From NCBI RefSeq assembly GCF_002088945.1, contig NZ_NCSU01000014.1, positions 1 through 64,000 of the forward strand: a stretch of DNA of 64,000 bases, in the 5' to 3' direction. The DNA is from Henriciella pelagia. GTDB lineage: Bacteria > Pseudomonadota > Alphaproteobacteria > Caulobacterales > Hyphomonadaceae. Below are positions 1 through 64,000 of the stretch, in pieces; position 1 is the first letter of the stretch, and every line of letters begins with the position of its first letter. The position numbers were made by a program, and so were the translations under genes. Below the pieces are notes generated by a model. The model was not told where the DNA came from. It saw only the letters and a program-made list of their open reading frames with translations, and searched no databases.

Positions 1-66
1 AACCGCGCCTCATTCGCCCTTCCTATGGGCGCATGGTCCGGGCAAGAGACCGATGGGAGGCAGGAC

Positions 67-1086
67 ATGTTCGACAATGATGAATGGCTGAACCAGCACC
101 GCGAAGACGTGATCGACCCGGACAGGGAAATCGTCGATCCGCACCACCATCTCTGGCGCCCTGATAACCCCGCCGGCATCGTCTATGACCTGCCCGAACT
201 CTGGTCCGATACCGATGACGGCCACAAGGTGACCCAGACCATCTTCATGGAATGCGGCTCTTCCTATCGCAAGGACGGCCCGGACCATCTCAAACCGATC
301 GGTGAGACCGAATACATCGCTGAAGCCGCCGCAAAATCGGCTGCCGAACCCGGCAAGGCCACCATCGCCGCCTTCATCGGCCATGCGGACCTTCGCTTGC
401 CGCTGGACACGCTGGACGAGGTGCTCGACGCCCATATCGAAGCGGCCAAGGGTCTCTTTCGCGGTATCCGCCATGCCGGCCCTTACGATGAGGCCAGCGG
501 CGAGTTCCGCATCAAGCCCCGTGCCCCGAAAGGTCTTTACAAGGATGAAGACTTCCGGCGCGGCGTGCATCGCCTGGGTGAGCGCGCCATGACCTATGAC
601 ACCTGGAACTATCATACCCAGATTCTCGACTTCGCAGACCTCGCCGCCGCCGTCCCCGGCACCACCATGATCCTCGACCATTTCGGAACACCGCTCGGCG
701 TCGGCCCCTATGCCGGCAGCCACAAGGCGAACTTCTCCAAATGGAAAGACGACATCGAAGCCGTCGCCGCGAACCCGAACGTCTATGCCAAGCTTGGCGG
801 CCTCGCCATGCCGGACAATGGCTTTGGCTGGGACACGCGCGACACACCGGCAACATCAGACGAGATCGTTGACGCCCACGGCCCCTATTACGAACACATG
901 ATCAGATGCTTCGGCCCGGACCGCTGCATGATGGAGAGCAACTTCCCGGTCGACCGCCTGTCGCTCAGCTATCGCACCTACTGGAACGCCGCCAAGAAGA
1001 TCACGGCAGGCCATTCCGAAGCCGAGAAGGACGCCATGTTCAGCGCCGTCGCCCGCAAGGTCTACAAGGTCGAAGCCGACGTCTGA
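67..1086 (+). CDS. Amidohydrolase family protein (TIM-barrel metal-dependent hydrolase, COG3618 type)
   Basis: A 339-residue soluble protein of the amidohydrolase-2 superfamily. The N-terminal motif DPHHHLW (about residue 25) is the HxH metal-binding signature of this family. Later family blocks are visible: FRGIRHAG, ILDHFG, KLGGLAMP and the C-terminal MMESNFPVD, where a conserved acidic residue acts in catalysis. Members hydrolyse lactones, cyclic amides or decarboxylate aromatic acids; the substrate cannot be read here. The start at 67 is preferred over an ATG at 25 because GGGAGG lies just upstream and the family begins close to the HxH motif. It is followed 10 nt later by a crotonase-family gene on the same strand, so the pair probably forms an operon for an acyl-CoA or ring-cleavage pathway. 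Confidence 0.85.
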   Translation: MFDNDEWLNQHREDVIDPDREIVDPHHHLWRPDNPAGIVYDLPELWSDTDDGHKVTQTIFMECGSSYRKDGPDHLKPIGETEYIAEAAAKSAAEPGKATIAAFIGHADLRLPLDTLDEVLDAHIEAAKGLFRGIRHAGPYDEASGEFRIKPRAPKGLYKDEDFRRGVHRLGERAMTYDTWNYHTQILDFADLAAAVPGTTMILDHFGTPLGVGPYAGSHKANFSKWKDDIEAVAANPNVYAKLGGLAMPDNGFGWDTRDTPATSDEIVDAHGPYYEHMIRCFGPDRCMMESNFPVDRLSLSYRTYWNAAKKITAGHSEAEKDAMFSAVARKVYKVEADV

Positions 1087-1096
1087 GGAGAGCCCC

Positions 1097-1996
1097 ATGT
1101 TCGAAGAGATCATCTATGAGGTCGAGAACGGCCGCGCCCGGATCACCCTCAATCGGCCAGACAAGCTCAATGCGCTCACCATGAAGATGCAGGCCGAAAT
1201 GGCCGAAGCTCTCTGGCAGGCAGACAATGACCGCGCCGTCCATTGCGTCATCATCAAGGGCGCAGGCCGCGGCTTCTCGGCAGGTTATGACCTGTCAGGA
1301 TCTGCCGCCGTGCCCGTCTCCCGCCTCGATGCCGAGACAGACGACAAGCGCGGCGCGCGCAGCGTCGATGATGATATCTGGCAGCTCGAACGTGCCCAGC
1401 GCTACCGCATGTCCATTTTCGACATGCACAAGCCGGTCATCGCACAGGTCCACGGCCCCTGCGTCGCCGGCGGCACCGATATCGCGCTGCTCTGTGACAT
1501 CGTCATCATCGCCGATGATGCGACGGTCTCCTTCCCGGCGGGCCGCAATCTCGGCGCGCTGCCGAACCAGATGTGGCTCTACAATGTCGGCCCGCAATGG
1601 ACCAAGCGGCTGATGCTCACCGGCGACTCCATCACCGGCACCGAAGCCGCCCAGCTCGGTTTCGCGCTGAAGTCGGTCCCGGCCGACAGGCTCGAAGCCG
1701 AAGTCGAAGGCCTCGCCTCCCGCATGGCCCTCATCGACGCCGACATCCTCGCCGCCAACAAGCGGGCGGTAAATCTCGGCATGGAGCTGATGGGCGCACG
1801 CACCATGCAGCGCCTCGCCGTGGAGAATGATGTGAGGGGCCACCAGGCCGCGTCTGCCCACGCCTTCGTCAGACAGGTCGGCGAAATGGGCCTCCGCCAG
1901 GCGCTGAAAGACCGCGACGCCCCCTTCGGCGACGGCCGCGCCCGCGTCAACGGGCCTGAGGTCCGGGACACGGATGGGAGACTGATTGAGGATTAG
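1097..1996 (+). CDS. Enoyl-CoA hydratase/isomerase family protein (crotonase superfamily)
   Basis: A 299-residue crotonase-fold protein. The oxyanion-hole segments GRGFSAGYDL (about residues 57-66) and GPCVAGGTDIALLCD (about 121-135) are clear. The two positions that hold catalytic glutamates in classical enoyl-CoA hydratases are not glutamate here: the first region reads GGTDIAL and the second FPAGRNLGALP. Simple hydratase activity is therefore uncertain, and an isomerase, hydrolase or carboxylation-type crotonase reaction is possible. It starts 10 nt after the amidohydrolase stop, suggesting co-transcription. Downstream lies a run of palindromic repeats rather than another gene. Confidence 0.85.
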   Translation: MFEEIIYEVENGRARITLNRPDKLNALTMKMQAEMAEALWQADNDRAVHCVIIKGAGRGFSAGYDLSGSAAVPVSRLDAETDDKRGARSVDDDIWQLERAQRYRMSIFDMHKPVIAQVHGPCVAGGTDIALLCDIVIIADDATVSFPAGRNLGALPNQMWLYNVGPQWTKRLMLTGDSITGTEAAQLGFALKSVPADRLEAEVEGLASRMALIDADILAANKRAVNLGMELMGARTMQRLAVENDVRGHQAASAHAFVRQVGEMGLRQALKDRDAPFGDGRARVNGPEVRDTDGRLIED

Positions 1997-2009
1997 CGCC
2001 CCACCCCTA

Positions 2010-2028
2010 CCCTCCCCAGAGCGGAGGG
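2010..2028. repeat. Short GC-rich hairpin repeat
   Basis: CCCTCC and GGAGGG arms separated by CCAGAGC-type loop sequence just after the crotonase stop. It resembles the second hairpin at 2186-2207 and may be a worn copy of the same intergenic repeat, or part of the operon terminator. Confidence 0.5.
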
Positions 2029-2067
2029 GGCGATGGTCGCACACGTCTGAGCAATTCGCCCGCCAGT

Positions 2068-2140
2068 GGTTCGGCTTCGCTCACCATGTCGGGCTATTTC
2101 TGACATCGGATCAGGCCGACATGGTGAGCGAAGTCGAACC
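2068..2140. repeat. 25-bp inverted repeat (REP-like palindromic element)
   Basis: Two 25-nt arms at 2068-2092 and 2116-2140 are reverse complements with a single mismatch, separated by a 23-nt loop. Each arm contains the core TTCGCTCACCATGTCGG. Such mobile palindromes are common between genes in alphaproteobacteria. Here it lies between two convergent transcription units (1097-1996 on plus, 2228-2845 on minus), where it could also stop transcription from both sides. Confidence 0.75.
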
Positions 2141-2185
2141 ATTCGGTCGTTGGCACAATGTCAGCATCCTGGCACAACGCCTTCC

Positions 2186-2207
2186 CCCTCCCCGCTTGCG
2201 GGGAGGG
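2186..2207. repeat. Perfect 10-bp GC-rich hairpin repeat
   Basis: CCCTCCCCGC and GCGGGGAGGG are perfect inverted arms with a TT loop. It sits directly downstream of the minus-strand GNAT gene and is one of three palindromic elements packed in this intergenic region. There is no U-run, so it is called a repeat rather than an intrinsic terminator. Confidence 0.65.
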
Positions 2208-2227
2208 TCGGGGTGGGGCAAGCAACG

Positions 2228-2845
2228 CTACCCGCCCTGCCTCGCCATCCATGTCTCACGGGAAATTTCCCACACCTGAGACGCCCGTGTAGACCCATCC
2301 GGACGTGTGCTCTCGATATCGCCCCTGTAGTCAAACCCCGTCTTCTCAAACAGTCTCTGGATACGGACATTGTCGAGCGCCGTCGTATTGCAGAGGAGGT
2401 CGAGGTCCAGCGCATCGAACATCCACGTAAATGTCTTCGCCATGCCGACCCCGCCCTGACCTGAATTCTGCAAGTCGGGCCGCATCGCCCCGGCCAGCTC
2501 CCCCGCCGCCCATTCCGGCCAGACCCGTACTTCGGAATAGCCGGAGAGATTGCCAGTCTCATCGAAGTTCAGCGAAAGGATTCCCTCACCCTGCTCCTTC
2601 GCGGCGAGGTTCATCTCGATAAAGGCGCGCACAGTCTCCAGCGTCAGCGGCCTGGGTATCGAATAGATCCAGCGATTGACCTCCGGATGCTCGAACAGCT
2701 CCAGCAGCAGCGTTTCATCCCCCACCTGCGCCAGCCGGCTATGATGCGCTGTCGATGGCATGGCATCCACACCGCGTACGAGCGCCCGTATCGCTTCTTC
2801 GCGTGCGGGGTTCGTCCGGTTTCGTGTCCAGGGTATCTCGCCCAT
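2228..2845 (-). CDS. GNAT family N-acetyltransferase (RimJ/RimL type)
   Basis: A 205-residue protein with the layout of ribosomal-protein-type acetyltransferases. It has an N-terminal strand-helix with LLELFEHPEVNRWI, a central strand ILSLNFDETGNLSGYSEVRVWPEW, the acetyl-CoA loop region around NSGQGGVGMAKTF (about residue 130) and a C-terminal DNVRIQRLFEKTGFDYRG, which is the typical asparagine and E-x-G-F end of the fold. The acceptor is unknown. It is the last gene of a minus-strand operon: the ribokinase stop codon lies only 3 nt before this ATG. The pairing with nucleoside salvage genes may be incidental. Confidence 0.75.
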   Translation of the reverse strand: MGEIPWTRNRTNPAREEAIRALVRGVDAMPSTAHHSRLAQVGDETLLLELFEHPEVNRWIYSIPRPLTLETVRAFIEMNLAAKEQGEGILSLNFDETGNLSGYSEVRVWPEWAAGELAGAMRPDLQNSGQGGVGMAKTFTWMFDALDLDLLCNTTALDNVRIQRLFEKTGFDYRGDIESTRPDGSTRASQVWEISRETWMARQGG

Positions 2846-2848
2846 GCC

Positions 2849-3712
2849 TCAAGCCTTGTCTGACAGGAAGGCCTCCACATCCTTCCGCATCGGGATGGCA
2901 GGTTGCGCGCCCGGCTTCGTCACGGCAAGCGCTGCCGCTGCGGAAGCAAATCTGAGCGCTGCGCCCTCTTCCATCCCTTCGGCGAGCGCCACGACCAGAG
3001 CGCCGCAGAAGGTGTCGCCAGCGCCCGTCGTGTCGATGACCGGCACGGCATAGGCCGGCATCCGCGCGACCTCTTCGCCCGCCCGATAGAGCACAGCGCC
3101 CTCTCCGCCGAGCGTCAGCGCGACCAGCCCACCGCCGCGATGCAGCGCCTCGCCATAATAGGCCGCTTCGACCTCGTTGACGATCAGCAGGTCCGCCCGC
3201 TCCAGCAGCTCCGCCGGCACAGGCAGCGCCGGCGCAAGGTTCACCGCGAACAGCCTGGCCTCGATCTTCGCCGCTTCCATCACCGCCGGCACAGGCACTT
3301 CCAGCTGGCAGAGGACGGCGTCGCACGGCCCAGCGCCCGCCACATCCGCTGCATCGAGATGACCGTTTGCCCCACTCGCCACGATGATCTGGTTCTCGCC
3401 CTTCGCATCGACCCCGATCAGCGCCACGCCCGTCGGTGCACTCTCATCCTCGGTGACGCCATCGAGGTTCACGCCGCCCGCCTTCAGCAGCGCCAGCGCG
3501 CCTTCGGCAAAGGCGTCCTTACCAACCCGGCCGATCAGCTCCACCGCCGCGCCGAGCCGCTGCGCCGCCAGGGCCATGTTCGCGCCCTTACCCCCGGCAT
3601 GCTGGGCGAAGGTCGCGCCGGTGACGGTCTCACCCGGTGTCGGCAAATGGTCCGCGCTCGCAACCAGGTCCAGATTGATCGAGCCGACTATTTTTATCCC
3701 CGGCCTGCTCAT
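2849..3712 (-). CDS. rbsK: Ribokinase (PfkB carbohydrate kinase family)
   Basis: A 287-residue PfkB-family sugar kinase. The N-terminal GSINLDLV and the glycine-rich GGKGANMALAAQRLG (about residues 39-53) match the ribokinase substrate-binding signature. The C-terminal DTTGAGDTFCGAL (about 227-239) holds the anion hole and the catalytic aspartate. It would phosphorylate ribose or a related sugar at the expense of ATP. The gene overlaps the upstream nucleoside hydrolase by 4 nt (ATGA), which fits a two-step salvage route: the hydrolase releases ribose and this kinase traps it as ribose 5-phosphate. Confidence 0.88.
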   Translation of the reverse strand: MSRPGIKIVGSINLDLVASADHLPTPGETVTGATFAQHAGGKGANMALAAQRLGAAVELIGRVGKDAFAEGALALLKAGGVNLDGVTEDESAPTGVALIGVDAKGENQIIVASGANGHLDAADVAGAGPCDAVLCQLEVPVPAVMEAAKIEARLFAVNLAPALPVPAELLERADLLIVNEVEAAYYGEALHRGGGLVALTLGGEGAVLYRAGEEVARMPAYAVPVIDTTGAGDTFCGALVVALAEGMEEGAALRFASAAAALAVTKPGAQPAIPMRKDVEAFLSDKA

Positions 3713-4644
3713 GCCGTGTATCTTCCCAGCTGCCCAAGCATTTCAGAGAACACAGCCCCCGCATCCGCCTTGTCATACCAGAGCACATTCCCATCCTCGC
3801 GATACTCCGGCACCGTCTTTCCGAAACGCGCGCCAGTCTCGGTGACGACGCTCACCTTCGCCTTCCGCCCCTCGAACAGGTCCGGACGCAAGATCGCGAG
3901 CACGGTAGACGGATCGTGCAAGGGCGCATGGCGCCCCTTGGCCTCTTCTTCAAGGCGGTTCGACGCGGCCAGCAGGTCCGCTGCCGCCACAGCCTGCACA
4001 GAGCCCAGCGCGCGCACCCGCTCGACCTCCTCATCGCTGGTACGGATCTGATGCGTCACATCAAGATTGAGCAGCCGCATCGGCACATCCATACCGAACA
4101 CGACAGCCGCAGCATGCGGGTCGGCGAACACGTTGAACTCGGCATGCGGCGTGATATTGCCGCCCTCGCTGTCCGCCCCGCCCATGATGACGATCTCCTT
4201 GAGCCCGGACACGATGTCCGGCGCCATCAGATAGGCGAGCGCCACATTGGTCATCGGCCCCGTCACGACCAGCGTCGCCGGTATCCCCTTGGTGGCTCGT
4301 AATGTTTTTACCAGGAAGTTCACGGCATGCTGGCGGGACGCGCGGACTTGCGGCTTCGGAAAGGCAATATTTCCAAGCCCGGTCGAGCCGTGAAAATCCT
4401 CTGCCGTCACCGCATCGCGCAGCATCGGAATCTCCGCCCCGCCGCACACCGGAACTTCCTTGCCGATGCCTGCAAGCTCGCGAATGATCCGCGCGTTTCG
4501 AAGCGTCAGCTTCGCCGGGACATTGCCCGCCACGGTCGTGATGCCGACTGTCTCCAGCGTGTCGGAAGCCGCAAACAGCGTGAGCAGTGCCACCGCATCG
4601 TCCAGGCCGGGGTCGCAATCGATGATTATCTGTCGTTTTCGCAT
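3709..4644 (-). CDS. Nucleoside hydrolase (inosine-uridine preferring type)
   Basis: A 311-residue cytoplasmic nucleoside hydrolase. IIIDCDPGLDDAVALL at the N-terminus is the family hallmark, with the aspartates that bind calcium and activate water. Downstream blocks include VTGPMTNVALAYLMAP and HAEFNVFADPHAA. It splits the N-glycosidic bond of ribonucleosides to base and ribose. The start at 4644 (MRKRQ) is preferred to a longer frame from 4722 because family members begin a few residues before the DxDxGxDD motif; the Shine-Dalgarno is weak either way. It heads an operon with ribokinase and a GNAT protein. Confidence 0.88.
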   Translation of the reverse strand: MRKRQIIIDCDPGLDDAVALLTLFAASDTLETVGITTVAGNVPAKLTLRNARIIRELAGIGKEVPVCGGAEIPMLRDAVTAEDFHGSTGLGNIAFPKPQVRASRQHAVNFLVKTLRATKGIPATLVVTGPMTNVALAYLMAPDIVSGLKEIVIMGGADSEGGNITPHAEFNVFADPHAAAVVFGMDVPMRLLNLDVTHQIRTSDEEVERVRALGSVQAVAAADLLAASNRLEEEAKGRHAPLHDPSTVLAILRPDLFEGRKAKVSVVTETGARFGKTVPEYREDGNVLWYDKADAGAVFSEMLGQLGRYTA

Positions 4645-5048
4645 TCTTGTCTGGTCATTTTCCCTTGTAACCGAACAGAAAACCAGTCCGCGCGTTCCGG
4701 CAAGGGCAGGGTCCGGAATCAATTCTTTTGTCGGGGAGGCAATGAGGTGAGCAAGGCGTGCGAGGAAAGGCGCGCAGGACGGACAGATGTCCGTTCAAGC
4801 GACTTGACGCTGCAGGCCGCCGCTCAGCTGATTGAGGCATTCCGCCATTGCCACGCCGAGCAGCGGTCTTTTGTCCGCTGGCCGTGTTGCCACCGCTTGA
4901 AAGACCCCGGCCTTCCAGCGCAACGGCGCCTTGCCAGCAAACAAAACTCCGCCGCCCTCCGCGGCAAAAGACTTGAGTCCGGCCCCTAGTCGTCACGCAT
5001 CGCGGCCCCTAAGTGTGCAGGCGACGAACAAGCAAGGAGAAAACAGAC
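4645..5048. other. Intergenic region between divergent operons
   Basis: About 400 nt between the minus-strand nucleoside salvage operon and the plus-strand dienelactone hydrolase. Both promoters must lie here, but no convincing -35/-10 pair, operator dyad or RNA structure was recognised. Short open frames on both strands lack domain signatures and ribosome sites and are judged noncoding. Confidence 0.5.
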
Positions 5049-5756
5049 ATGTCCATCACAACGAAATCTCTCGAATATGAAGCTGGCGGCCAGTCCTATG
5101 AAGGCTATCTCGCCATGCCGGAAGGCACCCCCAAGGCGGTCGTCGTGATCGCTCATGCCTGGGGCGGCCAGAGCGATTTCGACAAGAAGAAAGCCGACAT
5201 GCTGGCCGAGTGGGGCTATGCCGGTTTTGCGATGGACGTCTATGGCGTCGGCAAGCGCGGCGAGACGACCGAAGAGTGCCAGGCCCTGATGAACCCGCTC
5301 GCCTCCAACCGCTCGGAGTTGCAGAATCGCCTGAAGCTCGGTCTTGAGACCGCGAAAAAGGAATCAGGCTGTGACAAGGCTGCCGCCATCGGCTTCTGCT
5401 TTGGCGGGCTCAGCGTGCTCGACATGGCCCGCACCGGCATGGCGGTTGACGGGGTTGCGTCCTTCCACGGCCTGCTCGGCGCGCCGGGCAATACGGACGG
5501 CCACAAGACGAAGGCAAAAATTCTCGTCCTGCATGGCTGGGACGACCCGATGGCAACGCCGGAAGACGTCATGGCCTTCGCGAAGGAAATGACCGATGCG
5601 AACGCCGACTGGCAGCTCCACGCCTATGGCGGCACCATGCACGCCTTCACCAATCCGGGCGCGAACGATCCTGATTTCGGCACGGTCTACAACAAGGATG
5701 CCGAACGCCGCTCTATCGCCGCCCTCAAGGACTTCCTCGGCGAACTCTTCGGCTAG
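5049..5756 (+). CDS. Dienelactone hydrolase family protein
   Basis: A 235-residue alpha/beta hydrolase. The nucleophile elbow GFCFGG (about residues 116-121) carries the cysteine used by dienelactone hydrolases in place of serine. The acid is in LHGWDDP (about 160-166) and the histidine in GTMHAF (about 196-201). Such enzymes open enol-lactones or cleave other small esters in the cytoplasm. The start at 5049 is set by AGGAG 11 nt upstream. It stands alone on this strand and ends 2 nt from the convergent NhaC gene, so the two units face each other without a spacer. Confidence 0.88.
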   Translation: MSITTKSLEYEAGGQSYEGYLAMPEGTPKAVVVIAHAWGGQSDFDKKKADMLAEWGYAGFAMDVYGVGKRGETTEECQALMNPLASNRSELQNRLKLGLETAKKESGCDKAAAIGFCFGGLSVLDMARTGMAVDGVASFHGLLGAPGNTDGHKTKAKILVLHGWDDPMATPEDVMAFAKEMTDANADWQLHAYGGTMHAFTNPGANDPDFGTVYNKDAERRSIAALKDFLGELFG

Positions 5757-5758
5757 GA

Positions 5759-7126
5759 TTAGCTCAGCAGGCCGGCGGCGAGATACAGCATCACGGCGCC
5801 GGCCCCTGCCATCAACGCATAAGGCAGCTGCGTGCGCACATGATCGATATGGTCACACTCGGCGGCAAAGCTCGCAATGATCGAGGTGTCGGAAATGGGA
5901 GAGCAATGGTCCCCGAAGACGCCGCCGCCGAGCACCGCTGCCAGCGCCAGTGAGGGTGGAACACCGCTTCCCATCGCCAGCGGGATGGCCACCGGCACAA
6001 GGATACCATAGGTGCCCCAGCTCGTTCCCGTCGTGAAGGAAGCGAGCCCCGCCACCACAAAGATGATCGCCGGCAGCGTCCAGGGCAGCGGGAAGCCGGA
6101 AGCAAGACTGCCCAGCACTTCGCCCGTCCCAAGCGCCTTGAGGCTCGCGCCCAGCACCAGCGCCATGAAGATCACGGCAACAGCGGGCAACAGGTCTCCC
6201 ATGCCCTTGAAGCCGGTATCGATCAGCTTGCCCTTCTCTTCCCGGCCAGAGCGCGCCAGCAAGACAAACGCAACAGCGGTCGCAAGGCACACCGCCCACA
6301 GGATGGATTGCGAGCCTGACCCGTTGAGCAGATTGCCCTCGCCAGTCCAGAACATGAAGCCGAGCGCGCCGAGCACCAGCACCGCGACCGGCAAGCCCAT
6401 ATCCATTGCCCGCCCTGGCGGAATCTCGTCTGCCATATGGGTTTTCCCGGCGGCCGCACGCGAAGTTTCCTCCGCCTGCTTCATCGGGCCTATAGTGCGG
6501 TCGGTCATCACTGTGAGGAACACACCAGTCAGTGTCAGCAATGCATAGAAATTCAGCGGCACCGTCGCGGCCAGCACCGAGATCGGATTGCCAAGCTCGT
6601 ATTCGGAAATGAGGCCCAGCACATAGGCGCCCCAGCCATTCAGGAGGATGATCACGCTAACCGGCGCAGAGGTGGAATCGATCAGATAGGCGAGCCGTTC
6701 ACGGCTCATCTTCAGGCGGTCAAAGAGCGGCCGGCCCATAATGCCCGTCGCAAGCAGGCTGATATTGGTCTCGACGAAGATCAGCGTGCCGGTCAGCGCC
6801 GTCACCGTCCCGGCCCGCCGCCGCGTACTCGCTGCGCCAGACCGGACCAGCCAGTCGACCATGCCCTGAATGCCGCCCGACCGGCGCATATATTCGATCA
6901 GCGCGCCAATGATCAGGCAGAAGAGAAGGATGCGCGCATTGCCCCCGCCGCCCAGCACCTCGACGCTGCGCTCGATCGAGTTGAGCAGGCCAAGCGCCGG
7001 GTTGAAGCTCGCGATCAGCGTCTCGGACAGCCAGATGGCGATGCCGAGAGACCAGTAGACATTCCGCGTCCAGACCGCGATGGCGAGCGCGACAAGCGGT
7101 GGTGTGATCGTCAGCCAGTCAGCCAT
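5759..7126 (-). CDS. Na+/H+ antiporter NhaC family protein
   Basis: A roughly 455-residue inner-membrane transporter with about eleven hydrophobic segments. The stretch FVETNISLLATGIMGRPLFDR (about residues 118-138) and the C-terminal GDHCSPISDTSI (near 405) are characteristic of the NhaC/YqkI group, the latter containing the conserved polar helix break. The start is ambiguous among GTG 7132, ATG 7129 and ATG 7126; the GGGAGG position favours 7126. It follows an M19 dipeptidase by about 20 nt in the same direction, so the pair may couple hydrolysis of a peptide and ion or amino-acid exchange. Confidence 0.85.
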   Translation of the reverse strand: MADWLTITPPLVALAIAVWTRNVYWSLGIAIWLSETLIASFNPALGLLNSIERSVEVLGGGGNARILLFCLIIGALIEYMRRSGGIQGMVDWLVRSGAASTRRRAGTVTALTGTLIFVETNISLLATGIMGRPLFDRLKMSRERLAYLIDSTSAPVSVIILLNGWGAYVLGLISEYELGNPISVLAATVPLNFYALLTLTGVFLTVMTDRTIGPMKQAEETSRAAAGKTHMADEIPPGRAMDMGLPVAVLVLGALGFMFWTGEGNLLNGSGSQSILWAVCLATAVAFVLLARSGREEKGKLIDTGFKGMGDLLPAVAVIFMALVLGASLKALGTGEVLGSLASGFPLPWTLPAIIFVVAGLASFTTGTSWGTYGILVPVAIPLAMGSGVPPSLALAAVLGGGVFGDHCSPISDTSIIASFAAECDHIDHVRTQLPYALMAGAGAVMLYLAAGLLS

Positions 7127-7151
7127 CATCACCCTCCCCGTTCCGCGCGGC

Positions 7152-8471
7152 CTAGTTCAGGATCTTTGGAGACGTCAGCGTTGACGTCCGTGCCGCTTCG
7201 GCCTCGCGCAGCAGGCGCAGCATATTGCCGGACCAGAACTTCTCGACGTCTTCCTCGCTATAGCCGGCATCGAGCAGCGCCGCCGTCACCTTTGGCAGGA
7301 AGGTGATGTCGATCATGCCTTCAACGCCGCCGCCACCATCCCAGTCAGCGCCCATGCCGACATGGTCCGGGCCGACAAGCTCCAGAGCGTAGAGGGTCTG
7401 CTCCATGAATTTCTCGAAGGAGGATTGCGGCGCCGGGAACTGCGCATCAACCTCGCGCCGCGCCTCGCGATAGGCTGCCTGGGTCTCGGCATCCATCTCA
7501 CTGAACTCGCCATATTGTGCCGTCAGCGCCTCCAGCGCCTCGGTCCGTTCCGGCGACGGCTCCAGCAGTTCCAGATACGCCCCGAGCGCGTTCATCTGGA
7601 TGACGCCGCCATCCTCGGCCACAGCGATGAGCAGTTCATCGGGAATGTTGCGAAAGTGCTCATACATCCCGTCGACACCGGTATGGGAGAAGATGATCGG
7701 CGTGGTGGACGCCTCGATCATGTCGTACACCGTCTCGTCTGCGGCATGCGAGGCGTCGAGGATCATGCCGAGTTCATTGGCCTTCGCGATCAGCTCTTCG
7801 CCCAGCGGCGACAGGCCACCATAGGCATTATTGGTCACGTCCGTCGCGCTGTCTGCGAACTGGTTGTCGCGGCCATGCACCGGTCCGACCATGCGGACAC
7901 CCCCAATGTAGAAGGTCTCGAGCAGCGACACGTCCGTGCCGAGCGGATAGGAGTTCTCGATGCTCTGATAGACGACCTTCTTGCCTTCACTCGCAATCCG
8001 TTCGGCATCATCCGCCGTGAAGGCCAGCTCCACCTCGTCGGCATATTTCGCGGCAAACTCGCGGATCGCCATCTGGCGCAGCAATGCGCTGTTGCGTGCA
8101 GCGGCATAGGACGCCTCATCGAGCGGGCCCTGCGCGGTGTAGATCACCCAGAAGCCGCCATCCAGCCCGCCATCATTCATGCGTGGCAGGTCGACCTGCG
8201 TTCCGTCCGCGCCATAGCTTCCCCGCTCGGAGAAGGTGTAGCTGTCAGTGTGGAAGAAGGCCGGCGTGTCGAGGTGGGTGTCCATGACCAGCATCGACTT
8301 GTGCAGCTCGATCACGTCCGCCGGAACGCCGTTCGACGGAGCGACCGCATGCGCCGCGCCCGAATTGTTCGGCAGGATTTCGCTGCCCGTCTCGCCAGCT
8401 TCCGGCGTACACGCGGCTACAGACACAGCAAACACGCCCGCCAGCAGGCGTTTGTTGAACGTCGACATCAT
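7152..8471 (-). CDS. Membrane dipeptidase (peptidase M19), lipoprotein
   Basis: A 439-residue zinc dipeptidase. The N-terminus has a lipoprotein signal ending VSVAAC (about residues 16-21), so it is probably anchored in the cell envelope. Metal ligands of the renal-dipeptidase family are visible in LVMDTHLDTP (HxD), SIEN (glutamate), ILDASHA and IIFSHTG (histidines), and GMGADWDGG marks the C-terminal substrate pocket. It would cleave dipeptides with a free C-terminal carboxylate, possibly with relaxed stereochemistry. A GGAG precedes the ATG at 8471 by 9 nt. The NhaC antiporter gene follows after about 20 nt. Confidence 0.9.
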   Translation of the reverse strand: MMSTFNKRLLAGVFAVSVAACTPEAGETGSEILPNNSGAAHAVAPSNGVPADVIELHKSMLVMDTHLDTPAFFHTDSYTFSERGSYGADGTQVDLPRMNDGGLDGGFWVIYTAQGPLDEASYAAARNSALLRQMAIREFAAKYADEVELAFTADDAERIASEGKKVVYQSIENSYPLGTDVSLLETFYIGGVRMVGPVHGRDNQFADSATDVTNNAYGGLSPLGEELIAKANELGMILDASHAADETVYDMIEASTTPIIFSHTGVDGMYEHFRNIPDELLIAVAEDGGVIQMNALGAYLELLEPSPERTEALEALTAQYGEFSEMDAETQAAYREARREVDAQFPAPQSSFEKFMEQTLYALELVGPDHVGMGADWDGGGGVEGMIDITFLPKVTAALLDAGYSEEDVEKFWSGNMLRLLREAEAARTSTLTSPKILN

Positions 8472-8546
8472 ATTGGGTCACTCCGGGAGAATTATCAGCC
8501 AAGTGTATACGATCAGACTCCGCGCCCCGCCGCAAGATTGGCAGTG

Positions 8547-9854
8547 CTAACCGCCTTTCTTCCTGCGCAGCTCTGCCCAACGTTTGAGCCGTTCGGCAAT
8601 CGGGCCTTCCCGACCTTCCCCCTTCGGCTGGTAGAAATTCACCCGCGCCATCCCGTCCGGGAAATAGTTCTGGCCGGAAAATCCATCCTCGGCATCGTGA
8701 TCGTAGTTATAATCCTTGCCGTAGCCTTCTTCCTTCATGAAGGCGGTTGGGGCATTGAGGATATGTTTTGGTGGCATCAGGGACCCGGTCTCCTTCGCCG
8801 CGCGCTGCGCCGCTTTCCAGGCGACGTACACCGCGTTCGACTTTGGCGCGGTCGCCATATGCACCACGGCATGCGCCAGCGCGAGTTCGCCTTCCGGGCT
8901 GCCGAGCCGTTCATAGGTGCGCGCCGCTTCCGACGCGATCATCAGGCTGGTCGGGTCAGCAAGGCCAATATCCTCGCTGGCCATGCGCACCAGCCGCCGC
9001 GCGAGATAGAGCGGGTCTTCGCCGCCCGTGATCATCCGGGCGAACCAGTAAAGCGCCGCATCCGGGTCGGACCCGCGCACAGACTTATGCAGCGCAGAGA
9101 TGAGGTTGTAATGTTCTTCCCGGTCTTTGTCATAAGCGGGTGCCCGCTTCTGGAGGGCTGCTGACAGCTGCTCAGCGGTGAGCGCCCTGCCCTCATCGGC
9201 CAGCGTGAAGGCCTGCTCGGCGAGGTTCAGCATGTAGCGGCCATCGCCATCAGCCATGTCGATCAGCGCTTCGCGGGCGCGGGCATCGAGCGGCAGCTTG
9301 CGATTCTCCAGCGCCTCGGCCCGCTGCAGCAATTCCTCCAGCGCTTCCGGCGTCAGGCGTTTGAGCGTCAGCACTGCGCAGCGCGAAAGCAGAGCGCCAT
9401 TGATCTCGAAGCTTGGGTTCTCCGTCGTCGCGCCAACCAGCGTCACCACGCCCGCCTCGACGAAGGGCAGGAAGCCATCCTGCTGGGCACGGTTGAAGCG
9501 GTGGATCTCATCAACAAAGAGCAGCGTGCCCTTGCCCATGCCGCGCCGGTTCTCGGCCCGGTCAAAGGCCGCGCGCAGATCCTTCACGCCAGAGAAGACC
9601 GCGCTGATCGCCTCGAACTCCAGATCGGTTTCCTTGGCGAGCAGCCGCGCAATCGTCGTCTTGCCGACGCCCGGCGGGCCCCAGAAAATAATCGAGGAGA
9701 GCCGCTTCGTCGCCAGCATCCGCCCCAGCGCCCCCTCCGGCCCGATCAGATGGTCCTGCCCGACCACCTCAGACAGCTTCGCCGGCCGCAACCGGTCTGC
9801 CAACGGACGCGGTGCCTCATCGGCCATACCGGATGCAGAGAAGAGATCGCTCAT
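8547..9854 (-). CDS. rarA: Replication-associated recombination protein A (RarA/MgsA AAA ATPase)
   Basis: A 435-residue AAA+ ATPase of the RarA/WRNIP1 family that acts at stalled replication forks. Walker A GPPGVGKTTIARLLA is at about residues 59-73 and Walker B LLFVDEIHRFN at about 110-120. The sensor region GATTENPSFEINGALLSRC and the C-terminal MAGEC-type block with GYGKDYNYDHD complete the expected full-length architecture. The start at 9854 lies opposite the plus-strand dioxygenase start at 9914, leaving 59 nt for divergent promoters. Confidence 0.95.
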   Translation of the reverse strand: MSDLFSASGMADEAPRPLADRLRPAKLSEVVGQDHLIGPEGALGRMLATKRLSSIIFWGPPGVGKTTIARLLAKETDLEFEAISAVFSGVKDLRAAFDRAENRRGMGKGTLLFVDEIHRFNRAQQDGFLPFVEAGVVTLVGATTENPSFEINGALLSRCAVLTLKRLTPEALEELLQRAEALENRKLPLDARAREALIDMADGDGRYMLNLAEQAFTLADEGRALTAEQLSAALQKRAPAYDKDREEHYNLISALHKSVRGSDPDAALYWFARMITGGEDPLYLARRLVRMASEDIGLADPTSLMIASEAARTYERLGSPEGELALAHAVVHMATAPKSNAVYVAWKAAQRAAKETGSLMPPKHILNAPTAFMKEEGYGKDYNYDHDAEDGFSGQNYFPDGMARVNFYQPKGEGREGPIAERLKRWAELRRKKGG

Positions 9855-9913
9855 GGCAAACCCCTAGCCCACGCCGCGCGCCGTGATAAGGTTGGTTCTG
9901 GAGGAAACGCATC

Positions 9914-10765
9914 ATGACACTGACCATCACGCCAAGCGGTCAGGCATGCGGCGCGAGTGTCACTGGTCCAGACCTCTCGAGGCCGCTGGATGACCAGACC
10001 ATCGCCGATATCCGCGCCGCCTGGCTGACACATCACGTGCTCGCCTTTCCCGGCCAGAAGCTCAGCGACGATGACCTCGAACGCTTCACGCAATACTTTG
10101 GCCCGTTCGGAGAAGATCCGTACATCGCGCCAATCCCCGGCCGCAAGCACATCATTGCTGTCAAACGCAAGGCCGACGAGACCGGCCCCGTCTTCGCCGA
10201 AACATGGCACACAGACTGGAGCTTCCAGAAGACCCCGCCCGCCGGCACCTGCCTCTATGGCATCACCATTCCCCCGATTGGCGGCGACACCCTCTTTACC
10301 AACCAGCACAAGGCGCTTGCCGAAATGTCGGATGAGCTACGCCGCCAGCTCGAAGGCAGGATGGCCATCCACTCGGCCCGCAATGGCTACGGCAAGGCTG
10401 GCCTCTATGGCGAAAAGGATGAGGGGCGCAGCATGGATATCCGCTCGTCAGACGAGGCGATGGCGACCGAGCTTCACCCCATCATCCGCAAGCATCCCGA
10501 AACCGGCGAGGAAGGCCTGTTCGGTTGTGTCGGCTACATTATCGGCATCGAGGGGATGGCTGAGGAAGAAGGCTGGACGCTGCTTACCGAGCTCTATCGC
10601 TGGCAGACGCGCCCCGAGTTCCAGTACCGCCACAAATGGCAGCCAGACATGCTGCTCATGTGGGACAACCGCTCCTGCCTGCACATGGCGACCGGCGGCT
10701 ATCAGGGCCATGACCGCCTCCTCCACCGCACCACGATCGGAGCACGGGAGAGCATGGCGGCCTGA
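9914..10765 (+). CDS. TauD/TfdA family Fe(II)/2-oxoglutarate dioxygenase
   Basis: A 283-residue nonheme iron dioxygenase. The iron-binding H-x-D lies in TWHTDWSF (His99, Asp101) and the distal histidine with the 2-oxoglutarate-binding arginine region in HDRLLHRTT (His271). MWDNRSCLHMATGGY is the usual family block before it. Members hydroxylate taurine, alkyl sulfates, phenoxyacids or similar substrates; the context gives no substrate. A clear GGAGG lies 12 nt before the ATG. A large palindromic repeat follows the gene. Confidence 0.88.
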   Translation: MTLTITPSGQACGASVTGPDLSRPLDDQTIADIRAAWLTHHVLAFPGQKLSDDDLERFTQYFGPFGEDPYIAPIPGRKHIIAVKRKADETGPVFAETWHTDWSFQKTPPAGTCLYGITIPPIGGDTLFTNQHKALAEMSDELRRQLEGRMAIHSARNGYGKAGLYGEKDEGRSMDIRSSDEAMATELHPIIRKHPETGEEGLFGCVGYIIGIEGMAEEEGWTLLTELYRWQTRPEFQYRHKWQPDMLLMWDNRSCLHMATGGYQGHDRLLHRTTIGARESMAA

Positions 10766-10782
10766 TGATGAAGCCTGATTGT

Positions 10783-10866
10783 CGTCATTCCGGAATTCGC
10801 GCGAGCGAGTATCCGGGACCCAGTTGAAAGGCCGATTTGGGTCCCGGCACTGCGGCCGGGATGACG
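10783..10866. repeat. Intergenic palindromic repeat with GTCAT/ATGAC ends
   Basis: An 84-nt element bounded by CGTCAT and ATGACG. It contains a perfect internal inverted repeat, CCGGGACCCA (10813-10822) and TGGGTCCCGG (10838-10847), with a 15-nt spacer. The layout matches a mobile palindrome frequent in alphaproteobacterial chromosomes. It fills the space between the convergent dioxygenase and S9 peptidase genes and could act as a bidirectional transcription stop. Confidence 0.7.
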
Positions 10867-10876
10867 CCCATGAAAT

Positions 10877-12862
10877 TTATTCCGCCGCAACCACCCCGTC
10901 GCTCTCAACCTCACCCATGAGATAGGTGTCGAGGAACGTCACGAACGCCTCGGACGCCGTGATGCGGTTCTCGCGCTTCTGGAAGCCATGGCCTTCATCG
11001 GGGAAGAGGACATACTCCACCGTCGCGCCATTCTCGCGGGCGGCGGCAACCAGCTCATCGCTCTCGACCTGCAGCACGCGGGGGTCGTTCGCGCCCTGGA
11101 TCACAAGCATTGGCTTCACGATATTCTCCGCATGGAAGAGCGGCGAGATACGGCGCAGGCGCTCAATATCGGTCGCCGGGTCGCCCATCTCGTCATACAG
11201 CGCATCGCGGAAGCTGCCCCACCATGGCGGGATGCTTTCCAGCGTCCGCACCCAGTTGGTCACGCCGAAGATGTTGATACCGACATCGAAGACTTCCGGC
11301 TCGAAGGCCAGCGCGGCCGCCACCATGAAGCCGCCATAGGAGCCGCCAATGATGCCGATCTTGTCCGGGTCGATCCCCTCGACGCCTTCAAGGTAGGTCC
11401 GCGCCCAGACGATGTCCTGCAGATCCGCCTCGCCATGATTGCGGTCATCCATGTGGAAGAAGGTCTTGCCATAGCCTGACGAGCCGCGATTGTTCGCCGC
11501 GAGCACGGCATAACCATGGTTCACCAGGTGCTGGATCATCGCCGAATAGCCCTTGGTCGACTGACCGCCCGGCCCGCCATGCACCCAGACGAGCGCCGGA
11601 ACAGGATTATCGGCCGAGGCCTGCTGCGGCATGTAGAAGATGCCGGGGATTTCGAGCCCGTCAAAGCTCGGATAGCGAACGACAGACGCGGTGACGAGAT
11701 CGCTCTCGTCGATGCCTTCCGGCAGCGCACTGGTCAGGCGAGTCGCGGTGCCCGTTTCAAGATCGGCCAGATAGAGATTGAACGGCGATGTGTCGGTGTT
11801 CACGCCAAAGGCGATCTTGCTCTCATCGGCATTGAAACGCACCTGGCCAAGTTCTCCATCAGGAATGCCAGAGAGCGAAACATCCTCCCCCGTCTCATTA
11901 TCGTGTATGGTGAGGTCGGTGACGGCATCTTCATTGATGGCCGAAACGAGGTAACGCCCGGTCGGGCTGTCGAACACGAAGGAGACATCCCAGTCCGCCT
12001 CGATCAGCGCAGCACGTTCCCCACTGGCGAGATTATAGGTCCAGGCCTGGTTGAACTCGCCAAACTCATTGGTGGCATAGATCAGCGTTTCGCTATCGGC
12101 GGTGAAGTCGTAGACGCCATATGCGATATCATCGACATGTTCGGTGATAAGTTTCGGCTGAGGTGTCTCCTCGTAGAGATCGACCAGATAGATATCGGAG
12201 TCGGCGCTGGTGCGTTCCTTGGTCAGCGCCAGCCAGCGGCCATCGGGCGAAATGTCGGCAAGCGACATACCGGAATTCTCGAACACCATCTCACGCGAAT
12301 AGTCGCTGGCACTGTAGGCGTAGAGGTCGTCGGTCGTCGCATCGCGTTCATTCGTTGCGACGTAGAAGACCTCGCCATCATCCCGCCAGCCGGCAAAGCT
12401 GGCGCGGGTTTCCTCGCCGGGCGTGAGGTCTGTGAGGGTGCCATCGGCCTCGCGGACATAGACGTGGAAGATCTCATTGCCGCCACTGTCGGAGGTGACA
12501 AGAACGCGGTCATCGGCCGGAAAGAAGCTCTGCGCATAGATGGCCTGGTCGTCCGAGGCCGTCAGCGGCGTGACATTGCCGGCCGCATCCAGCGTGACCG
12601 CGTTGAAGATGCCGGTGACGTCGGTCGATGCGAGAATTGCGTCGCCGCCCGGCGCGAAGACGAAGCCGGAGGAAGAGCCGAGATTATAACTCGTCGTCTC
12701 ATGAAACAGCGCTGCCGGGTATTCGGTGACGCTGACGGGTTCAGTCTCGACCGTCTCAACCGGGGCGATGCTTGTGCTGGTCTCGGCCGTATCGGTCGTG
12801 GCGGTCTGCGCGCATGCGGCGGTCACGCCGGCGGCGAGCGCGATGGTCCATTTAATATCCAA
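10877..12862 (-). CDS. S9 family peptidase (prolyl oligopeptidase/dipeptidyl peptidase type), lipoprotein
   Basis: A 661-residue serine peptidase. A short signal ends with VTAAC (about residues 13-17), suggesting a lipoprotein. Residues about 50-400 form a beta-propeller with SPDGR-like blade motifs, and about 400-650 the alpha/beta-hydrolase domain. HGGPGGQ gives the oxyanion region, GGSYGGF the catalytic serine, GANDPRV the aspartate and PDEGHGF the histidine. It would trim peptides in the periplasm. The start codon is TTG at 12862, supported by GGGAG with a 7-nt spacing; no ATG lies near. HtrA is encoded just upstream in the same direction. Confidence 0.9.
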   Translation of the reverse strand: MDIKWTIALAAGVTAACAQTATTDTAETSTSIAPVETVETEPVSVTEYPAALFHETTSYNLGSSSGFVFAPGGDAILASTDVTGIFNAVTLDAAGNVTPLTASDDQAIYAQSFFPADDRVLVTSDSGGNEIFHVYVREADGTLTDLTPGEETRASFAGWRDDGEVFYVATNERDATTDDLYAYSASDYSREMVFENSGMSLADISPDGRWLALTKERTSADSDIYLVDLYEETPQPKLITEHVDDIAYGVYDFTADSETLIYATNEFGEFNQAWTYNLASGERAALIEADWDVSFVFDSPTGRYLVSAINEDAVTDLTIHDNETGEDVSLSGIPDGELGQVRFNADESKIAFGVNTDTSPFNLYLADLETGTATRLTSALPEGIDESDLVTASVVRYPSFDGLEIPGIFYMPQQASADNPVPALVWVHGGPGGQSTKGYSAMIQHLVNHGYAVLAANNRGSSGYGKTFFHMDDRNHGEADLQDIVWARTYLEGVEGIDPDKIGIIGGSYGGFMVAAALAFEPEVFDVGINIFGVTNWVRTLESIPPWWGSFRDALYDEMGDPATDIERLRRISPLFHAENIVKPMLVIQGANDPRVLQVESDELVAAARENGATVEYVLFPDEGHGFQKRENRITASEAFVTFLDTYLMGEVESDGVVAAE

Positions 12863-12937
12863 GATAGTCTCCCTGACAGATGTGCCGGAAGCCTAGCACT
12901 CGCCTTTCAGGATAGCGAGGCCGAACCGTCCGGACGT

Positions 12938-14404
12938 CTAGAGACGCACCGTCCCGCTGATGCGGCGTCCATTCCGGTCGAGTTCGATCGCCCAGGTCGC
13001 TTCATCCTCGGCCAGCGCCTTGTCGAGCTGCTCCAGCGTCTTCACGCTCTTGCCATTGACCGAGACGATCAGGTCGCCGGGCCGCACAATGCGCCAGGCA
13101 TAGGCACCGCGCATGATCCGGGTCACCAGCACGCCAGTCGCAAACGGGTCGCGGCCCAGCTCCTCGGCAAGACGAGGCGAGAGTTCGGCAACTTCAGCGC
13201 CGGAGAAAGGATGACGGCCATCCAGGAGTTCAAGTTCGGCTTCGGTTGCGCCAGGTGGCGGGGCGAGCGTCACGCGGACCGTCTCATACTTGCCACCACG
13301 CAGAAGTGTCAGCACGGATGTCTCACCCGGAGAGCGCGTCGCAGCGAGGAATTTGAGGCCCTTTTCGTCATAGACTTCGCGGCCATCGATCATGGTGATC
13401 AGGTCGCCGCGCGCAAGGCCTGCCTCGTCGGCTGGGCCTTCGTCGAACACTTCGGTCACCATGACGCCGACCGGCCGTGTCATGCCCTGGGACTTGGCGA
13501 TGTCATAGGTCACCGATTGGGCCTTCAGGCCGAGCCATGGGCGAACAATCATGCCTTCATTGACGGCCGCGTCCACCACGCGCCGGACCATCTCTGCCGG
13601 GATGGCAAACCCGATCCCGTTCGAGCCGCCGGACCGCGAGAAGATCGCCGTGTTCACGCCAACAAGTTCAGCTTTCGTGTTGATCAGGGCGCCGCCGGAA
13701 TTGCCGGGATTCACCGCCGCATCGGTCTGCAGGAAGAAGGCATAGTCGGAGACGCCGACATCGGTCCGCGCCGTGGCGGAGATGATGCCCGTCGTCACCG
13801 TCTGGCCAACGCCGAACGGATTGCCGATCGCAAGAACGATATCGCCCACTTCGGTGTCGCGCGTGTCTGCATAGTCAATGGTCGGCAGCGGGTCGCCTTC
13901 GGTATCGATGCGCAGCACGGCAAGGTCGGTGCGCTCATCGGCGAGGATCAGTTCGGCCGCATATTCGCGGCGGTCCGACAGCACCACGCGGAACTCGTCA
14001 GCACCATTGACCACGTGATTATTGGTGACGATCACGCCGCTTTCAGAGACGATCACGCCCGAACCGAGCGAGTTCTGCACCTTCTCGCGGGGACCGCCGC
14101 CAAAGAATTCACGGAAGATCGGGTCATTGGCAAAGGGCGAGGCGTTCTGGCGGACAATTTTGCGGCTGTAGACGCTGACCACCGCCGGCGAGACCTGCTT
14201 GACGAGCGGCGCATAGCTCAACTCGACCTCAGCCTGGCTCTGAGGCACGCGCTTGTCGATACCAAACAGGCTACCCTGCGCCCCCGCTGGCTGCCCAAAG
14301 GAAAAAAGCGGGCTGATCACAACGGCGAGCAACGCCAGGACTGCAACCATACTTACAAGAAGCAGTTTCGAAACATGTCGGGTCATGGTTTTGATATGCA
14401 TCAT
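12938..14404 (-). CDS. Do family serine endopeptidase (DegP/HtrA type)
   Basis: A roughly 488-residue periplasmic quality-control protease. An N-terminal hydrophobic segment (about residues 11-30) is a signal or anchor. The triad is visible in VTNNHVVNGAD (His), DERTDLAVLRID (Asp) and PGNSGGAL (Ser). Two PDZ regions follow, one around VGVMVTEVFDEGPADEAGL and a C-terminal one around GVLVTRIMRGAYAWRIVRPGDLI. ATGs at 14404, 14401 and 14386 are all possible starts and none has a strong ribosome site. The S9 peptidase gene lies 75 nt downstream on the same strand. Confidence 0.92.
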   Translation of the reverse strand: MMHIKTMTRHVSKLLLVSMVAVLALLAVVISPLFSFGQPAGAQGSLFGIDKRVPQSQAEVELSYAPLVKQVSPAVVSVYSRKIVRQNASPFANDPIFREFFGGGPREKVQNSLGSGVIVSESGVIVTNNHVVNGADEFRVVLSDRREYAAELILADERTDLAVLRIDTEGDPLPTIDYADTRDTEVGDIVLAIGNPFGVGQTVTTGIISATARTDVGVSDYAFFLQTDAAVNPGNSGGALINTKAELVGVNTAIFSRSGGSNGIGFAIPAEMVRRVVDAAVNEGMIVRPWLGLKAQSVTYDIAKSQGMTRPVGVMVTEVFDEGPADEAGLARGDLITMIDGREVYDEKGLKFLAATRSPGETSVLTLLRGGKYETVRVTLAPPPGATEAELELLDGRHPFSGAEVAELSPRLAEELGRDPFATGVLVTRIMRGAYAWRIVRPGDLIVSVNGKSVKTLEQLDKALAEDEATWAIELDRNGRRISGTVRL

Positions 14405-14503
14405 GAAAATGGCTCTATTGCGGCGCTGCCATGAGTGCAATCAGGCAGCTGATGACAAAAGAGAAAGGCAAGGTGACTGGCGATTGCAAGTATCGCCGCC
14501 GCA

Positions 14504-15937
14504 CTACTGGCTGCCCGGGCCACTTTCCTGCGCGCCTTCGAGCGCCCGAAGGCGAGAAAGGGTCTCGTCATGGCTCTCGCGGCTGATCCGGTAGAAGGAA
14601 ATGCAGACCAGCATCAGCGTCCAGGATGTCAGGACGCCAATCGCATAACCGAGACCCAGCGTCCGGGTGGAGGAGTCCGCGACAAGCTCCGGCGCGGTGC
14701 CGGCAACGATCCCGGCAATGGACAGGATGACGGAGGCCGTCAGCACGCCCGCCCCCTGCGAAAGCTTCCGGATAAAGCTGATCCCCGCAAAGAAAATGCC
14801 TTCCGAGCGCCGCCCCGTCTGGATCTCGCTATCCTCGACAATGTCGGCAATCATCGAGGCGGCGAGCATCTGATAGGCGATGATGAGCGCCACATCGAAA
14901 ACGGTGACGCACAGGACGAAGTAGTACAGCGCCTCCGTACCGTTCGGGGGCAGAAGGCCAAGCAGGCGCAGGAACACCGGCATGGGCGCGATGGTGAAGG
15001 CGAGGATGCCGGTATAGATCGCCCCGCGCTTCTTGCCGAACGTCTTGCCGATCAGCGGTGCAAGCACCAGCGCCAGCACGGCAGAGACATAGACGGCGAC
15101 AGTCAGGCCCGCGATCTGCTGCGGATCGAAACCCCAGAAGATGGAATTGATATACTGGTTCAGCGTTGCCGAGATGCCCGACGCAATCAGTCCGCACAGT
15201 GTCGCAAGGAAAAGCGCGCGGAAGGATGGGTTCGATATGGTTTCCACGATCTCGCCGAAAATCTTGCCCAGCGTGAGGTTCCGCGCTGCCGGCGGCGGCT
15301 TGAGGTGTCTGATATGCCGGTGCGTACCGGCGGCACAGATCAGCACCGCCGCAAAGATGCAGGCCGCGGCCACGAGGCCATAAGTGTTCCAGCCTGCAAT
15401 ATTGGTGAAGTCATTCTGGAGCAGCACCCACAGAAGCAGGATCTGGATCGACAGCCCGCCAAACCATCCGAAGAAATAGCGAAACGACATGAGCGACGTG
15501 CGCGCATCATAATCCTGCGTAAGCTCGGCCGCGAGCGCGGTACTGGGCACGTCATAGAAGGTGAAAGCCAGACGCACGAGGATCGTCATCGCTAGGAGCC
15601 ACGGAAAGAGATCATTCCCGACCAGACCGGCAGGCGGATTCCAGGTGAAGAAATAGACCACCGCCACCGGGATCAACGCGCCATACATGAAAGGATGACG
15701 CCGGCCGAAACGGGTGCGCACATTGTCGGACCAGTATCCGACCACAGGGTCGGACACCGCATCGACAATCAGTGCCAGGATCAGCGCGAGGCCGACCAGT
15801 GCAGCCGGAACACCGAGGATCTGGCTGTAGAAGAACAGCAGGAAATAATCGAAACCGTTGTTCTTGATGCCGTCGGCCGCGCCGCCAATGCCGAAAGCAA
15901 GGCGGGTAGCGAGACCGGGTTTCCTGAGCTCTGTCAT
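14504..15937 (-). CDS. MFS transporter, glycoside-pentoside-hexuronide:cation symporter type
   Basis: A 477-residue inner-membrane protein with about twelve transmembrane segments. The N-terminal block GGAADGIKNNGFDYFLLFFYSQILG and the following DAVSDPVVGYWSDNVRTRFGRRHPF motif are typical of the GPH/MelB group, where the aspartates near the cytoplasmic loop help cation-coupled sugar uptake. AGGAG lies close upstream of the ATG. It is the last gene of the long minus-strand cluster and starts 23 nt from the ABM monooxygenase stop. The substrate is not evident. Confidence 0.85.
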   Translation of the reverse strand: MTELRKPGLATRLAFGIGGAADGIKNNGFDYFLLFFYSQILGVPAALVGLALILALIVDAVSDPVVGYWSDNVRTRFGRRHPFMYGALIPVAVVYFFTWNPPAGLVGNDLFPWLLAMTILVRLAFTFYDVPSTALAAELTQDYDARTSLMSFRYFFGWFGGLSIQILLLWVLLQNDFTNIAGWNTYGLVAAACIFAAVLICAAGTHRHIRHLKPPPAARNLTLGKIFGEIVETISNPSFRALFLATLCGLIASGISATLNQYINSIFWGFDPQQIAGLTVAVYVSAVLALVLAPLIGKTFGKKRGAIYTGILAFTIAPMPVFLRLLGLLPPNGTEALYYFVLCVTVFDVALIIAYQMLAASMIADIVEDSEIQTGRRSEGIFFAGISFIRKLSQGAGVLTASVILSIAGIVAGTAPELVADSSTRTLGLGYAIGVLTSWTLMLVCISFYRISRESHDETLSRLRALEGAQESGPGSQ

Positions 15938-15959
15938 GCGGCTCCTGAGGCGTCAGGAT

Positions 15960-16250
15960 CTATTCGATGATATCGTAGCGGTCGATCTGTGGCCGGCCAG
16001 CAAGGCACGGGCCGAGCTTGGCACCAAGCGCCTTGAAGTATTCGGTCGCGCCGTGCGCCTTCATGGCGTCTTCGCTCGCATATTCTTCCATGAAGATATA
16101 GGTCTGGGGATCGTCCTTCGAGCGGTAGAGCTGATAGGTCAGCGTACCTTCTTCATTCGCCTTGACCTTCGACATCAGCTCCTTGCCGACTTCTTCGAAC
16201 TCCGCATTCTTTCCTTCGGCCACTGTCAGCTTCGCAACGACTCCGATCAT
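15960..16250 (-). CDS. ABM domain protein (putative quinol monooxygenase)
   Basis: A 96-residue antibiotic-biosynthesis-monooxygenase-fold protein. The N-terminal strand IGVVAKLTVAEGKNAEFEEVG and the central LTYQLYRSKDDPQTYIFMEEYASEDAMKAHGATEYF are the standard family pattern for a ferredoxin-like dimer acting on small aromatic or quinol compounds. The start at 16250 is chosen because GGGAGG sits 6-7 nt upstream; a longer in-frame extension has no family similarity. It belongs to the acyl-CoA and RidA gene series on this strand. Confidence 0.85.
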   Translation of the reverse strand: MIGVVAKLTVAEGKNAEFEEVGKELMSKVKANEEGTLTYQLYRSKDDPQTYIFMEEYASEDAMKAHGATEYFKALGAKLGPCLAGRPQIDRYDIIE

Positions 16251-16332
16251 CTTGATCCTCCCATGATCCTGTTTGCGGTGAACATAGCCGACTCCATCGA
16301 ACCTACAAGCCGTTGTGAAGCCCGACGTCGCG

Positions 16333-16719
16333 TCAGCCCCTGAAGGCAGTGACCTCAATTTCGATCTTCATGTCGGGCTCGATCAAGCCTGCAATCACCA
16401 TGGTCGCGGCGGGCCGGATGTCCCCCAGCGCCGCTTCAAGTTCGGGGCGAATATCCGCCACGAGATCCCGCGAAACCACGGTGTATTGAACGCGCGCAAT
16501 GTCGCTCATCTCAAAGCCTGCCTCGCCGAGCACGGACCGGATGGTCGCAAAACAATTGCGGGTCTGGAGGCTGGCATCCCCCGGCATGCTCATCGTGGTA
16601 TAGTCATAGCCTGTGACACCGGAAACAAAGCACCAGTCGCCCTGCACAACGGCACGCGAATACCCCATCGTTTTCTCGAAGGGCGACCCTGTGGAGATCA
16701 GACGACGAGGGGATGGCAT
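16333..16719 (-). CDS. RidA family protein (YjgF/YER057c/UK114)
   Basis: A 128-residue Rid-family protein. YSRAVVQGDWCFVSG near the N-terminus, the middle VRYTVV-like strand and RPAATMVIAGLIEPDMKIEIEVTAF at the C-terminus fit the family. Archetypal RidA hydrolyses reactive enamine/imine intermediates, but many paralogues in catabolic operons have other or unknown substrates. It begins 3 nt after the crotonase stop, so the two are surely co-transcribed. Confidence 0.85.
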   Translation of the reverse strand: MPSPRRLISTGSPFEKTMGYSRAVVQGDWCFVSGVTGYDYTTMSMPGDASLQTRNCFATIRSVLGEAGFEMSDIARVQYTVVSRDLVADIRPELEAALGDIRPAATMVIAGLIEPDMKIEIEVTAFRG

Positions 16720-16722
16720 CGC

Positions 16723-17520
16723 CTATTTGCCTTCGAATTTCGGCGCGCGCTTTTCGAGGATGGCGTGAACACCTTCCATATGGTCCTCGGTCTCGTGCAT
16801 CAGCGCCTGCGCTGCCGCCGACATCTCCATGATCGTCTCATAGGATGCCGTTGTACCGTGACGCAGCAGCGTCTTGGCCAGGCGCAGCGACTGCGGCGGC
16901 TGGGCCGCCATCCGGTCGGCGAGCGCATAGGCCGAATCCATCAGCGCCTCGCTCGAATGGACTTCGGAGATGAGGCCCCAGTCGAGCGCCGTCTGCGCAT
17001 CGATGACATCGCCAGTGAAGAGAAGCTGGGCTGCGCGCGCAGAGCCGATGATGCGCGGCAGGAGCCAGGCCCCGCCATCGCCCGGAATCAGGCCAAGCTT
17101 CAGGAAGGTCACACCGAACTTCGCCTTGTCGGATGCGATCCGCACATCGGCCATACAGGCAACGTCACAGCCAAGGCCGATTGCGGCACCGTTGACGGCA
17201 GAGATCAGCGGGACTTCGAGATTGTAGAGAGACTTCACAATCATGTGGATGTTGCGGCGATAGCCCTGGCGCACATCATACGGGCTGCCGCCAAAGGCGC
17301 CCTCTTTGTCACGCATCGCCTTGACGTCACCGCCCGCAGAGAAGGCGCGGCCTTCGCCGGTCAGGACCGCAACGCGGATGCTGGGGTCAGCCTCGATCTC
17401 GGCGCAGGCGGCGGCAACGGCCGGACCATCACCCTCCTGCCCCAGCGCATTCATCATGTCTGGACGTGTCAGGGTCAGCGTTGCAATCGCGCCGTTTTTC
17501 TCAAGTTTGATGACAGACAT
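16723..17520 (-). CDS. Enoyl-CoA hydratase/isomerase family protein
   Basis: A 265-residue crotonase-superfamily protein. GEGRAFSAGGDVKAM and GAAIGLGCDVACMADVRIAS are the oxyanion-hole segments. The second catalytic-glutamate region reads FGVTFLKLGLIPGDGGAWLLPR, closer to PaaG-type isomerases than to classical hydratases, since the usual glutamate is absent. The start at 17520 (MSVIKLE) is favoured because the upstream in-frame extension is not family-like. RidA follows immediately. Probable role is double-bond isomerisation or hydration in the acyl-CoA pathway of this cluster. Confidence 0.88.
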   Translation of the reverse strand: MSVIKLEKNGAIATLTLTRPDMMNALGQEGDGPAVAAACAEIEADPSIRVAVLTGEGRAFSAGGDVKAMRDKEGAFGGSPYDVRQGYRRNIHMIVKSLYNLEVPLISAVNGAAIGLGCDVACMADVRIASDKAKFGVTFLKLGLIPGDGGAWLLPRIIGSARAAQLLFTGDVIDAQTALDWGLISEVHSSEALMDSAYALADRMAAQPPQSLRLAKTLLRHGTTASYETIMEMSAAAQALMHETEDHMEGVHAILEKRAPKFEGK

Positions 17521-17596
17521 GGGGCATTCCTTCCGCTCGGTGTTCTGGTTTTCCGGACGGTCTATTGCAGGCTCCGGGTGTCTCTGTCGAGCCTTG

Positions 17597-18127
17597 TCAG
17601 GATTTGCGATAGATGCCGGTGAACCAGACGTCCCATTCTTCAGTTTCGGGATTGTACTGTTCGAAGTGCTGGTGGACCGATCCATCCTCATTCGCCGTCC
17701 ACTCTCCCCTGAATGGAAACGAGTTGCCATTGTGATAGGAAATCTCGCCTTCCAGCACCATCTGGCCGCGCTGGTTGAGACCGCCCTGATAATCAATCAG
17801 CGCGCCGGGGCTTACCCAGACCTGGCGCCACATGCCGGTGGCCGGATTGTAGTAGTTGAAGCTTTGCCCGGTCGACCCCTGCGCGCCTGACCAGCGCTCG
17901 ACAATCAGGCAGCCATTCTCTTCACTGGTGATGGAGTTCGTGCCGGCAGATTGGCCACCCGGTGCGGTCACCGTCCAGTCGCCAAGCCAGAAGTCGAAGG
18001 CGCGGTATTCATCGCCTTCGCAGGACGGTTGCGGCGGTGTGGCGATAGCGTCTGCGGCATCTTCCTGTGCCAGCGCGCCACCCGAAAACAGCAAAAGGCT
18101 CGCCGCCAGGGCTCGTGTCCGTCTCAT
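17597..18127 (-). CDS. Secreted hypothetical protein with FDFWLGDW motif
   Basis: A 176-residue protein with a cleavable signal peptide ending GGALAQ (about residue 21). The mature part starts with a CEGDEYRAFDFWLGDWTV motif seen at the beginning of a lipocalin-like domain in many exported alphaproteobacterial proteins. It then has repeated beta-strand-like segments rich in aromatic residues, such as MWRQVWVSPGALIDYQGG. No catalytic motif is recognised. GAGGAGG precedes the ATG. It sits between a crotonase and an acyl-CoA dehydrogenase terminator on the same strand. Confidence 0.7.
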   Translation of the reverse strand: MRRTRALAASLLLFSGGALAQEDAADAIATPPQPSCEGDEYRAFDFWLGDWTVTAPGGQSAGTNSITSEENGCLIVERWSGAQGSTGQSFNYYNPATGMWRQVWVSPGALIDYQGGLNQRGQMVLEGEISYHNGNSFPFRGEWTANEDGSVHQHFEQYNPETEEWDVWFTGIYRKS

Positions 18128-18147
18128 GTTTCCTCCTCGAGAAGAAA

Positions 18148-18180
18148 GCCCCCGCCCAGCCAGTTTGGCAGGACGGGGGC
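18148..18180 (-). terminator. Intrinsic terminator after the acyl-CoA dehydrogenase gene
   Basis: Read on the minus strand, GCCCCCG pairs with CGGGGGC around an inner partly paired loop, followed at once by TTTCTTCT (18147-18140). It lies 30 nt after the stop of the gene 18211-19368 and before the secreted protein gene at 18127, so it may split the long gene series into two transcription units. Confidence 0.65.
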
Positions 18181-18210
18181 AGACGTCAATCTGTCGAAGG
18201 AGTTGACGTG

Positions 18211-19368
18211 CTATTCAGCAGCCACTTTCAGCTCGCCTGCGCTAAGCGAGGTGTAGCGGCGCAGATGGTGGTCGACATTGCCATACTCGCTGTCGATCAT
18301 GGTCAGCCGTTTGAAGTAATGGCCGACGGCGAGTTCGTCCGTCATGCCCATGCCGCCGTGGATCTGGATCGATTCCTGGCCAACGAAGCGGCCGCCCTGG
18401 CCGATGCGAACCTTCGCTGCCGAGACGGCTTTCTTGCGGGTCACTTCGTCCTCGTCCAGCTTCAGCGTCGCCATGTACGTCATGGAGATCGACTGCTCAT
18501 GTTCCATGAACATGTCGACCATGCGGTGCTGGAGGACCTGAAACTTGCCGATCGCCACGCCGAACTGCTTGCGCTGGCGTGAGTATTCGACGGTCATCTT
18601 GTGGGCGACGCCCATCGCGCCCATCGCCTCGGCGCAGACAGCCGCCGTTGCTTCGTCGACGACCTGCTCGATAAGAGGCAGGGCATTGCCTTCTTCGCCG
18701 ATCAGGTTTGCAGCCGGAACCGAGACGTTCTCGAAATAGATTTCCGAAGCGCGGCGGCCATCGACAGTCGGATAGTCGCGCGTGGTAATGCCGTCGGCAT
18801 TCTTCTCAACGATGAAGACGGAAATGCCGGACTTGTCGCGGCGGTCACCGGAGGTGCGGGCGGTGACGATGAGATGGCTTGCCCATGGGGCGCCGATCAC
18901 AACAGCCTTGTGGCCGTTGAGCGTATAGCTGTCACCATCCTTCTTGGCGGTCGTCTCGAGGTCAAAGAGGTCATAGCGGCCGCGTGGCTCGGCATAGGCG
19001 AAGGCGAAGACGCGTTCACCGCCAATGATGGCTTCGAGGTGCTCGGACTTCTGCTCAGCCGTCCCGGCATGTTTCAGGAACCCGCCTGCGCAGACAATTG
19101 TCGGGACGTAAGGCTCAACCACGAGCGCCTTGCCGAACTCTTCCATGATGACCATGGAGTCGATCGCACCACCGCCAAGACCGCCATCCTCTTCAGAGAA
19201 TGGCGCAGCAAGCAGGCCCAGCTCAGCAAACTGCTGCCACATCTCCGGACGCCAGCCGGCATCGCCATCGACCACCTTGCGGCGGGTGTCGAAGTCGTAC
19301 TGGTCACGCAGCAGCCGTGCAAGGCTGTCGCGGATCATGGTCTGCTCTTCAGAAAAATTGAAATCCAT
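18211..19368 (-). CDS. Acyl-CoA dehydrogenase family protein (possible non-catalytic partner subunit)
   Basis: A 385-residue ACAD-fold flavoprotein. MDFNFSEEQTMIRDSLARLL is the usual N-terminus; FAYAEPRGRYDL and YTLNGHKAVVIGAPWA form the middle beta domain; YSRQRKQFGVAIGKFQVLQHRMVDM and HGGMGMTDELAVGHYFKRL make the C-terminal helices. The catalytic-glutamate context typical of monofunctional enzymes is not evident, which fits partner subunits of heteromeric acyl-CoA dehydrogenases. The start at 19368 has GGGAG upstream. Another ACAD gene (20671-21867) lies upstream with two small genes in between. Confidence 0.85.
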   Translation of the reverse strand: MDFNFSEEQTMIRDSLARLLRDQYDFDTRRKVVDGDAGWRPEMWQQFAELGLLAAPFSEEDGGLGGGAIDSMVIMEEFGKALVVEPYVPTIVCAGGFLKHAGTAEQKSEHLEAIIGGERVFAFAYAEPRGRYDLFDLETTAKKDGDSYTLNGHKAVVIGAPWASHLIVTARTSGDRRDKSGISVFIVEKNADGITTRDYPTVDGRRASEIYFENVSVPAANLIGEEGNALPLIEQVVDEATAAVCAEAMGAMGVAHKMTVEYSRQRKQFGVAIGKFQVLQHRMVDMFMEHEQSISMTYMATLKLDEDEVTRKKAVSAAKVRIGQGGRFVGQESIQIHGGMGMTDELAVGHYFKRLTMIDSEYGNVDHHLRRYTSLSAGELKVAAE

Positions 19369-19408
19369 ATTCTTGTTTCTCCCGTTAACCGCAGCGCGCT
19401 CGCCGCGT

Positions 19409-20038
19409 TTATTCATTAAGGCTGGCGCACGTGCCCAGCTCGTTTTCATTTAGATCTTCACTCGATGGGGCAGCACCCCGGGTATTAATGGCCATCAGGC
19501 GCTCCGAACCGTCCCCTTCCAGCCACTCAATGGATGCGATCATTCTGAGATCGTCCAGCACTGCATAAGTCTCCAGTTCACCCTCATACTCGGCATTGAC
19601 CGACCATGCCTTGCGGTCCTCGCCCATGAAGAAGAACGTGGTTTCTTCTTCGATCGTCACCTTTGCGGGAGCCACGCCGTCGATTTCGGTGACGGTGCCC
19701 GGTTCCGGAGGCCACATCCCGGCTAGGGATGCCCGCTCTTCTGAGGTCGGCATCTCTTCGTCACAAAAACGGACAAAGAGGCCGGAGAACTCAACGAACA
19801 TCTCCGACGCCGCATCGTCCGCCTCGATGACGTATTCGTCATAATTCGGCCTGAACAGCACAAAGTCGTCGCCAGCCGCCACGACCTTCGCCTGGTAGTT
19901 TGACTGTTCACCATCGAAATTGCTCGACCAGAAAGCCACGGTGCCCGGTTTGAGCAACTCCCCTTCGGCAGACGCGGCAACAGACGCCAGGGCGCTGACA
20001 ACCAACAGGCCTGCGAACTTCGGGGGACGCCCAATCAT
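19409..20038 (-). CDS. Secreted hypothetical protein, paralogue of the upstream gene
   Basis: A 209-residue exported protein with signal peptide ending ASVAASA (about residue 24). It shares a run of motifs with the protein encoded at 20038-20652: PGT...W..NFDG, a V-A-x-GdDFVl-P strand, VEFSG followed by a cysteine, LaxxWP..PG, an E..xxF-type strand, and a terminal LG.CA.L. The two cysteines are conserved between both. No known domain is recognised. Its ATG overlaps the upstream stop by one base (TGATG), so translation is coupled. A start at 20059 is possible but less likely. Confidence 0.75.
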   Translation of the reverse strand: MIGRPPKFAGLLVVSALASVAASAEGELLKPGTVAFWSSNFDGEQSNYQAKVVAAGDDFVLFRPNYDEYVIEADDAASEMFVEFSGLFVRFCDEEMPTSEERASLAGMWPPEPGTVTEIDGVAPAKVTIEEETTFFFMGEDRKAWSVNAEYEGELETYAVLDDLRMIASIEWLEGDGSERLMAINTRGAAPSSEDLNENELGTCASLNE

Positions 20039-20652
20039 CACTGCAGCAGCCCCGCACAATAACCGAGGCTTGAGAGGTCTACTGCTTCGCCGGGCTGGCC
20101 GTTTGGCTCGATCATCTCGATCACGCGTCCGACATTGCCTTCCGACCAGACCATGCTGATCGGGATACTGTGTTCGTCGGACACAATCAGCTGAACCTCG
20201 GCCTCGCCAACCTGGCCTTGTATGCGCATCGCCTCTGACTCAAACTGGGCGAAGGCCGGAAACGTAACGGATGCGCGTTCCTGAACGAGATACTGCGACG
20301 GCGACGCGCCACCCTTGACCGAAACCGACGCCCCCGGAACGAGCGGCCACAGAGATGACAGCGCCAACCGGTCTTCATCCGCAGGCAGGGGCTGGTTGCA
20401 GGTCTGGGCATGCACACCCGAGAACTCCACCACGAACTGGCTGGAGTTTCGCGCCGTATAGCGGATGTCTGGCTGATAGATCACGAAGTCCTCGCCAATT
20501 GCGACAATTTCACTGAGCCGTGTGAAGCTGTCACCGTCAAAATTGTAGCTCCATGTGAGCAATGTGCCGGGCGGCGGTGGATGATAGGCTGACTGCGCAG
20601 ACACTGCCTGCGCACTCATCCCCAAAGCAATACAGGAAAGGACCCCTCGCAT
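20038..20652 (-). CDS. Secreted hypothetical protein, first of a tandem paralogous pair
   Basis: A 204-residue exported protein with signal peptide ending AVSAQ (about residue 20). The mature protein contains PGTLLTWSYNFDGDSF, IGEDFVIYQPD, VVEFSGVHAQTC, LSSLWPLVPG and a C-terminal LGYCAGLL, each with a counterpart in the downstream gene. The family is unknown; mostly beta structure and one likely disulfide are suggested by the sequence. GAGGGG lies 7 nt before the ATG. The gene is 19 nt after the acyl-CoA dehydrogenase stop, inside the fatty-acid-type cluster. Confidence 0.75.
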   Translation of the reverse strand: MRGVLSCIALGMSAQAVSAQSAYHPPPPGTLLTWSYNFDGDSFTRLSEIVAIGEDFVIYQPDIRYTARNSSQFVVEFSGVHAQTCNQPLPADEDRLALSSLWPLVPGASVSVKGGASPSQYLVQERASVTFPAFAQFESEAMRIQGQVGEAEVQLIVSDEHSIPISMVWSEGNVGRVIEMIEPNGQPGEAVDLSSLGYCAGLLQ

Positions 20653-20670
20653 TTCTGTCCCCTCTCAGGT

Positions 20671-21867
20671 TCAGAGACCCAATATCATCTTCGTAATGAT
20701 GTTGCGCTGGATCTCGTTGGAACCGCCGTAAATCGACGTCTTGCGCATGTTGAAATAGCTTGGTGCGGCCTGGTGGGCATAGTCCGGACCGATCGGAAAC
20801 TCGTTCGAGCCGTCCGCCGGAAAGCCGCGGAAATACGGGTGGCCATAATGGCCGACCGCTTCGAGCGTGAGCTCTGTCAGGCGCTGCTGAATCTCCGTGC
20901 CCTTTACTTTCAGGATCGAGCTTTCAGGGCCGGGTCCCTTGCCAGCCGCCTCGCTGGCGAGCGTCCGCAGCTCGGTGAATTCGAGCGCCGTGAGGTCAAT
21001 CTCAAGCTGGCTGATCTTGCTGAGGAAGTCATCATTCTGGATCAGCGGCTTGCCGTCCAGAAGTTCGGTCGATGCAATCTGGCGCAGCTTCTCTACGCCC
21101 CGCTTGGAACGAGCCACCCCTGCAATACCGGAGCGTTCATGAGCGAGCAGGAACTTGGCGTAGGTCCAGCCCTTGTTCTCCTCACCGACAAGATTTTCAA
21201 CCGGCACACGAACATCCGTTAACCACGTTTCATTGACTTCATGCCCGCCGTCGATGGTGATAATCGGCTTCACTTCGATGCCGGGCGTGCGCATGTCGGC
21301 GAGGATGAAACTGATGCCTTCCTGCGGCTTGGATGCGTTAGGATCGGTGCGGCAGAGGAAGAAGCCCCAGTCGGCATGCTGGGCGAGCGTCGTCCAGGTT
21401 TTCTGGCCGTTGATCACATAATGATCACCATCGCGAACGGCCGTCGTCTTGACCGAAGCAAGGTCGGAACCGGCGCCGGGCTCGGAATAGCCCTGACACC
21501 ACCAGACCTTGCCTTCGCGAATGCCCGGCAGGTGCTTGGCCTTCATTTCCTCTGAGCCAAAGGTGTAGATAACGGGGCCGACCATAGAGACGCCGAAAGG
21601 CAGCGGCATGACCGTGTCCATGCGCGCATTCTCTTCCGACCAGATATAACGCTGTGTCGACGTCCAGCCGGTGCCGCCATACTTTTCAGGCCATGCGGGA
21701 ACAGACCAGCCTTTCTCACCGAGGATCTGGTGCCAGGCCAGCATGTCTTCCTTGCTGAGGTCTTCGCGGGCCCCGACGCCGCGCAGATGCTCAGGATAGT
21801 TCTCTTCGATAAAGGCTCGGACTTCCTTGCGAAAGGCCACTTCCTCCGGGGTGAATTCGAGATTCAT
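20671..21867 (-). CDS. Acyl-CoA dehydrogenase
   Basis: A 398-residue acyl-CoA dehydrogenase. LEFTPEEVAFRKEVRAFIEENYP opens the protein; QGYSEPGAGSDLASVKTTAV and VINGQKTWTTLAQHADW are the flavin/substrate segments; the C-terminus has SIYGGSNEIQRNIITKMILGL, which binds FAD across the dimer. It oxidises an acyl-CoA to the 2-enoyl form with an electron-transfer flavoprotein as acceptor. A GAGGAA ribosome site precedes the ATG. It is the first gene of the minus-strand cluster and has an 18-bp palindrome 67 nt upstream. With the gene at 18211-19368 it may form a heteromeric enzyme. Confidence 0.92.
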   Translation of the reverse strand: MNLEFTPEEVAFRKEVRAFIEENYPEHLRGVGAREDLSKEDMLAWHQILGEKGWSVPAWPEKYGGTGWTSTQRYIWSEENARMDTVMPLPFGVSMVGPVIYTFGSEEMKAKHLPGIREGKVWWCQGYSEPGAGSDLASVKTTAVRDGDHYVINGQKTWTTLAQHADWGFFLCRTDPNASKPQEGISFILADMRTPGIEVKPIITIDGGHEVNETWLTDVRVPVENLVGEENKGWTYAKFLLAHERSGIAGVARSKRGVEKLRQIASTELLDGKPLIQNDDFLSKISQLEIDLTALEFTELRTLASEAAGKGPGPESSILKVKGTEIQQRLTELTLEAVGHYGHPYFRGFPADGSNEFPIGPDYAHQAAPSYFNMRKTSIYGGSNEIQRNIITKMILGL

Positions 21868-21934
21868 GCGCGGTTCCTCAATGTTATCTTACTATGCTTA
21901 TCCGTTTTGTGCATGCGGCGTGCAACGAAAGCAA

Positions 21935-21952
21935 GTTGACGTGCACGTCAAC
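21935..21952. promoter_or_regulatory. 18-bp perfect palindrome, LiuR-like operator
   Basis: GTTGACGTGCACGTCAAC is its own reverse complement. Its TTGACGT-N2-ACGTCAA core resembles operators of MerR-family LiuR regulators of branched-chain amino acid and fatty acid breakdown in proteobacteria. It lies 67 nt before the acyl-CoA dehydrogenase start at 21867, a place where it could control the whole downstream acyl-CoA cluster. No MerR gene is in the window. Confidence 0.65.
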
Positions 21953-21991
21953 GTAAACCTTGTCGCACCCCAAAAGCAGTTGTCCTCGGTC

Positions 21992-22996
21992 TCAACCTGA
22001 CTGTGGCTGCCCCAGAAACGGTGCGCAAGCCGTCTTCAGTAGACCAATGGCGGCGGTCGATCCCATGCCTCCACCCGTATTGAATTCAAGTGGAAGCAGC
22101 GGCGCCATGTCCAGCCGGTCAAGCGCAGCCTGGTGCGCCGGGCGCTTCGTAACATGACCGGACATTACATGGCTGACCGCCGCGGGGTTGATGGCGTGCA
22201 CGATCCCGGCCGCAATCGTCGTCGCAAAACCGTCCAGCACGACTGGAACCGACTGGATGCGTGCGGCGAGGATCGCCCCCACGCAGGCGGCAAGCTCGCG
22301 CCCGCCGACACAACGCAGCGCTTCGAGCGGATCGTCGAGATGCCCGCGATGGCGCGCCAGGGCCGCGTTCACGACGTCAGTACGCGACCCGCTGACATTG
22401 CGTGGAGCGAGTGGCCCTGGACGGACCCAATAGTCGGCAGTGCCGCCATAAAGCGCACAGGCTACAGCGGCTGCCGCAGTGCCGATCCCTGCACCGATGA
22501 CTCCCAGTCCGAGGACGTCAGGCTGCCCTTCCAGCGCTTCAAAACCGTAAGCGATGGTCGCCGCGCACTCTTTCTCGCTCATCGCCGCCCCATCGGTAAA
22601 GTCAGCTGTTGGCTGCTCGATCGCCAGTTCGAAGACGCGAATATTGGCCCCGACCTGCGCCGCGATGGCCGAAAGCGGCGCCTTGCCGTCCCGCAGTGCA
22701 CCGACCTTGGACATCGTGCTGTCATCGCTGGACAAGGAAACATCGCTGCCGCCGGAGATCCCGTGAGCGCCCGCAAAAATGGCAAGGGTCGCATTCTCGA
22801 TGCGGGGCGGATAACGGCGCTGCCAGCGCGCCAGCCACTGCGAGGCTTTACCGAGACGGCCGAAATCGCCCTCCCTGCCCATGCCAAGCAGCGCCTCGCG
22901 CACCTGTTCGGCCGGACCTTCGTCCGGCTGGACGTCGCGCATTGCGAGATCGCGAACATCGTCGAACGGTGTTGCAGATTCAGCTGTTTGGCTCAC
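21992..22996 (-). CDS. cobT: CobT-like nicotinate-nucleotide:dimethylbenzimidazole phosphoribosyltransferase with altered active-site motifs
   Basis: A 334-residue CobT homologue, normal length for the family, which makes alpha-ribazole phosphate for the lower loop of cobalamin. Recognisable blocks are IFAGAHGISGG, the PTADFTDGAAMSEKE segment, and PAAVSHVMSGHVTKRPAHQAALDRLDM. The C-terminal motif that normally reads GEGTGA with the catalytic glutamate is TGGGMGSTAA here, and the central GEMGIGNTT-like motif reads GVIGAGIGTAAAA. Activity is therefore doubtful or changed. The GTG start at 22996 has AAGGG a few bases upstream; a longer frame to 23092 is less family-like. No other cobalamin gene and no B12 riboswitch is nearby. 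Confidence 0.8.
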   Translation of the reverse strand: MSQTAESATPFDDVRDLAMRDVQPDEGPAEQVREALLGMGREGDFGRLGKASQWLARWQRRYPPRIENATLAIFAGAHGISGGSDVSLSSDDSTMSKVGALRDGKAPLSAIAAQVGANIRVFELAIEQPTADFTDGAAMSEKECAATIAYGFEALEGQPDVLGLGVIGAGIGTAAAAVACALYGGTADYWVRPGPLAPRNVSGSRTDVVNAALARHRGHLDDPLEALRCVGGRELAACVGAILAARIQSVPVVLDGFATTIAAGIVHAINPAAVSHVMSGHVTKRPAHQAALDRLDMAPLLPLEFNTGGGMGSTAAIGLLKTACAPFLGQPQSG

Positions 22997-23124
22997 ACCA
23001 TTTCCCTTCCGACAGTCCCTCGCGGCAAAGCGCCTGAAACCACAGTTGAAGTCAATGAAGGATTCGTGATTTTTTCGCACTCGGTTAAACAAGATATCAC
23101 GAAGCGGAATTATAAGCGCCTGTC

Positions 23125-23325
23125 ATGACCCCAATCCTCTCTCCCTGCCAGAGTGTCTGCGCCGTCGATGGCCAGACCGGCCTTTGCCTCGGTTGCGGCC
23201 GGACGCTGAAGGAAATCGGGAGCTGGACCAAAATGACGCCCGAAGAACGCCGGGACGTGATGAAAGAGCTTGCCAGCCGCATGGACCGGCTCAAGGCGTT
23301 GGGAAAGCTCGGGCCGACACCATGA
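23125..23325 (+). CDS. DUF1289 domain protein
   Basis: A 66-residue cysteine-rich protein. PCQSVCAVDGQTGLCLGCGRTL carries the four conserved cysteines of DUF1289, a probable small metal-binding knuckle, followed by the usual W-x-MTPEER helix. Function is unknown; the family often appears as a short partner or fused domain in proteobacterial operons. Its stop overlaps the next start by four bases (ATGA), so it is translationally coupled to the aspartic protease gene. Confidence 0.88.
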   Translation: MTPILSPCQSVCAVDGQTGLCLGCGRTLKEIGSWTKMTPEERRDVMKELASRMDRLKALGKLGPTP

Positions 23326-23852
23326 GCACCAGGGTCTTCTCGCTCCTGACGTCTGCCGGTGTCATCGCTACGGCGATCGCCGTTCTGATTGTGCCCAGGC
23401 TTGAAGACGTGCCGCAAGACGAAACGGTTCAACCCGTCGCGTCCGTAAACACAGTCCAGCCCGATAAGGCTGATGGCCTGCGCCGGTCCGCCGTCCTCGC
23501 CATCCGCAGTGACGGACATTACTGGGCGCGCACCCTGGTCAATCGCAAGGCGAGTGTCGACTTTATGGTCGATACAGGTGCAAGCACGGTTGCCATCACG
23601 CAGGATGATGCGCGCAAGATGGGCCTTCGCCCGGATGACCTGACCTATGATGCCCGCATCCGGACGGCGGGCGGCGAGACGTTCGGTGCCTATGTCACCA
23701 TTGAGTCGATGAAGATCGGCACGGTCGAGGTGAAGGATGTTCAGGGCATTGTCATGAAGGAGGAGCTGACCCAGTCACTTCTCGGAATGAGCTTCCTGCG
23801 CGAGCTATACTCCTATGAGTTTCGCGGCGACCGGATGATCATCCGGCAATAG
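23322..23852 (+). CDS. Retropepsin-like aspartic protease (TIGR02281 type, clan AA)
   Basis: A 176-residue membrane-anchored protein. A single hydrophobic segment (about residues 5-25) is followed by a retropepsin domain with the active-site DFMVDTGASTVAIT (about 82-95) and a flap-like AGGETFGAYV. The C-terminus QSLLGMSFLRELYSYEFRGDRMII is typical of the TIGR02281 family. One domain supplies one aspartate, so the active form should be a dimer facing the periplasm. The ATG at 23322 overlaps the DUF1289 stop. The 3' end overlaps the convergent permease gene by 14 nt. Confidence 0.88.
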   Translation: MSTRVFSLLTSAGVIATAIAVLIVPRLEDVPQDETVQPVASVNTVQPDKADGLRRSAVLAIRSDGHYWARTLVNRKASVDFMVDTGASTVAITQDDARKMGLRPDDLTYDARIRTAGGETFGAYVTIESMKIGTVEVKDVQGIVMKEELTQSLLGMSFLRELYSYEFRGDRMIIRQ

Positions 23853-24663
23853 TCTTCCAGATCATCCGGATCGAGACCAGCACCAGCAGGACGCCGAACA
23901 GCTTGCGCAACAGATTGGCATTCAGCCTGTGCGCGAGCGCCGCACCGAGCGGGGCCATGGTGACTGTGCAGGCCGAAATCAGGACGAAAGCCGGCAGGTT
24001 GACGTGACCAACCGACATTGGCGGAAGCCCTTCCTTTCCGATACCGTTGAGCATGGCGACGATTGCCCCCGGCAGGCCGATCGCCACACCAAAGCCCGCC
24101 GCGGTCGCCACGGCCTGATGGATAGGCCGCCCGCAGATTGTCATCAGGCTGACCCCGAACGTGCCACCGCCAATCCCCATGACCGCCGATAACGCCCCGA
24201 GCAGCCCCCCGAGGCCAGCGCGCGGCACCCCCTTCGGAAGCTCATGGGCAAGCTTCCAGCTGGGCCGGCCGAAATAGAGCTGCATTGCAAGGATGAGCAG
24301 CATCGCCCCGAAGAAGAGCGTCAGGCCGTCCTTTGACACATAGCCAGCCACAAGCTGGCCGAGGACAGCGCCAACCATGATCCAGGCAGACCAGCCCCTG
24401 ATCACCGCCCAGTCCACCGCGCCGCGCCTGTTATGCGCCATGACCGAGCGGATCGATGTGAGGATGATAGTGGCCAGAGACGTTGCGACCGCCACATGCA
24501 TTGCCGTGCTCTCATAGCCGAGCGCGGTCAGCAGGAAGTACAGGACCGGCACGATGACGGCGCCGCCGCCAATGCCGAACAATCCGGCAGCAATCCCGGC
24601 AGCCACGCCCGCGGCAAGAAGCGACGCGATCAGCACGCCATACTGTGCGATGAAGTCTGCCAT
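23839..24663 (-). CDS. TSUP family permease (TauE/SafE)
   Basis: A 274-residue inner-membrane protein with about eight transmembrane segments. The twin glycine-rich motifs FGIGGGAVIVPVLYFLL (first half) and GIGGGTFGVSLMTICG (second half) are the internal repeat of the TauE/SafE exporters of sulfite, sulfoacetate or similar anions. The start ATG overlaps the dusA stop by one base (TGATG), so it is translated with dusA. The 3' end overlaps the convergent protease gene by 14 nt. Confidence 0.9.
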   Translation of the reverse strand: MADFIAQYGVLIASLLAAGVAAGIAAGLFGIGGGAVIVPVLYFLLTALGYESTAMHVAVATSLATIILTSIRSVMAHNRRGAVDWAVIRGWSAWIMVGAVLGQLVAGYVSKDGLTLFFGAMLLILAMQLYFGRPSWKLAHELPKGVPRAGLGGLLGALSAVMGIGGGTFGVSLMTICGRPIHQAVATAAGFGVAIGLPGAIVAMLNGIGKEGLPPMSVGHVNLPAFVLISACTVTMAPLGAALAHRLNANLLRKLFGVLLVLVSIRMIWKTIAG

Positions 24664-25664
24664 CAGGCGTCCACCACCGCGTTGGTAACATGCTCCAGCG
24701 CTTCGTCGAGCACGGACAGGCCGGCACCCGGCTTCACCGCCTTTTCAGAGAGCGTGCGCCGCCAGCCGCGCGCACCGGGCTGTCCGGCAAACAGTCCCAT
24801 CATGTGACGTGTCATAGCGGACAGCTTCCAGCCTGCCGCCAGCTGCTCCTCCATATACGGGCGGTACACGTCAAGCGCGTCCAGGCGGGCCTGCATGTCG
24901 AACGTATCACCGCCCTCTCCGCGCTCGATCAGCCTGTCGACGCCTGCCAGGATGTAAGGCGTCTGGTAGGCAGCGCGTCCCAGCATGACACCATCGAAGG
25001 TCTTCAGGTGTTCGGCGCTCTCCTTGAGCGTCTTGATGCCGCCATTGAGAATAATGGTGAGGTCCGGCCGCTCAGCCTTGAGGTCTGCGACCAGGCCGTA
25101 ATCCAGCGGTGGGATGTCGCGGTTCTCCTTCGGGCTAAGCCCCGACAACCAGGCCTTGCGCGCATGAACGGTAAAGATCTCGCATCCAGCGGCGGCAACC
25201 GTGTCGACAAAGCCGAACAGCGTCTCGCGCGGCGGGTCTTCATCGACGGCCACGCGGCATTTGACCGTCACCGGAATGGAGACCGCCTCCCGCATCGCCG
25301 CAACGCACTCGGCGACGATGTCTGGCTCCTGCATGAGGCAGGCCCCGAACCGGCCAGACTGCACCCGGTCTGAGGGGCAGCCGCAATTGATGTTTACCTC
25401 GTCGTAGCCGAAGTCTTCGGCGATCCGGCTCGCTTCAGCGAGCTTCGCCGGATCGGATCCACCAAGCTGCAACACAACCGGATGTTCTGCATCCGAATAC
25501 CCGATCAGCCGGTCGCGATCGCCGTGGATCACCGCATCCGCCGTTACCATTTCAGTCCACAACAAGGCACGCTTTGACAAGGCCCGGTGAAACATCCGGC
25601 AATGCCGGTCCGTCCAGTCCATCATAGGGGCAACGGAAAATCTATAGGCTTGATCTATTTGCAT
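24663..25664 (-). CDS. dusA: tRNA-dihydrouridine(20/20a) synthase DusA
   Basis: A 333-residue flavoenzyme that reduces uridine in the D-loop of tRNA. FSVAPMMDWTDRHCRMFHR at the N-terminus and VNINCGCPSDRVQSGRFGACLM (about residues 90-111, with the catalytic cysteine) are diagnostic for DusA. CRVAVDEDP, HARKAWLSGLSPKENR and LNGGIKTL follow in the expected order. The length is that of the family. The ribosome site at the ATG is weak. It is the upstream partner of the TSUP permease gene and lies next to a degraded region that starts the accessory segment. Confidence 0.94.
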   Translation of the reverse strand: MQIDQAYRFSVAPMMDWTDRHCRMFHRALSKRALLWTEMVTADAVIHGDRDRLIGYSDAEHPVVLQLGGSDPAKLAEASRIAEDFGYDEVNINCGCPSDRVQSGRFGACLMQEPDIVAECVAAMREAVSIPVTVKCRVAVDEDPPRETLFGFVDTVAAAGCEIFTVHARKAWLSGLSPKENRDIPPLDYGLVADLKAERPDLTIILNGGIKTLKESAEHLKTFDGVMLGRAAYQTPYILAGVDRLIERGEGGDTFDMQARLDALDVYRPYMEEQLAAGWKLSAMTRHMMGLFAGQPGARGWRRTLSEKAVKPGAGLSVLDEALEHVTNAVVDA

Positions 25665-25750
25665 TTTTTCAGCGACCTCAAAGCACTAAAGCAGGAACGT
25701 GCACGCTTTTTTGTATAGAAGCGTACACGCTTGTACCGGTTCTTATCTGT

Positions 25751-26071
25751 GTGTGCACACGCAGCGCACACGAGATGTGCTGCCACGCCGCCGGGACTTT
25801 CAAACGCCGCCGCATCGATCGCGGCGAAAGCGTTTCCAAATCCCGTCCCAAGCATCTCAATACCCTTATCGATCTCGTCGACCTGCACATTGCAGACATG
25901 CATGAGTCCCGAAAGCCCCTGCGCCGCTCGAAGTCCTACTCGCTGAACAAGCTGAAGCAAGACATTGGCCACTGCGGTTGTGAGCCTGGACGCTTCACCC
26001 CCGCGGAACGCCTCTGCTCCACAGGCTGGAATCGCGGCATTCAAGAAGGGCAGCGTCACGTTTCGATTTGA
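25751..26071 (+). pseudogene. Possible remnant of a tyrosine integrase (core-binding segment)
   Basis: A plus-strand frame contains a coding-like stretch at about 25793-25972: FKRRRIDRGESVSKSRPKHL, then LIDLVDLHIADMHE and KPLRRSKSYSLNKLKQDIGH. This order, an I-D-x-H/Y-I segment followed by KP-x-x-RSK-x-x-L-x-x-LKxDIG, looks like the SAM-like core-binding region of alphaproteobacterial tyrosine recombinases. The similarity is from memory and unchecked. Downstream the frame closes and no catalytic R-H-R-Y block can be followed, so it would be a broken gene. The opposite strand has an open frame, 25655-26413, with no recognised domain. It lies where gene content shifts to accessory functions. 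Confidence 0.35.
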
Positions 26072-26473
26072 AAGCCCGCCGGCGGCGGATACGGCGAGTG
26101 GCAAGGCTAGGCCATTTCGAGTCTGTATCAGGACAGGCGCGCACCCACATGTGTTGAAATGTTGCACGGTCTGCATCGCTCTTACGTCCGACCAGCCCTT
26201 CGCACCATTAAACAGCTCGCCCGCAGACCAAGCCCGAAGGCGTGGAAGGGTGTTCGGTCCAGCGCAGCCATATTGTGCAATCGTCGGATCGACTTCGCTG
26301 AGAACTGGAGCGCTTGCGATTAATCTGTGAACGTCGCACTTTAACCCGATCCAGAATTGCTGAATGGCAAAAAATGCTGGCTGCGCCGCACTTGCCAGCT
26401 TACGCACATCCACAGTGTGCGCTGAATATCGACTTTCGTAGTGCCAATCTTATCGGACCCGCCTGACCGTAAC
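26072..26473. other. Degraded intergenic stretch before the GNAT gene
   Basis: About 400 nt with no frame that carries a recognisable domain. It may be the rest of the decayed integrase-like gene. A 252-residue minus-strand frame (25655-26413) crosses it but shows mixed codon use and no ribosome site of note; it cannot be excluded as an orphan gene. Confidence 0.4.
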
Positions 26474-27112
26474 ATGCCGCTAATTCGCCTGACTGCCACA
26501 GATCTTTCGGAAATGGATGAGGTCCAGCACATCTACGAAACGGCGCTGCCACCTTCCGAGCGAAAATCGAGGGACGAGATCCACGCTCTCCTGGAAAGAC
26601 CGGACTATGCCATCGTCGCGGCCAAGGCCGGCACTCTCGTAACAGGCTTCTCGATCATTTATCGGTCCGAGCACCAGCCCGTCGGCCTTCTGGAATACAT
26701 GGCAACCCGTCCGGAATGCAGGAATAAGGGTTTGGGCCAGCTTCTCTTCCGGAATGCCCTCGAGCTCATGGGGCGACGCATCATGCTGGTCGAAGTCGAA
26801 GCGGTTACAGGATCAGGAAAGGAACGCAGCCTTCAACTGCGCCGGCAGCGGTACTATATGCGGCTCGGGTGCATTCTGATTGAAGGATTGCCCTACCGTA
26901 TGCCTCAACTGAACGAGCACGCGCCGCCTCCCCTGAACCTCATGCTTCATCCCGGGCGGCAGCGCTTCTCTCTGTCCGAGCAGATATTGCAGCGCTGGAT
27001 ATCGACGATTTATTCGGACGTCTATGGATATGACGGCCATGAGGATCAGATTGACAAGATGATTGCGGCCTGGCGTACCGCTACGGCCTCAACCGGGTCC
27101 AGTATCGGCTGA
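26474..27112 (+). CDS. GNAT family N-acetyltransferase
   Basis: A 212-residue acetyltransferase. The acetyl-CoA-binding motif RPECRNKGLGQLLFRNAL (about residues 77-94) is clear, preceded by the strand PVGLLEYMATRP and followed by IMLVEVEAVTGSG. The C-terminal third (RYYMRLGCILIEGLPYRMP onward) ends in a helix-rich tail longer than in minimal GNATs. The acceptor is unknown. The start at 26474 is chosen on fold grounds; a GTG at 26441 is an alternative and neither has a strong ribosome site. It converges on the lipoprotein gene at 27132. Confidence 0.75.
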   Translation: MPLIRLTATDLSEMDEVQHIYETALPPSERKSRDEIHALLERPDYAIVAAKAGTLVTGFSIIYRSEHQPVGLLEYMATRPECRNKGLGQLLFRNALELMGRRIMLVEVEAVTGSGKERSLQLRRQRYYMRLGCILIEGLPYRMPQLNEHAPPPLNLMLHPGRQRFSLSEQILQRWISTIYSDVYGYDGHEDQIDKMIAAWRTATASTGSSIG

Positions 27113-27131
27113 CTGCGTGCACCCCACCCAG

Positions 27132-27605
27132 CTAGTCGTTGATCGGATCATCGACAGCGACGTCGGTCACGATCTTCCAGGCCCCGTCAACTTTTTTCCA
27201 GACAGTGACGTAGTTGCCGGTCAATTCCGTTTCATATTCGACAAGGAATGTCCCCCACGTAATTCCAAAATCACCCGCTTCGCTCGCTTTTGCGCCGATG
27301 GGACTCCAGTGGACCGGCGAGGGCACCGTGTCCAGCTGACGCTCCGCCATGATATCGGCCTTGCCCGTCAGAAAGCCTTCGCCGGCTTCGATCATGAAGG
27401 CTTCACTGAATTCTATGAATTCAAGTGAAGCGGCCTCATAGCCGAATTCCAGATTGTACCTTTCATAGGCCTGATCAGCGGCCAACAGCTCAGAAACAAT
27501 TGTCGCTTCATCTATCGTCGGAGCGGTTGGAGTTACGCATGCAGCCACTGGAACCAACAAGGCAGACATGAGAATGCGGTGAACCGGTCGAAAATTGGAA
27601 GCCAT
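27132..27605 (-). CDS. SnoaL/DUF4440-like lipoprotein (NTF2 fold)
   Basis: A 157-residue protein with a lipoprotein signal ending VPVAAC (about residue 23). The mature part resembles DUF4440/SnoaL-like domains: a long helix (ELLAADQAYERYNLEFGYEAA), an F-tgKadi helix, and the final strands GNYVTVWKKVDGAWKIVTDV. These cone-shaped domains bind small ligands, often without catalysis. GAGGAG precedes the ATG. It is divergent from the propeller/amidohydrolase gene at 27769, and the GGTG-N9-CACC dyad at 27681-27697 lies between the two, so it may belong to the same regulon. Confidence 0.75.
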   Translation of the reverse strand: MASNFRPVHRILMSALLVPVAACVTPTAPTIDEATIVSELLAADQAYERYNLEFGYEAASLEFIEFSEAFMIEAGEGFLTGKADIMAERQLDTVPSPVHWSPIGAKASEAGDFGITWGTFLVEYETELTGNYVTVWKKVDGAWKIVTDVAVDDPIND

Positions 27606-27680
27606 GATTTCTCTCCTCGCTTGCCCTGGCACACTTGGCTGAGCTGACGGAGCTGCTCCAATGCATATTTCGACGGGTGC

Positions 27681-27697
27681 GGTGCGTGTTTCGCACC
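27681..27697. promoter_or_regulatory. Putative LysR-regulon operator, box 1
   Basis: GGTGCGTGTTTCGCACC, extended outward by GC on each side into a perfect 8-bp dyad (27679-27699). It has the T-N11-A signature of LysR-type binding sites. It ends 71 nt before the ATG of the propeller/amidohydrolase gene at 27769 and lies 75 nt from the divergent lipoprotein start at 27605. The same GGTG-N9-CACC pattern recurs before five other genes up to 48.7 kb. Confidence 0.65.
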
Positions 27698-27768
27698 GCC
27701 GGCCGGAAAGTTTGCATCACCCTCGTCTGATCGACCAATGTTACGGACGAGGCTGAAGGAGTCTGATC

Positions 27769-30700
27769 ATGCAAATCCGCTTTCTTACTGTCTGTGCTTC
27801 ACTGGCGCTTCTGGCGTTGATCGCCTGCGCCCAACTCGCACCTGCAGCGACGCCAATATCCGGCAGGACCGTCACATTGGACCTCGATGAAGGGACGTGG
27901 ATGAGCCTTGATATCAGCCCGGACGGAAAGACTATCGCGTTCGATCTTCTGAATGACATTTACATTCTGCCCGCTGACGGTGGCATGGCGACCGCCATTC
28001 ATCGTGGATCTGCGACGCAACGCAGTCCGCAATTCAGCCCGGACGGCCAGTCACTTGTCTATCTCAGCGATGAGACGGGTGCAGACAATGTGTGGGTGTC
28101 GCGCACGGACGGGTCTCAGCCAAGGCAGGTCACGCACGAAACACATGCCTACGTCGCCGGCCCCGCATGGTCACCGGACGGCCGTTCAGTTGCAGCCGTC
28201 ATTTCCTATTCCGACATATTCCGCGTGAGAAATTCCGAGATCCGCCAATATTCACTGGATGGATCCCGAGACGAGCTGATCGTCGAGCCCCGGGAAAGTG
28301 GCAAGGATGTACAGGAACCTCGCTTCGCCCCGAATGGCCGCGACATGTACTTCACTGAGCGCATCGCAGGCGACCACTACGTCTATATGAACACAGGTCT
28401 GAAGAACTTTGCGATAAACAGGTTGAACCTTGAAACCGGCGACATCACCCAGGCTATTTCAGGTTATGGGGGAGCGACAACGCCGCAAGTCGCGCCGAAC
28501 GGAAAATCAGTCGCTTTCATTCGCCGACTGGGGGCGAAAACGGTGCTGTTCGTCAAACACCTGGAGACAGGCGAGGAGCGACCGATCTTTCAGGATCTCG
28601 GACGCGACCTGCATGGAGATTATCTGCCTCAGGAACATTATTATCCGGCATTCGACTGGTTCCCGGACAGTCGAACCATCGCAATCTGGGCGAAAGGCAA
28701 ACTGCTGAAGATTGATACAGCAACCGCGGACGCGACCGAGATCCCGTTCCGCGTCAACGCCGTCCATGAAATTCAGCCTGCAATTCGGGTGCGTCAGGAC
28801 CTCGCACCAGACCAGGTGGATGTACGAACCATTCGCCAATTGACTGTCCAGCCCGACGGTAGCGGGCTCGTGTTTCGTGCGCTCGGCAAACTGTGGCGGA
28901 CAGACCGCCTTGAACCGACAACGCCGACGCGGTTGACCGATCGTGACGCTGCAGAGTCTTCACCCGCCTGGTCTGCGGATGGTCGCCAGCTGGCCTATGT
29001 CAGCTGGAATGATGACACCGGAAGCCGACTCATTGTTCGCGACATGCGTGCAGGATCAGAGTCGGTGGTTGCCAAGAGCCCAGCAGTCCTCGCCGATCTG
29101 GCCTTTTCGAATTCCGGTACGCAAATCGCATATAGAATCCAGGCGCCGGATCCATCGGTCAGCAATGCCGGCCCCGAAGTCGGAATTTACATTGCCGACG
29201 TGATGAGCGGAGAGACGCGCTTTATTGTGCCGGGCACCGGACTTGCGGGCTTCACGCCCGACGACACGCGCATCGTGTATTTCGCCGAACCTGACTACTA
29301 TGATGAGCGCGCCGCTGTCCTCGCCAGCGTAGCCATCGACGGAACTGATATTCGCGAACATGCCGTCGCAGAGACATCTGACGTGCTGTCGATGACGCCC
29401 AGCCCGGACATGAACTGGCTAGCCTTCAAACACCACCAGCGCCCCTACCTCATGCCTCTGGATATTGAAGCAGGTCCGGTCACGGTCACGCCAGAAGGCA
29501 ATCCAACCGCACGCCTTCTCAGCGAAGTTGGCGGTTATGAGTTCAGCTGGGCCGCCGACTCATCACAGCTCTATTGGACACTTGGTCCGGACATATTCGC
29601 GACTGCGCCCGACGCGAGTGGTCCCGGTAATCTTTCGCTGTCCATCCAGATGTCAGTACCGTTCGATAAACCCGAGGGGCAGATTGCCTTTACCGGCGGC
29701 AAGGTGGTCCCGATCGTGGGAGACATCATCGAAGACGGCGTCGTGGTCGTCGATGGCAATCGTATTGTCGCGGTTGGCCCTCAGGGAACTGTTGATATCC
29801 CGGCTGACGCCAAACAGATCGATATTTCCGGGAAAGTCATCATGCCAGGCTTTTTCGACGCTCACGGACACATTGATTGCTGTTGGCGGTCCGAAACGAT
29901 GCCGCAGAAACAACCGACGCGGTACGCTGCACTCGCCTACGGCGTCACCACGAACTTCGATCCTTACTCGAATGACTTGCTGTCCTATGAAAGTGGAGAG
30001 ATGACGCAAGCTGGCGAACTGGTTGGTCCTCGCTGGCTGAAGTCTGGTCAAGTTGTTCATGGTCTCAAAGCGCGGACTGACGGCGTTTATCACCCGCTAG
30101 CCTCGCTCGATGACGCCCGGGATGTCCTCGAACGTCGTGCTGCCCTCGGTTCATCCATTCTCAAGAGCTATAAACTCTCGACCCGCATACAGCGCCAGCG
30201 GCTCGTGCAAGCCGCACGTGAATGGGGCTTCATGGTCGATGGTGAAGGTGCCGGTCAATTCTACACCAATATCGGCATGCTGCTGGATGGGCATACCAAC
30301 CTGGAACACAATCTTCCCGTCGCCACCTATTATGACGACCTTCAGCAACTGATCGCCGCTGCTGACACATCCATGACGCCAACGCTGATCGTGGTGTTTG
30401 GCGAGCTGTTCGGTGAGAATTTCATCTATCAGACGGAACGTCCGTGGGAGGAGGAAAAGGTAAAATCCTTCATCGCTGACGTGAACAACGCCTACAATCC
30501 ACTCTTCGGGCCTGGCGATGCCCCGCTTGCTGTCCGCGCCATGCACTCAATCCATGTTGCTGACGAGATTTACGATATCGGCTTTCGCTCCGTCGGCCGG
30601 TCGGTGAAAAAGCTCATCGACGCGGGTGTCACCGTCAATGTCGGCTCTCATGGGCAAGCTTCAGGTATTGCCATGCACTGGGAAATGCTGCTGTTCGCTG

Positions 30701-31017
30701 AAAGCGGGATTGCCCCTATGGACATCTTGAGGGCGGCGACACTTAACCCGGCCAAGACTTACGGACTTGATCACCAGCTGGGCTCGATCGAGCCTGGAAA
30801 GCTGGCCGATCTCATCGTGCTGGACAAGGATCCCACCGAAGACATCCGCAACACCAACAGCGTGAGCCTGACGATGGTGAATGGACGCCTCTATGACGCA
30901 TTCACAATGAACGAGATCGGAAATTACGACCGACCACGCGGACAGTTCTACTGGGAAAAATTCGAACGAAACGACATAGATTGGAAATCGACATGGACCA
31001 GCCACAGATGTCACTGA
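27769..31017 (+). CDS. Beta-propeller/amidohydrolase fusion protein (paralogue A), exported
   Basis: A 1082-residue exported protein with signal sequence (LLALIACAQLAPA, about residues 13-25). Residues about 40-600 form a TolB/WD40-like propeller with repeated SPDGK blade motifs (MSLDISPDGKTIAF, PQFSPDGQSLVY, PAWSPDGRSVAA). Residues about 635-1040 form an amidohydrolase TIM barrel with DAHGHID as the HxH metal site, a lysine in ILKSYK, NLEHNLPV and GSHGQ as later ligand regions, and a C-terminal GSIEPGKLADLIVLDKDP. Related proteins are annotated as periplasmic peptidase-like or imidazolonepropionase-like enzymes; the substrate is unknown. AAGGAG supports the start. Two further paralogues are in the window, and an FGE-like gene overlaps the 3' end. 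Confidence 0.88.
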   Translation: MQIRFLTVCASLALLALIACAQLAPAATPISGRTVTLDLDEGTWMSLDISPDGKTIAFDLLNDIYILPADGGMATAIHRGSATQRSPQFSPDGQSLVYLSDETGADNVWVSRTDGSQPRQVTHETHAYVAGPAWSPDGRSVAAVISYSDIFRVRNSEIRQYSLDGSRDELIVEPRESGKDVQEPRFAPNGRDMYFTERIAGDHYVYMNTGLKNFAINRLNLETGDITQAISGYGGATTPQVAPNGKSVAFIRRLGAKTVLFVKHLETGEERPIFQDLGRDLHGDYLPQEHYYPAFDWFPDSRTIAIWAKGKLLKIDTATADATEIPFRVNAVHEIQPAIRVRQDLAPDQVDVRTIRQLTVQPDGSGLVFRALGKLWRTDRLEPTTPTRLTDRDAAESSPAWSADGRQLAYVSWNDDTGSRLIVRDMRAGSESVVAKSPAVLADLAFSNSGTQIAYRIQAPDPSVSNAGPEVGIYIADVMSGETRFIVPGTGLAGFTPDDTRIVYFAEPDYYDERAAVLASVAIDGTDIREHAVAETSDVLSMTPSPDMNWLAFKHHQRPYLMPLDIEAGPVTVTPEGNPTARLLSEVGGYEFSWAADSSQLYWTLGPDIFATAPDASGPGNLSLSIQMSVPFDKPEGQIAFTGGKVVPIVGDIIEDGVVVVDGNRIVAVGPQGTVDIPADAKQIDISGKVIMPGFFDAHGHIDCCWRSETMPQKQPTRYAALAYGVTTNFDPYSNDLLSYESGEMTQAGELVGPRWLKSGQVVHGLKARTDGVYHPLASLDDARDVLERRAALGSSILKSYKLSTRIQRQRLVQAAREWGFMVDGEGAGQFYTNIGMLLDGHTNLEHNLPVATYYDDLQQLIAAADTSMTPTLIVVFGELFGENFIYQTERPWEEEKVKSFIADVNNAYNPLFGPGDAPLAVRAMHSIHVADEIYDIGFRSVGRSVKKLIDAGVTVNVGSHGQASGIAMHWEMLLFAESGIAPMDILRAATLNPAKTYGLDHQLGSIEPGKLADLIVLDKDPTEDIRNTNSVSLTMVNGRLYDAFTMNEIGNYDRPRGQFYWEKFERNDIDWKSTWTSHRCH

Positions 31018-31853
31018 AATTCGCAGCATCCATAAGCGCTCTCGCCATTGTTGCATCGTGCGCGAGTAGCGCAGGAATGTCCGTCATTCCCGCTACATCC
31101 TTTCAGATGGGCCAGACAATTGATTATGGATACGGCGAAATTGATGGCCCTCGCCACGAAGTGATATTCCGGCAGGACTTCGCTCTCGCCAGGACCGAAG
31201 TGACCGTTGGAGAATTCCGAAAGTTCGTTGCAACTACCGGTCATGAATCCGGGGGCGACTGCAATGTCTATACGGATACGCGATCGTGGCATGTCGATCC
31301 GACGCGGAGTTGGGAAAACCCCGGTTTTGAACAAGACGAAAACCATCCTGTCGTATGCGTGAGCTGGGACGATGCTGTCGCTTATGCGAACTGGCTGTCC
31401 GAGCAGACCGGCATCGCTTATCGCCTGCCATCCGAGGCTGAGTGGGAATATGTCGCATCCACCGGAGGCATTGAGGGCGACAACGGAATTGTCGATCACG
31501 ATGAAGCCAATATCGGGCTGGACCCGTGTTGTGGGGGCAAGACTTCCGGACGCGACGTATGGATCAAGACGGCTCCGGTCGCCAGCTTTGCGGCCGACAG
31601 GTACGGCATCTACGACATGCGAGGCAATGTCTGGGAATGGCAAGCCGACTGCCACCAGGACATGTATGAAGGTGCGCCGGTCGATGGATCGGCACGGACC
31701 GACTGTGAAACGCCCGACAAACGCTCGATTCGCGGTGGTTCATACGGCGATGCGGGCGATTACCTGTCTCCACGATACCGGCTCCCCGGCCCTCGGTCAC
31801 AAGGATATTTCACTGTCGGTTTCCGTCTGGCGCGCACCATCAACGAAAACTGA
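30993..31853 (+). CDS. Formylglycine-generating-enzyme-like (FGE-sulfatase fold) lipoprotein lacking the catalytic cysteines
   Basis: A 286-residue protein with a lipoprotein signal (ALAIVASC). The SUMF1/FGE fold is clear: FQMG near the start, LARTEVTVGEFRKFV, NHPVVCVSWDDAVAYANWLSE, YRLPSEAEWEYVA, MRGNVWEWQADC and RSIRGGSY. True FGE has a cysteine pair just after GGSY (of the form xC-x4-C); here the sequence is GGSYGDAGDYLSPRYR, with no cysteine, so formylglycine synthesis is not expected. It may be a binding or ergothioneine-synthase-like relative. The start at 30993 has GGAA upstream and overlaps the propeller/amidohydrolase by 25 nt; ATG 31008 is an alternative. Confidence 0.85.
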   Translation: MDQPQMSLKFAASISALAIVASCASSAGMSVIPATSFQMGQTIDYGYGEIDGPRHEVIFRQDFALARTEVTVGEFRKFVATTGHESGGDCNVYTDTRSWHVDPTRSWENPGFEQDENHPVVCVSWDDAVAYANWLSEQTGIAYRLPSEAEWEYVASTGGIEGDNGIVDHDEANIGLDPCCGGKTSGRDVWIKTAPVASFAADRYGIYDMRGNVWEWQADCHQDMYEGAPVDGSARTDCETPDKRSIRGGSYGDAGDYLSPRYRLPGPRSQGYFTVGFRLARTINEN

Positions 31854-31865
31854 ACGCTTTCGCCC

Positions 31866-31882
31866 GGTGTCAAAACATCACC
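31866..31882. promoter_or_regulatory. Putative LysR-regulon operator, box 2
   Basis: GGTGTCAAAACATCACC, a GGTG-N9-CACC dyad with T-N11-A spacing. It lies 81 nt before the start of the P1 peptidase gene at 31964 and just after the FGE-like gene stop, so it should mark a new promoter for the P1 peptidase, gcdH and CoA-transferase operon. Confidence 0.62.
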
Positions 31883-31963
31883 ACTCATTTCGTATATCGC
31901 ATCTGTCGATTGGCTGACATCCGCGCCTATTGTGCCGATCATAATCGACCGGAGACGTGACAC

Positions 31964-33397
31964 ATGGCCAGATCCAAAAGCTCGTTCAACCTGATCCGCG
32001 TTCTGGGTACAGCAGCGGTGATGGGCCTGCTATCTTCATGCGCGGCCACTGCTTCGCCGATATCCGCAGAACCAGATTCGCAGGATGGCCTGCCGGCGCT
32101 GATCAATGACGGGTTCGACAGCGAATCCGTGACCCGGATGGACTGGCCGATGCTGCGCATTGGTACGGGTCAGTACGAAGATGGTCCCACCGGTCTGACC
32201 GTTCTCAGATTTGGCAAGAAGGTGAACGCTGCCGTCGATGCGCGTGGTGGCGGGCCGGGCACGGTGAATGCGGAATATCTCAAACTCGGCTATGTTCAAC
32301 CGGAACTGGATGCCATCGTGCTTGCTGGTGGTTCCTGGTACGGTCTGGAGGCGGTAACGGGGGCGAACTCGGCCTTGATTGACGACCGGTATCGCGGCGG
32401 CCACTGGGACAATGTGGGTCTGGTGGTCGGCTCGATCATTTATGATTTTGGCGGCCGGCGCCTCAATGAAATCTATCCCGACAAACGGCTCGCCCAACTC
32501 GCTTTGCGGGCGGCCAGGACCGGCGTATTTCCGAATGGCGCGTACGGTGCCGGTCGATCCGCAATGAATGGCGGCATCTTTGGCTGCAATGCCCGTTCCG
32601 GCCAGGGAAGCGCGTATCGACAGATCGGTGATGTGAAGATCGCTGTGTTCACGGTCGTGAACGCGCTCGGTGTCGTCACCGACCGAGACGGAAACGTTGT
32701 CCATTGCTTCAAGGGTGATGGCTGGCCCGAAAATCTCAAGGCAAGCGATCTCATGCAATCGGCGCCAGCAAGCCTTCAGCCCGGCTGGAATGGTGAGAGT
32801 GAAAGAGGCGATGTCGAACGCAAGAACACAACCATCAGCGTTGTTGTCACCAACCGCTCGATGAGTTCTGCGGAACTCCAGCGACTGGCTGTCCAGGTCC
32901 ACACGTCCATGGCGCGTGGCATTCAGCCTTTCGCCAGCGAATTTGATGGCGATGTTCTGTATGCTGTTTCGACCAACGAGGTGGACGAGGGCCCGGGAGC
33001 TGGTTTGCCCAGCATGGAGATCGGCGTCACGGCGTCGGAACTGATGTGGGATGCGATTCTCGCAGCTGTCCCAGCCACACAAGTGACCCAACCGCTGCCT
33101 GATCCTGGTCTGGTTCTACCTCAGTCGACACTTCGCGCCTATGAAGGAACTTACAGATTCAGTCACTTTGCTGAGCTCACGGTTCGCCTGGAAAGCGGTA
33201 ACCTGATTGCCGAAGCATCAGGAGAGCGCGACATTTTCCAGGTTAAAACAGGCCATCCCCGCCCGCTTCTGGCAGCATCAAAAGACACGTTTACGGTCGA
33301 ACGCGGGCGCTATCCATTCGCTGTAAAATTCGAACGCGACAAGGTGATCGTCAACCCGGGACGCTGGCAGCAGGTCGGCCACCGCGTCAGCGACTGA
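31964..33397 (+). CDS. P1 family peptidase (DmpA/NylC type) lipoprotein with C-terminal DUF3471-like domain
   Basis: A 477-residue protein with lipoprotein signal GLLSSC (about residue 26). Residues about 50-370 are a P1-family N-terminal nucleophile amidase: GAYGAGRSAMNGGIFGCNARSG-type block, then RKNTTISVVVTNRSMSSAELQRLA. The N288-T289 bond is the expected self-cleavage site and Thr289 the nucleophile, as in the NylC group of oligomer hydrolases. Residues about 385-477 (STLRAYEGTYRF...) resemble a DUF3471-like beta domain more often fused to beta-lactamase-type hydrolases. It would release amino acids or cleave beta- and omega-amino-acyl amides in the envelope. It probably heads an operon with gcdH and the CoA transferase. 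Confidence 0.85.
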   Translation: MARSKSSFNLIRVLGTAAVMGLLSSCAATASPISAEPDSQDGLPALINDGFDSESVTRMDWPMLRIGTGQYEDGPTGLTVLRFGKKVNAAVDARGGGPGTVNAEYLKLGYVQPELDAIVLAGGSWYGLEAVTGANSALIDDRYRGGHWDNVGLVVGSIIYDFGGRRLNEIYPDKRLAQLALRAARTGVFPNGAYGAGRSAMNGGIFGCNARSGQGSAYRQIGDVKIAVFTVVNALGVVTDRDGNVVHCFKGDGWPENLKASDLMQSAPASLQPGWNGESERGDVERKNTTISVVVTNRSMSSAELQRLAVQVHTSMARGIQPFASEFDGDVLYAVSTNEVDEGPGAGLPSMEIGVTASELMWDAILAAVPATQVTQPLPDPGLVLPQSTLRAYEGTYRFSHFAELTVRLESGNLIAEASGERDIFQVKTGHPRPLLAASKDTFTVERGRYPFAVKFERDKVIVNPGRWQQVGHRVSD

Positions 33398-33433
33398 CAC
33401 CCATCCCAGAAACCCAAATTGCGGACAATTCCC

Positions 33434-34612
33434 ATGACCAGACATTCTGCCTTTGACTGGGCCGATGCCCTTTTGCTCGACAATGAGCTGACCGAGATTG
33501 AGCGCTCAGTCCAGAAAACCGCGCATGACTTCGCCCAGGCCCGCCTGCTGCCCGGCATCACTGAAGCCAATCGAAACGGCAGCTTTGACCGATCAATCAT
33601 GAAGGATATGGGCGCCCTCGGATTGCTTGGCCCTACCATGCCCGAAGCATACGGCGGTGCCAGTGTGAGCCATGTTGCGTATGGGCTCGTCTCCCACGAG
33701 GTTGAAGCGGTGGATTCCGGCTACCGCTCTGCCTTGAGCGTCCAGTCATCACTGGTGATCCATCCTATCTACGCCTATGGGTCCGAGTCCCAGCGCCAGA
33801 AGTGGCTACCCGGCTTGATTGCAGGAGATCTCATTGGTTGCTTCGGACTGACGGAGCCCGACCATGGATCAGACCCTGGAAACATGGCCACGCGCGCCAT
33901 CGCCGTGGAAGGCGGGTATCGCCTGAACGGCGCAAAAATCTGGATCACGAACAGCCCGATTGCAGACGTCATGGTCGTCTGGGCGAAACTTGATGGCATC
34001 ATTCGCGGCTTTGTCCTCGAGCGGGGAATGCAAGGCCTGTCGACACCGGAAATCAAGGGTAAGCTCGCCCTCAGAGCGTCTGCCACCGGCGAGATCGTGA
34101 TGAATGACGTGTTTGTTCCAGAAGACAATCTCCTCCCCGGCGTAAAAGGGCTGTCGGGGCCTTTTGGATGCCTCAACAAGGCCCGCTTCGGAATTGCCTG
34201 GGGCGCACTCGGCGCCGCGCGTAGCTGCTGGACCGCTGCCCGCTCCTACACGCTGGACCGCCACCAGTTCGGCAGACCGCTCGCGGCAAATCAGCTTATC
34301 CAGCGAAAACTCGCTGACATGCAGACCGAAATCTCTATCGGCCTTCAGGCTTGCCTGAAAGTTGGCAGGCTGCTTGATGCCGGTATCGCTTCGCCCGAAA
34401 TGATCTCGCTCATCAAGCGCAACAGCGCGGGCAAGGCCCTTGATATCGCGCGCACCGCGCGAGACATGCATGGCGGCAATGGCGTGTCCGACGAGTTCCA
34501 CGTGATGCGTCACATGTGCAATCTGGAAGCGGTAAATACCTATGAAGGCACGCACGACATTCATGCGCTGATCCTCGGCCGTGCGCAGACAGGCATCGCG
34601 GCGTTTGCGTGA
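33434..34612 (+). CDS. gcdH: Glutaryl-CoA dehydrogenase
   Basis: A 392-residue acyl-CoA dehydrogenase of the glutaryl-CoA type, which oxidises and decarboxylates glutaryl-CoA to crotonyl-CoA. [25 protein letters not shown] contains the arginine that binds the terminal carboxylate. [30 protein letters not shown] and the C-terminal [20 protein letters not shown] (catalytic Glu371) are diagnostic. The start at 33434 follows the peptidase stop by 36 nt, and the stop overlaps the CoA-transferase start by one base. This neighbour pair is the standard arrangement for glutarate use. Confidence 0.92.
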
Positions 34613-35865
34613 TGGCAAAGGCGCTAGACAATATTCGGGTCCTTGACCTGAGCCGTGTTCTGGCTGGTCCGTGGGCGACGCAACTTCTTGGTGACCTCGG
34701 AGCGGAAGTGATCAAAGTGGAACGCATTGAAGGGGGAGATGACACGCGCAGCTGGGGCCCACCCTTTCAGGAGAGCGCAGTCTCAGACGAGCGGGAAGCC
34801 TCATACTTTCTGAGTGCCAATCGAAATAAAAAGTCGATCTGCGTTGATGTCTCAACCGTGGCCGGACAGACCGTCATCAGAGAGCTAGCGGCGGCGAGCG
34901 ACGTCGTCATCGAAAACTTCAAGACAGGCGCGCTGGCCAGATACGGCCTGGATGCAGACAGCCTGCTCAAGATAAATCCTCAGCTCGTCTATTGCTCGAT
35001 TACAGGCTTTGGCCAGACAGGACCATACGCGGCCCTGCCCGGCTACGACCTGCTTATTCAGGCGATGGGTGGTTTGATGAGTGTGACGGGTGTACCCGAT
35101 GGCCAACCGGGCGCAGGCCCGATGAAGGTTGGCGTTGCTCTGGTTGACATCCTCACAGGTCTCTATGCCGCAAATGCCATCCAGGCCGCGCTGCTCAGCC
35201 GCCAGCGCACCGGCAAGGGACAGGCAATTGATGTCTCGCTTCTCGACTGCCTGATAGCCGCTATGGCCAACCAGTCGCAGGCGTATCTGGCAACGGGCGT
35301 GAGTCCGGGCAGGCTTGGCAATGCCCACCCCAGCATCTGCCCCTACGATGTATTCAAGACTGCCGACGGCTATCTTGTTCTGGCCGTGGGCAATGACCGA
35401 CAGTTTCGCGCTCTCTGCGGTGAAATCGGACTAGGCGATTATCCGGACGATAATCGATTTGCTACGAATTCGGCACGGGTCGAACATCGAGAGCAGCTCA
35501 CTCGCGCTATCAACGAAGCCCTCAGCACTCGCACCACATCTGAATGGATGAGCGCGTTGGCGAACAGCAAAGTGCCGGCCGGCCCCGTCAACACGCTCGC
35601 CGACGTCTTCGCCGATCCGCATGTGCGAGCGCGCGGAACGCAGGTCGAACTCACCCATCAAAACCTCGGCACCATCCCTGCCGTGCGATGTCCCATCCGG
35701 CTGGGTGCAACGCCCGTGAACAGCGGATCGGCGCCTCCATCACTCGGCCAGGACACCGCAGCGGTTCTTCACGATGTGCTCGGCTATTGTCCTGAACACA
35801 TCCTTGAGCTAGAAGCCGGCGGTGCCGTATCTGGTGCCGCCCGGAACCGTAGCCCTCGGTCATAA
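34612..35865 (+). CDS. CaiB/BaiF family CoA transferase, probably glutarate CoA-transferase
   Basis: A 417-residue family III CoA transferase. LDLSRVLAGPWATQLLGDLGAEVIKVE is the N-terminal Rossmann signature, VIENFKTG follows, and the catalytic aspartate sits in LPGYDLLIQAMGGLMSVTG (Asp146). The gene overlaps gcdH by one base (GTGATGG), so both are made together; the homologous enzyme next to GcdH in animals and bacteria moves CoA from succinyl-CoA to glutarate. Other dicarboxylates cannot be excluded from sequence alone. Confidence 0.88.
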   Translation: MAKALDNIRVLDLSRVLAGPWATQLLGDLGAEVIKVERIEGGDDTRSWGPPFQESAVSDEREASYFLSANRNKKSICVDVSTVAGQTVIRELAAASDVVIENFKTGALARYGLDADSLLKINPQLVYCSITGFGQTGPYAALPGYDLLIQAMGGLMSVTGVPDGQPGAGPMKVGVALVDILTGLYAANAIQAALLSRQRTGKGQAIDVSLLDCLIAAMANQSQAYLATGVSPGRLGNAHPSICPYDVFKTADGYLVLAVGNDRQFRALCGEIGLGDYPDDNRFATNSARVEHREQLTRAINEALSTRTTSEWMSALANSKVPAGPVNTLADVFADPHVRARGTQVELTHQNLGTIPAVRCPIRLGATPVNSGSAPPSLGQDTAAVLHDVLGYCPEHILELEAGGAVSGAARNRSPRS

Positions 35866-35944
35866 GGCGGACTTTTCGATCCTGCCGACCACCTCACGCC
35901 CCGGATATACACTAAATCTCAATCCAAAAAGTCACCGGCAAGGC

Positions 35945-35961
35945 GGTGCATCGCGCGCACC
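35945..35961. promoter_or_regulatory. Putative LysR-regulon operator, box 3
   Basis: GGTGCATCGCGCGCACC, with 5-bp dyad arms GGTGC/GCACC and T-N11-A spacing. It ends 83 nt before the TonB-dependent receptor start at 36045 and 80 nt after the CoA-transferase stop. Confidence 0.62.
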
Positions 35962-36044
35962 ATGCTTTTCGCTTTTGGCATCTGCTCAATCGTCCGGATG
36001 TCAGTCTTACATACTCATCGGTATTAGAAACGAGGGGTACACCA

Positions 36045-38180
36045 ATGAAAAAGTCCAATCTATTAGCCTCTGGAAGTGTGTTGGTTGCTCTGCTCCATGC
36101 GGCACCCGCAAACGCCCAGACGACAGAACCTGAATCGCAAGATTCCGAGTACGTCCAATCGACAGTCATGGTGACAGCGCAAAAGCGCGAGCAACGCCTG
36201 ATCGATGTTCCAATGGCAATTGAATCCTTGTCGGGTGATGAAATCGACAAGCTTGGCATTGATAGCGTGCAAGACCTGTCCTTCAACGTACCCGGTTTGA
36301 CGATGCGCGAAGACGGCCCGGGTAGCTACACGATCTTTATTCGCGGCCTGGCGAACCAGTCAGGTTCCGGCGCGCTTGTTGGCATGTATCTCGACGAAGC
36401 CCCGCTCTCTCTCAGCGGCTATGACCAGCTCAGCCCGGTAGCACTGGACCTGGAACGAGTCGAAGTTCTGAAAGGGCCACAAGGCACGCTCTATGGCCAG
36501 GGTGCTGCAGGCGGTGTCATTCGTTACATCACCGCCGATCCGGCTCTCGATCGTGTTGAGGGGCGCGTGAAGGGCGAACTCTACACGGTTTCCGACGGAG
36601 AAATGGGCCAGAAAGGCGAATTCATCTTCAACGCCCCTCTGATCGAAGACCAACTTGCCGTGAGATTTGCGCTTGGGCTCGAAGGCGGCGGTGGCTGGAT
36701 CGACCAGCCTGAGGCCGGCAAGGAAGATGGCAACGGTACCGAGCTTGTAAACGCCCGTGGCAAGATCCTGTGGGTTCCAACGGACAAGTTTTCTGCGCTA
36801 GCAACCATTCAGGTACATCGCGCCGAAACCGAACTGGGTCTCGGTTACGAGGAAGCTGATCGCACAGTCGACGTCGGCCCCGACCGTGGTGAAATTACCA
36901 TGCCGAAACAGTTCGACTTCGACATCTACAATCTCGAGCTGAATTATGATTTCGGCTTTGCCGAACTCACATCCTCGACCACGCAGATCGAGCATGACCA
37001 TGCGTATCCGTTCACCTACATCCCGCGCGAAGGCAACTACTCGTACGGCGTCGTGGAAGGATATGATGAGCGTTTCGTTGAAGCAGAACAGTTTTCCCAG
37101 GAGCTTCGCCTGTCCAACGATGATGGCGCGTTCGCCTGGACCGTTGGCGCATTCTACAGCAGTGGGGAACGCTCGCTTGTCGTGGACTATGAGTATCTGT
37201 ACGCGCCGGCCGCGGACATATACACTGGCGGAGGTGTACTTTATGACGGCCTGTACTACTTCTCCGGATCTTCATCCGATTCCTACTCCATCTTTGCCGA
37301 TGGCGCCTACGATCTGACGGACAAGCTGACGATTGGTGCCGGCATTCGATACTTCGAAGATGAGCAAACCAGCCTGATCGAATACGCTCCCGGTACCGGG
37401 ACGGAAAATTCCGCCAAGTTCGATTCCGTGGATCCCCGTGTTTACCTGACCTATCAGTATGATCCGAACGCAACCATCTATGCGAGTGCCGGTTCAGGCT
37501 TCCGTAGTGGCGGGTTCAACTCTGCACCGTTTGATCCGTACGGTCCTGAGCAAATCATGACCTATGAACTCGGCACAAAGGGAACCACCCGGACCCTGCA
37601 GTACGATGTTGCCGTCTTCTTCACCGAATACGAAGACATGGTTCGCCGCCGTCTGACCGAAGTGAACGGCGCATTCCTTGCCGAGTCCAGCAACATCGGC
37701 AAGGTCGAAGTCAAAGGCATTGAGGCAGGCATTGCGTATCAACCGGTTTCTGGCCTCACCTTCTCAGCCAATGCTGCTTATCTCGACAGCGAAATCGTTG
37801 AGACTTCAGATACTGACCAGGTCAACGAGGTTGGTGACCCCACCGACTACACTCCAGAGCTGAGCTATACGCTCGGGGTCAATTACGACTTTGACTTCGC
37901 GTCACAGTATCCGGCGTTCGTACGTGTCGACTTCAATCATCGCGACGCAGTCTCGTACATCGACCGCTCCAGCTTCCTCCCGAGCGCGTTGCCACAGATG
38001 TCCGATGAACTGGATCTGCTGAACGCCCGCGCTGGCGTCCAACTCGGTGCCGTCGCACTGGAAGTATACGCGACCAATCTGACCGACGAGAACGCGTCGA
38101 TCGACCCCTATCAGGGCTGGGCAAACGCCAACCGCACTCGCCCTCGCGTTATCGGTGTCAGTGCCGCATACGATTTCTAG
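36045..38180 (+). CDS. TonB-dependent receptor
   Basis: A 711-residue outer-membrane receptor with signal peptide ending APANAQ. The plug domain begins with VMVTAQKREQRLIDVPMAIESL, which also serves as a TonB-box region, and continues with FIRGL and VEVLKGPQGTLYGQGAAGGVIRYIT. The rest is a 22-strand barrel with alternating aromatic strands and a C-terminal phenylalanine (VSAAYDF). These receptors take up siderophores, sugars or oligomers; lack of siderophore-type features and the surrounding catabolic genes favour an organic nutrient. GAGGGG lies 8 nt before the ATG. A strong terminator follows, so it appears monocistronic. Confidence 0.92.
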   Translation: MKKSNLLASGSVLVALLHAAPANAQTTEPESQDSEYVQSTVMVTAQKREQRLIDVPMAIESLSGDEIDKLGIDSVQDLSFNVPGLTMREDGPGSYTIFIRGLANQSGSGALVGMYLDEAPLSLSGYDQLSPVALDLERVEVLKGPQGTLYGQGAAGGVIRYITADPALDRVEGRVKGELYTVSDGEMGQKGEFIFNAPLIEDQLAVRFALGLEGGGGWIDQPEAGKEDGNGTELVNARGKILWVPTDKFSALATIQVHRAETELGLGYEEADRTVDVGPDRGEITMPKQFDFDIYNLELNYDFGFAELTSSTTQIEHDHAYPFTYIPREGNYSYGVVEGYDERFVEAEQFSQELRLSNDDGAFAWTVGAFYSSGERSLVVDYEYLYAPAADIYTGGGVLYDGLYYFSGSSSDSYSIFADGAYDLTDKLTIGAGIRYFEDEQTSLIEYAPGTGTENSAKFDSVDPRVYLTYQYDPNATIYASAGSGFRSGGFNSAPFDPYGPEQIMTYELGTKGTTRTLQYDVAVFFTEYEDMVRRRLTEVNGAFLAESSNIGKVEVKGIEAGIAYQPVSGLTFSANAAYLDSEIVETSDTDQVNEVGDPTDYTPELSYTLGVNYDFDFASQYPAFVRVDFNHRDAVSYIDRSSFLPSALPQMSDELDLLNARAGVQLGAVALEVYATNLTDENASIDPYQGWANANRTRPRVIGVSAAYDF

Positions 38181-38198
38181 GGGCACCTGGAAAACCTG

Positions 38199-38234
38199 CA
38201 GCGTCCGGAACAGCTTCAAAACTTCCGGACGCTG
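38199..38234 (+). other. 12-bp perfect stem-loop after the TonB receptor gene
   Basis: CAGCGTCCGGAA (38199-38210) pairs perfectly with TTCCGGACGCTG (38223-38234) around a 12-nt loop. There is no U-run, so it may stabilise the mRNA 3' end rather than terminate. Confidence 0.6.
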
Positions 38235-38274
38235 CTCGACCTCAGACGGCAAGTCCCGTCTCTTCATCACAATA

Positions 38275-38311
38275 AATAGCCCGGTCCCTGCAAGGACCGG
38301 GCTATTCTTTG
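38275..38311 (+). terminator. Intrinsic terminator for the TonB receptor gene
   Basis: AATAGCCCGGTCC (38275-38287) and GGACCGGGCTATT (38294-38306) form a perfect 13-bp stem with a 6-nt loop, followed by CTTTGT. It lies about 95 nt after the receptor stop. Because the dyad is symmetric it may also act on the convergent transcript ending at 38485. Confidence 0.85.
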
Positions 38312-38484
38312 TCGGCTGAGGACAGTTGGCCACGGCAGGTCTAGACCTCCACCAATCCGGGGGCACGCCATCAGGGGCGCGTACATGTCAGCCGCTGCGG
38401 CCACGCACGCCCCCACCGCCAGCACACGTCTGACGTCATACAGCGGTTGTTTGTGAAGCTTAGGAAGTTCGCGCCGTCAGCGCA
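38312..38484. other. Spacer between convergent units
   Basis: Sequence between the terminator and the stop of the minus-strand beta-helix gene. No coding frame or further hairpin with a U-run was recognised. Confidence 0.4.
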
Positions 38485-39414
38485 TCAGCTGCTGGCGCAG
38501 ACTTCGGCGTCGTCAATTACGACACGGCCGGAACCTTCTTGCCCGATGTCCGCTGCATTTCCTGACATTTCACCCCGGCAAATCACAATCCGGCTCTCTC
38601 CGGCGGCTCTCGCACCGAAGGGCGTATTGTTCCGAAGGGCATTGTCGAGGCTTACGATGCGCGCCTGATCTTCCGTGTACAGGCCATCATCTTCATTGCT
38701 ATCGATTTCGCTGTCTCTGATGGTCACGCTCGCATTGCCATAAATGGCCAGTGCGGCGGAATCGCTTCCTGAGATCCGGCTATTCCTGATGTCTGCGCTC
38801 GCCGTCTCCTCGAGCCAGATGCCGAGATGACTTTGTACAATATCCAGCTGGTGGGCGACGATTTTTCCATCATCGCGGCCGGTAAGGGCCATCTTGTCGA
38901 CGCCCTCGATCTGCACCCGTTCCAGGCGAACATCGCTTCCTATCGTGAATATGCCATGTCCGTCGTAAATGTCGTCTTCAGGTTCGTCATACCCAAAATC
39001 CGCGATCCGTAGCCCTTCAATGGTGACCATGGATTTGCGGATGACGATCGCACTCACGGGAAAATCGTCCTGTCCACGGATGACCGCCCCTTCATCTGCG
39101 AAGATCGACAGGTCCTTCCCGTCGATCACCAGCGCCCCGCGAACATGGAGGTCCTGAAAGGGAACATCGCGATAATCGCTGGCTAGGTAGTCGCCCTTCA
39201 GAAGGCGAAGTTCCGTTCCCTGCTGCGCTTCATCAATCGCGGCCTGCAGTCCCGTCAGACCTGAATACTTGCAGGTTCTGTCCGCGCTCGCATCGGGACA
39301 GATCACAATTGATACGTCATCTACCGCCTCATCTCCGGCCACTGTCTGCGAGCAAGCCGTAGCGAGCACGGCAGTCGCGACGACGACCGCGCGAGAACAA
39401 GTTCTGGTCTTCAT
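38485..39414 (-). CDS. Right-handed beta-helix repeat lipoprotein
   Basis: A 309-residue protein with lipoprotein signal ending VLATAC (about residue 21). LQAAIDEAQQGTELRLLKGDY starts a parallel beta-helix, followed by repeated coils of the form I-x-I/V-x-N/D-S such as DVRLERVQIEGVD, KIVAHQLDIVQSHLGIWLEE, SADIRNSRISGSDSAALAIYG, SVTIRDSEIDSNEDDGLYTE. This is the Pbh1-type repeat. Such folds bind or cleave polysaccharides, but no catalytic triad is obvious. Four cysteines lie in the mature part. It follows the POT transporter gene directly (1 nt gap), so it ends that operon. Confidence 0.82.
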   Translation of the reverse strand: MKTRTCSRAVVVATAVLATACSQTVAGDEAVDDVSIVICPDASADRTCKYSGLTGLQAAIDEAQQGTELRLLKGDYLASDYRDVPFQDLHVRGALVIDGKDLSIFADEGAVIRGQDDFPVSAIVIRKSMVTIEGLRIADFGYDEPEDDIYDGHGIFTIGSDVRLERVQIEGVDKMALTGRDDGKIVAHQLDIVQSHLGIWLEETASADIRNSRISGSDSAALAIYGNASVTIRDSEIDSNEDDGLYTEDQARIVSLDNALRNNTPFGARAAGESRIVICRGEMSGNAADIGQEGSGRVVIDDAEVCASS

Positions 39415-39415
39415 T

Positions 39416-40849
39416 TCATGCCTCTTGTGTAGTCAGTCCGCCCTGCGGGACCGCGGGCGATTCATCCAGTTTCATGGTCCGGGTCAGGAGGGGGCGCAGG
39501 ATCAGGATCAGGATTGCGGCCAGCCCGACAATCGCAGCATGCATCAGCCAGAAACTCGCTGTCGGCATGTGCTCGTAGAAACGGGCCAGCCAGCCGCTGA
39601 ATATGCCGCCGAAGAAAATCGCGAGATAATACGATCCAACCATCATGGAATTAACGGCATCGGGCGCAGCTCGCGATGTCAGTGCGAGGGCGATTGGTCC
39701 GACATACAGAAAGCCGACTCCACAGATGAAGTGGAAGATCACCGGCCAGATCAATGCGGTCTGGTCATTGCCGCCAAAGACATCACCAAGGCCAAGAAGG
39801 ATGAATGCTGCAGCAAAGATGGAACAGCCGATGACAAGCTTTATGAGGTCTCCTGGTTCGGTCTGGCGTTTCGACTGATGGCGCCAGTACCAGAGAACAA
39901 GCGGCGCAAGCACCAGTACCGCCAGCGAGTCCAGCGACTGAAACCAGGTCACCGGCACATCCAGACCGAACACAGACCGGTCGACATGTTCACGAAGCCA
40001 CAAGGGGTAAGCGTTCCAGACCTGACTTTGCGCCGTCCAGTAGAGGGACGTCAACGCCAGCATGCCGAGGATCGAAAAGATAACGATTCCGTCGCCCTTC
40101 TGGAGCTTTGGGCGCTCCTCGCCTTCTGCTTCTACGCGGTCAGACGGCAAGTGAGATTGCCCCAGAATATAAATGGCGAGGCCGATCAACATGCCGATCC
40201 CGGCGGCGCCAAAACCATAATGCCAGCCGTAAAGCTCGCCGAGGGTACCGCATATGAGCGGCGCGACCGTTGCCCCGACATTGACGCTGAAAACATAGAT
40301 GGAATAGCCGGAGTCACGCCGCTTGTCGGCCTTGTCATATAGCGCACCAACCTGTGCGGCCAGATTGCCTTTCAGCAGGCCCGATCCGAGGATCAGCATC
40401 AGGAGCGCGAACAGGAAGCTGGCCTCGAACGCCATCAGGAAGTGGCCCACCGCCATGAAGCTCGCCCCCATCAGGACAGCCTTCCGCCGCCCCAGAATCC
40501 TGTCGCCGATTAGACCGCCGAGGACTGGCGCGAAGTACACCAGGCCGACATATGCGCCGAAGACCTGCGACGCGAGCGCCTGTACGGAAAGTGGCCCGAA
40601 GATAGCCTCAAAGAACGCCCGGAATGGCTCGAAGACAGCAACATTTCCTGAGTTTTCCGGCAGGAACAGATAGGTCGCCATATAAAGGATCAGCAGAGCC
40701 TGCATCCCGTAAAAGGAAAACCGCTCCCACGCTTCGGTGAAGACGATATAAGCCAGCCCCTTCGGATGGCCCAGAAACTCACCCGAAGCCTTTGTCGCAG
40801 CCGGGTTAGCCGTCGCGGCCACCTGTTCTTCACCGGTGAGATCACTCAT
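39416..40849 (-). CDS. POT/PTR family peptide MFS transporter
   Basis: A 477-residue proton-coupled oligopeptide symporter with about twelve to fourteen transmembrane helices. FTEAWERFSFYGMQALLILYM matches the ExxERFxYYG motif used for proton coupling, and GLLKGNLAAQVGALYDKADKRRDSGYSIYVFSVNVGA matches the PTR2 signature. It would bring di- and tripeptides into the cytoplasm. The start at 40849 has GAGGGG 7 nt upstream. It lies 39 nt after the stop of the propeller/amidohydrolase gene (paralogue B) on the same strand, linking periplasmic hydrolysis with uptake. Confidence 0.9.
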   Translation of the reverse strand: MSDLTGEEQVAATANPAATKASGEFLGHPKGLAYIVFTEAWERFSFYGMQALLILYMATYLFLPENSGNVAVFEPFRAFFEAIFGPLSVQALASQVFGAYVGLVYFAPVLGGLIGDRILGRRKAVLMGASFMAVGHFLMAFEASFLFALLMLILGSGLLKGNLAAQVGALYDKADKRRDSGYSIYVFSVNVGATVAPLICGTLGELYGWHYGFGAAGIGMLIGLAIYILGQSHLPSDRVEAEGEERPKLQKGDGIVIFSILGMLALTSLYWTAQSQVWNAYPLWLREHVDRSVFGLDVPVTWFQSLDSLAVLVLAPLVLWYWRHQSKRQTEPGDLIKLVIGCSIFAAAFILLGLGDVFGGNDQTALIWPVIFHFICGVGFLYVGPIALALTSRAAPDAVNSMMVGSYYLAIFFGGIFSGWLARFYEHMPTASFWLMHAAIVGLAAILILILRPLLTRTMKLDESPAVPQGGLTTQEA

Positions 40850-40888
40850 GTTTCGCCCCTCTCGTCTGTTCACGCCAGGACAAGGCCA

Positions 40889-43800
40889 CTAGTGGGCCCA
40901 TGCCGGCTTCCAATTGATGGATTTCGGCACATCATTGACCTCCCAGTAAAAGGGTCGGCGGGGTCGGTCGTAATTGCCAATTTCGTTCATGCTGAAAGAA
41001 TCGTAGAGACGTCCATTCACCATCGTCATGGATACGGTTTCGGTATTGCGGACGCTCTCCAGCGGGTTCGCATCCAGCACGATTAGATCGGCGAGCTTGC
41101 CTTCTCGAATGGAGCCGATCTGGTTCTCCAGTCCAAGGGTTTTCGCGCCATTGATGGTTCCAGCGCGCAGGACTTCAAACGCGGACATGCCACCCTCGGC
41201 AAGCAGCTGCATTTCCCAGTGCATCGCAAGTCCGAACACCTGGCCATGCGAGCCTGCATTCACCAGACCGCCTGCATCCACGAGCTCTTTCATTGAACGC
41301 GCCGCCGCTCTGAAACCGATATCCCAGATCTCGTCGACTGCATTTACACCCGTCATGCCGCGCACATAGGCAGGCGCGCCGACCGGGACAGCGAGCGGAC
41401 TGTAGGAACTCGTTGTCGTCTGGACGAAGTCATTGACGCGAGGGTCCTCCCAAAGCCGGGAAGACTGGTAGAGGAAATTTTCCCCCATCATCTCTCCGAA
41501 TAGGACGATCAGCGTTGGCGTGTGAGCAACATCCGAAGCCGCCAGAAGCTGAATGAAGTCGTCGTAGAGCGTCTCGACCGGGACATTGTGCTGGAGGTTT
41601 ACATTTCCATCCAATATTGCGCTCACACCATTGAAGAAGTGGCTCTCGCCTTCGACATCGACCATGATGCCTGCTTCGCGTCCTGCCTTGTTCAGCATCT
41701 GGCGCTGGCGGCGCAGGATTTGCCGATAGGACTTCACGATCGTTCCGCCGAGTGCGGCCTTCCTTGCCATCGCAGCCTGTGCGTCGGCGAAGCTCCGGAT
41801 CGGCACATAGACAGGGTCGTATTTGCGCTTGCGCCCATACAGCACGTAGCCAACATCGATCGAGCGCGGGCTGACCGCCCCGCCTGATAGTGCCAGTTCG
41901 TGCGCACTATAGGTCGGCAATTCGGATGTATACGGATCGTAATTGGTCGTGACGCCGAAGGACAGAGCCGCAAATCGCGACGCCTGTTGTTGGGGCAGCA
42001 GTCCGGAGGACGCGTAATAGCAGGTGTCGAGGTGGCCATGCATATCAACCAGTCCCGGCATGATGGTCTTGCCGGTTGTGTCCACAATATGAGCATTGTC
42101 TGGCACCAGGGTTGAAGCGGATGGGCCAACGGCGCGGATGCGGTTGCCCTCGACCACAACCGTACCCTTCTCAATGACCTCTTCACCTTCCATTGTAATC
42201 ACACGTCCGCCAACGAAGGCCGTCACACCTTGCGGCTTGTCGACTGGCAGTTCCAGGTCCACGCTGGTGAGGACTTCAGGTTCGGGCATCTCGTCATTCA
42301 GAGAGACCGTCAGGATATCCGGCCCATACGCCCAGTGAACGGCAGAAGAATCGGCTGACCAGGTCAGCTCATAGCCACCGGCCGTTTCGATTTTCGTGCC
42401 CGAGTTGCCGTCCAGAACGCGTTCAGCATCGTCTGCACTAAAAGCGGCGATGTAGTAATTCTGATAGTGGCGGAACGCGACGTGGCTGAAGTCCGGACTG
42501 AGCTTCAGTTCATTGGTGTCGGAATCGGCCGTTCGAAGGTGGACCCGTCTTTCAGACCCGTCGAGCGCAACGCTCTCCAGAGTCGTGACGAGCGTACCGT
42601 CGACATAGGCTTCTGTCGTAAAGAATACGCGTGTGCCGTCGGGAGAAAACCGTGGGTTGCCGCCAATTGCCTCAATCCTGGTCGGTTCACCGCCTTGTGA
42701 CGGGATCCAGAAGAGTCCGGGGTCTGCCCTGTACCCCCCGAGACAATCATCGCCCTCCGCAATCTGGAAAAGGATTTTTGAGCCATCTTGCGAATAGGTC
42801 GGTTGCCGAACAATACCGGGTGAAGAGAACAAGGTACGTACGGCGCCGCCGGTTGTGCGAAGCTTCAGCGCGCCGCCATGAACATCGTCCCACTCGACGA
42901 ACGCAATTGCTTCACCATTCGGTGCATAGGTGGCTTCCGATTGAGATGCTGCGGTATCAGCGACCAACGCTGGATCGCCGCCGGTAACCGATTGTTCCCA
43001 AATCTTGCCCAGCGCTGTGAAGACAAGGTTCTGACCGTCAGGTGAAAGGCCAATCCGGGACACAGCTTTCACCTTGAATGTCTCGGGCGCGAGATCCTGC
43101 GTGACCCGTACCGGCTCAGTCAGGCGATGGCGCGAGGTTACCGAGAATGGAATGATTTCGGCGGCGCCTGTTGTCACGTCGATGCGTTTGATCTTGCCGC
43201 CGGCCCAGATGGCAATGGCCTCCCCATCGGGGAACCAGTCAAACCGAGGATAATAATTTCCCTGTCCGAGAAAGTCGGCCTGACCGTCCCGGTCCAGCTT
43301 GTCATAAATCGGATATTGGGAACGCGTCCCGAAATCATAGATGAACAACATGGTTTCGTCGCGGACACGCCGGACGAAAGCCATTCGGTCTCCGGAGGGC
43401 GAAATGACCGGCGTGGTTGCGCCTCCAAACCCGCCAACAATGGATTTTATTTCGCCGGTGGAGAGCTGCTTTCTGCGGATCTCAAAGTTCTTGTGACTGG
43501 CATCGACATAGACGCCTGACGCGTGAACATGCGAGATTTTTTCGACGAAAAACAAACTCTCGCCATCGGGCCCATAGACAGCGTCATGCACATTTTCACC
43601 ATTTTCCGGCATGGCGACAATCTGTTCGGCAGGCCCGCCTCCGGCTGGATATGTGACTAGCTCCGACGAATGCAGCTTGTCGGCGGTGTCGAAATGTCTT
43701 GCGGCCGCTATTGTCTGACCATCCGCGCTCCATGTTGGCTCGACAACCGCCCTAGAAGTTTCGAATGAAACCTGTGTCGGGCGAGAGCCATTCGGGTCAG

Positions 43801-44140
43801 ATGTCCAGACATTGTCGCCGCCATCCACGTCGCTGATATAGACGATGCGGGTTCCATCCGGGTTGAATTGCGGTGAATGCTGCATTGCGGGCCCACCATG
43901 AACAAGTGTGGCCACGCCACCTTTAGCCGGCATCCGGTAGATATCACCGAGCAGGTCGAACACGATCGTCTGGCCGTCCGGGCTGATATCGAGGCTGATC
44001 CAGGTGCCCTCGTCCACGGTGAACTCGACATTTTTGTAGGGTTCGCCCGTATTGGTGACGTCCCAGTCCTGCGCACTGGAGTTACCTGCGGCGAAGATTG
44101 CCGCGGCAACCGTCGCAGCTATCAGGTTTGTTTTTCCCAT
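40889..44140 (-). CDS. Beta-propeller/amidohydrolase fusion protein (paralogue B), exported
   Basis: A 1083-residue exported protein with signal peptide ending AGNSSAQ (about residue 24). It has the same two-part layout as paralogue A: propeller blades with ISLDISPDGQTIVF, PQFNPDGTRIVY and LSPDGQNLVF, then an amidohydrolase barrel with DMHGHLD, IVKSYR, LQHNVPV and GSHGQVFGLAMHWEMQ. The C-terminal segment VSMTMVNGRLYDSFSMNEIGNYDRPRRPFYWE is nearly the same as in paralogue A, showing recent common origin. GGAGGAGG precedes the ATG. It is followed by the POT transporter and beta-helix genes. A GGTG-N9-CACC box lies 138 nt upstream in the divergent region. Confidence 0.88.
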   Translation of the reverse strand: MGKTNLIAATVAAAIFAAGNSSAQDWDVTNTGEPYKNVEFTVDEGTWISLDISPDGQTIVFDLLGDIYRMPAKGGVATLVHGGPAMQHSPQFNPDGTRIVYISDVDGGDNVWTSDPNGSRPTQVSFETSRAVVEPTWSADGQTIAAARHFDTADKLHSSELVTYPAGGGPAEQIVAMPENGENVHDAVYGPDGESLFFVEKISHVHASGVYVDASHKNFEIRRKQLSTGEIKSIVGGFGGATTPVISPSGDRMAFVRRVRDETMLFIYDFGTRSQYPIYDKLDRDGQADFLGQGNYYPRFDWFPDGEAIAIWAGGKIKRIDVTTGAAEIIPFSVTSRHRLTEPVRVTQDLAPETFKVKAVSRIGLSPDGQNLVFTALGKIWEQSVTGGDPALVADTAASQSEATYAPNGEAIAFVEWDDVHGGALKLRTTGGAVRTLFSSPGIVRQPTYSQDGSKILFQIAEGDDCLGGYRADPGLFWIPSQGGEPTRIEAIGGNPRFSPDGTRVFFTTEAYVDGTLVTTLESVALDGSERRVHLRTADSDTNELKLSPDFSHVAFRHYQNYYIAAFSADDAERVLDGNSGTKIETAGGYELTWSADSSAVHWAYGPDILTVSLNDEMPEPEVLTSVDLELPVDKPQGVTAFVGGRVITMEGEEVIEKGTVVVEGNRIRAVGPSASTLVPDNAHIVDTTGKTIMPGLVDMHGHLDTCYYASSGLLPQQQASRFAALSFGVTTNYDPYTSELPTYSAHELALSGGAVSPRSIDVGYVLYGRKRKYDPVYVPIRSFADAQAAMARKAALGGTIVKSYRQILRRQRQMLNKAGREAGIMVDVEGESHFFNGVSAILDGNVNLQHNVPVETLYDDFIQLLAASDVAHTPTLIVLFGEMMGENFLYQSSRLWEDPRVNDFVQTTTSSYSPLAVPVGAPAYVRGMTGVNAVDEIWDIGFRAAARSMKELVDAGGLVNAGSHGQVFGLAMHWEMQLLAEGGMSAFEVLRAGTINGAKTLGLENQIGSIREGKLADLIVLDANPLESVRNTETVSMTMVNGRLYDSFSMNEIGNYDRPRRPFYWEVNDVPKSINWKPAWAH

Positions 44141-44278
44141 CGTGTTCCTCCTCCGGCTGGCACTGACGGCGTTCGAACATCACCACCATCACGCGGCATG
44201 ATGATTCCGCCAATTCCTCCGATCTCAAACTCATCATGCACAGCTGTCATGCGCGAAGACGCTAAGCGCGCATCAGGC

Positions 44279-44295
44279 GGTGCGTTTATATCACC
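44279..44295. promoter_or_regulatory. Putative LysR-regulon operator, box 4
   Basis: GGTGCGTTTATATCACC, a GGTG-N9-CACC dyad with T-N11-A spacing. It lies 87 nt before the PepSY gene start at 44383 and 138 nt before the divergent propeller/amidohydrolase start at 44140. If PepSY and lysR share a transcript, this box would autoregulate the regulator. Confidence 0.62.
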
Positions 44296-44382
44296 ACTCT
44301 CCGCACACTTCGCATCTGGGGCAATGCGTGCCTCACCTGCGATACATTGGGCTGCGTTATTTCCACTGAATTTGGGTTCATC

Positions 44383-45462
44383 ATGAGTTTTGCTACCTTC
44401 CGCATCATCCATCGGTGGCTGAGTCTGATTTTCGTCACTTTATGGATTCTGCAAGCCGCTTCAGGCTTGGTAATCGCGTTCAGGGCCGACATTGATGATT
44501 TCCTGATCGGCAATCCGGCCCGGGAGACTGATGCGCAGGCGTTCGCCAATGCCGTAGAAAGCCTGCAGAAAGAAGGGGCGGACATTTCGTCCATCTGGAT
44601 TTCAGGCGGGCGCGACGGCCAGTACGATGCCTACCTGATGCGCGATGGCGATTCCCAAACAGTCAGGATCGACGGCGCAGGCAACCGGATCCGCGAGCGT
44701 TCAGACTCCGCGCTCTTTTCGGAAGGCGCAGTTTTTGAAACGGTGACCCAGTTTCACAAGTCCTTGATGTTGGGAACCGTTGGCTACCTCTTCTTGTGTG
44801 TGTCGGGTCTTCTGCTCGCGTCCAACATCATTTTCGCCATCGTCATGGGCTGGTCGAGACGGCGACGCTTCAAGGAATTTGCAAAGGCCAACAGCGCTCC
44901 ACCCGGGGTGTCGCTCTCCGGCTGGCACTGGAGGGTCGGGTTATGGGGTGCTCTGCCTGCACTGATCGTCGTGCTGGCGGGGGCCGCGCTCACCCAGGCT
45001 GATGCCCTGGACGAAGCTATCAATGTCACCGAGCCAACACCGGACAACGTCGACTCGATTGTCGAAACGCCGGTCGGTCTCGCCGAGGCCATCGAGACGG
45101 CCCTGGCTGAGTATCCAGGCTCAGAACTGATCGCGATTTCGCTGCCTTCTGAAACCCGGCAGTGGTACCGGTTCCGCCTCAAGGCACCGGGAGAAATGCC
45201 CCGTCTCTATGGAGCGACGAGGGTCTATGTCGGTCTCGGAGGCGATGTGCTGATGAGCCATGACGCGGCAAACAGCTCAGCCAATGAACGACTTTCTGAA
45301 GCGCTCTATCCGCTCCACACCGGCCAGATTGGCGACCTGCCAGGAAGACTGATCAACTTTGCCGTAGGTATCTGGCTTCTTGTCATGGCCTATTTCGGCA
45401 TCCGACTCTGGCTGACTCGACGTGCGGTTGGTCAACGATCTGCTCGTTCTGCAGATCGCTGA
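44383..45462 (+). CDS. PepSY-associated TM helix protein
   Basis: A 359-residue inner-membrane protein of the PepSY_TM group. An N-terminal helix (WLSLIFVTLWILQAASGLVIAF) is followed by a periplasmic region, then TM pairs near FHKSLMLGTVGYLFLCVSGLLL and WRVGLWGALPALIVVLAGAAL, a second periplasmic PepSY-like region, and a last helix INFAVGIWLLVMAYFGIRLWL. RIIHRWLSL and FHKSLMLG contain histidines typical of the family, which often accompanies TonB receptors and may move electrons across the membrane. The start at 44383 is chosen because the frame upstream is not hydrophobic. The lysR gene lies 130 nt downstream on the same strand. Confidence 0.82.
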   Translation: MSFATFRIIHRWLSLIFVTLWILQAASGLVIAFRADIDDFLIGNPARETDAQAFANAVESLQKEGADISSIWISGGRDGQYDAYLMRDGDSQTVRIDGAGNRIRERSDSALFSEGAVFETVTQFHKSLMLGTVGYLFLCVSGLLLASNIIFAIVMGWSRRRRFKEFAKANSAPPGVSLSGWHWRVGLWGALPALIVVLAGAALTQADALDEAINVTEPTPDNVDSIVETPVGLAEAIETALAEYPGSELIAISLPSETRQWYRFRLKAPGEMPRLYGATRVYVGLGGDVLMSHDAANSSANERLSEALYPLHTGQIGDLPGRLINFAVGIWLLVMAYFGIRLWLTRRAVGQRSARSADR

Positions 45463-45487
45463 AATAGGCTTTTGCCAAAGTTTCAAG

Positions 45488-45521
45488 CGCACCAACAACT
45501 GTGTTGCTAAAAACGCACCAA
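45488..45521. promoter_or_regulatory. Direct repeat CGCACCAA in the lysR leader
   Basis: Two copies of CGCACCAA, at 45488-45495 and 45514-45521, lie 26 nt apart in the gap between the PepSY stop and lysR. Each carries the GCACC half-site of the GGTG-N9-CACC dyad. They could be weak autoregulatory half-sites; the evidence is only sequence similarity. Confidence 0.3.
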
Positions 45522-45592
45522 TGCAGCTTGACTTCGATGAAAACCGTGCCGTGTACTGTCTGTGTCACTTTGATGAACGCAGGAGACAAGTC

Positions 45593-46579
45593 TTGGCCGA
45601 CCCCACCGACTCTTCATTGTATCTCGGACAGCAGCCGCCTGCCCGAAAATCGCTTCCACCTTTTGAAGGACTGAGAGCATTTGATGCAGTGGCGCGTCTA
45701 GGGGGCGTCCGCAAAGCGGCGAAGTGGCTCGACCGTGACCATGCCGTCCTCAGTCGGCACCTCCGCAAACTGGAAGAATGGGTCGGTATTGCGCTCATCG
45801 AGCGTGTTCCGACAGGCCTGGTTCTGACAGAAGCCGGCAAGGATTATCACGCTTCGATCGCCAAGTCGCTCGACGCCATTTCATATGCGACGCTCGACCT
45901 GATGAACCAGGGCATCCATCATCAATTGATGATCTGGAGCACTCCGGGTTTTGCCCAGCAATGGTTGTCACGGCGCCTGGCTTCGCTTGAGAAGGCCAAC
46001 AAGGGCGTGGAAATTGAGCTCAAGCCTTCAGTCACCGAACCTGACTTTCTGTCACACGAAGCCAATGCAGACATTCGATTCTGGTCTTCTTACGAAGATC
46101 TGGACGAACTGCCGGCACACTTGCGGTATCAAACGTTCGCAGAATCCCCGATCATCCCGGTCGCAAGTCCCGATTACCTCGAACGGCATCCCGAGATAAC
46201 TTCTCCGAGCGATCTGCTGGCGCACCAGTTGCTCCATGAAAATACAACCAGAACGTGGGAGTTGTGGCTGACTTCGTTGGGTGTTGATTGCGGGAGTGGG
46301 CTCAAAGGGCCTCGCCTTTGGCAAGGCAACCTGACGACAGACGCAGCGCGTGATGGCCGCGGCATCGCGCTCACAAACCCTATGGTCGCGTCAAAGCACC
46401 TTTCGCGCGGGGACCTTGTCTGGATCGGAAAGGATAATCCTGCTTTCCCACCACGTCCCGGCTATTATGTGCTGATCGCGCGCCGGGATCGTTGGGACGA
46501 AGCGAGCCTCAGGCGCTTTCGCACCTGGCTCGCCGGAACCGTTGCGAAGGACATGCCGGAGCTCGTTCCCGCTGCTTAG
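45593..46579 (+). CDS. LysR family transcriptional regulator (GcvA-like), candidate regulator of the GGTG-N9-CACC boxes
   Basis: A 328-residue LysR-type regulator. The winged helix-turn-helix spans LPPFEGLRAFDAVARLGGVRKAAKWLDRDHAVLSRHLRKLEEWVG-like sequence (about residues 20-65), followed by LIERVPTGLVLTEAG and an effector-binding domain whose first strand is HQLMIWSTPGFAQQWLSRRL. The best start is a TTG at 45593 with AGGAG 7-8 nt upstream; ATG 45521 gives a longer N-terminus unlike the family. It is the only LysR gene in the window and lies among six operator-like dyads having the T-N11-A signature, so it is the natural candidate regulator. The effector is unknown. Its 3' end overlaps the convergent serine hydrolase gene by 4 nt. 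Confidence 0.88.
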   Translation: MADPTDSSLYLGQQPPARKSLPPFEGLRAFDAVARLGGVRKAAKWLDRDHAVLSRHLRKLEEWVGIALIERVPTGLVLTEAGKDYHASIAKSLDAISYATLDLMNQGIHHQLMIWSTPGFAQQWLSRRLASLEKANKGVEIELKPSVTEPDFLSHEANADIRFWSSYEDLDELPAHLRYQTFAESPIIPVASPDYLERHPEITSPSDLLAHQLLHENTTRTWELWLTSLGVDCGSGLKGPRLWQGNLTTDAARDGRGIALTNPMVASKHLSRGDLVWIGKDNPAFPPRPGYYVLIARRDRWDEASLRRFRTWLAGTVAKDMPELVPAA

Positions 46580-47736
46580 CCCAGCGCTGTAGCAGCAGCG
46601 TTGAAGAAGTCATTATCCGGGATGGCTTCAGAAAATTTCGGCTTGGCCCTGCAGCTCATGACGGTCAGCACGATATTCCGGGTGGGGTTGACATAAATGT
46701 ACTGTCCGAAGATGCCGCGTGCGCTGTATGCGCCCTCATGATGGCTTCCCTCACGGTCCGGCACGGGCCACCACATATAACCGTAATTGAGCGTATCGGC
46801 GTTCACCACACGCACCTTGGTCGCTTCGGTGAACCAGTCGTCCGGCACCATTGCTTCCCCATCGACGACGCCTCTGTTCAGTGCAAATTGTCCGAGGCGA
46901 GCATAGTCACGCAAAGATGCGCAAATGCCGCTGCCGGCAACCTCAAGACCATCGGGCGCTTCGAGCCACCAGGCTGCGTCCTGCTGCATTCCAGCTTTCG
47001 ACCAGATCTTCTCCGACGCATAATCGGCGAGCCATTTTCCGGTCGCCGCATGCACCAACGCTCCAACCACATGGGTTTCGCCAGTACTGTAATTCCACAC
47101 TGATCCCGGCTCGGCAATTCGTGGCAGGGAGGCCATGAATTCCATGATCGCACCGGGCTGTTGAGCGACCTGAAGATCCAGCATCGTACGACGCTCCGAA
47201 TCTGCATTGGTATGGGTATCGTCCCATTTCACGCCAGACGTCATCTGCATGAGGTGACGGATGGAAACACAATCATAGCCGCTACCTGACAGCTCCGGCA
47301 TGTATTTGACCAGTTGGTCATCGACGCTGTCGATAAAACCATCCCTGATAGCAGCGCCTACGAGTGTGGTAGACACCGACTTGGCCATCGACATCGACAT
47401 CCAGCGCGTCTCTCGATCAATACCCTGATCGTAATATTCGTGAACGATTTCGCCATCCTTCAACGCCAGGAGGCCGACAAGCCGGTTGCGGGATACATAA
47501 TCATACAGGTCATAGCTCGCTCCGCCTGACGGTATGATCAAATCGATAAGGGATGCATCGGCCTCAGGGATCGCTGAAACCTCGCCACCCTTCGAAATTG
47601 TTCGCGTCGGAAAGATCTCGTGAGTGTTCGCAAAGGTTTGCATCTGCACGTTCGGCATAAGCTTGCCGGCATAGGCATCGACAATATCGCCAAGTTCTTC
47701 GAAGCGGGCATCTGACTTTGATACTAGACCATTCAC
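46576..47736 (-). CDS. Serine hydrolase, beta-lactamase fold (6-aminohexanoate-dimer hydrolase NylB-like)
   Basis: A 386-residue class C beta-lactamase-fold hydrolase. The catalytic S-x-x-K is SMAK (about Ser116-Lys119) in the run RWMSMSMAKSVSTTLVG, and the tyrosine motif is WNYSTGE (about Tyr216). MTSGVKWDDTH and YGYMWWPVP are blocks shared with the NylB/EstB group, which includes 6-aminohexanoate-dimer hydrolases and carboxylesterases. There is no convincing signal peptide, so it is likely cytoplasmic. The GTG at 47736 has GGGAG 8 nt upstream and is preferred to a TTG at 47784 without a ribosome site. It is divergent from the PaiB-like gene across operator box 5. Confidence 0.82.
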   Translation of the reverse strand: MNGLVSKSDARFEELGDIVDAYAGKLMPNVQMQTFANTHEIFPTRTISKGGEVSAIPEADASLIDLIIPSGGASYDLYDYVSRNRLVGLLALKDGEIVHEYYDQGIDRETRWMSMSMAKSVSTTLVGAAIRDGFIDSVDDQLVKYMPELSGSGYDCVSIRHLMQMTSGVKWDDTHTNADSERRTMLDLQVAQQPGAIMEFMASLPRIAEPGSVWNYSTGETHVVGALVHAATGKWLADYASEKIWSKAGMQQDAAWWLEAPDGLEVAGSGICASLRDYARLGQFALNRGVVDGEAMVPDDWFTEATKVRVVNADTLNYGYMWWPVPDREGSHHEGAYSARGIFGQYIYVNPTRNIVLTVMSCRAKPKFSEAIPDNDFFNAAATALG

Positions 47737-47845
47737 AGGACCATCTCCCTTTCCTGAATGTCCGGCCAAGCCGGTGTTCTTCAACAGTTGGGTGAGACCG
47801 TAGCGTCTGTCGGGATATGGCTCAGGTGCTAAGCGGTCTGGATGC

Positions 47846-47862
47846 GGTGCTGATTTATCACC
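47846..47862. promoter_or_regulatory. Putative LysR-regulon operator, box 5
   Basis: GGTGCTGATTTATCACC, a GGTG-N9-CACC dyad with T-N11-A spacing. It ends 79 nt before the PaiB-like gene start at 47942 and lies about 110 nt from the divergent NylB-like gene start, so it could control both. Confidence 0.62.
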
Positions 47863-47941
47863 AGGCAGTCCTGATTACGCGCCGGACAAGTCAATTCTCT
47901 ACCGCGACACTCAGAGTCAATTGTAGACTCAGGAGGTCATC

Positions 47942-48589
47942 ATGACTGACATAGCCAGCTCTTGGAGAATGTTCGTTCCTCAATCCTATCGAGCGTCTGA
48001 CCCGGAAGCCATTATCAGCCATCATGCATTTGGTCAGATCGTAACGGCGCACAATGGTATGCCGTATGCGACCAGTGTGCCCATGTATCTTGAAGATGGT
48101 CCGATGGGTGAACGCATTCTGTTCGGACATATGGCTCGCGACAATCCGCAGGCTGCAACACTGATGTCCGGCATGAAGGCGTTGGCCACCTTCCACGGTC
48201 CAAATACTTATATCTCCGCGAGTTGGTACAAGGACCAGCCAACTGTCCCGACCTGGAACTATGTCGCCGCCCAGGTGCGAGGCACCCTCACTCCGATCGA
48301 TGATGATGAAAAGCAGCTGGCCATCATGCGCAAGACGATCGACCGCAGCGAGGCACGAACCGGCACCAGCTGGCTCATGAAGGACGCGCCCGCCGGCAAG
48401 ATCGACAGCCTGCTACCGCGCATCCGCTCCTTCCAGATAACTGTCGAGCGCATAGATGGCGTCACCAAACTCAGCCAGAAGCATCCACCTGCCGATCGGG
48501 AGCGGGTCATCGCTGCGCTGGAAGCCCTTCCAGGCGTAGCGGAAGCCCAGATCGCGGCATTGATGCGCAACCTCGGAAATGAAGATTAG
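47942..48589 (+). CDS. PaiB-like FMN-binding protein
   Basis: A 215-residue FMN-binding split-barrel protein of the PaiB group, named after a Bacillus negative regulator. The N-terminal MFVPQSYRASDPEAIISHHAFGQIVT, the middle SASWYKDQPTVPTWNYVAAQVRGT and the C-terminal KLSQKHPPADRERVIAAL are characteristic. Many such proteins are probably flavin-dependent enzymes rather than DNA-binding regulators, as no helix-turn-helix is visible. AGGAGG precedes the ATG. A second, more diverged member is encoded at 63161-63742. Confidence 0.85.
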   Translation: MTDIASSWRMFVPQSYRASDPEAIISHHAFGQIVTAHNGMPYATSVPMYLEDGPMGERILFGHMARDNPQAATLMSGMKALATFHGPNTYISASWYKDQPTVPTWNYVAAQVRGTLTPIDDDEKQLAIMRKTIDRSEARTGTSWLMKDAPAGKIDSLLPRIRSFQITVERIDGVTKLSQKHPPADRERVIAALEALPGVAEAQIAALMRNLGNED

Positions 48590-48608
48590 AGCAAGCTTGC
48601 AGGCCACC

Positions 48609-48625
48609 GGTGCTCTAAGCGCACC
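48609..48625. promoter_or_regulatory. Putative LysR-regulon operator, box 6
   Basis: GGTGCTCTAAGCGCACC, with 5-bp arms GGTGC/GCACC and T-N11-A spacing. It ends 79 nt before the aminotransferase start at 48705 and just 19 nt after the PaiB-like stop, so it would drive the aminotransferase operon separately. Confidence 0.65.
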
Positions 48626-48704
48626 GCCCTCATCACTTTAGTCATCTCCACTCAGGCGCGTTTGGGCGGTCAATTGGCCTTAACTACTCTCAAGGGGAAT
48701 CCAG

Positions 48705-50078
48705 ATGGCGATCACTCAGACCAGAACGGCGCACTTGCAAGCTATCGACGCCGCACATCACATTCATCCGTTTTGCGATCCGAAGTCGCTCGCAGAGCGC
48801 GGAACCAGAGTGATCACCAAGGCAGATGGCTGCTATGTGGAAGACAGTGATGGAAACCGGATTCTCGACGGTATGGCGGGGCTGTGGTGCGTAAATGTCG
48901 GCTATGGCCGTCAGGAACTGGTCGACGTCGCCGCACGGCAGATGGAAGAGCTGCCTTTCTACAACTCATTCTTCCAGAGCTCTACACCGAGCCAGATCGC
49001 TCTTGCGGAGCGCCTTTCCAAAATCACCCCTGGTGACCTCAACCACTTCTTCTTCGCCAATTCAGGATCAGAAGCCAACGACACCGTAATCCGGATGGCG
49101 CGGCACTATTGGCACCTGAAGGGCAAGCCGGAGAAGTACAAGTTCATCGGCCGCCACCTCGGTTATCATGGCAGCACGCTGGCAGCGACCAGCCTCGGCG
49201 GCATGAAGCATATGCATGATATGGGGTCGTCGACCTTGCCCGGTTTCGAACACATCATGGAACCGCACTGGTTCGCTCATGGCGGGAATCTGAGCCCGGA
49301 ACAATTTGCCCTCCGCGCAGCGCAGGCGCTCGAGGACAAGATTCTCGAGATTGGTGCCGACAATATCGCTGCATTCATTGGTGAACCGATACAGGGCGCG
49401 GGCGGTGTAATCTCGCCGCCGCCGGGATATTGGCCGGAGATTGAACGCATCTGCCGCAAACACGACATCCTGTTCGTCTCTGATGAAGTCATCTGCGGAT
49501 TTGGCCGGCTCGGCGAGTGGTTTGGCTGCCAGTATTATGGCGTTCAGCCCGATATCATGCCGATGGCGAAAGGCATGTCCTCTGGCTACCTGCCCATCTC
49601 GGCTGTGGCCTTTAGCGACCGCATCTTCGAGACGCTGAACGAAGGCGGTCCAATTTCGCATGGATACACCTATTCCGGACACCCGGTTTCATGCGCGGTT
49701 GCTCACGCCAATATCGACATCATCGAGCGTGAAGGCCTGGTCGAACGGGTAAGGAACGACATCGGTCCATACCTTCAGAGCGGCCTTGCCCACCTCTATG
49801 AGCGCCATTCCATAATTGGTGAAGTTCGCGGCGCCCAGGCGCTTGCCGGCCTTCAGCTTGTACGGTCCCGCGACACACGCGAGCCATTCGCCGCTGAGGA
49901 TAACGCTGCCATGATCTGCCGGGACATCTGTCTTGAGAAAGGTCTTATCATGCGGGCCGTCGGACAGGCGATGGTTATCTGCCCGCCTCTCACCATTACG
50001 CATGCTGAAATCGACGAAATGATCGACAAGGCAGATGCCGGACTTCGTGAAGCCGCTTCCAGGCTGGGACTCGACTAA
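48705..50078 (+). CDS. Class III aminotransferase, omega-amino acid or diamine:pyruvate type
   Basis: A 457-residue PLP enzyme. YVEDSDGNRILDGMAGLWCVNVGYGR is the N-terminal signature; ANSGSEANDTVIRMARHYW binds the phosphate; FVSDEVICGFGR holds the PLP-binding Asp260; MAKGMSSGYLPISAV has the Schiff-base Lys289. The sequence type is that of putrescine-, GABA-, 5-aminovalerate- or beta-alanine:pyruvate aminotransferases. It moves the terminal amino group to pyruvate, giving alanine and a semialdehyde. AAGGGG precedes the ATG. The semialdehyde dehydrogenase starts 2 nt after its stop, and alanine dehydrogenase is at the end of the same gene series. Confidence 0.9.
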   Translation: MAITQTRTAHLQAIDAAHHIHPFCDPKSLAERGTRVITKADGCYVEDSDGNRILDGMAGLWCVNVGYGRQELVDVAARQMEELPFYNSFFQSSTPSQIALAERLSKITPGDLNHFFFANSGSEANDTVIRMARHYWHLKGKPEKYKFIGRHLGYHGSTLAATSLGGMKHMHDMGSSTLPGFEHIMEPHWFAHGGNLSPEQFALRAAQALEDKILEIGADNIAAFIGEPIQGAGGVISPPPGYWPEIERICRKHDILFVSDEVICGFGRLGEWFGCQYYGVQPDIMPMAKGMSSGYLPISAVAFSDRIFETLNEGGPISHGYTYSGHPVSCAVAHANIDIIEREGLVERVRNDIGPYLQSGLAHLYERHSIIGEVRGAQALAGLQLVRSRDTREPFAAEDNAAMICRDICLEKGLIMRAVGQAMVICPPLTITHAEIDEMIDKADAGLREAASRLGLD

Positions 50079-50079
50079 C

Positions 50080-51552
50080 ATGAATATCAAGCTCGAAAAG
50101 CCGGCCCCGACGGGCGCCGGAACCCCTTCTCTATGGCAGCGCATATCGCGCAAAATCGCTGAACACACAGCCGGCACCACCTTCGCGGTTGTCAATCCGG
50201 CGGACGGGTCGGAAATCGCAAAGGTCGCAGATCTCGGGGCTTCGCACGCAAGAATAGCGGTCGACGCTGCCGCGCCTGCTCAGGCGGCCTGGGCCGCGCT
50301 TTCTGCCAAGGACCGAAGCAGTATTTTGCGTCGCTGGTTCGACCTGATCGTGGCGCACGAACTTGAACTGGGCGAAATTCTGACGCGCGAACAGGGCAAA
50401 CCGCTCGCTGAGGCCCGCCGGGAAGTCACTTTCGGCGCCAATTACGTCGAGTGGTTCGCGGAAGAAGCAAAGCGCGCCTATGGCGATGTTATTCCGACAG
50501 CCCTTCCCACCCAACGACAGATTGTCGTCAAGCAGCCGGTTGGCATTGTAGGCGCAATCACCCCATGGAACTTTCCGAGCGGCATGATCACGCGCAAGGC
50601 AGCGCCCGCGCTGGCCGCAGGATGCGCCGTGATCCTGAAACCCTCAGAAGAAACTCCGCTTTCGGCGTTGGCATTGTCCTGCCTGGCCGACGAGGCGGGT
50701 ATTCCCGCTGGCGTCTTTCAGGTCATCACCTCGAGCACGGCTGAAGATGTCGCGGGCGTCCTCACAAGCGATCCGCGCGTGCGCAAGATATCCTTCACAG
50801 GATCAACGCGCGTTGGGAAACTGCTTATGCGTCAGGCTGCGGACACCGTTAAGCGCCTGTCGCTCGAACTTGGCGGCAACGCGCCGTTCATTGTCTTTGA
50901 CGATGCCGACCTCGACAAGGCTGTCGCCTGTGCCGTGGCTGCGAAGTTCCGAAATGCCGGCCAGACCTGCGTCAGCGCAAACCGCTTTCTCGTCCACACC
51001 TCTATCAAGGAGGCATTCCTTGAAAAATTCGTCGCTGCCGTCGACGGCCTTCGCGTCAGCGAAGGACTCGATCCGAGCTGCGATATCGGTCCGATGATCA
51101 ATGCGACGGCGAAACAGAAGACGATTGCGCTTGTAGAAGACGCTCTCGCCCGCGGCGCCAAACGCTGTACCGCCCAACACACGGACCGGACCGGTTGCTT
51201 CCTCGACCCAGTCATACTCTCAGACGTGACGGTCGACATGAGCATCGCGAACACCGAGATCTTCGGACCGGTGGCTCCCGTCATTGAATTCAATACTGAC
51301 GAAGAAGCTGTTCAGCTCGCCAACGATACGCCGTACGGCCTTGCCGCCTACTTCTGGACCCGCGACATGTCACGCGCCTGGTCCGTTTCCGAAAGACTTG
51401 AAGCCGGCATGATTGGCCTGAACGGAAACGCCATTTCCAGTGCAGAAACGCCATTTGGCGGCATCAAGGAGTCCGGCCTGGGGCGTGAAGGCTCGCAGTA
51501 CGGCCTCGATGATTATCTCGACATCAAATACATCGCGATGGGAGGTATATGA
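50080..51552 (+). CDS. gabD: NAD(P)-dependent succinate/glutarate semialdehyde dehydrogenase
   Basis: A 490-residue aldehyde dehydrogenase of the GabD/DavD group. EQGKPLAEARREV, ITPWNFPSGMITRKAAPALAAG-type cofactor loop, LELGGNAPFIVFDDADLD (general base Glu263) and RNAGQTCVSANR (catalytic Cys297) are in the right places. It oxidises the semialdehyde formed by the transaminase: succinate semialdehyde gives succinate, glutarate semialdehyde gives glutarate. The presence of glutaryl-CoA dehydrogenase 15 kb away makes glutarate semialdehyde an attractive substrate. The start at 50080 is fixed by the upstream stop; the 3' end overlaps the porin start by one base. Confidence 0.9.
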   Translation: MNIKLEKPAPTGAGTPSLWQRISRKIAEHTAGTTFAVVNPADGSEIAKVADLGASHARIAVDAAAPAQAAWAALSAKDRSSILRRWFDLIVAHELELGEILTREQGKPLAEARREVTFGANYVEWFAEEAKRAYGDVIPTALPTQRQIVVKQPVGIVGAITPWNFPSGMITRKAAPALAAGCAVILKPSEETPLSALALSCLADEAGIPAGVFQVITSSTAEDVAGVLTSDPRVRKISFTGSTRVGKLLMRQAADTVKRLSLELGGNAPFIVFDDADLDKAVACAVAAKFRNAGQTCVSANRFLVHTSIKEAFLEKFVAAVDGLRVSEGLDPSCDIGPMINATAKQKTIALVEDALARGAKRCTAQHTDRTGCFLDPVILSDVTVDMSIANTEIFGPVAPVIEFNTDEEAVQLANDTPYGLAAYFWTRDMSRAWSVSERLEAGMIGLNGNAISSAETPFGGIKESGLGREGSQYGLDDYLDIKYIAMGGI

Positions 51553-52874
51553 TGTCCCGACAGCTCCAACAGCGCGCAACTATTCGGAGCCAATGCCTTC
51601 GAGCCGTCAGCCTCACGGCGATCATCGCCCTTTCCGGTCTTTCGGCAACAGCCCAATCGGGCGACCTGCCGGACAAGGATGCGCAGATCCTTGAACTTCA
51701 GCAAAGGCTAAGTGCGCAGGAGGAACGTCTGGCCCGCCTCGAAGCGCTGCTGGAGAGCGCCCCTCAGCCGGTAAATCCGGCACCCATGCGCGAAGAGACC
51801 CAGCGTCTCGCCACGTCACGGGTCAATGGGATTGAGCCGACGACAGCCTCTCCGGCCCTGCCGAAATTATCGGTGAGCGGCGATGCTCGTCTGCGTTACG
51901 AACACAATAACGCCTCGGACGGCCGACGCAGCGATTCCCGCGGCGCATTGCGCGCAAGACTTGCTGCGAGATACCAGTTTTCACCAAGCTTTGAGATTGG
52001 AGCTCGCATCGTCACCGGCGACCCGGATGATCCAAATTCCGCCGATGTTTCGCTTTCAAATTTCGCGGACGATCTGCAAGTCAGCCTCGACCAGCTCTAT
52101 GTTAAAAAGTCCTTCGGCAGCCTAAGCCTGACGGGAGGCAAGTTTGCGAACCCGTTCCGACGCACTGATCTGGTCTGGGACGGTGACGTAAACCCTCAAG
52201 GCATCGCCGCGCAATATGTGGCGTATGACAACAATGTAGCTCGGCTTGCCGGCAACGTTCTTTATTTTCCGATTGAGAGGTCGGTCGTTGGCCCTGACAG
52301 CACGGCAAGAGGCGGCCAGATCACGCTGGACACGCAAGCCTCGGACAAGTGGAACTTCGGACTCGCCGCCGGCTACTACGACTACGAAATCGAGGCGATG
52401 GCGACTGCGAACGCCGGCGATACGCGGACCAACCGGCTCGGCTCCGACGGCGCTTACATATCTGACTTTGACCTTTTCGATATCATTGCCAGCGTCAATT
52501 ATGATGGTCTTGGCGGGCGCTGGCCCATCAGCCTTGCGGCGGAGTATGTCGAGAATCTCGGGGCTGATGACTACGATACCGGGTACATGCTTTCTGCTTC
52601 AGCCGGGCAGACGGCTACACCTGGCAGCCTGAGCGTCGACTATGCCTACCATGTCGCCGAAGCTGACGCTGTCTTCGCTGCCTTCGCACAGGACAATATT
52701 CCGCTCGGGTCAAATTATCTGCAGCACGCCGTAGGCCTGACTTACGCACTGACCGACCACATCGATCTCGGCGCAAATATCTATGCCTACCGGTTGAAGG
52801 ACATCGAACTCGGCGGGCTACCAAGCACCGACTGGCAACAACGCGTCCGCTTCAATCTTGTCGCCGAATTCTAA
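51552..52874 (+). CDS. Outer-membrane porin with N-terminal coiled coil
   Basis: A 440-residue outer-membrane protein with signal peptide ending SATAQ (about residue 35). A short coiled coil follows (DAQILELQQRLSAQEERLARLEALLES), as in trimeric Porin_5-type or phosphate-selective porins, then a beta-barrel of amphipathic strands starting LSVSGDARLRYEHNN and ending with phenylalanine (RVRFNLVAEF). It would let small charged nutrients through the outer membrane. The ATG at 51552 is 6 nt from GGAGG; the one at 51549 is too close. It is embedded in the aminotransferase operon, so it may supply the substrate of that pathway. Confidence 0.82.
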   Translation: MSRQLQQRATIRSQCLRAVSLTAIIALSGLSATAQSGDLPDKDAQILELQQRLSAQEERLARLEALLESAPQPVNPAPMREETQRLATSRVNGIEPTTASPALPKLSVSGDARLRYEHNNASDGRRSDSRGALRARLAARYQFSPSFEIGARIVTGDPDDPNSADVSLSNFADDLQVSLDQLYVKKSFGSLSLTGGKFANPFRRTDLVWDGDVNPQGIAAQYVAYDNNVARLAGNVLYFPIERSVVGPDSTARGGQITLDTQASDKWNFGLAAGYYDYEIEAMATANAGDTRTNRLGSDGAYISDFDLFDIIASVNYDGLGGRWPISLAAEYVENLGADDYDTGYMLSASAGQTATPGSLSVDYAYHVAEADAVFAAFAQDNIPLGSNYLQHAVGLTYALTDHIDLGANIYAYRLKDIELGGLPSTDWQQRVRFNLVAEF

Positions 52875-52929
52875 AGAACAAGCGGCGCTTCCTCCCAAAC
52901 CAAACACTCTTCGACACGAGGACATTTCA

Positions 52930-54030
52930 ATGCGCATTGGCACCCCCAAAGAACTCAAGAATCGCGAATACCGGGTTGGCCTGACGCCTCAAGGGGCTCA
53001 GGAACTGGTCCGCTCAGGCCACACCGTATTTGTTGAGACGAATGCTGGCGCCGCAGTCGGCTTTGCCGATGAGATGTATCAGGAGGCCGGCTGCGTGATC
53101 GCACCTGACGCAGACGCACTGTTTGAAAACTCTGACCTCATTGTGAAGGTCAAGGAGCCTCAACCTGTAGAAATCGCGCGCCTTCAACCCCGGCAGACTT
53201 TGTTCACCTACCTCCATCTTGCGCCGGATCCCGAACAAACCCGCGGCCTGATGAAATCTGGCGCAACTTGCATTGCTTACGAGACCGTTACGGACCGGTT
53301 CAACCGCCTCCCCCTTCTTACCCCGATGAGCGAAGTCGCAGGTCGGCTTTCCGTGCAGGCTGGCGCAAAGTATCTAGAGATTGCAAATGGGGGTTCGGGC
53401 ACACTGCTCGGCGGCGTGACCGGCGTGGCCCCAGGAAATGTCCTCGTCATCGGTGGCGGCGTCGCGGGCAAGAATGCGGCGGAAATGGCCATTGGCCTTG
53501 GGGCCAATGTCACCATCCTCGATACGTCGCTGGACCGCCTGCGCGAGCTCGACGAGATTTTTGATGGACGTGCCCGCTGCCTGTTCTCCACCTCCGCCGC
53601 GATCGAGAGCCATCTGAAAACCGCAGATCTGGTTATCGGCGCAGTTCTGCTTCCAGGGTCCACAGCACCGAAAGTTGTCAGTCGGGAACAGATTGCCCTG
53701 ATGAAACCAGGTTCAGTGGTTGTCGACATCGCGATCGATCAGGGCGGGTGTTTCGAGACAAGCCGACCGACAACACATGATGAACCGGTCTATTTCATCG
53801 ACGGCGTCTGTCACTACTGCGTCACCAACATGCCGGCCGCTGTCGCCCGGACCTCAACGATTGCGCTTTCAAACGCCACTTTGCCATTTGCTCTTGCGCT
53901 CGCAAACCAAGGCACCGACGCAGCGCTCGAAGCAAACCCGCACCTGGCAGCGGGTCTGAACATCAGGGCAGGAGAAATTACACATCCTGAAGTGCTCACA
54001 GCGATGAACGGTCAGCTCACTCCAGCCTGA
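52930..54030 (+). CDS. ald: Alanine dehydrogenase
   Basis: A 366-residue L-alanine dehydrogenase (family length about 370). MRIGTPKELKNREYRVGLTP carries the pyruvate-binding arginine; IVKVKEPQ and LFTYLHLA contain the catalytic lysine and histidine; VLVIGGGVAGKNAAEMAIGLGANVTILD is the NAD-binding Rossmann loop; YCVTNMPAAVARTST closes the active site. It interconverts L-alanine and pyruvate plus ammonium. In this position it can recycle the alanine produced by the upstream transaminase. The start at 52930 has GAGGA upstream and gives the family N-terminus; the gap to the porin stop is 55 nt. Confidence 0.93.
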   Translation: MRIGTPKELKNREYRVGLTPQGAQELVRSGHTVFVETNAGAAVGFADEMYQEAGCVIAPDADALFENSDLIVKVKEPQPVEIARLQPRQTLFTYLHLAPDPEQTRGLMKSGATCIAYETVTDRFNRLPLLTPMSEVAGRLSVQAGAKYLEIANGGSGTLLGGVTGVAPGNVLVIGGGVAGKNAAEMAIGLGANVTILDTSLDRLRELDEIFDGRARCLFSTSAAIESHLKTADLVIGAVLLPGSTAPKVVSREQIALMKPGSVVVDIAIDQGGCFETSRPTTHDEPVYFIDGVCHYCVTNMPAAVARTSTIALSNATLPFALALANQGTDAALEANPHLAAGLNIRAGEITHPEVLTAMNGQLTPA

Positions 54031-54215
54031 ACTATGGCTTCGAGCGTCATATCCAGCATCTCACCTGGAGAGTGCAGGAACAGCACAAGCGGCAGGAGCG
54101 TCTCGATATCCGGTCACTCACTTCGCAGACTGGCCGCCGACTCTCCAGTCCCGCTTGAAACGGTCCACCCGCGAATCCGTCCGGCCCGACGGTTCGATAA
54201 TTCACCGAGGAAATG

Positions 54216-54986
54216 ATGGTCCCTTACCGCCCGATCTTTGAGAGCACCCGTCGCAGATCAATGCACTGGATTGTCCTGACGGCGGCTGTGGCTTTCATGA
54301 CAAAAGCAGCCGATGCACAGCAATCATACGAATGGACCGTCGATGTCGCCGCGTCCTCTGCGGTGTTTGATCGTGGTGAGCAAATTGGAGGCGAGACTGT
54401 AGAGTTTAGTGCAGGCATGGAAGTCGCGCTTCCGAGCGCTTCCGTTTACACGTCTTTCTATCGCCTCCTGCCTGTTGGGAACGATCAGAAAGCATTCGAT
54501 GACGAAGCCGATTACGCCTTGGGAGTAATCATAAATGGCGATGCCATGATTGCCGACCTCTCCGCCAATCTGCTGACTTATCCTGGTGAGAGTGCAGAGC
54601 ACAGTCTGGAATTGCTGGGCATCTTCAATTTTGATGCGCCACTCGCCCCCGGTGTCATTGCCTTCCATGATGTGGAATTCGAAGACTGGGGGCTTGAAGC
54701 ATTCGTCGAGCCAAGCTGGAACACCGGCGACTGGACACACCATGTGCTGCTACGCGCTGGTTTCGTCAGTCCCGGAGACATATCAGCGACTCGTTCTTAT
54801 GTCGGCATGGAACTGGGTACGTCGAGATTGATTTCAGACACGATCGAGCTTGGACTGTTTGCGCGCGCCGACGCCGATAACCGTTCTTCCTTCGTACGCG
54901 ATATCGAAAATGGTGCGGCGACACGTATGCGAAGCACAGGCGTGGCCGCTGGTATAAGTTTGTCCGTCAGTGGTTCAGCTGGTTGA
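54216..54986 (+). CDS. Secreted or outer-membrane hypothetical protein
   Basis: A 256-residue exported protein. A signal sequence ends AADAQ (about residue 35 from this start, or 20 from the internal ATG at 54261). The rest alternates polar and hydrophobic residues in strand-like segments with acidic loops, for example EWTVDVAASSAVFDRGEQIGG, ASVYTSFYRLLPVG and ADYALGVIINGDAMIADLSANLL, resembling TorF-type small porin proteins, but I cannot assign it. GAGG lies 5-6 nt before 54216. It follows ald by 185 nt, with no clear terminator between. Confidence 0.6.
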   Translation: MVPYRPIFESTRRRSMHWIVLTAAVAFMTKAADAQQSYEWTVDVAASSAVFDRGEQIGGETVEFSAGMEVALPSASVYTSFYRLLPVGNDQKAFDDEADYALGVIINGDAMIADLSANLLTYPGESAEHSLELLGIFNFDAPLAPGVIAFHDVEFEDWGLEAFVEPSWNTGDWTHHVLLRAGFVSPGDISATRSYVGMELGTSRLISDTIELGLFARADADNRSSFVRDIENGAATRMRSTGVAAGISLSVSGSAG

Positions 54987-55342
54987 TCTGAGGTCAGTTT
55001 TCATCGCAGATCCAACCATTCTCGAGTGTCATCGCCAGGCATAGATAGTGGCCAGACTGTAGAATGTGAGTCCGGCGGCCTCGCTCATGTAACGGTGGAG
55101 GGTCCGCCCTGACGCTGATGGAAATCGTACTGCATCGTATGAAGAAGCTCATGCCCTCAAGCACCAATGGACGAGTTCTCAGTGCACACGGGACGCAAAC
55201 CAAGCCTGATCAGCCCTTGTCCGGTCAGATCAACGAAAGACCAAATCGCAGACGTCAGCCCCCTGATCCTGCAGGGTGACAAGAGTGCAAGAACCGGCGA
55301 GCAACACTGCGTGAGCCCGTGTGCATGCTGGACCCGCCTTGT
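54987..55342. other. Intergenic region without a recognised gene
   Basis: About 356 nt between convergent units. Short frames on both strands have no domain signature or ribosome site. No GGTG-N9-CACC dyad or hairpin with a U-run was found by eye. Confidence 0.45.
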
Positions 55343-56098
55343 TCAAAAGGCGTATTTGCTTGGCGGGACGCCAAAGGTTTTCTGGAACATGGCGCAGAAT
55401 GCGCTCGGGCTTTCATATCCCACATCCATCGCCACTGAGGTCACCGGTGCCCCCGTGGACAAGAGAGAAATTGCTTCCAGAAGGCGGACCTGCTGGCGCC
55501 ACACCGCCACGCCCATACCTGTCTCCCGCTTGAAAGCGCGTGTGAAGGAACGACGGCTCATCCCGGCCATGGAGGCCCACTCATTCGTGTCACGCTGATC
55601 TGCAGGATCTTCCAGTATCTCCCGGCACACCCGCACCAGTCGCCGGTCATTCGGCATTGGCGCAGCATACGGAATCTTGCGGGAGTCGATGACCTCGCGG
55701 ATCAGCAGGCTCATCACCTGCTCATCGCGATCAGTCAGCTCGGCGTCGAGCGGGATCTGGGTAACCTCAATGATCAATGCCTTGAGAAGCTGGCTCACCT
55801 CGACGATGTGGCAATACGGTTCTCCACGCTCATATCTTGGATCGATGTATAGCGACCGAAGTGACACAGGCCCCCGGCACGACACCTCATGAGGGACACC
55901 GCTCGGAATCCACACAGCACGTTGCGGCGGTATCACATAACTTGTCGTGTCGGTTACGACGGACATCACGCCGGATGACGCGTAGAGAAGCTGTATCCGC
56001 TCATGTGAATGTTCGGGGTCCCTGAAGCCGGCAGGATATTCGTCTGCCAGGCCCACGACGGCTCTGCAATCCAGATCGATATCGACGGTGCTCTTCAT
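55343..56098 (-). CDS. AraC family transcriptional regulator
   Basis: A 251-residue regulator. The N-terminal cupin-like domain (EHSHERIQLLYASSGVMSV and YVIPPQRAVWIPSGVPHEV) binds an effector. The C-terminal double helix-turn-helix has WASMAGMSRRSFTRAFKRETGMGVAVWRQQVRLLEAI and the second HTH PVTSVAMDVGYESPSAFCAMFQKTFGVPPSKY, a near-consensus AraC signature. It lies 176 nt downstream of the third propeller/amidohydrolase on the same strand and may control it together with the siderophore receptor, which is inference from proximity. Confidence 0.9.
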   Translation of the reverse strand: MKSTVDIDLDCRAVVGLADEYPAGFRDPEHSHERIQLLYASSGVMSVVTDTTSYVIPPQRAVWIPSGVPHEVSCRGPVSLRSLYIDPRYERGEPYCHIVEVSQLLKALIIEVTQIPLDAELTDRDEQVMSLLIREVIDSRKIPYAAPMPNDRRLVRVCREILEDPADQRDTNEWASMAGMSRRSFTRAFKRETGMGVAVWRQQVRLLEAISLLSTGAPVTSVAMDVGYESPSAFCAMFQKTFGVPPSKYAF

Positions 56099-56274
56099 AT
56101 CAAGCTCATGTATTCTCGATGGGTCCAGTGATGATGCTGGTCAGAACTGATATGACAATTCAATGACGCGCGATTTGGCCCACTATAGACAATATATGAC
56201 CTGATCGCACGCAGATGGCCAAAAACACGCCGTCTGGTGCTGCTTTTTCAAGCACTGCCGAATTCACATGCCGG

Positions 56275-59200
56275 TTACTGCGTGCGCGTCAGCGGGCTTT
56301 CAACCAGGGTGTCGGCATCATAGAGATGACCGTCTTTCATGACCTGGACGACCGTCTCGATCGCGCGAATGTCCTGCGTAGGGTCGGCGTCGAGAACGAC
56401 GAGATCGGCGACCTTTCCGGGCACCAGGCTTCCAAGGGTCTCGTCGCGTGCAATTGTCTCCGCACTGCCCATTGTCGCAGCCCACAAAGCTTCAGCAGGG
56501 GTCCACCCCCCTTCCACATAGGCTTGCGTTTCCCAGATCGTGCCCAGGCCCGGAAGGTCACCATGTGCCCCAACCCCGACGCGCCCTCCCGCTTGCTGGA
56601 TACGGCGCGCACTGGCAGCGAAGGTCTGATACAGGTACTGCTCAGGATTGAGTTCCCCAGCGTCCGCGAATTCCCGCTGGATGAACCAGTCAGGGGCGAA
56701 GCGCGCATACTTGCTGTCGTCGAGCGGTTGACGTCTTGCAATGAAACTTGTGTCCGCCGGCTTGCCGCCATGCGTAATCATCAATGTAAGCGTGGCACTG
56801 GTACCGCTGCGTGCAAAAACCTCCGTCACATCCCGGTGCAGCACAGGCGGTGGCATGGCGTGTTCATTGCCCGAATAGCCATCAAGGATCTGGCTAAGCC
56901 CCAGCTTGTAGGAGAGCGCGCCTTCCGTCGTCGGCGTCATGCCGAGCTCGTTTGCGACCTGGGCAAACCACTGGCGCACGCGCCGGTTTCCCACGCGATA
57001 CTGTTTCAGGTTTCGAAGACGATAATGGTCCCGATAGCGTGTGAGAACGGCCTCCACCTGCTCCTTGGCGCGAAAGTCATTGAAGTCGAAAATTGCAGGG
57101 CCAGTCGTAAACAGCCTTGATCCCTCAACGTCGCCGGTCTCGATCAGGTCTTGATAGGTCAACATGTCGATCGTCAACGATGACGGGTCAAACAGCGTTG
57201 TAATGCCGAACGCCAGATTGGTCCGAAGGCCCCAGCTGTCGAGCTGAAGGACATCGCGCCGGATGTCAGCGACGTGATAGTGAGCGTCAATCAGACCGGG
57301 GATGATATAATGTCCTGAAAGGTCTATGCGTGGCACGTCATCATCCGCCTGAACTGTACCAGCAGCACCGAGAGCGACGATCTTGCCGTCCGCCAGGAGG
57401 ATGTCGGCGTTTGCCAGCGAGCGCTGAGGCTGGGTGCGGTCGTCCATCGGAAAAAGGGTTGCGCCCGTCAAAAGCACGGCACGCCCCGATTCGACGCGAG
57501 GCTTGCTGACGGTGATGGTTCTCACGTCCGGATAAGACGCTTCAACCGGCACTGAACGCTGCGATCCGGGACCTTCAGCCACAACCTCGTCTAAGGCCAC
57601 CCGGTAAATTGTCGAACCCACGGACCAGTAGATCGATGTCGCATCATTGCTCCAGCCAAAGTAATCGGCCCCGATATCTGTCAGTCTGAAATGGGCTGTC
57701 TTCGGCGCGCTCAGATTTACCGTTTCACCCGCTGTGTCCGCCACCCGGTACAGGTGAAGCTGCTGGGTGATCTGTGCGATCACCCATTTCCCGTCAGGTG
57801 ATACCCGCAAATCATCTGCCACTGCGGCGCCTTCGGCAAAGTACCAGTTCGGACCTTCCGCCTGTGTCACCAGGGTCCGCTTGCCCGTGTTCAGGTCGAC
57901 GGCCTCGACGCCCTTGTCGGAATTGATCATCACACGCGACGCGTCGGGCCCAAAGTGCGGTCGACCGCCAAGAACTCCGGACGTCAACGTTCTGGCTTGC
58001 CCGCTATCAAGCGAAAGATAGACAAGCTCCGCCTCGCGCAGCTGCCCATACTCCATATAAGTCTTGTGGCGGTCGCTTGTAGCGGATCGGACTACAATCA
58101 GCCCATTCCCGTCCTTCGTGAAGACCGGATGAGAATAAAAGGCATCTTCACGCGTAATCTGGGTCAGACCCGTGCCATCCCGATTGATGGTCCAGACCTG
58201 CCCCCCCTCCTCCTTCGTCCAGCTGACGAAGGCGATCTGCTCTCCAGTGCCAGACCAGGACGGGTGGTAGGTCGACGACAGGGCAGTCGTCAGCCGAAAC
58301 GGGTCGTTTTCCCCATGGAGGCTCGCCGTATAAACGTTTCCGAGCGCAGAAAATGCAATTGTGTCCCCATCTGGCGATAATGAGGGGGACATGAGCAGCC
58401 GCGCCTTAACCTCGCCGGTTGCCAGTGGAATCTGCTGACGCACGAGCGGACCGAGCGGCTGGTCCACCTCAGCGGTGAATGGAATCTCGACCGGTTCGGC
58501 ACCGGACAGCGGGTAGCGTTTCAGTCGGCCTTGCGCATTCGCGATGACAGCGCTGCCGTCTGGCAGAAAATCAAATCGTGGCACCGCATCGTGCCAGGCA
58601 CTCGCCTGAAGGGAGTCTGGATCAAGCTCGCCCAGTGTCCTGGTCTCACCGGACCCGAGAACCTTGAGCTTCAGAAACGTGCGATTGTCTTGCCGTTCGG
58701 CGAACGCAAGGTGCGTCCCATCTGGCGACAAGCGAGGCCGCATCGCAGGGTTGATCTCGCTGCCGGCAAGGGTCTGCTCTTCGCCTGTTTCAGCGTCTAT
58801 CGAAACGATGGTCCATGTGGCGAGTTGGTCGAACGCCACGTCGTCTGCGGACCTGGACGCGATAAAGTGGTCGCAGCCACCTGGATGAAACGTCGGGCCG
58901 AGGGAACTGAATGAGCGTGTGCTTTCCGTCCCGGATTTCTGCTTGTTCCAGGCCTCGCCCATCGATCCGGGCGCCGGGTCGAACTGCCAGAGCTCATATG
59001 AGTTGCGGTCAGACCAGTACCGGGACGCAATGATCCGGCTCCCGTCTGGCGACCATTCGGGAGATACCCAGACCGGATTGTCATCATAGTACGATATCTG
59101 TCGGGCGTTCCCGCCATCCGCATCCATTTTCCACAAATTCTCGGCACCAGACCGATCACTGATGAACAGGATGGTTTGTCCGTCGGGTGAGAAAACAGGT

Positions 59201-59589
59201 TGCGTGTCCAGCGCCAGGCCACGGGTCAACGCCTTTGCTTCACCGCCAGTGATCGGCAGAACATAAATGTCGCCCAGCATGTCGAAGACGATTGACTGGC
59301 CGTCGGGCGAGACATCGAGTGAAAGGTGCGTGCCCTCATTCGTTGTGAACGACACTCTCCGTGCCGCGTTCAGCGGCAATGTCTGGCCTGACCGGGCGAC
59401 CGGCATTGGTGGTTTTCCGGAAACGCCTGGTGTTTGCGTCAACTCCGGTTTCACGGGGCCGGCCGCGGAGGTCTGCGCCGGGAGCAGTCGCGGCGTACAA
59501 GCCAGAACTGTGGCCATGACAGCCCCGGCTAGTGCAGCGCATATTCCTGGAGACAAGCAGGCAGACCGGACGGATCGATGATCATTCAT
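56275..59589 (-). CDS. Beta-propeller/amidohydrolase fusion protein (paralogue C), exported
   Basis: A protein of about 1104 residues, the most diverged of three paralogues. The signal region (AALAGAVMATVLAC) suggests a lipoprotein. Propeller blades carry LSLDVSPDGQSIVFDMLGDIYVLP, PVFSPDGQTILF, PEWSPDGSRIIA; the amidohydrolase barrel has DAHYHVAD as HxH, LKQYR, NEHAMPP and GAHGD, ending GSLVPGKVADLVVLDADP. In the other two copies the corresponding sites read HGH and GSHGQ, so the metal pocket differs. The start is uncertain: 59589 is chosen, but ATG 59613 overlaps the receptor stop (TGATG) and would give coupled translation. Confidence 0.85.
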   Translation of the reverse strand: MNDHRSVRSACLSPGICAALAGAVMATVLACTPRLLPAQTSAAGPVKPELTQTPGVSGKPPMPVARSGQTLPLNAARRVSFTTNEGTHLSLDVSPDGQSIVFDMLGDIYVLPITGGEAKALTRGLALDTQPVFSPDGQTILFISDRSGAENLWKMDADGGNARQISYYDDNPVWVSPEWSPDGSRIIASRYWSDRNSYELWQFDPAPGSMGEAWNKQKSGTESTRSFSSLGPTFHPGGCDHFIASRSADDVAFDQLATWTIVSIDAETGEEQTLAGSEINPAMRPRLSPDGTHLAFAERQDNRTFLKLKVLGSGETRTLGELDPDSLQASAWHDAVPRFDFLPDGSAVIANAQGRLKRYPLSGAEPVEIPFTAEVDQPLGPLVRQQIPLATGEVKARLLMSPSLSPDGDTIAFSALGNVYTASLHGENDPFRLTTALSSTYHPSWSGTGEQIAFVSWTKEEGGQVWTINRDGTGLTQITREDAFYSHPVFTKDGNGLIVVRSATSDRHKTYMEYGQLREAELVYLSLDSGQARTLTSGVLGGRPHFGPDASRVMINSDKGVEAVDLNTGKRTLVTQAEGPNWYFAEGAAVADDLRVSPDGKWVIAQITQQLHLYRVADTAGETVNLSAPKTAHFRLTDIGADYFGWSNDATSIYWSVGSTIYRVALDEVVAEGPGSQRSVPVEASYPDVRTITVSKPRVESGRAVLLTGATLFPMDDRTQPQRSLANADILLADGKIVALGAAGTVQADDDVPRIDLSGHYIIPGLIDAHYHVADIRRDVLQLDSWGLRTNLAFGITTLFDPSSLTIDMLTYQDLIETGDVEGSRLFTTGPAIFDFNDFRAKEQVEAVLTRYRDHYRLRNLKQYRVGNRRVRQWFAQVANELGMTPTTEGALSYKLGLSQILDGYSGNEHAMPPPVLHRDVTEVFARSGTSATLTLMITHGGKPADTSFIARRQPLDDSKYARFAPDWFIQREFADAGELNPEQYLYQTFAASARRIQQAGGRVGVGAHGDLPGLGTIWETQAYVEGGWTPAEALWAATMGSAETIARDETLGSLVPGKVADLVVLDADPTQDIRAIETVVQVMKDGHLYDADTLVESPLTRTQ

Positions 59590-59612
59590 TCGGTCGGTCT
59601 GCCCTCTCATCA

Positions 59613-61793
59613 TCAGAACTTCTTGGTCACCGTTGCGATAACCTGCTGGCCTGCGCCGTAGGTACATCCGGCAGGCCCCGCACAGCGAGCAACATATTTC
59701 TCATCAAGAATGTTGGAGCCGTTCAAAGCAAAGCGCCAGTCCTGATAGTCGTACCGGACAATGGCATCAAACAGTGTGGACTCTTCACCGGTATACACAA
59801 CAGGGTTGAATGGGCCCGGCAGGGCCCCCTGGCTCTCGCTGGTATAGCGCACGCCAGCGCCAATCCCGAAGCCAGCAAGCAGTCCGTCCACGAATGAATA
59901 GTCCGCAAAGATAGACGCTTTGTTCTCCGGCGTCACCGGAAGGGGAGCGCCAACTTCCTGCGGCGTGGAGCTCTGGACAACTTCACTGTCCGTGTAGCTG
60001 TACGACGCATTGATGGAGAGCTGGTCATTGATCCGGCTGACCAGTTCGATCTCCGCACCTTGCACTTCCACCTCACCCGTCTGGGTACCGAACACAGGTG
60101 TGACGGAAGGCGACGTGCTGACCACGTTGGACTGCGTTATCTGGTAAACCGCACCGGTCAGGAGAAGCTCATACCCATCCGGCAGGCCACGCGCGTCGAA
60201 TTTGACACCCGCCTCGATCTGCTCGCCTTCGCTTGGCTCGAAGTCATTCCCGGTTACGGAGTCCGTTCCGATGACAGGCTCGAATGACGTTGCGTAGCTG
60301 ATGTACGGGGCGATGCCGCTCTCGAACACATAGTTGGCTCCGACCCGGTACGTAAACGCATCCTGCTCGGTTTCACCACCGGTTAAATTGTTTTCGATTG
60401 TGACGTCGTCATATCGACCACTCAGCGTGAAGAACAGATTTCCAAGGCCGATATGGTCCTGCACATAGAAGCCAGAATGCTGGAGCGTCTGATCATTGTA
60501 CGCGAACGAATAGCCTGGGGTGAGATCCGCAGGATAATCGTAGACCGGATTAAACAGGTCGATGGTGTCCGTACCGTAGAAAAAGCCGAAATCAGCAACA
60601 TTCTCTACCTCGCGGTAGTCATATCCCACGATGATGTCGTGCTTGATGTTGCCCGCATCGAAATCAATATCAAAGCGATTGTCGGTGGCGAAACTCTCGA
60701 CGCTTTCACGATAGGTGAAGTTCGACTGGAGAACCGTGCGGTAATCGTCCGGCACGCCGTCGAAGTCGTTATCGATAACACCTCCCGAACCGTAGATACC
60801 CGTCGGCGTGTCCTCGTCATAATCACTCAGTTTTGAGTTGGAAATGAACGTGACCATATCGTTGAAGGCGTGGCGGAACTCATAGCCAAGCCCCCACTGT
60901 TCGCGATCAAAGCGGTTTTCCGGATGCCCTAGATTGGTGGACGGGTCGATTTCACCAACCGGGTTCGGAAGGAGCGTGCCATAAACCGGCAGGAAGCCGT
61001 TGGTGTCGCCCATGACTTCATCGGACTGATAATAGCCGAGCAGCGTAAGTTCCGTATCTGAAGCAATATCCCAGGTCAGTGATGGCGCAAGCAGTTTGCG
61101 CTTTGCTGATACGTGGTCGCGCTCTGCGCCGCGGTCACGGATTAGGCCCGTCAGGCGAAAGCTGAGATCGTCTCCCAGCGGGGTCGTCATTGTACCGGCG
61201 AGCTGCTTGTAATCATCGGTACCGTATTTGACAGACAGCTCCCCACTGAACTCGTCTTCTGGCCGGCGAGTTGTCTGATTATAAAGACCGCCCGGAGGCG
61301 AATTGCCGTAAAGTGCTGCGGACGGTCCCTTCAGAACGTCGAAGGATTCAAACGCATAGAGGTCGAGTCCGACGCTGTAGATGGCGGTCGAAACCGGGGC
61401 GGCCAGACCGTCAATGTACTGTTTCGGCGTAAATCCGCGGACTGTAACGAAATCAAAGCGCAGGTCGGGACCGTAGTTTTCTCCGAAAACCCCGGACGTG
61501 TACCGGACAGCCTGCTGGGCGTCGATAAAGTTGAGAAGATCAATCTGATCGCGCGTGATCACCGAGACCGATTGCGGTGTTTCGATCAGGGCGATGTTGC
61601 TCTTGGTCGCGCTTTGTCCCTCGCGTGGGACAAAGTCAGGTGCGATGACATAGATCGTGTCCTGCACGCTTGTTTCATCATTATCGCTGTCGTCCTGCGC
61701 CATCGCCGCGGGCGCGGCCAGTGCGACGATCATCGTCGTTGCGAACAAAAATGCCCTTTTGCTCAATGGCTTAGTGTTTTGAATCAGTCTCAT
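59613..61793 (-). CDS. TonB-dependent siderophore receptor
   Basis: A 726-residue outer-membrane receptor with signal peptide ending AAPAAMAQ. The plug has SNIALIETPQSVSVITRDQIDLLNFID and VTVRGFTPKQYIDGL, then FDVLKGPSAALYGNSPPGGLYNQTTRRP, all typical of FhuA/FpvA-type ferric-siderophore receptors. The barrel has long YxxxxxDIxxDT-like strands and ends GAGQQVIATVTKKF with the outer-membrane phenylalanine. GAGGGG lies 5-6 nt before the ATG at 61793. The propeller/amidohydrolase gene follows at once, so a cleavage or processing enzyme is paired with the receptor. No Fur box was recognised upstream. Confidence 0.9.
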   Translation of the reverse strand: MRLIQNTKPLSKRAFLFATTMIVALAAPAAMAQDDSDNDETSVQDTIYVIAPDFVPREGQSATKSNIALIETPQSVSVITRDQIDLLNFIDAQQAVRYTSGVFGENYGPDLRFDFVTVRGFTPKQYIDGLAAPVSTAIYSVGLDLYAFESFDVLKGPSAALYGNSPPGGLYNQTTRRPEDEFSGELSVKYGTDDYKQLAGTMTTPLGDDLSFRLTGLIRDRGAERDHVSAKRKLLAPSLTWDIASDTELTLLGYYQSDEVMGDTNGFLPVYGTLLPNPVGEIDPSTNLGHPENRFDREQWGLGYEFRHAFNDMVTFISNSKLSDYDEDTPTGIYGSGGVIDNDFDGVPDDYRTVLQSNFTYRESVESFATDNRFDIDFDAGNIKHDIIVGYDYREVENVADFGFFYGTDTIDLFNPVYDYPADLTPGYSFAYNDQTLQHSGFYVQDHIGLGNLFFTLSGRYDDVTIENNLTGGETEQDAFTYRVGANYVFESGIAPYISYATSFEPVIGTDSVTGNDFEPSEGEQIEAGVKFDARGLPDGYELLLTGAVYQITQSNVVSTSPSVTPVFGTQTGEVEVQGAEIELVSRINDQLSINASYSYTDSEVVQSSTPQEVGAPLPVTPENKASIFADYSFVDGLLAGFGIGAGVRYTSESQGALPGPFNPVVYTGEESTLFDAIVRYDYQDWRFALNGSNILDEKYVARCAGPAGCTYGAGQQVIATVTKKF

Positions 61794-62207
61794 GATACCC
61801 CTCTCTATAAGCTTGCGCCACATGCCTCTCCTGTCATTAAAATGTAGCAGGGCTGTCCATCGCTGAATTTAGGCTTTGGGTCTCATAGTTCTCCTTTTTG
61901 GCCAATTCACCCGACTTGCAATCGTGCAAAATCCCGGACCGCGACCCATTCGCGCTAAATTTCGACCCGGTCAGGTAATGAACCGCCAGACTGATCTCGA
62001 TTATCCTTCAGATCGAAATCCGGGGGAAATCAGCACTATGGCGACGGCCCAATCCATACAGTACCGGCTCCTGCTCAGCCGCGCCTCGCAGGAATTTCCG
62101 CCGGACAAATCCACGCCACGGAGCCCCGGCCAGAAGCACCGAACACCAGCAATACATCGGGGCGCGTCAACGCCTCAAACCGTTATCCGTAAAGAAAAGA
62201 GACGTAC
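61794..62207. other. Divergent promoter region between TonB receptor and esterase operons
   Basis: About 414 nt that must hold both promoters. A 14-nt dyad, TTGCA-ATCG-TGCAA at 61916-61929, is the only operator-like element seen. A 111-codon plus-strand frame (61876-62211) has no domain and is judged noncoding. Confidence 0.5.
61916..61929. promoter_or_regulatory. TTGCA-N4-TGCAA palindrome
   Basis: A perfect 5-bp dyad with a 4-nt spacer, 122 nt upstream of the TonB receptor start. It could bind the AraC or another dimeric regulator; this is only position and symmetry. Confidence 0.35.
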
Positions 62208-63164
62208 ATGAGCGCAAGTACCCAAACACGGGCCGATGAAATTGAGCCGGAAGTCAATCGCTTCGTCCAGGAAGTCATTGAACAGTCTAAAGCCCTCATC
62301 GCAGGGCGTACGCTCACGCTTGATGAGCGCCGCGACCTTGCCGAAACGGTTCGAGAGCCGTGGAGCGCTGGGGGTCCCAAAATGGGCAGCACACAGGATG
62401 TCGCCCTGCCCGACTCAACCTGCAAACTGCGCATCCATATTCCTGAAGGCGGCCCCGGCAAGGGCGTCATGCTCTATATTCACGGCGGCGGATGGATGCT
62501 GTTCAGCGTGAAGACCCATGACCGACTGATGCGCGAATACGCTGCCGCAGCGGGCTGCGCAGTGGTCGGGCTTGACTACGCCCTCGCACCAGAAAATCCG
62601 TTCCCTGCCGCGCTGAATGATGTCATCGCGGGTGTAAACTGGATTCGTGCGCACGGGGCTGCGCATGGCCTCTGCACTGACCGGCTGTTGATGGGCGGAG
62701 ACTCCGCAGGCGGTAACCTGACACTCGCCGCCACCAAGAAGCTGCGAGACGATGGAGCAGACCTGCCGAACGGGATTCTGGTGAATTATGGCGCGCTCGA
62801 TACCGAGCACCGGTCTTCACACAAACGCTATGACGGAGCGCCATTTATGCTCGATGCTGCCGAAATGGACGAATACTGGCAGGCCTATCTCGGCGAAGGT
62901 GATCGTCAGAACCCATATGCCCGTGTGATGCTGGGAGATTTGTCGCAATTGCCCCCGACACATCTCTGCATCGCGGAATGCGATATATTGCTTGATGAAA
63001 ACAAGGCGCTGATGAAGCTGCTCAAGGTTGCCGGCGTCGAGGTCACGGGGAAGATCTATCCAGGTGCCACGCACAGCTTTCTTGAGGCTGTGTCGATCTC
63101 GCCGGTTGCGCGACAGGCAATCGCTGACAGTGCCGCCTGGATGAAGCGGATACTGGCGCGATGA
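62208..63164 (+). CDS. Alpha/beta hydrolase fold-3 esterase (hormone-sensitive lipase family)
   Basis: A 318-residue cytoplasmic esterase. The oxyanion motif HGGGW is at residues 92-96, the nucleophile elbow GGDSAGGN has Ser166, the acid lies in CIAECDILLDE and the histidine in PGATHSFLE. This is the HSL/family IV pattern; substrates are usually short-chain esters. The gene overlaps the PaiB-like gene by four bases (ATGA), and an AGCS symporter follows, so the three form an operon for an ester or amino-acyl substrate of unknown nature. Confidence 0.9.
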   Translation: MSASTQTRADEIEPEVNRFVQEVIEQSKALIAGRTLTLDERRDLAETVREPWSAGGPKMGSTQDVALPDSTCKLRIHIPEGGPGKGVMLYIHGGGWMLFSVKTHDRLMREYAAAAGCAVVGLDYALAPENPFPAALNDVIAGVNWIRAHGAAHGLCTDRLLMGGDSAGGNLTLAATKKLRDDGADLPNGILVNYGALDTEHRSSHKRYDGAPFMLDAAEMDEYWQAYLGEGDRQNPYARVMLGDLSQLPPTHLCIAECDILLDENKALMKLLKVAGVEVTGKIYPGATHSFLEAVSISPVARQAIADSAAWMKRILAR

Positions 63165-63742
63165 GCGTGCAATTCAGCAACGTTCCAACACGCGAGATTG
63201 TCCGGTTTGCCGCTGCCTATCCGTTTGGCTGGATCGTTCCCGTAGCTGACCCATCCTCCGCGCTTCTCATGCCCTTGCTGATCGAAACAGACGCTGGCGG
63301 CGAACCACGATCGATCCTTGGTCACCTGCCCAGGCGCGCTCCAGCGACTGACGCGTTGGGACGCGACGGAGCGGCAATGTTCCTGTTCCTCGGTGCCAAC
63401 GCTTACATTCCGCCGGGATGGGTATCGAAAGACGATTGGGCGCCCACCTGGAATTTTCTGTCCCTCAAGGTTCATGCCTCCGACACAAGAATTGATGAAG
63501 CCATTACACGGTCAGCGGTCGAAGCGCTCGTGGACCATATGGAACGGCCGGCCGGCTCTGACTGGACGGTTGAGAAAATCGGTTCGCGATATGATGCGCT
63601 GCTAAACAGCATCATCGGTTTCAGGTCGCCCGTGCAGGCGCTGGAGCCTCGGTTCAAACTTGGCCAGGACGAAACGCCGGCAGTCTACAATGAAATCAAG
63701 CGGGCACTCACGGATCACGATCTCGCTGGCTGGATGGAGTAA
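63161..63742 (+). CDS. PaiB-like FMN-binding protein (second copy)
   Basis: A 193-residue split-barrel protein. VRFAAAYPFGWIVPV, IPPGWVSKDDWAPTWNFLSLKVHA and the C-terminal FKLGQDETPAVYNEIKRAL match the PaiB pattern seen at 47942-48589 (there VPTWNY and KLSQ). It is shorter and lacks the first segment of that copy. It is translationally coupled to the esterase by a 4-nt overlap and followed 3 nt later by the symporter gene, which suggests a role in the same substrate pathway, perhaps as a flavin-linked reductase. Confidence 0.8.
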   Translation: MSVQFSNVPTREIVRFAAAYPFGWIVPVADPSSALLMPLLIETDAGGEPRSILGHLPRRAPATDALGRDGAAMFLFLGANAYIPPGWVSKDDWAPTWNFLSLKVHASDTRIDEAITRSAVEALVDHMERPAGSDWTVEKIGSRYDALLNSIIGFRSPVQALEPRFKLGQDETPAVYNEIKRALTDHDLAGWME

Positions 63743-63745
63743 ATC

Positions 63746-64000
63746 ATGGAAGCCATCACAAACTTTGTTGAAGCAGTCGGCGCGACTCTGGCCGGTGTGG
63801 TCTTCTCATCAGTCACGCTGTTTGGGGTCGAGGTGCAACTCATCGTGCTCTGGCTTTTTGCGGCGATGGTATTCTTTACCTTTCGCCTGGGCTTTCTGAA
63901 CATTCGCGGATTCGGCATCGGCTGGCGTGTGCTTGCGGGACGATACTCTGATCCCGACGCGCCGGGCGAACTCTCGCCTTTTCAGGCGCTTGCAACAGCA
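63746..64000 (+). CDS. Alanine/glycine:cation symporter (AGCS family), 5' part, cut by the window edge
   Basis: An open frame of 85 codons running off the right end. The first membrane helix (VQLIVLWLFAAMVFFTFRL) is followed by GFLNIRGFGIGWRVLAGRYSDP and LSPFQALATA, which match the opening of AGCS sodium:alanine symporters, where the next residues would normally be the TVGLGNIAGV motif. It begins 3 nt after the PaiB-like stop. The family would import alanine or glycine with sodium. Confidence 0.8.
   Translation, partial: MEAITNFVEAVGATLAGVVFSSVTLFGVEVQLIVLWLFAAMVFFTFRLGFLNIRGFGIGWRVLAGRYSDPDAPGELSPFQALATA

Follow-up and report, generated by a model that had tools for sequence, protein, structure and literature searches.

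A recurring GGTG-N9-CACC dyad and a putative LysR-type regulon in a predicted catabolic gene cluster of Henriciella pelagia

A 64,000-nt stretch of the Henriciella pelagia genome (hereafter, the window) contains six copies of a 17-bp dyad, GGTG-N9-CACC. A LysR-type regulator whose gene lies among them (gene 45593) very likely recognizes these copies and would activate eight promoters of a dispersed, presumably catabolic set. A regulon of this sort was proposed in a first-pass annotation of the window, and that interpretation is supported by the sequence comparisons described below. LysR regulons are already known as a kind, and the present one appears to be undescribed. A pattern of spaced letters would in this way become a specific regulon, for which the regulator, the operator, and the targets can all be named.

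Dyad sites and cluster genes

A pattern scan of the 64-kb window recovered the six copies at their previously noted coordinates and no seventh. All six are intergenic and end 71, 81, 83, 87, 79, and 79 nt before an ATG, exactly as annotated, and the T-N11-A signature is confirmed in every copy (position 3, T; position 15, A). The base preceding GGTG is C at all six sites, and position 5 is C at five of the six. An additional half-site (GCATC/GCACC type) occupies positions 34-38, two helical turns beyond the right arm (21 bp downstream of the dyad). Each of the dyads at 44279 and 47846 has a second, divergently oriented gene on its other side, on the minus strand (40889-44140 and 46576-47784, respectively), so eight promoters would be involved. 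For lysR itself, the window offers no full dyad. Sites and genes, in order (coordinates, strand, description), are:

27681..27697, +, putative LysR-type dyad GGTGCGTGTTTCGCACC; half-site GCATC at 27714-27718; predicted promoter of amidohydrolase gene 27769; orthologous site in G063
27769..31017, +, TolB-propeller/amidohydrolase protein; signal-like N-terminus (by eye)
30981..31853, +, FGE-sulfatase/PvdO-like protein; probable operon partner
31866..31882, +, dyad GGTGTCAAAACATCACC; half-site GCATC at 31899-31903; predicted promoter of nylC-like gene 31964; orthologues in G063 and, with one mismatch, G033
31964..33397, +, NylC-like N-terminal-nucleophile hydrolase (Peptidase_S58); signal-like N-terminus (by eye)
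33419..34612, +, glutaryl-CoA dehydrogenase (acd); next best match in the genome 30% identical
34609..35865, +, class III CoA-transferase; nearest model succinate-glutarate CoA-transferase (511 bits, cut-off 750)
35945..35961, +, dyad GGTGCATCGCGCGCACC; half-site GCATC at 35978-35982; predicted promoter of TonB receptor gene 36045; orthologues in G063, G009, L028, and G033
36045..38180, +, TonB-dependent receptor
38485..39414, -, right-handed beta-helix protein
39416..40873, -, POT-family oligopeptide:H+ symporter; above model cut-off
40889..44140, -, second TolB-propeller/amidohydrolase
44279..44295, unstranded, putative dyad GGTGCGTTTATATCACC serving the two divergent genes that flank it, the minus-strand amidohydrolase (start 44140; the dyad lies 138 nt upstream) and PepSY_TM gene 44383; plus-strand half-site GCATC at 44312-44316, minus-strand half-site GCGTC; dyad retained between the same gene pair in G063, G009, and L028
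44383..45462, +, PepSY_TM membrane protein
45593..46579, +, LysR-type regulator, GcvA-like subfamily, 328 aa, proposed activator; PF00126 and PF03466
46576..47784, -, beta-lactamase-fold serine hydrolase, termed NylB-like; Pfam Beta-lactamase; SxxK at 132-135 (S132-M-A-K135)
47846..47862, unstranded, putative dyad GGTGCTGATTTATCACC serving the two divergent genes that flank it, the minus-strand nylB-like gene (start 47784) and paiB-like gene 47942; plus-strand half-site GCGCC at 47879-47883, minus-strand half-site GCACC; dyad retained between the same gene pair in G063, G009, L028, G033, and G303
47942..48589, +, PaiB-like FMN-binding protein
48609..48625, +, dyad GGTGCTCTAAGCGCACC; half-site TCATC at 48642-48646, retained in G063, G009, and L028; predicted promoter of aminotransferase gene 48705
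48705..50078, +, class III omega-aminotransferase (polyamine/omega-amino:pyruvate type)
50035..51552, +, succinate-semialdehyde-dehydrogenase-like aldehyde dehydrogenase
51549..52874, +, porin-like outer membrane protein
52858..54030, +, alanine dehydrogenase; above model cut-off; could recycle alanine to pyruvate

The regulator is, as had been noted, the only LysR protein of the window, being the sole one of the genome's 13 HTH_1 matches to fall within its coordinates. Its gene has a TTG start with AGGAG upstream, and the product carries PF00126 (HTH_1, 1.6e-16) and PF03466 (LysR substrate-binding, 1.6e-20). The glutaryl-CoA dehydrogenase scores 582.6 bits to 3gnc, the next match beneath the GCDH-named entries and 4w9u falling to 236.9 bits, and it has Arg103 and Glu376, which we take to be residues with roles in this enzyme. 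Its gene begins 21 nt past the nylC-like gene, which follows the 31866 site; it is presumably co-transcribed with that gene and would thus be a target of the same site. The promoter at 48609 probably also drives the four-gene run up to 54030.

Background counts and recurrence in relatives

The first-pass annotation held that six copies were unlikely by chance, and this stands: the genome background predicts 0.68 copies in 64 kb, giving P(at least six) of ~8e-5, a value that considers copy number only and ignores the intergenic position, similar spacing, and common downstream half-site. Dinucleotide shuffles of the window contained 1.22 copies on average, with at least six in 1 of 100 shuffles. 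Over the whole genome, the plain pattern shows no clear enrichment, with 42 occurrences in 3.44 Mb (36 of them outside the window) versus 35 for the reversed control. The extended pattern CGGTG-N9-CACC-N17-CATC has five exact matches in the 3.44-Mb genome, all inside the cluster; when up to two mismatches are allowed, it is common (150 matches versus 74 for the control). Among 60 relatives, 58 have zero or one exact extended match, and G009 and G037 have two each, those of G009 both sitting in its own copy of the cluster. Across these relatives there are 28 exact matches versus 7 for the control, an excess due in part to a single near-identical stretch present in seven of them.

For comparison, similarity to the LysR protein was used on its own, without the motif, to collect 51 loci. 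It should be noted that they are not independent (several come from one genome, L061 and L069 overlap, and some are close kin). Conservation at orthologous promoters is evident in 49 of the 51, which span distant taxa with differing gene orders and have 157 sites near cluster genes; no dyad was found in the 3.4 and 8.0 kb of sequence examined at L056 and L073. Some loci end inside the cluster, and acd is found in 12 and coaT in 13 of the 51. In 52 related regions, the pattern is far from equally common inside genes (1.08 per kb in non-coding versus 0.105 in coding DNA), and the N9 spacing is specific, with 89 non-coding copies versus 0-14 (0-0.17 per kb) for other spacings. Counting exact matches only, 161 of 339 evaluable genes have an N9 site 20-200 nt upstream, whereas nine other spacings give 0-9 genes and N12 gives 27, or 7 once those N12 copies that have an arm in common with an N9 dyad are excluded. 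Genes that are usually operon-internal, used as a control, seldom have such a site (coaT 0/10, aldh 0/7, porin 0/7, acd 1/12).

The half-site recurs in the same register: of 203 oriented sites, 63 have GCA[CT]C at +34, and no other offset from 18 to 84 exceeds 6. Over 10 promoter pairs, the left arm (49/50), right arm (45/50), and positions 31-40 (90/100) are conserved and the spacer (23/70) is not; positions 41-60 score 73/200. Because arm positions 1-4 and 14-17 are set by the search pattern, independent information comes only from the half-site, positions 5/13, and the spacer; position 5 is C, A, or T at frequencies of 0.56, 0.24, and 0.20 (209 rows). In the rearranged cluster of G033, the sites track their genes; several promoters there have an imperfect half-site, and pepsy lacks one at +34.

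Proposed regulation, alternatives, and meaning

We infer that the regulator, probably as a tetramer, would bind the dyad near -65, with the half-site at the edge of the promoter -35 region, where it would be contacted near -40 upon inducer binding; the inducer-bound protein would then recruit RNA polymerase and turn on the eight promoters. The fit to a LysR activator suggested in the first-pass annotation holds for the T-N11-A dyad and the half-site 21 bp downstream, and the A/T-rich, -10-like stretch at positions 62-67 in relatives would place the dyad centre near -65. A T-N11-A dyad with a half-site two turns off near -40 is the LysR architecture (the LTTR rule; PMC8407307).

An oligoamide may enter via the TonB receptor or the porin and be cut by NylC-like and amidohydrolase enzymes, presumed to be exported, after which the peptide symporter would import the short pieces and the NylB-like hydrolase would free omega-amino units. 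The aminotransferase and aldehyde dehydrogenase could convert these units to a dicarboxylate, with the amino acceptor recycled by alanine dehydrogenase, and C5 units would pass through glutarate and glutaryl-CoA to crotonyl-CoA. The gene families thus suggest catabolism of C5 omega-amino oligoamides (nylon-like amides), and the inducer is perhaps glutarate or an omega-amino acid.

The dyads might instead serve a non-LysR regulator (e.g., GntR, TetR, or a global factor), with lysR merely travelling with the cluster. Two genomes lend this some weight, as they have cluster genes and a dyad and their closest LysR proteins reach only 39% (G053, on another contig) and 31% (G303). However, the G053 LysR adjoins a nylB-like gene (the G053 dyad, with half-site GCGCC, faces a nylB-like gene 655 nt distant), and G303, where the dyad lies between nylB- and paiB-like genes, is assembled in 700 contigs at 92% completeness, so its lysR may be missing from the assembly. 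The site is moreover present in nearly all loci drawn by LysR similarity alone, and the T-N11-A symmetry with a half-site near -40 is that of LysR proteins (PMC8407307); we regard a non-LysR regulator as quite improbable. That LysR occupies the sites as a repressor, with the inducer relieving repression, is also unlikely: LysR proteins are able to repress from such sites, and dyad location alone is not decisive, but a predicted half-site at about -40 to -36 and a predicted dyad centre at about -65 are the layout of an activator, and GcdR, the nearest characterised analogue, activates its target gcdH (PMC6667623).

There is very little chance that the pattern is an accident or simply reflects the base composition of G+C-rich intergenic DNA. 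The near-control genome-wide count and the single shuffle that reached six are what such a reading would draw on; against it are the local density, the spacing-specific recurrence in 52 regions, the confinement of exact extended matches to the cluster within the genome, and the contrast between conserved arms and half-site and the variable spacer.

How nylon hydrolases arose and what they act on in nature is, to our knowledge, poorly understood. If LysR does activate these promoters, it links NylC- and NylB-like enzymes with an omega-amino acid/glutarate pathway, so its inducer should be a natural substrate or breakdown product, and the operator could serve as a sensor for such compounds. We tentatively raise the possibility, itself doubtful, that the regulon is a natural home of nylon-type hydrolases, that is, a dedicated, regulated route by which Alpha- and Gammaproteobacteria take up and catabolize naturally occurring oligoamides made from C5 omega-amino acids or diamines. 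Desferrioxamine-type hydroxamate siderophores are built from cadaverine and succinate; were these the substrates, it would make sense for one LysR to govern a TonB receptor, a PepSY_TM protein, NylC/NylB-like hydrolases, a polyamine-type aminotransferase, and a glutarate pathway together, but we consider this sub-case a long shot.

Comparison with known systems

The best family and structure matches of the regulator are both GcvA (PRK11139, 180.5 bits, below the cut-off of 288; PDB 8y6u, 8.2e-32), although, unlike the GcvA context, no glycine-cleavage gene was found among the cluster proteins scanned. The cluster resembles nylon-oligomer catabolism in bringing together NylC-like and NylB-like proteins, a class III aminotransferase, and a semialdehyde dehydrogenase, but it ends at glutaryl-CoA rather than adipate and has a TonB receptor and a POT transporter. 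The NylC-like protein differs from NylC in its signal-like N-terminus and extra C-terminal part, and its predicted autocleavage site, Asn288/Thr289, aligns onto Asn266/Thr267 of NylC (numbering of PMC6021441). The NylB-like protein is far closer to PDB 8rlj (1.6e-93) than to 6-aminohexanoate-dimer hydrolase entries (7e-29 to 5e-22). The Pseudomonas jessenii caprolactam cluster handles a C6 omega-amino acid through omega-aminotransferase, semialdehyde dehydrogenase, and CoA-transferase steps, and the accessible text of that report mentions CsiR- and IclR-type regulators, with neither a LysR nor a NylC homologue in the same text (PMC6061476).

The closest parallel is GcdR of Pseudomonas putida KT2440, a LysR-type protein that is encoded beside gcdH (glutaryl-CoA dehydrogenase), activates it, and has a footprinted site, GTGACAAAATATCAC, of the form AGTGA-N7-TCACT (PMC6667623). 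That site and the window dyads have a common GTG-N9-CAC frame and T-N11-A, whereas the inner base is mostly C/G in the dyads (GGTGC-N7-GCACC) and A/T in GcdR (GTGA-N7-TCAC), and the outer base of the dyads is G/C, unlike AGTGA-N7-TCACT. GcdR acts on gcdH alone, compared with eight predicted promoters in an amide-catabolism-like cluster here, and the comparison is one of site and target.

Dyads and the extended operator

An exact scan of both strands found the six copies of GGTG-N9-CACC described in the first-pass annotation (27681, 31866, 35945, 44279, 47846 and 48609) and no seventh in the window, and its distances from site to ATG (71, 81, 83, 87, 79 and 79 nt) were reproduced. The excess over chance that it described is also borne out, as 0.68 copies are expected per 64 kb at the genome background (P ~8e-5), and shuffles of the window gave a mean of 1.22 copies and reached six in 1 of 100. 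Scanning the genome (3,444,025 bases, 16 contigs) upheld the concentration of the plain pattern in the window but not any enrichment genome-wide, where it occurs at 42 places (36 outside the window) vs 35 for the reversed control. A genome-wide regulon is ruled out by these counts and by the confinement of the exact extended pattern (below) to the cluster. The six-dyad observation is real and better than stated at first; its kind (a LysR regulon) is already known.

When the six sites are aligned with the dyad at positions 1-17, C occurs at position 0 in all six and at position 5 in five. A further block at positions 34-38 (the half-site; GCATC in four sites, TCATC in one and GCGCC in one) is similar to the right arm GCACC, from which it is separated by 21 bp, or two helical turns. 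The resulting pattern, CGGTG-N9-CACC-N17-CATC, is matched exactly five times in the genome, always within the cluster, and the sixth site differs by two mismatches. Only the exact form is specific, because with up to two mismatches the genome holds at least 80 forward and at least 70 reverse matches vs at least 37 and at least 37 for the control. Exact matches are present in 27 of 61 genomes (our own plus 60 relatives), with five in our own, two each in relatives G009 and G037, and one in each of the other 24. The relatives together have 28 vs 7 for the control, although one near-identical stretch is repeated in seven matching relatives and is thus probably a conserved unrelated stretch. Both G009 matches (contig 17, 86563 and 94806) are in the G009 copy of the cluster and adjoin the LysR gene at 84307.

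Two of the sites lie between divergent genes:

Site 44279: between the minus-strand amidohydrolase gene (start 44140) and the PepSY_TM gene (44383); bidirectional; minus-strand block GCGTC
Site 47846: between the minus-strand NylB-like gene (start 47784) and the PaiB-like gene (47942); bidirectional; minus-strand block GCACC

On the minus strand, too, each has a block resembling the half-site, at the offset seen on the plus strand. Because these two sites are bidirectional, the promoters under the dyads are likely eight rather than six. In relatives, the nylB-side half-site is kept as GCACC (G063, G009, G033 and locus L028), and the amidohydrolase-side one varies (GCCCC, GCGCC, GCCCC). Upstream of lysR itself, 45484-45519 contains two GCACC-type half-sites and no full dyad; autoregulation is possible.

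Gene content and proposed pathway

The genes and their database matches are as follows (starts or spans in the window):

45593..46579 (+): lysR, GcvA-like regulator
31964: nylC, NylC-like Ntn hydrolase; 4e-55 to endo-type 6-aminohexanoate oligomer hydrolase, Asn266/Thr267 kept
46576-47784 (-): nylB, NylB-like serine hydrolase; PDB 8rlj at 1.6e-93, NylB-named entries at 7e-29 to 5e-22
48705: amt, class III aminotransferase, putrescine/polyamine type
50035: aldh, aldehyde dehydrogenase, succinate-semialdehyde-dehydrogenase-like
34609: coaT, CoA-transferase, succinate-glutarate type, under the cut-off
33419: acd, glutaryl-CoA dehydrogenase, 582.6 bits; next match in the genome 30% identical
52858, 36045 and 39416-40873 (-): aladh, tbdt and pot (alanine dehydrogenase, TonB receptor, POT peptide symporter); family/structure-database matches
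44383, 47942 and 51549: pepsy, paiB and porin (PepSY_TM, PaiB-like, porin); family/structure-database matches
27769 and 40889-44140 (-): amh1 and amh2, amidohydrolases with signal-like N-termini; family/structure-database matches

We take PDB 8rlj to be the PIB-1 enzyme. In the order that we infer, an exported NylC would act ahead of an importer, an internal NylB, the aminotransferase, the aldehyde dehydrogenase, the CoA-transferase and finally glutaryl-CoA dehydrogenase. Excerpts of the cited sources give the substrates as trimers and longer for NylC-type and dimers for NylB-type enzymes (PMC10858056), and 8rlj as a beta-lactamase-family protein (Medrano et al. 2024; PMC13269358). That the pathway serves catabolism of C5 omega-amino oligoamides is a reading to which we give an even chance. 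A family-5 solute-binding protein and an oligopeptide-type ABC ATPase near the LysR gene in Bradyrhizobium (locus L071) again point to oligopeptide-like uptake. The glutarate branch is not established as universal, given that 12 of the 51 LysR loci described below show acd and 13 show coaT. An FGE-sulfatase/PvdO-like protein (fge, 30981-31853) adjoins an amidohydrolase.

The left flank (20671-25664) is syntenic with three relatives (G025, G002, G020) that have no LysR match at 1e-60, and no right-flank gene was seen in the 10.8-14.8 kb examined beyond it there. G+C changes from about 0.60-0.64 outside to 0.56-0.59 in the cluster, which is perhaps acquired DNA. A separate unit adjoins it at 55343-61823 (AraC-type regulator, third PD40/amidohydrolase protein, second TonB receptor), in which the exact scan found no GGTG-N9-CACC site.

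Conservation of sites with the regulator

Among the 61 genomes, five match the LysR protein at 1e-60. Its alignment, used without the motif in one scan of 84,980 species, returned 51 loci (46-79% identical) from Hyphomonas, Henriciella, Pacificimonas, Altererythrobacter, Kordiimonas, Asticcacaulis, Sphingosinicella, Bradyrhizobium, Steroidobacter, Microbulbifer and others, including one MAG labelled Acidobacteria. These loci are not independent of one another (one genome contributes several, and some are close kin). One genome project, Peristeroidobacter soli, supplies four (L041, L042, L061 and L069, of which the last two overlap), with hydrolase/receptor genes and sites nearby. Three stretches of viral contigs matched a pattern, none with a gene for a relative of the LysR protein. 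In addition, a 43%-identical LysR in relative G012 (L019, 1-3889) adjoins a class III aminotransferase and frames that by eye appear glutamine-amidotransferase-like and FAD-oxidase-like; it may be a sister regulator serving polyamine breakdown.

Spacing was examined in 52 regions (the 51 loci plus G033; 1,002,831 bases, 82,545 of them outside a crude gene model). Non-coding GGTG/CACC pairs number 89 at N9, 14 at N12 and 0-6 at N5-N8, N10, N11 and N13-N15, and eleven other N9 palindromes give 0-7. The 97 "coding" N9 copies also exceed other patterns; we think that part of them arise where the gene model extends starts into promoters (GTG within the site). With one tblastn hit taken per gene and locus (the best, beginning within residue 45), there are 209 site-gene pairs with 157 distinct sites in 49 of the 51 loci, and no dyad in L056 (3.4 kb) or L073 (8.0 kb). 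An N9 site lies 20-200 nt upstream of 161 of 339 genes (L029 and duplicate amh2 rows excluded), vs 0-9 genes at nine other spacings and 27 at N12. GGTG-N12-CACC was rejected as a second operator: 20 of the 39 copies found in the 51 loci have an arm in common with an N9 dyad; once these are dropped, 7 genes remain, comparable to other spacings.

Genes with an N9 site 20-200 nt upstream, by family
nylC 21/26; nylB 31/41; paiB 19/25; tbdt 24/38
amt 24/43; lysR 18/50; pot 8/38; amh1 6/14
pepsy 4/9; bhelix (38485-39414 (-) in the window) 4/12; aladh 1/5; acd 1/12
coaT 0/10; aldh 0/7; porin 0/7; fge 0/1; g54213 0/1

Of 203 oriented sites, 63 have GCA[CT]C at +34, whereas each other offset between 18 and 84 has it in at most 6. 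At positions 62-67 the A/T content climbs to 0.54-0.72 (A63 0.48, T67 0.41); with this as the -10-like place, the start would fall near 74 and the centre of the dyad near -65.

Ten promoter pairs (window vs G063 and G009; amh2 and nylB omitted as the same sites from the opposite side) give a footprint in which positions 1-4 and 14-17 were set by the search pattern, and 5, 13, 31-40 and the spacer were free. Identity is 49/50 and 45/50 in the left and right arms, 23/70 in the spacer, 70/130 at 18-30, 90/100 at 31-40, 73/200 at 41-60, 42/80 at 61-68, 18/70 at 69-75, 5/10 at position 0 and 95/240 upstream. The dyad is kept at 8/8 promoters in G063, 6/6 in G009 (where the stretch examined yielded no amh1 or nylC orthologue) and 6/6 in L028. 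G033, with rearranged gene order, has an exact dyad at seven promoters (tbdt, pot, amt, nylB, paiB, amh1, pepsy) and one mismatch at nylC. Its half-sites are imperfect at pot, amt and amh1, and pepsy has none at +34; a half-site-like GCGTCTGG lies 11 nt (one helical turn) beyond the usual place there (contig C1, near 2,720,000).

The dyads could instead be sites of a regulator other than this LysR. In a 299-genome sample of the order, four genomes have a LysR orthologue (1e-75) and five a NylC orthologue (1e-60): both in our own, G063 and G033, LysR alone in G009, and NylC alone in G053 and G303. The last two were considered as negative controls (NylC, neither regulator nor proper site) and ruled out, as each carries a dyad among cluster-like genes. 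In G053 (L117) it lies past the NylC-like gene, has half-site GCGCC and faces a nylB-like gene starting 655 nt on; in G303 (L118) it is flanked by a nylB-like gene on one side and, at 97 nt, by the start of a paiB-like gene on the other, towards which +34 reads GCATT. No close LysR is found on either contig stretch or in either genome (best 39% identical, on a different contig, in G053; 31% in G303), so these genomes count against strict coupling of LysR and site. The G303 assembly is fragmented (700 contigs, 92% complete), and lysR may thus have been lost from it. With sites in 49 of 51 loci gathered by the LysR protein, we consider another regulator improbable, and the dyads are, on sequence grounds, with high probability a LysR operator.

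Relation to known LysR systems

Both the regulon and its link to relatives of nylon hydrolases appear to be new, and are apparently undescribed among the matches listed in the open-access literature. Titles and abstract openings there contain no report of a LysR-type regulator for 6-aminohexanoate/nylon breakdown. The same literature yielded no paper joining P1 family peptidase, TonB-dependent receptor and LysR, and none on hydrolase-based desferrioxamine siderophore degradation with cadaverine. For 5-aminovalerate and glutaryl-CoA dehydrogenase combined with LysR and an aminotransferase, the GcdR work cited below was among the matches. A word search of the text available for a 2026 nylon review (PMC13215870) gave no mention of LysR, regulator, TonB or transcription.

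According to excerpts of PMC8407307, the DNA bound by LysR proteins spans 50-60 bp; its T-N11-A site is centred near -65, and the activation site is in the -35/-10 regions. The operator in the window agrees with this layout. GcdR of P. putida, in the parts of PMC6667623 consulted, activates gcdH with glutarate as effector and protects GTGACAAAATATCAC. Compared by sites rather than by orthology, the GcdR site has the same frame as the dyads here, but the inner base differs.
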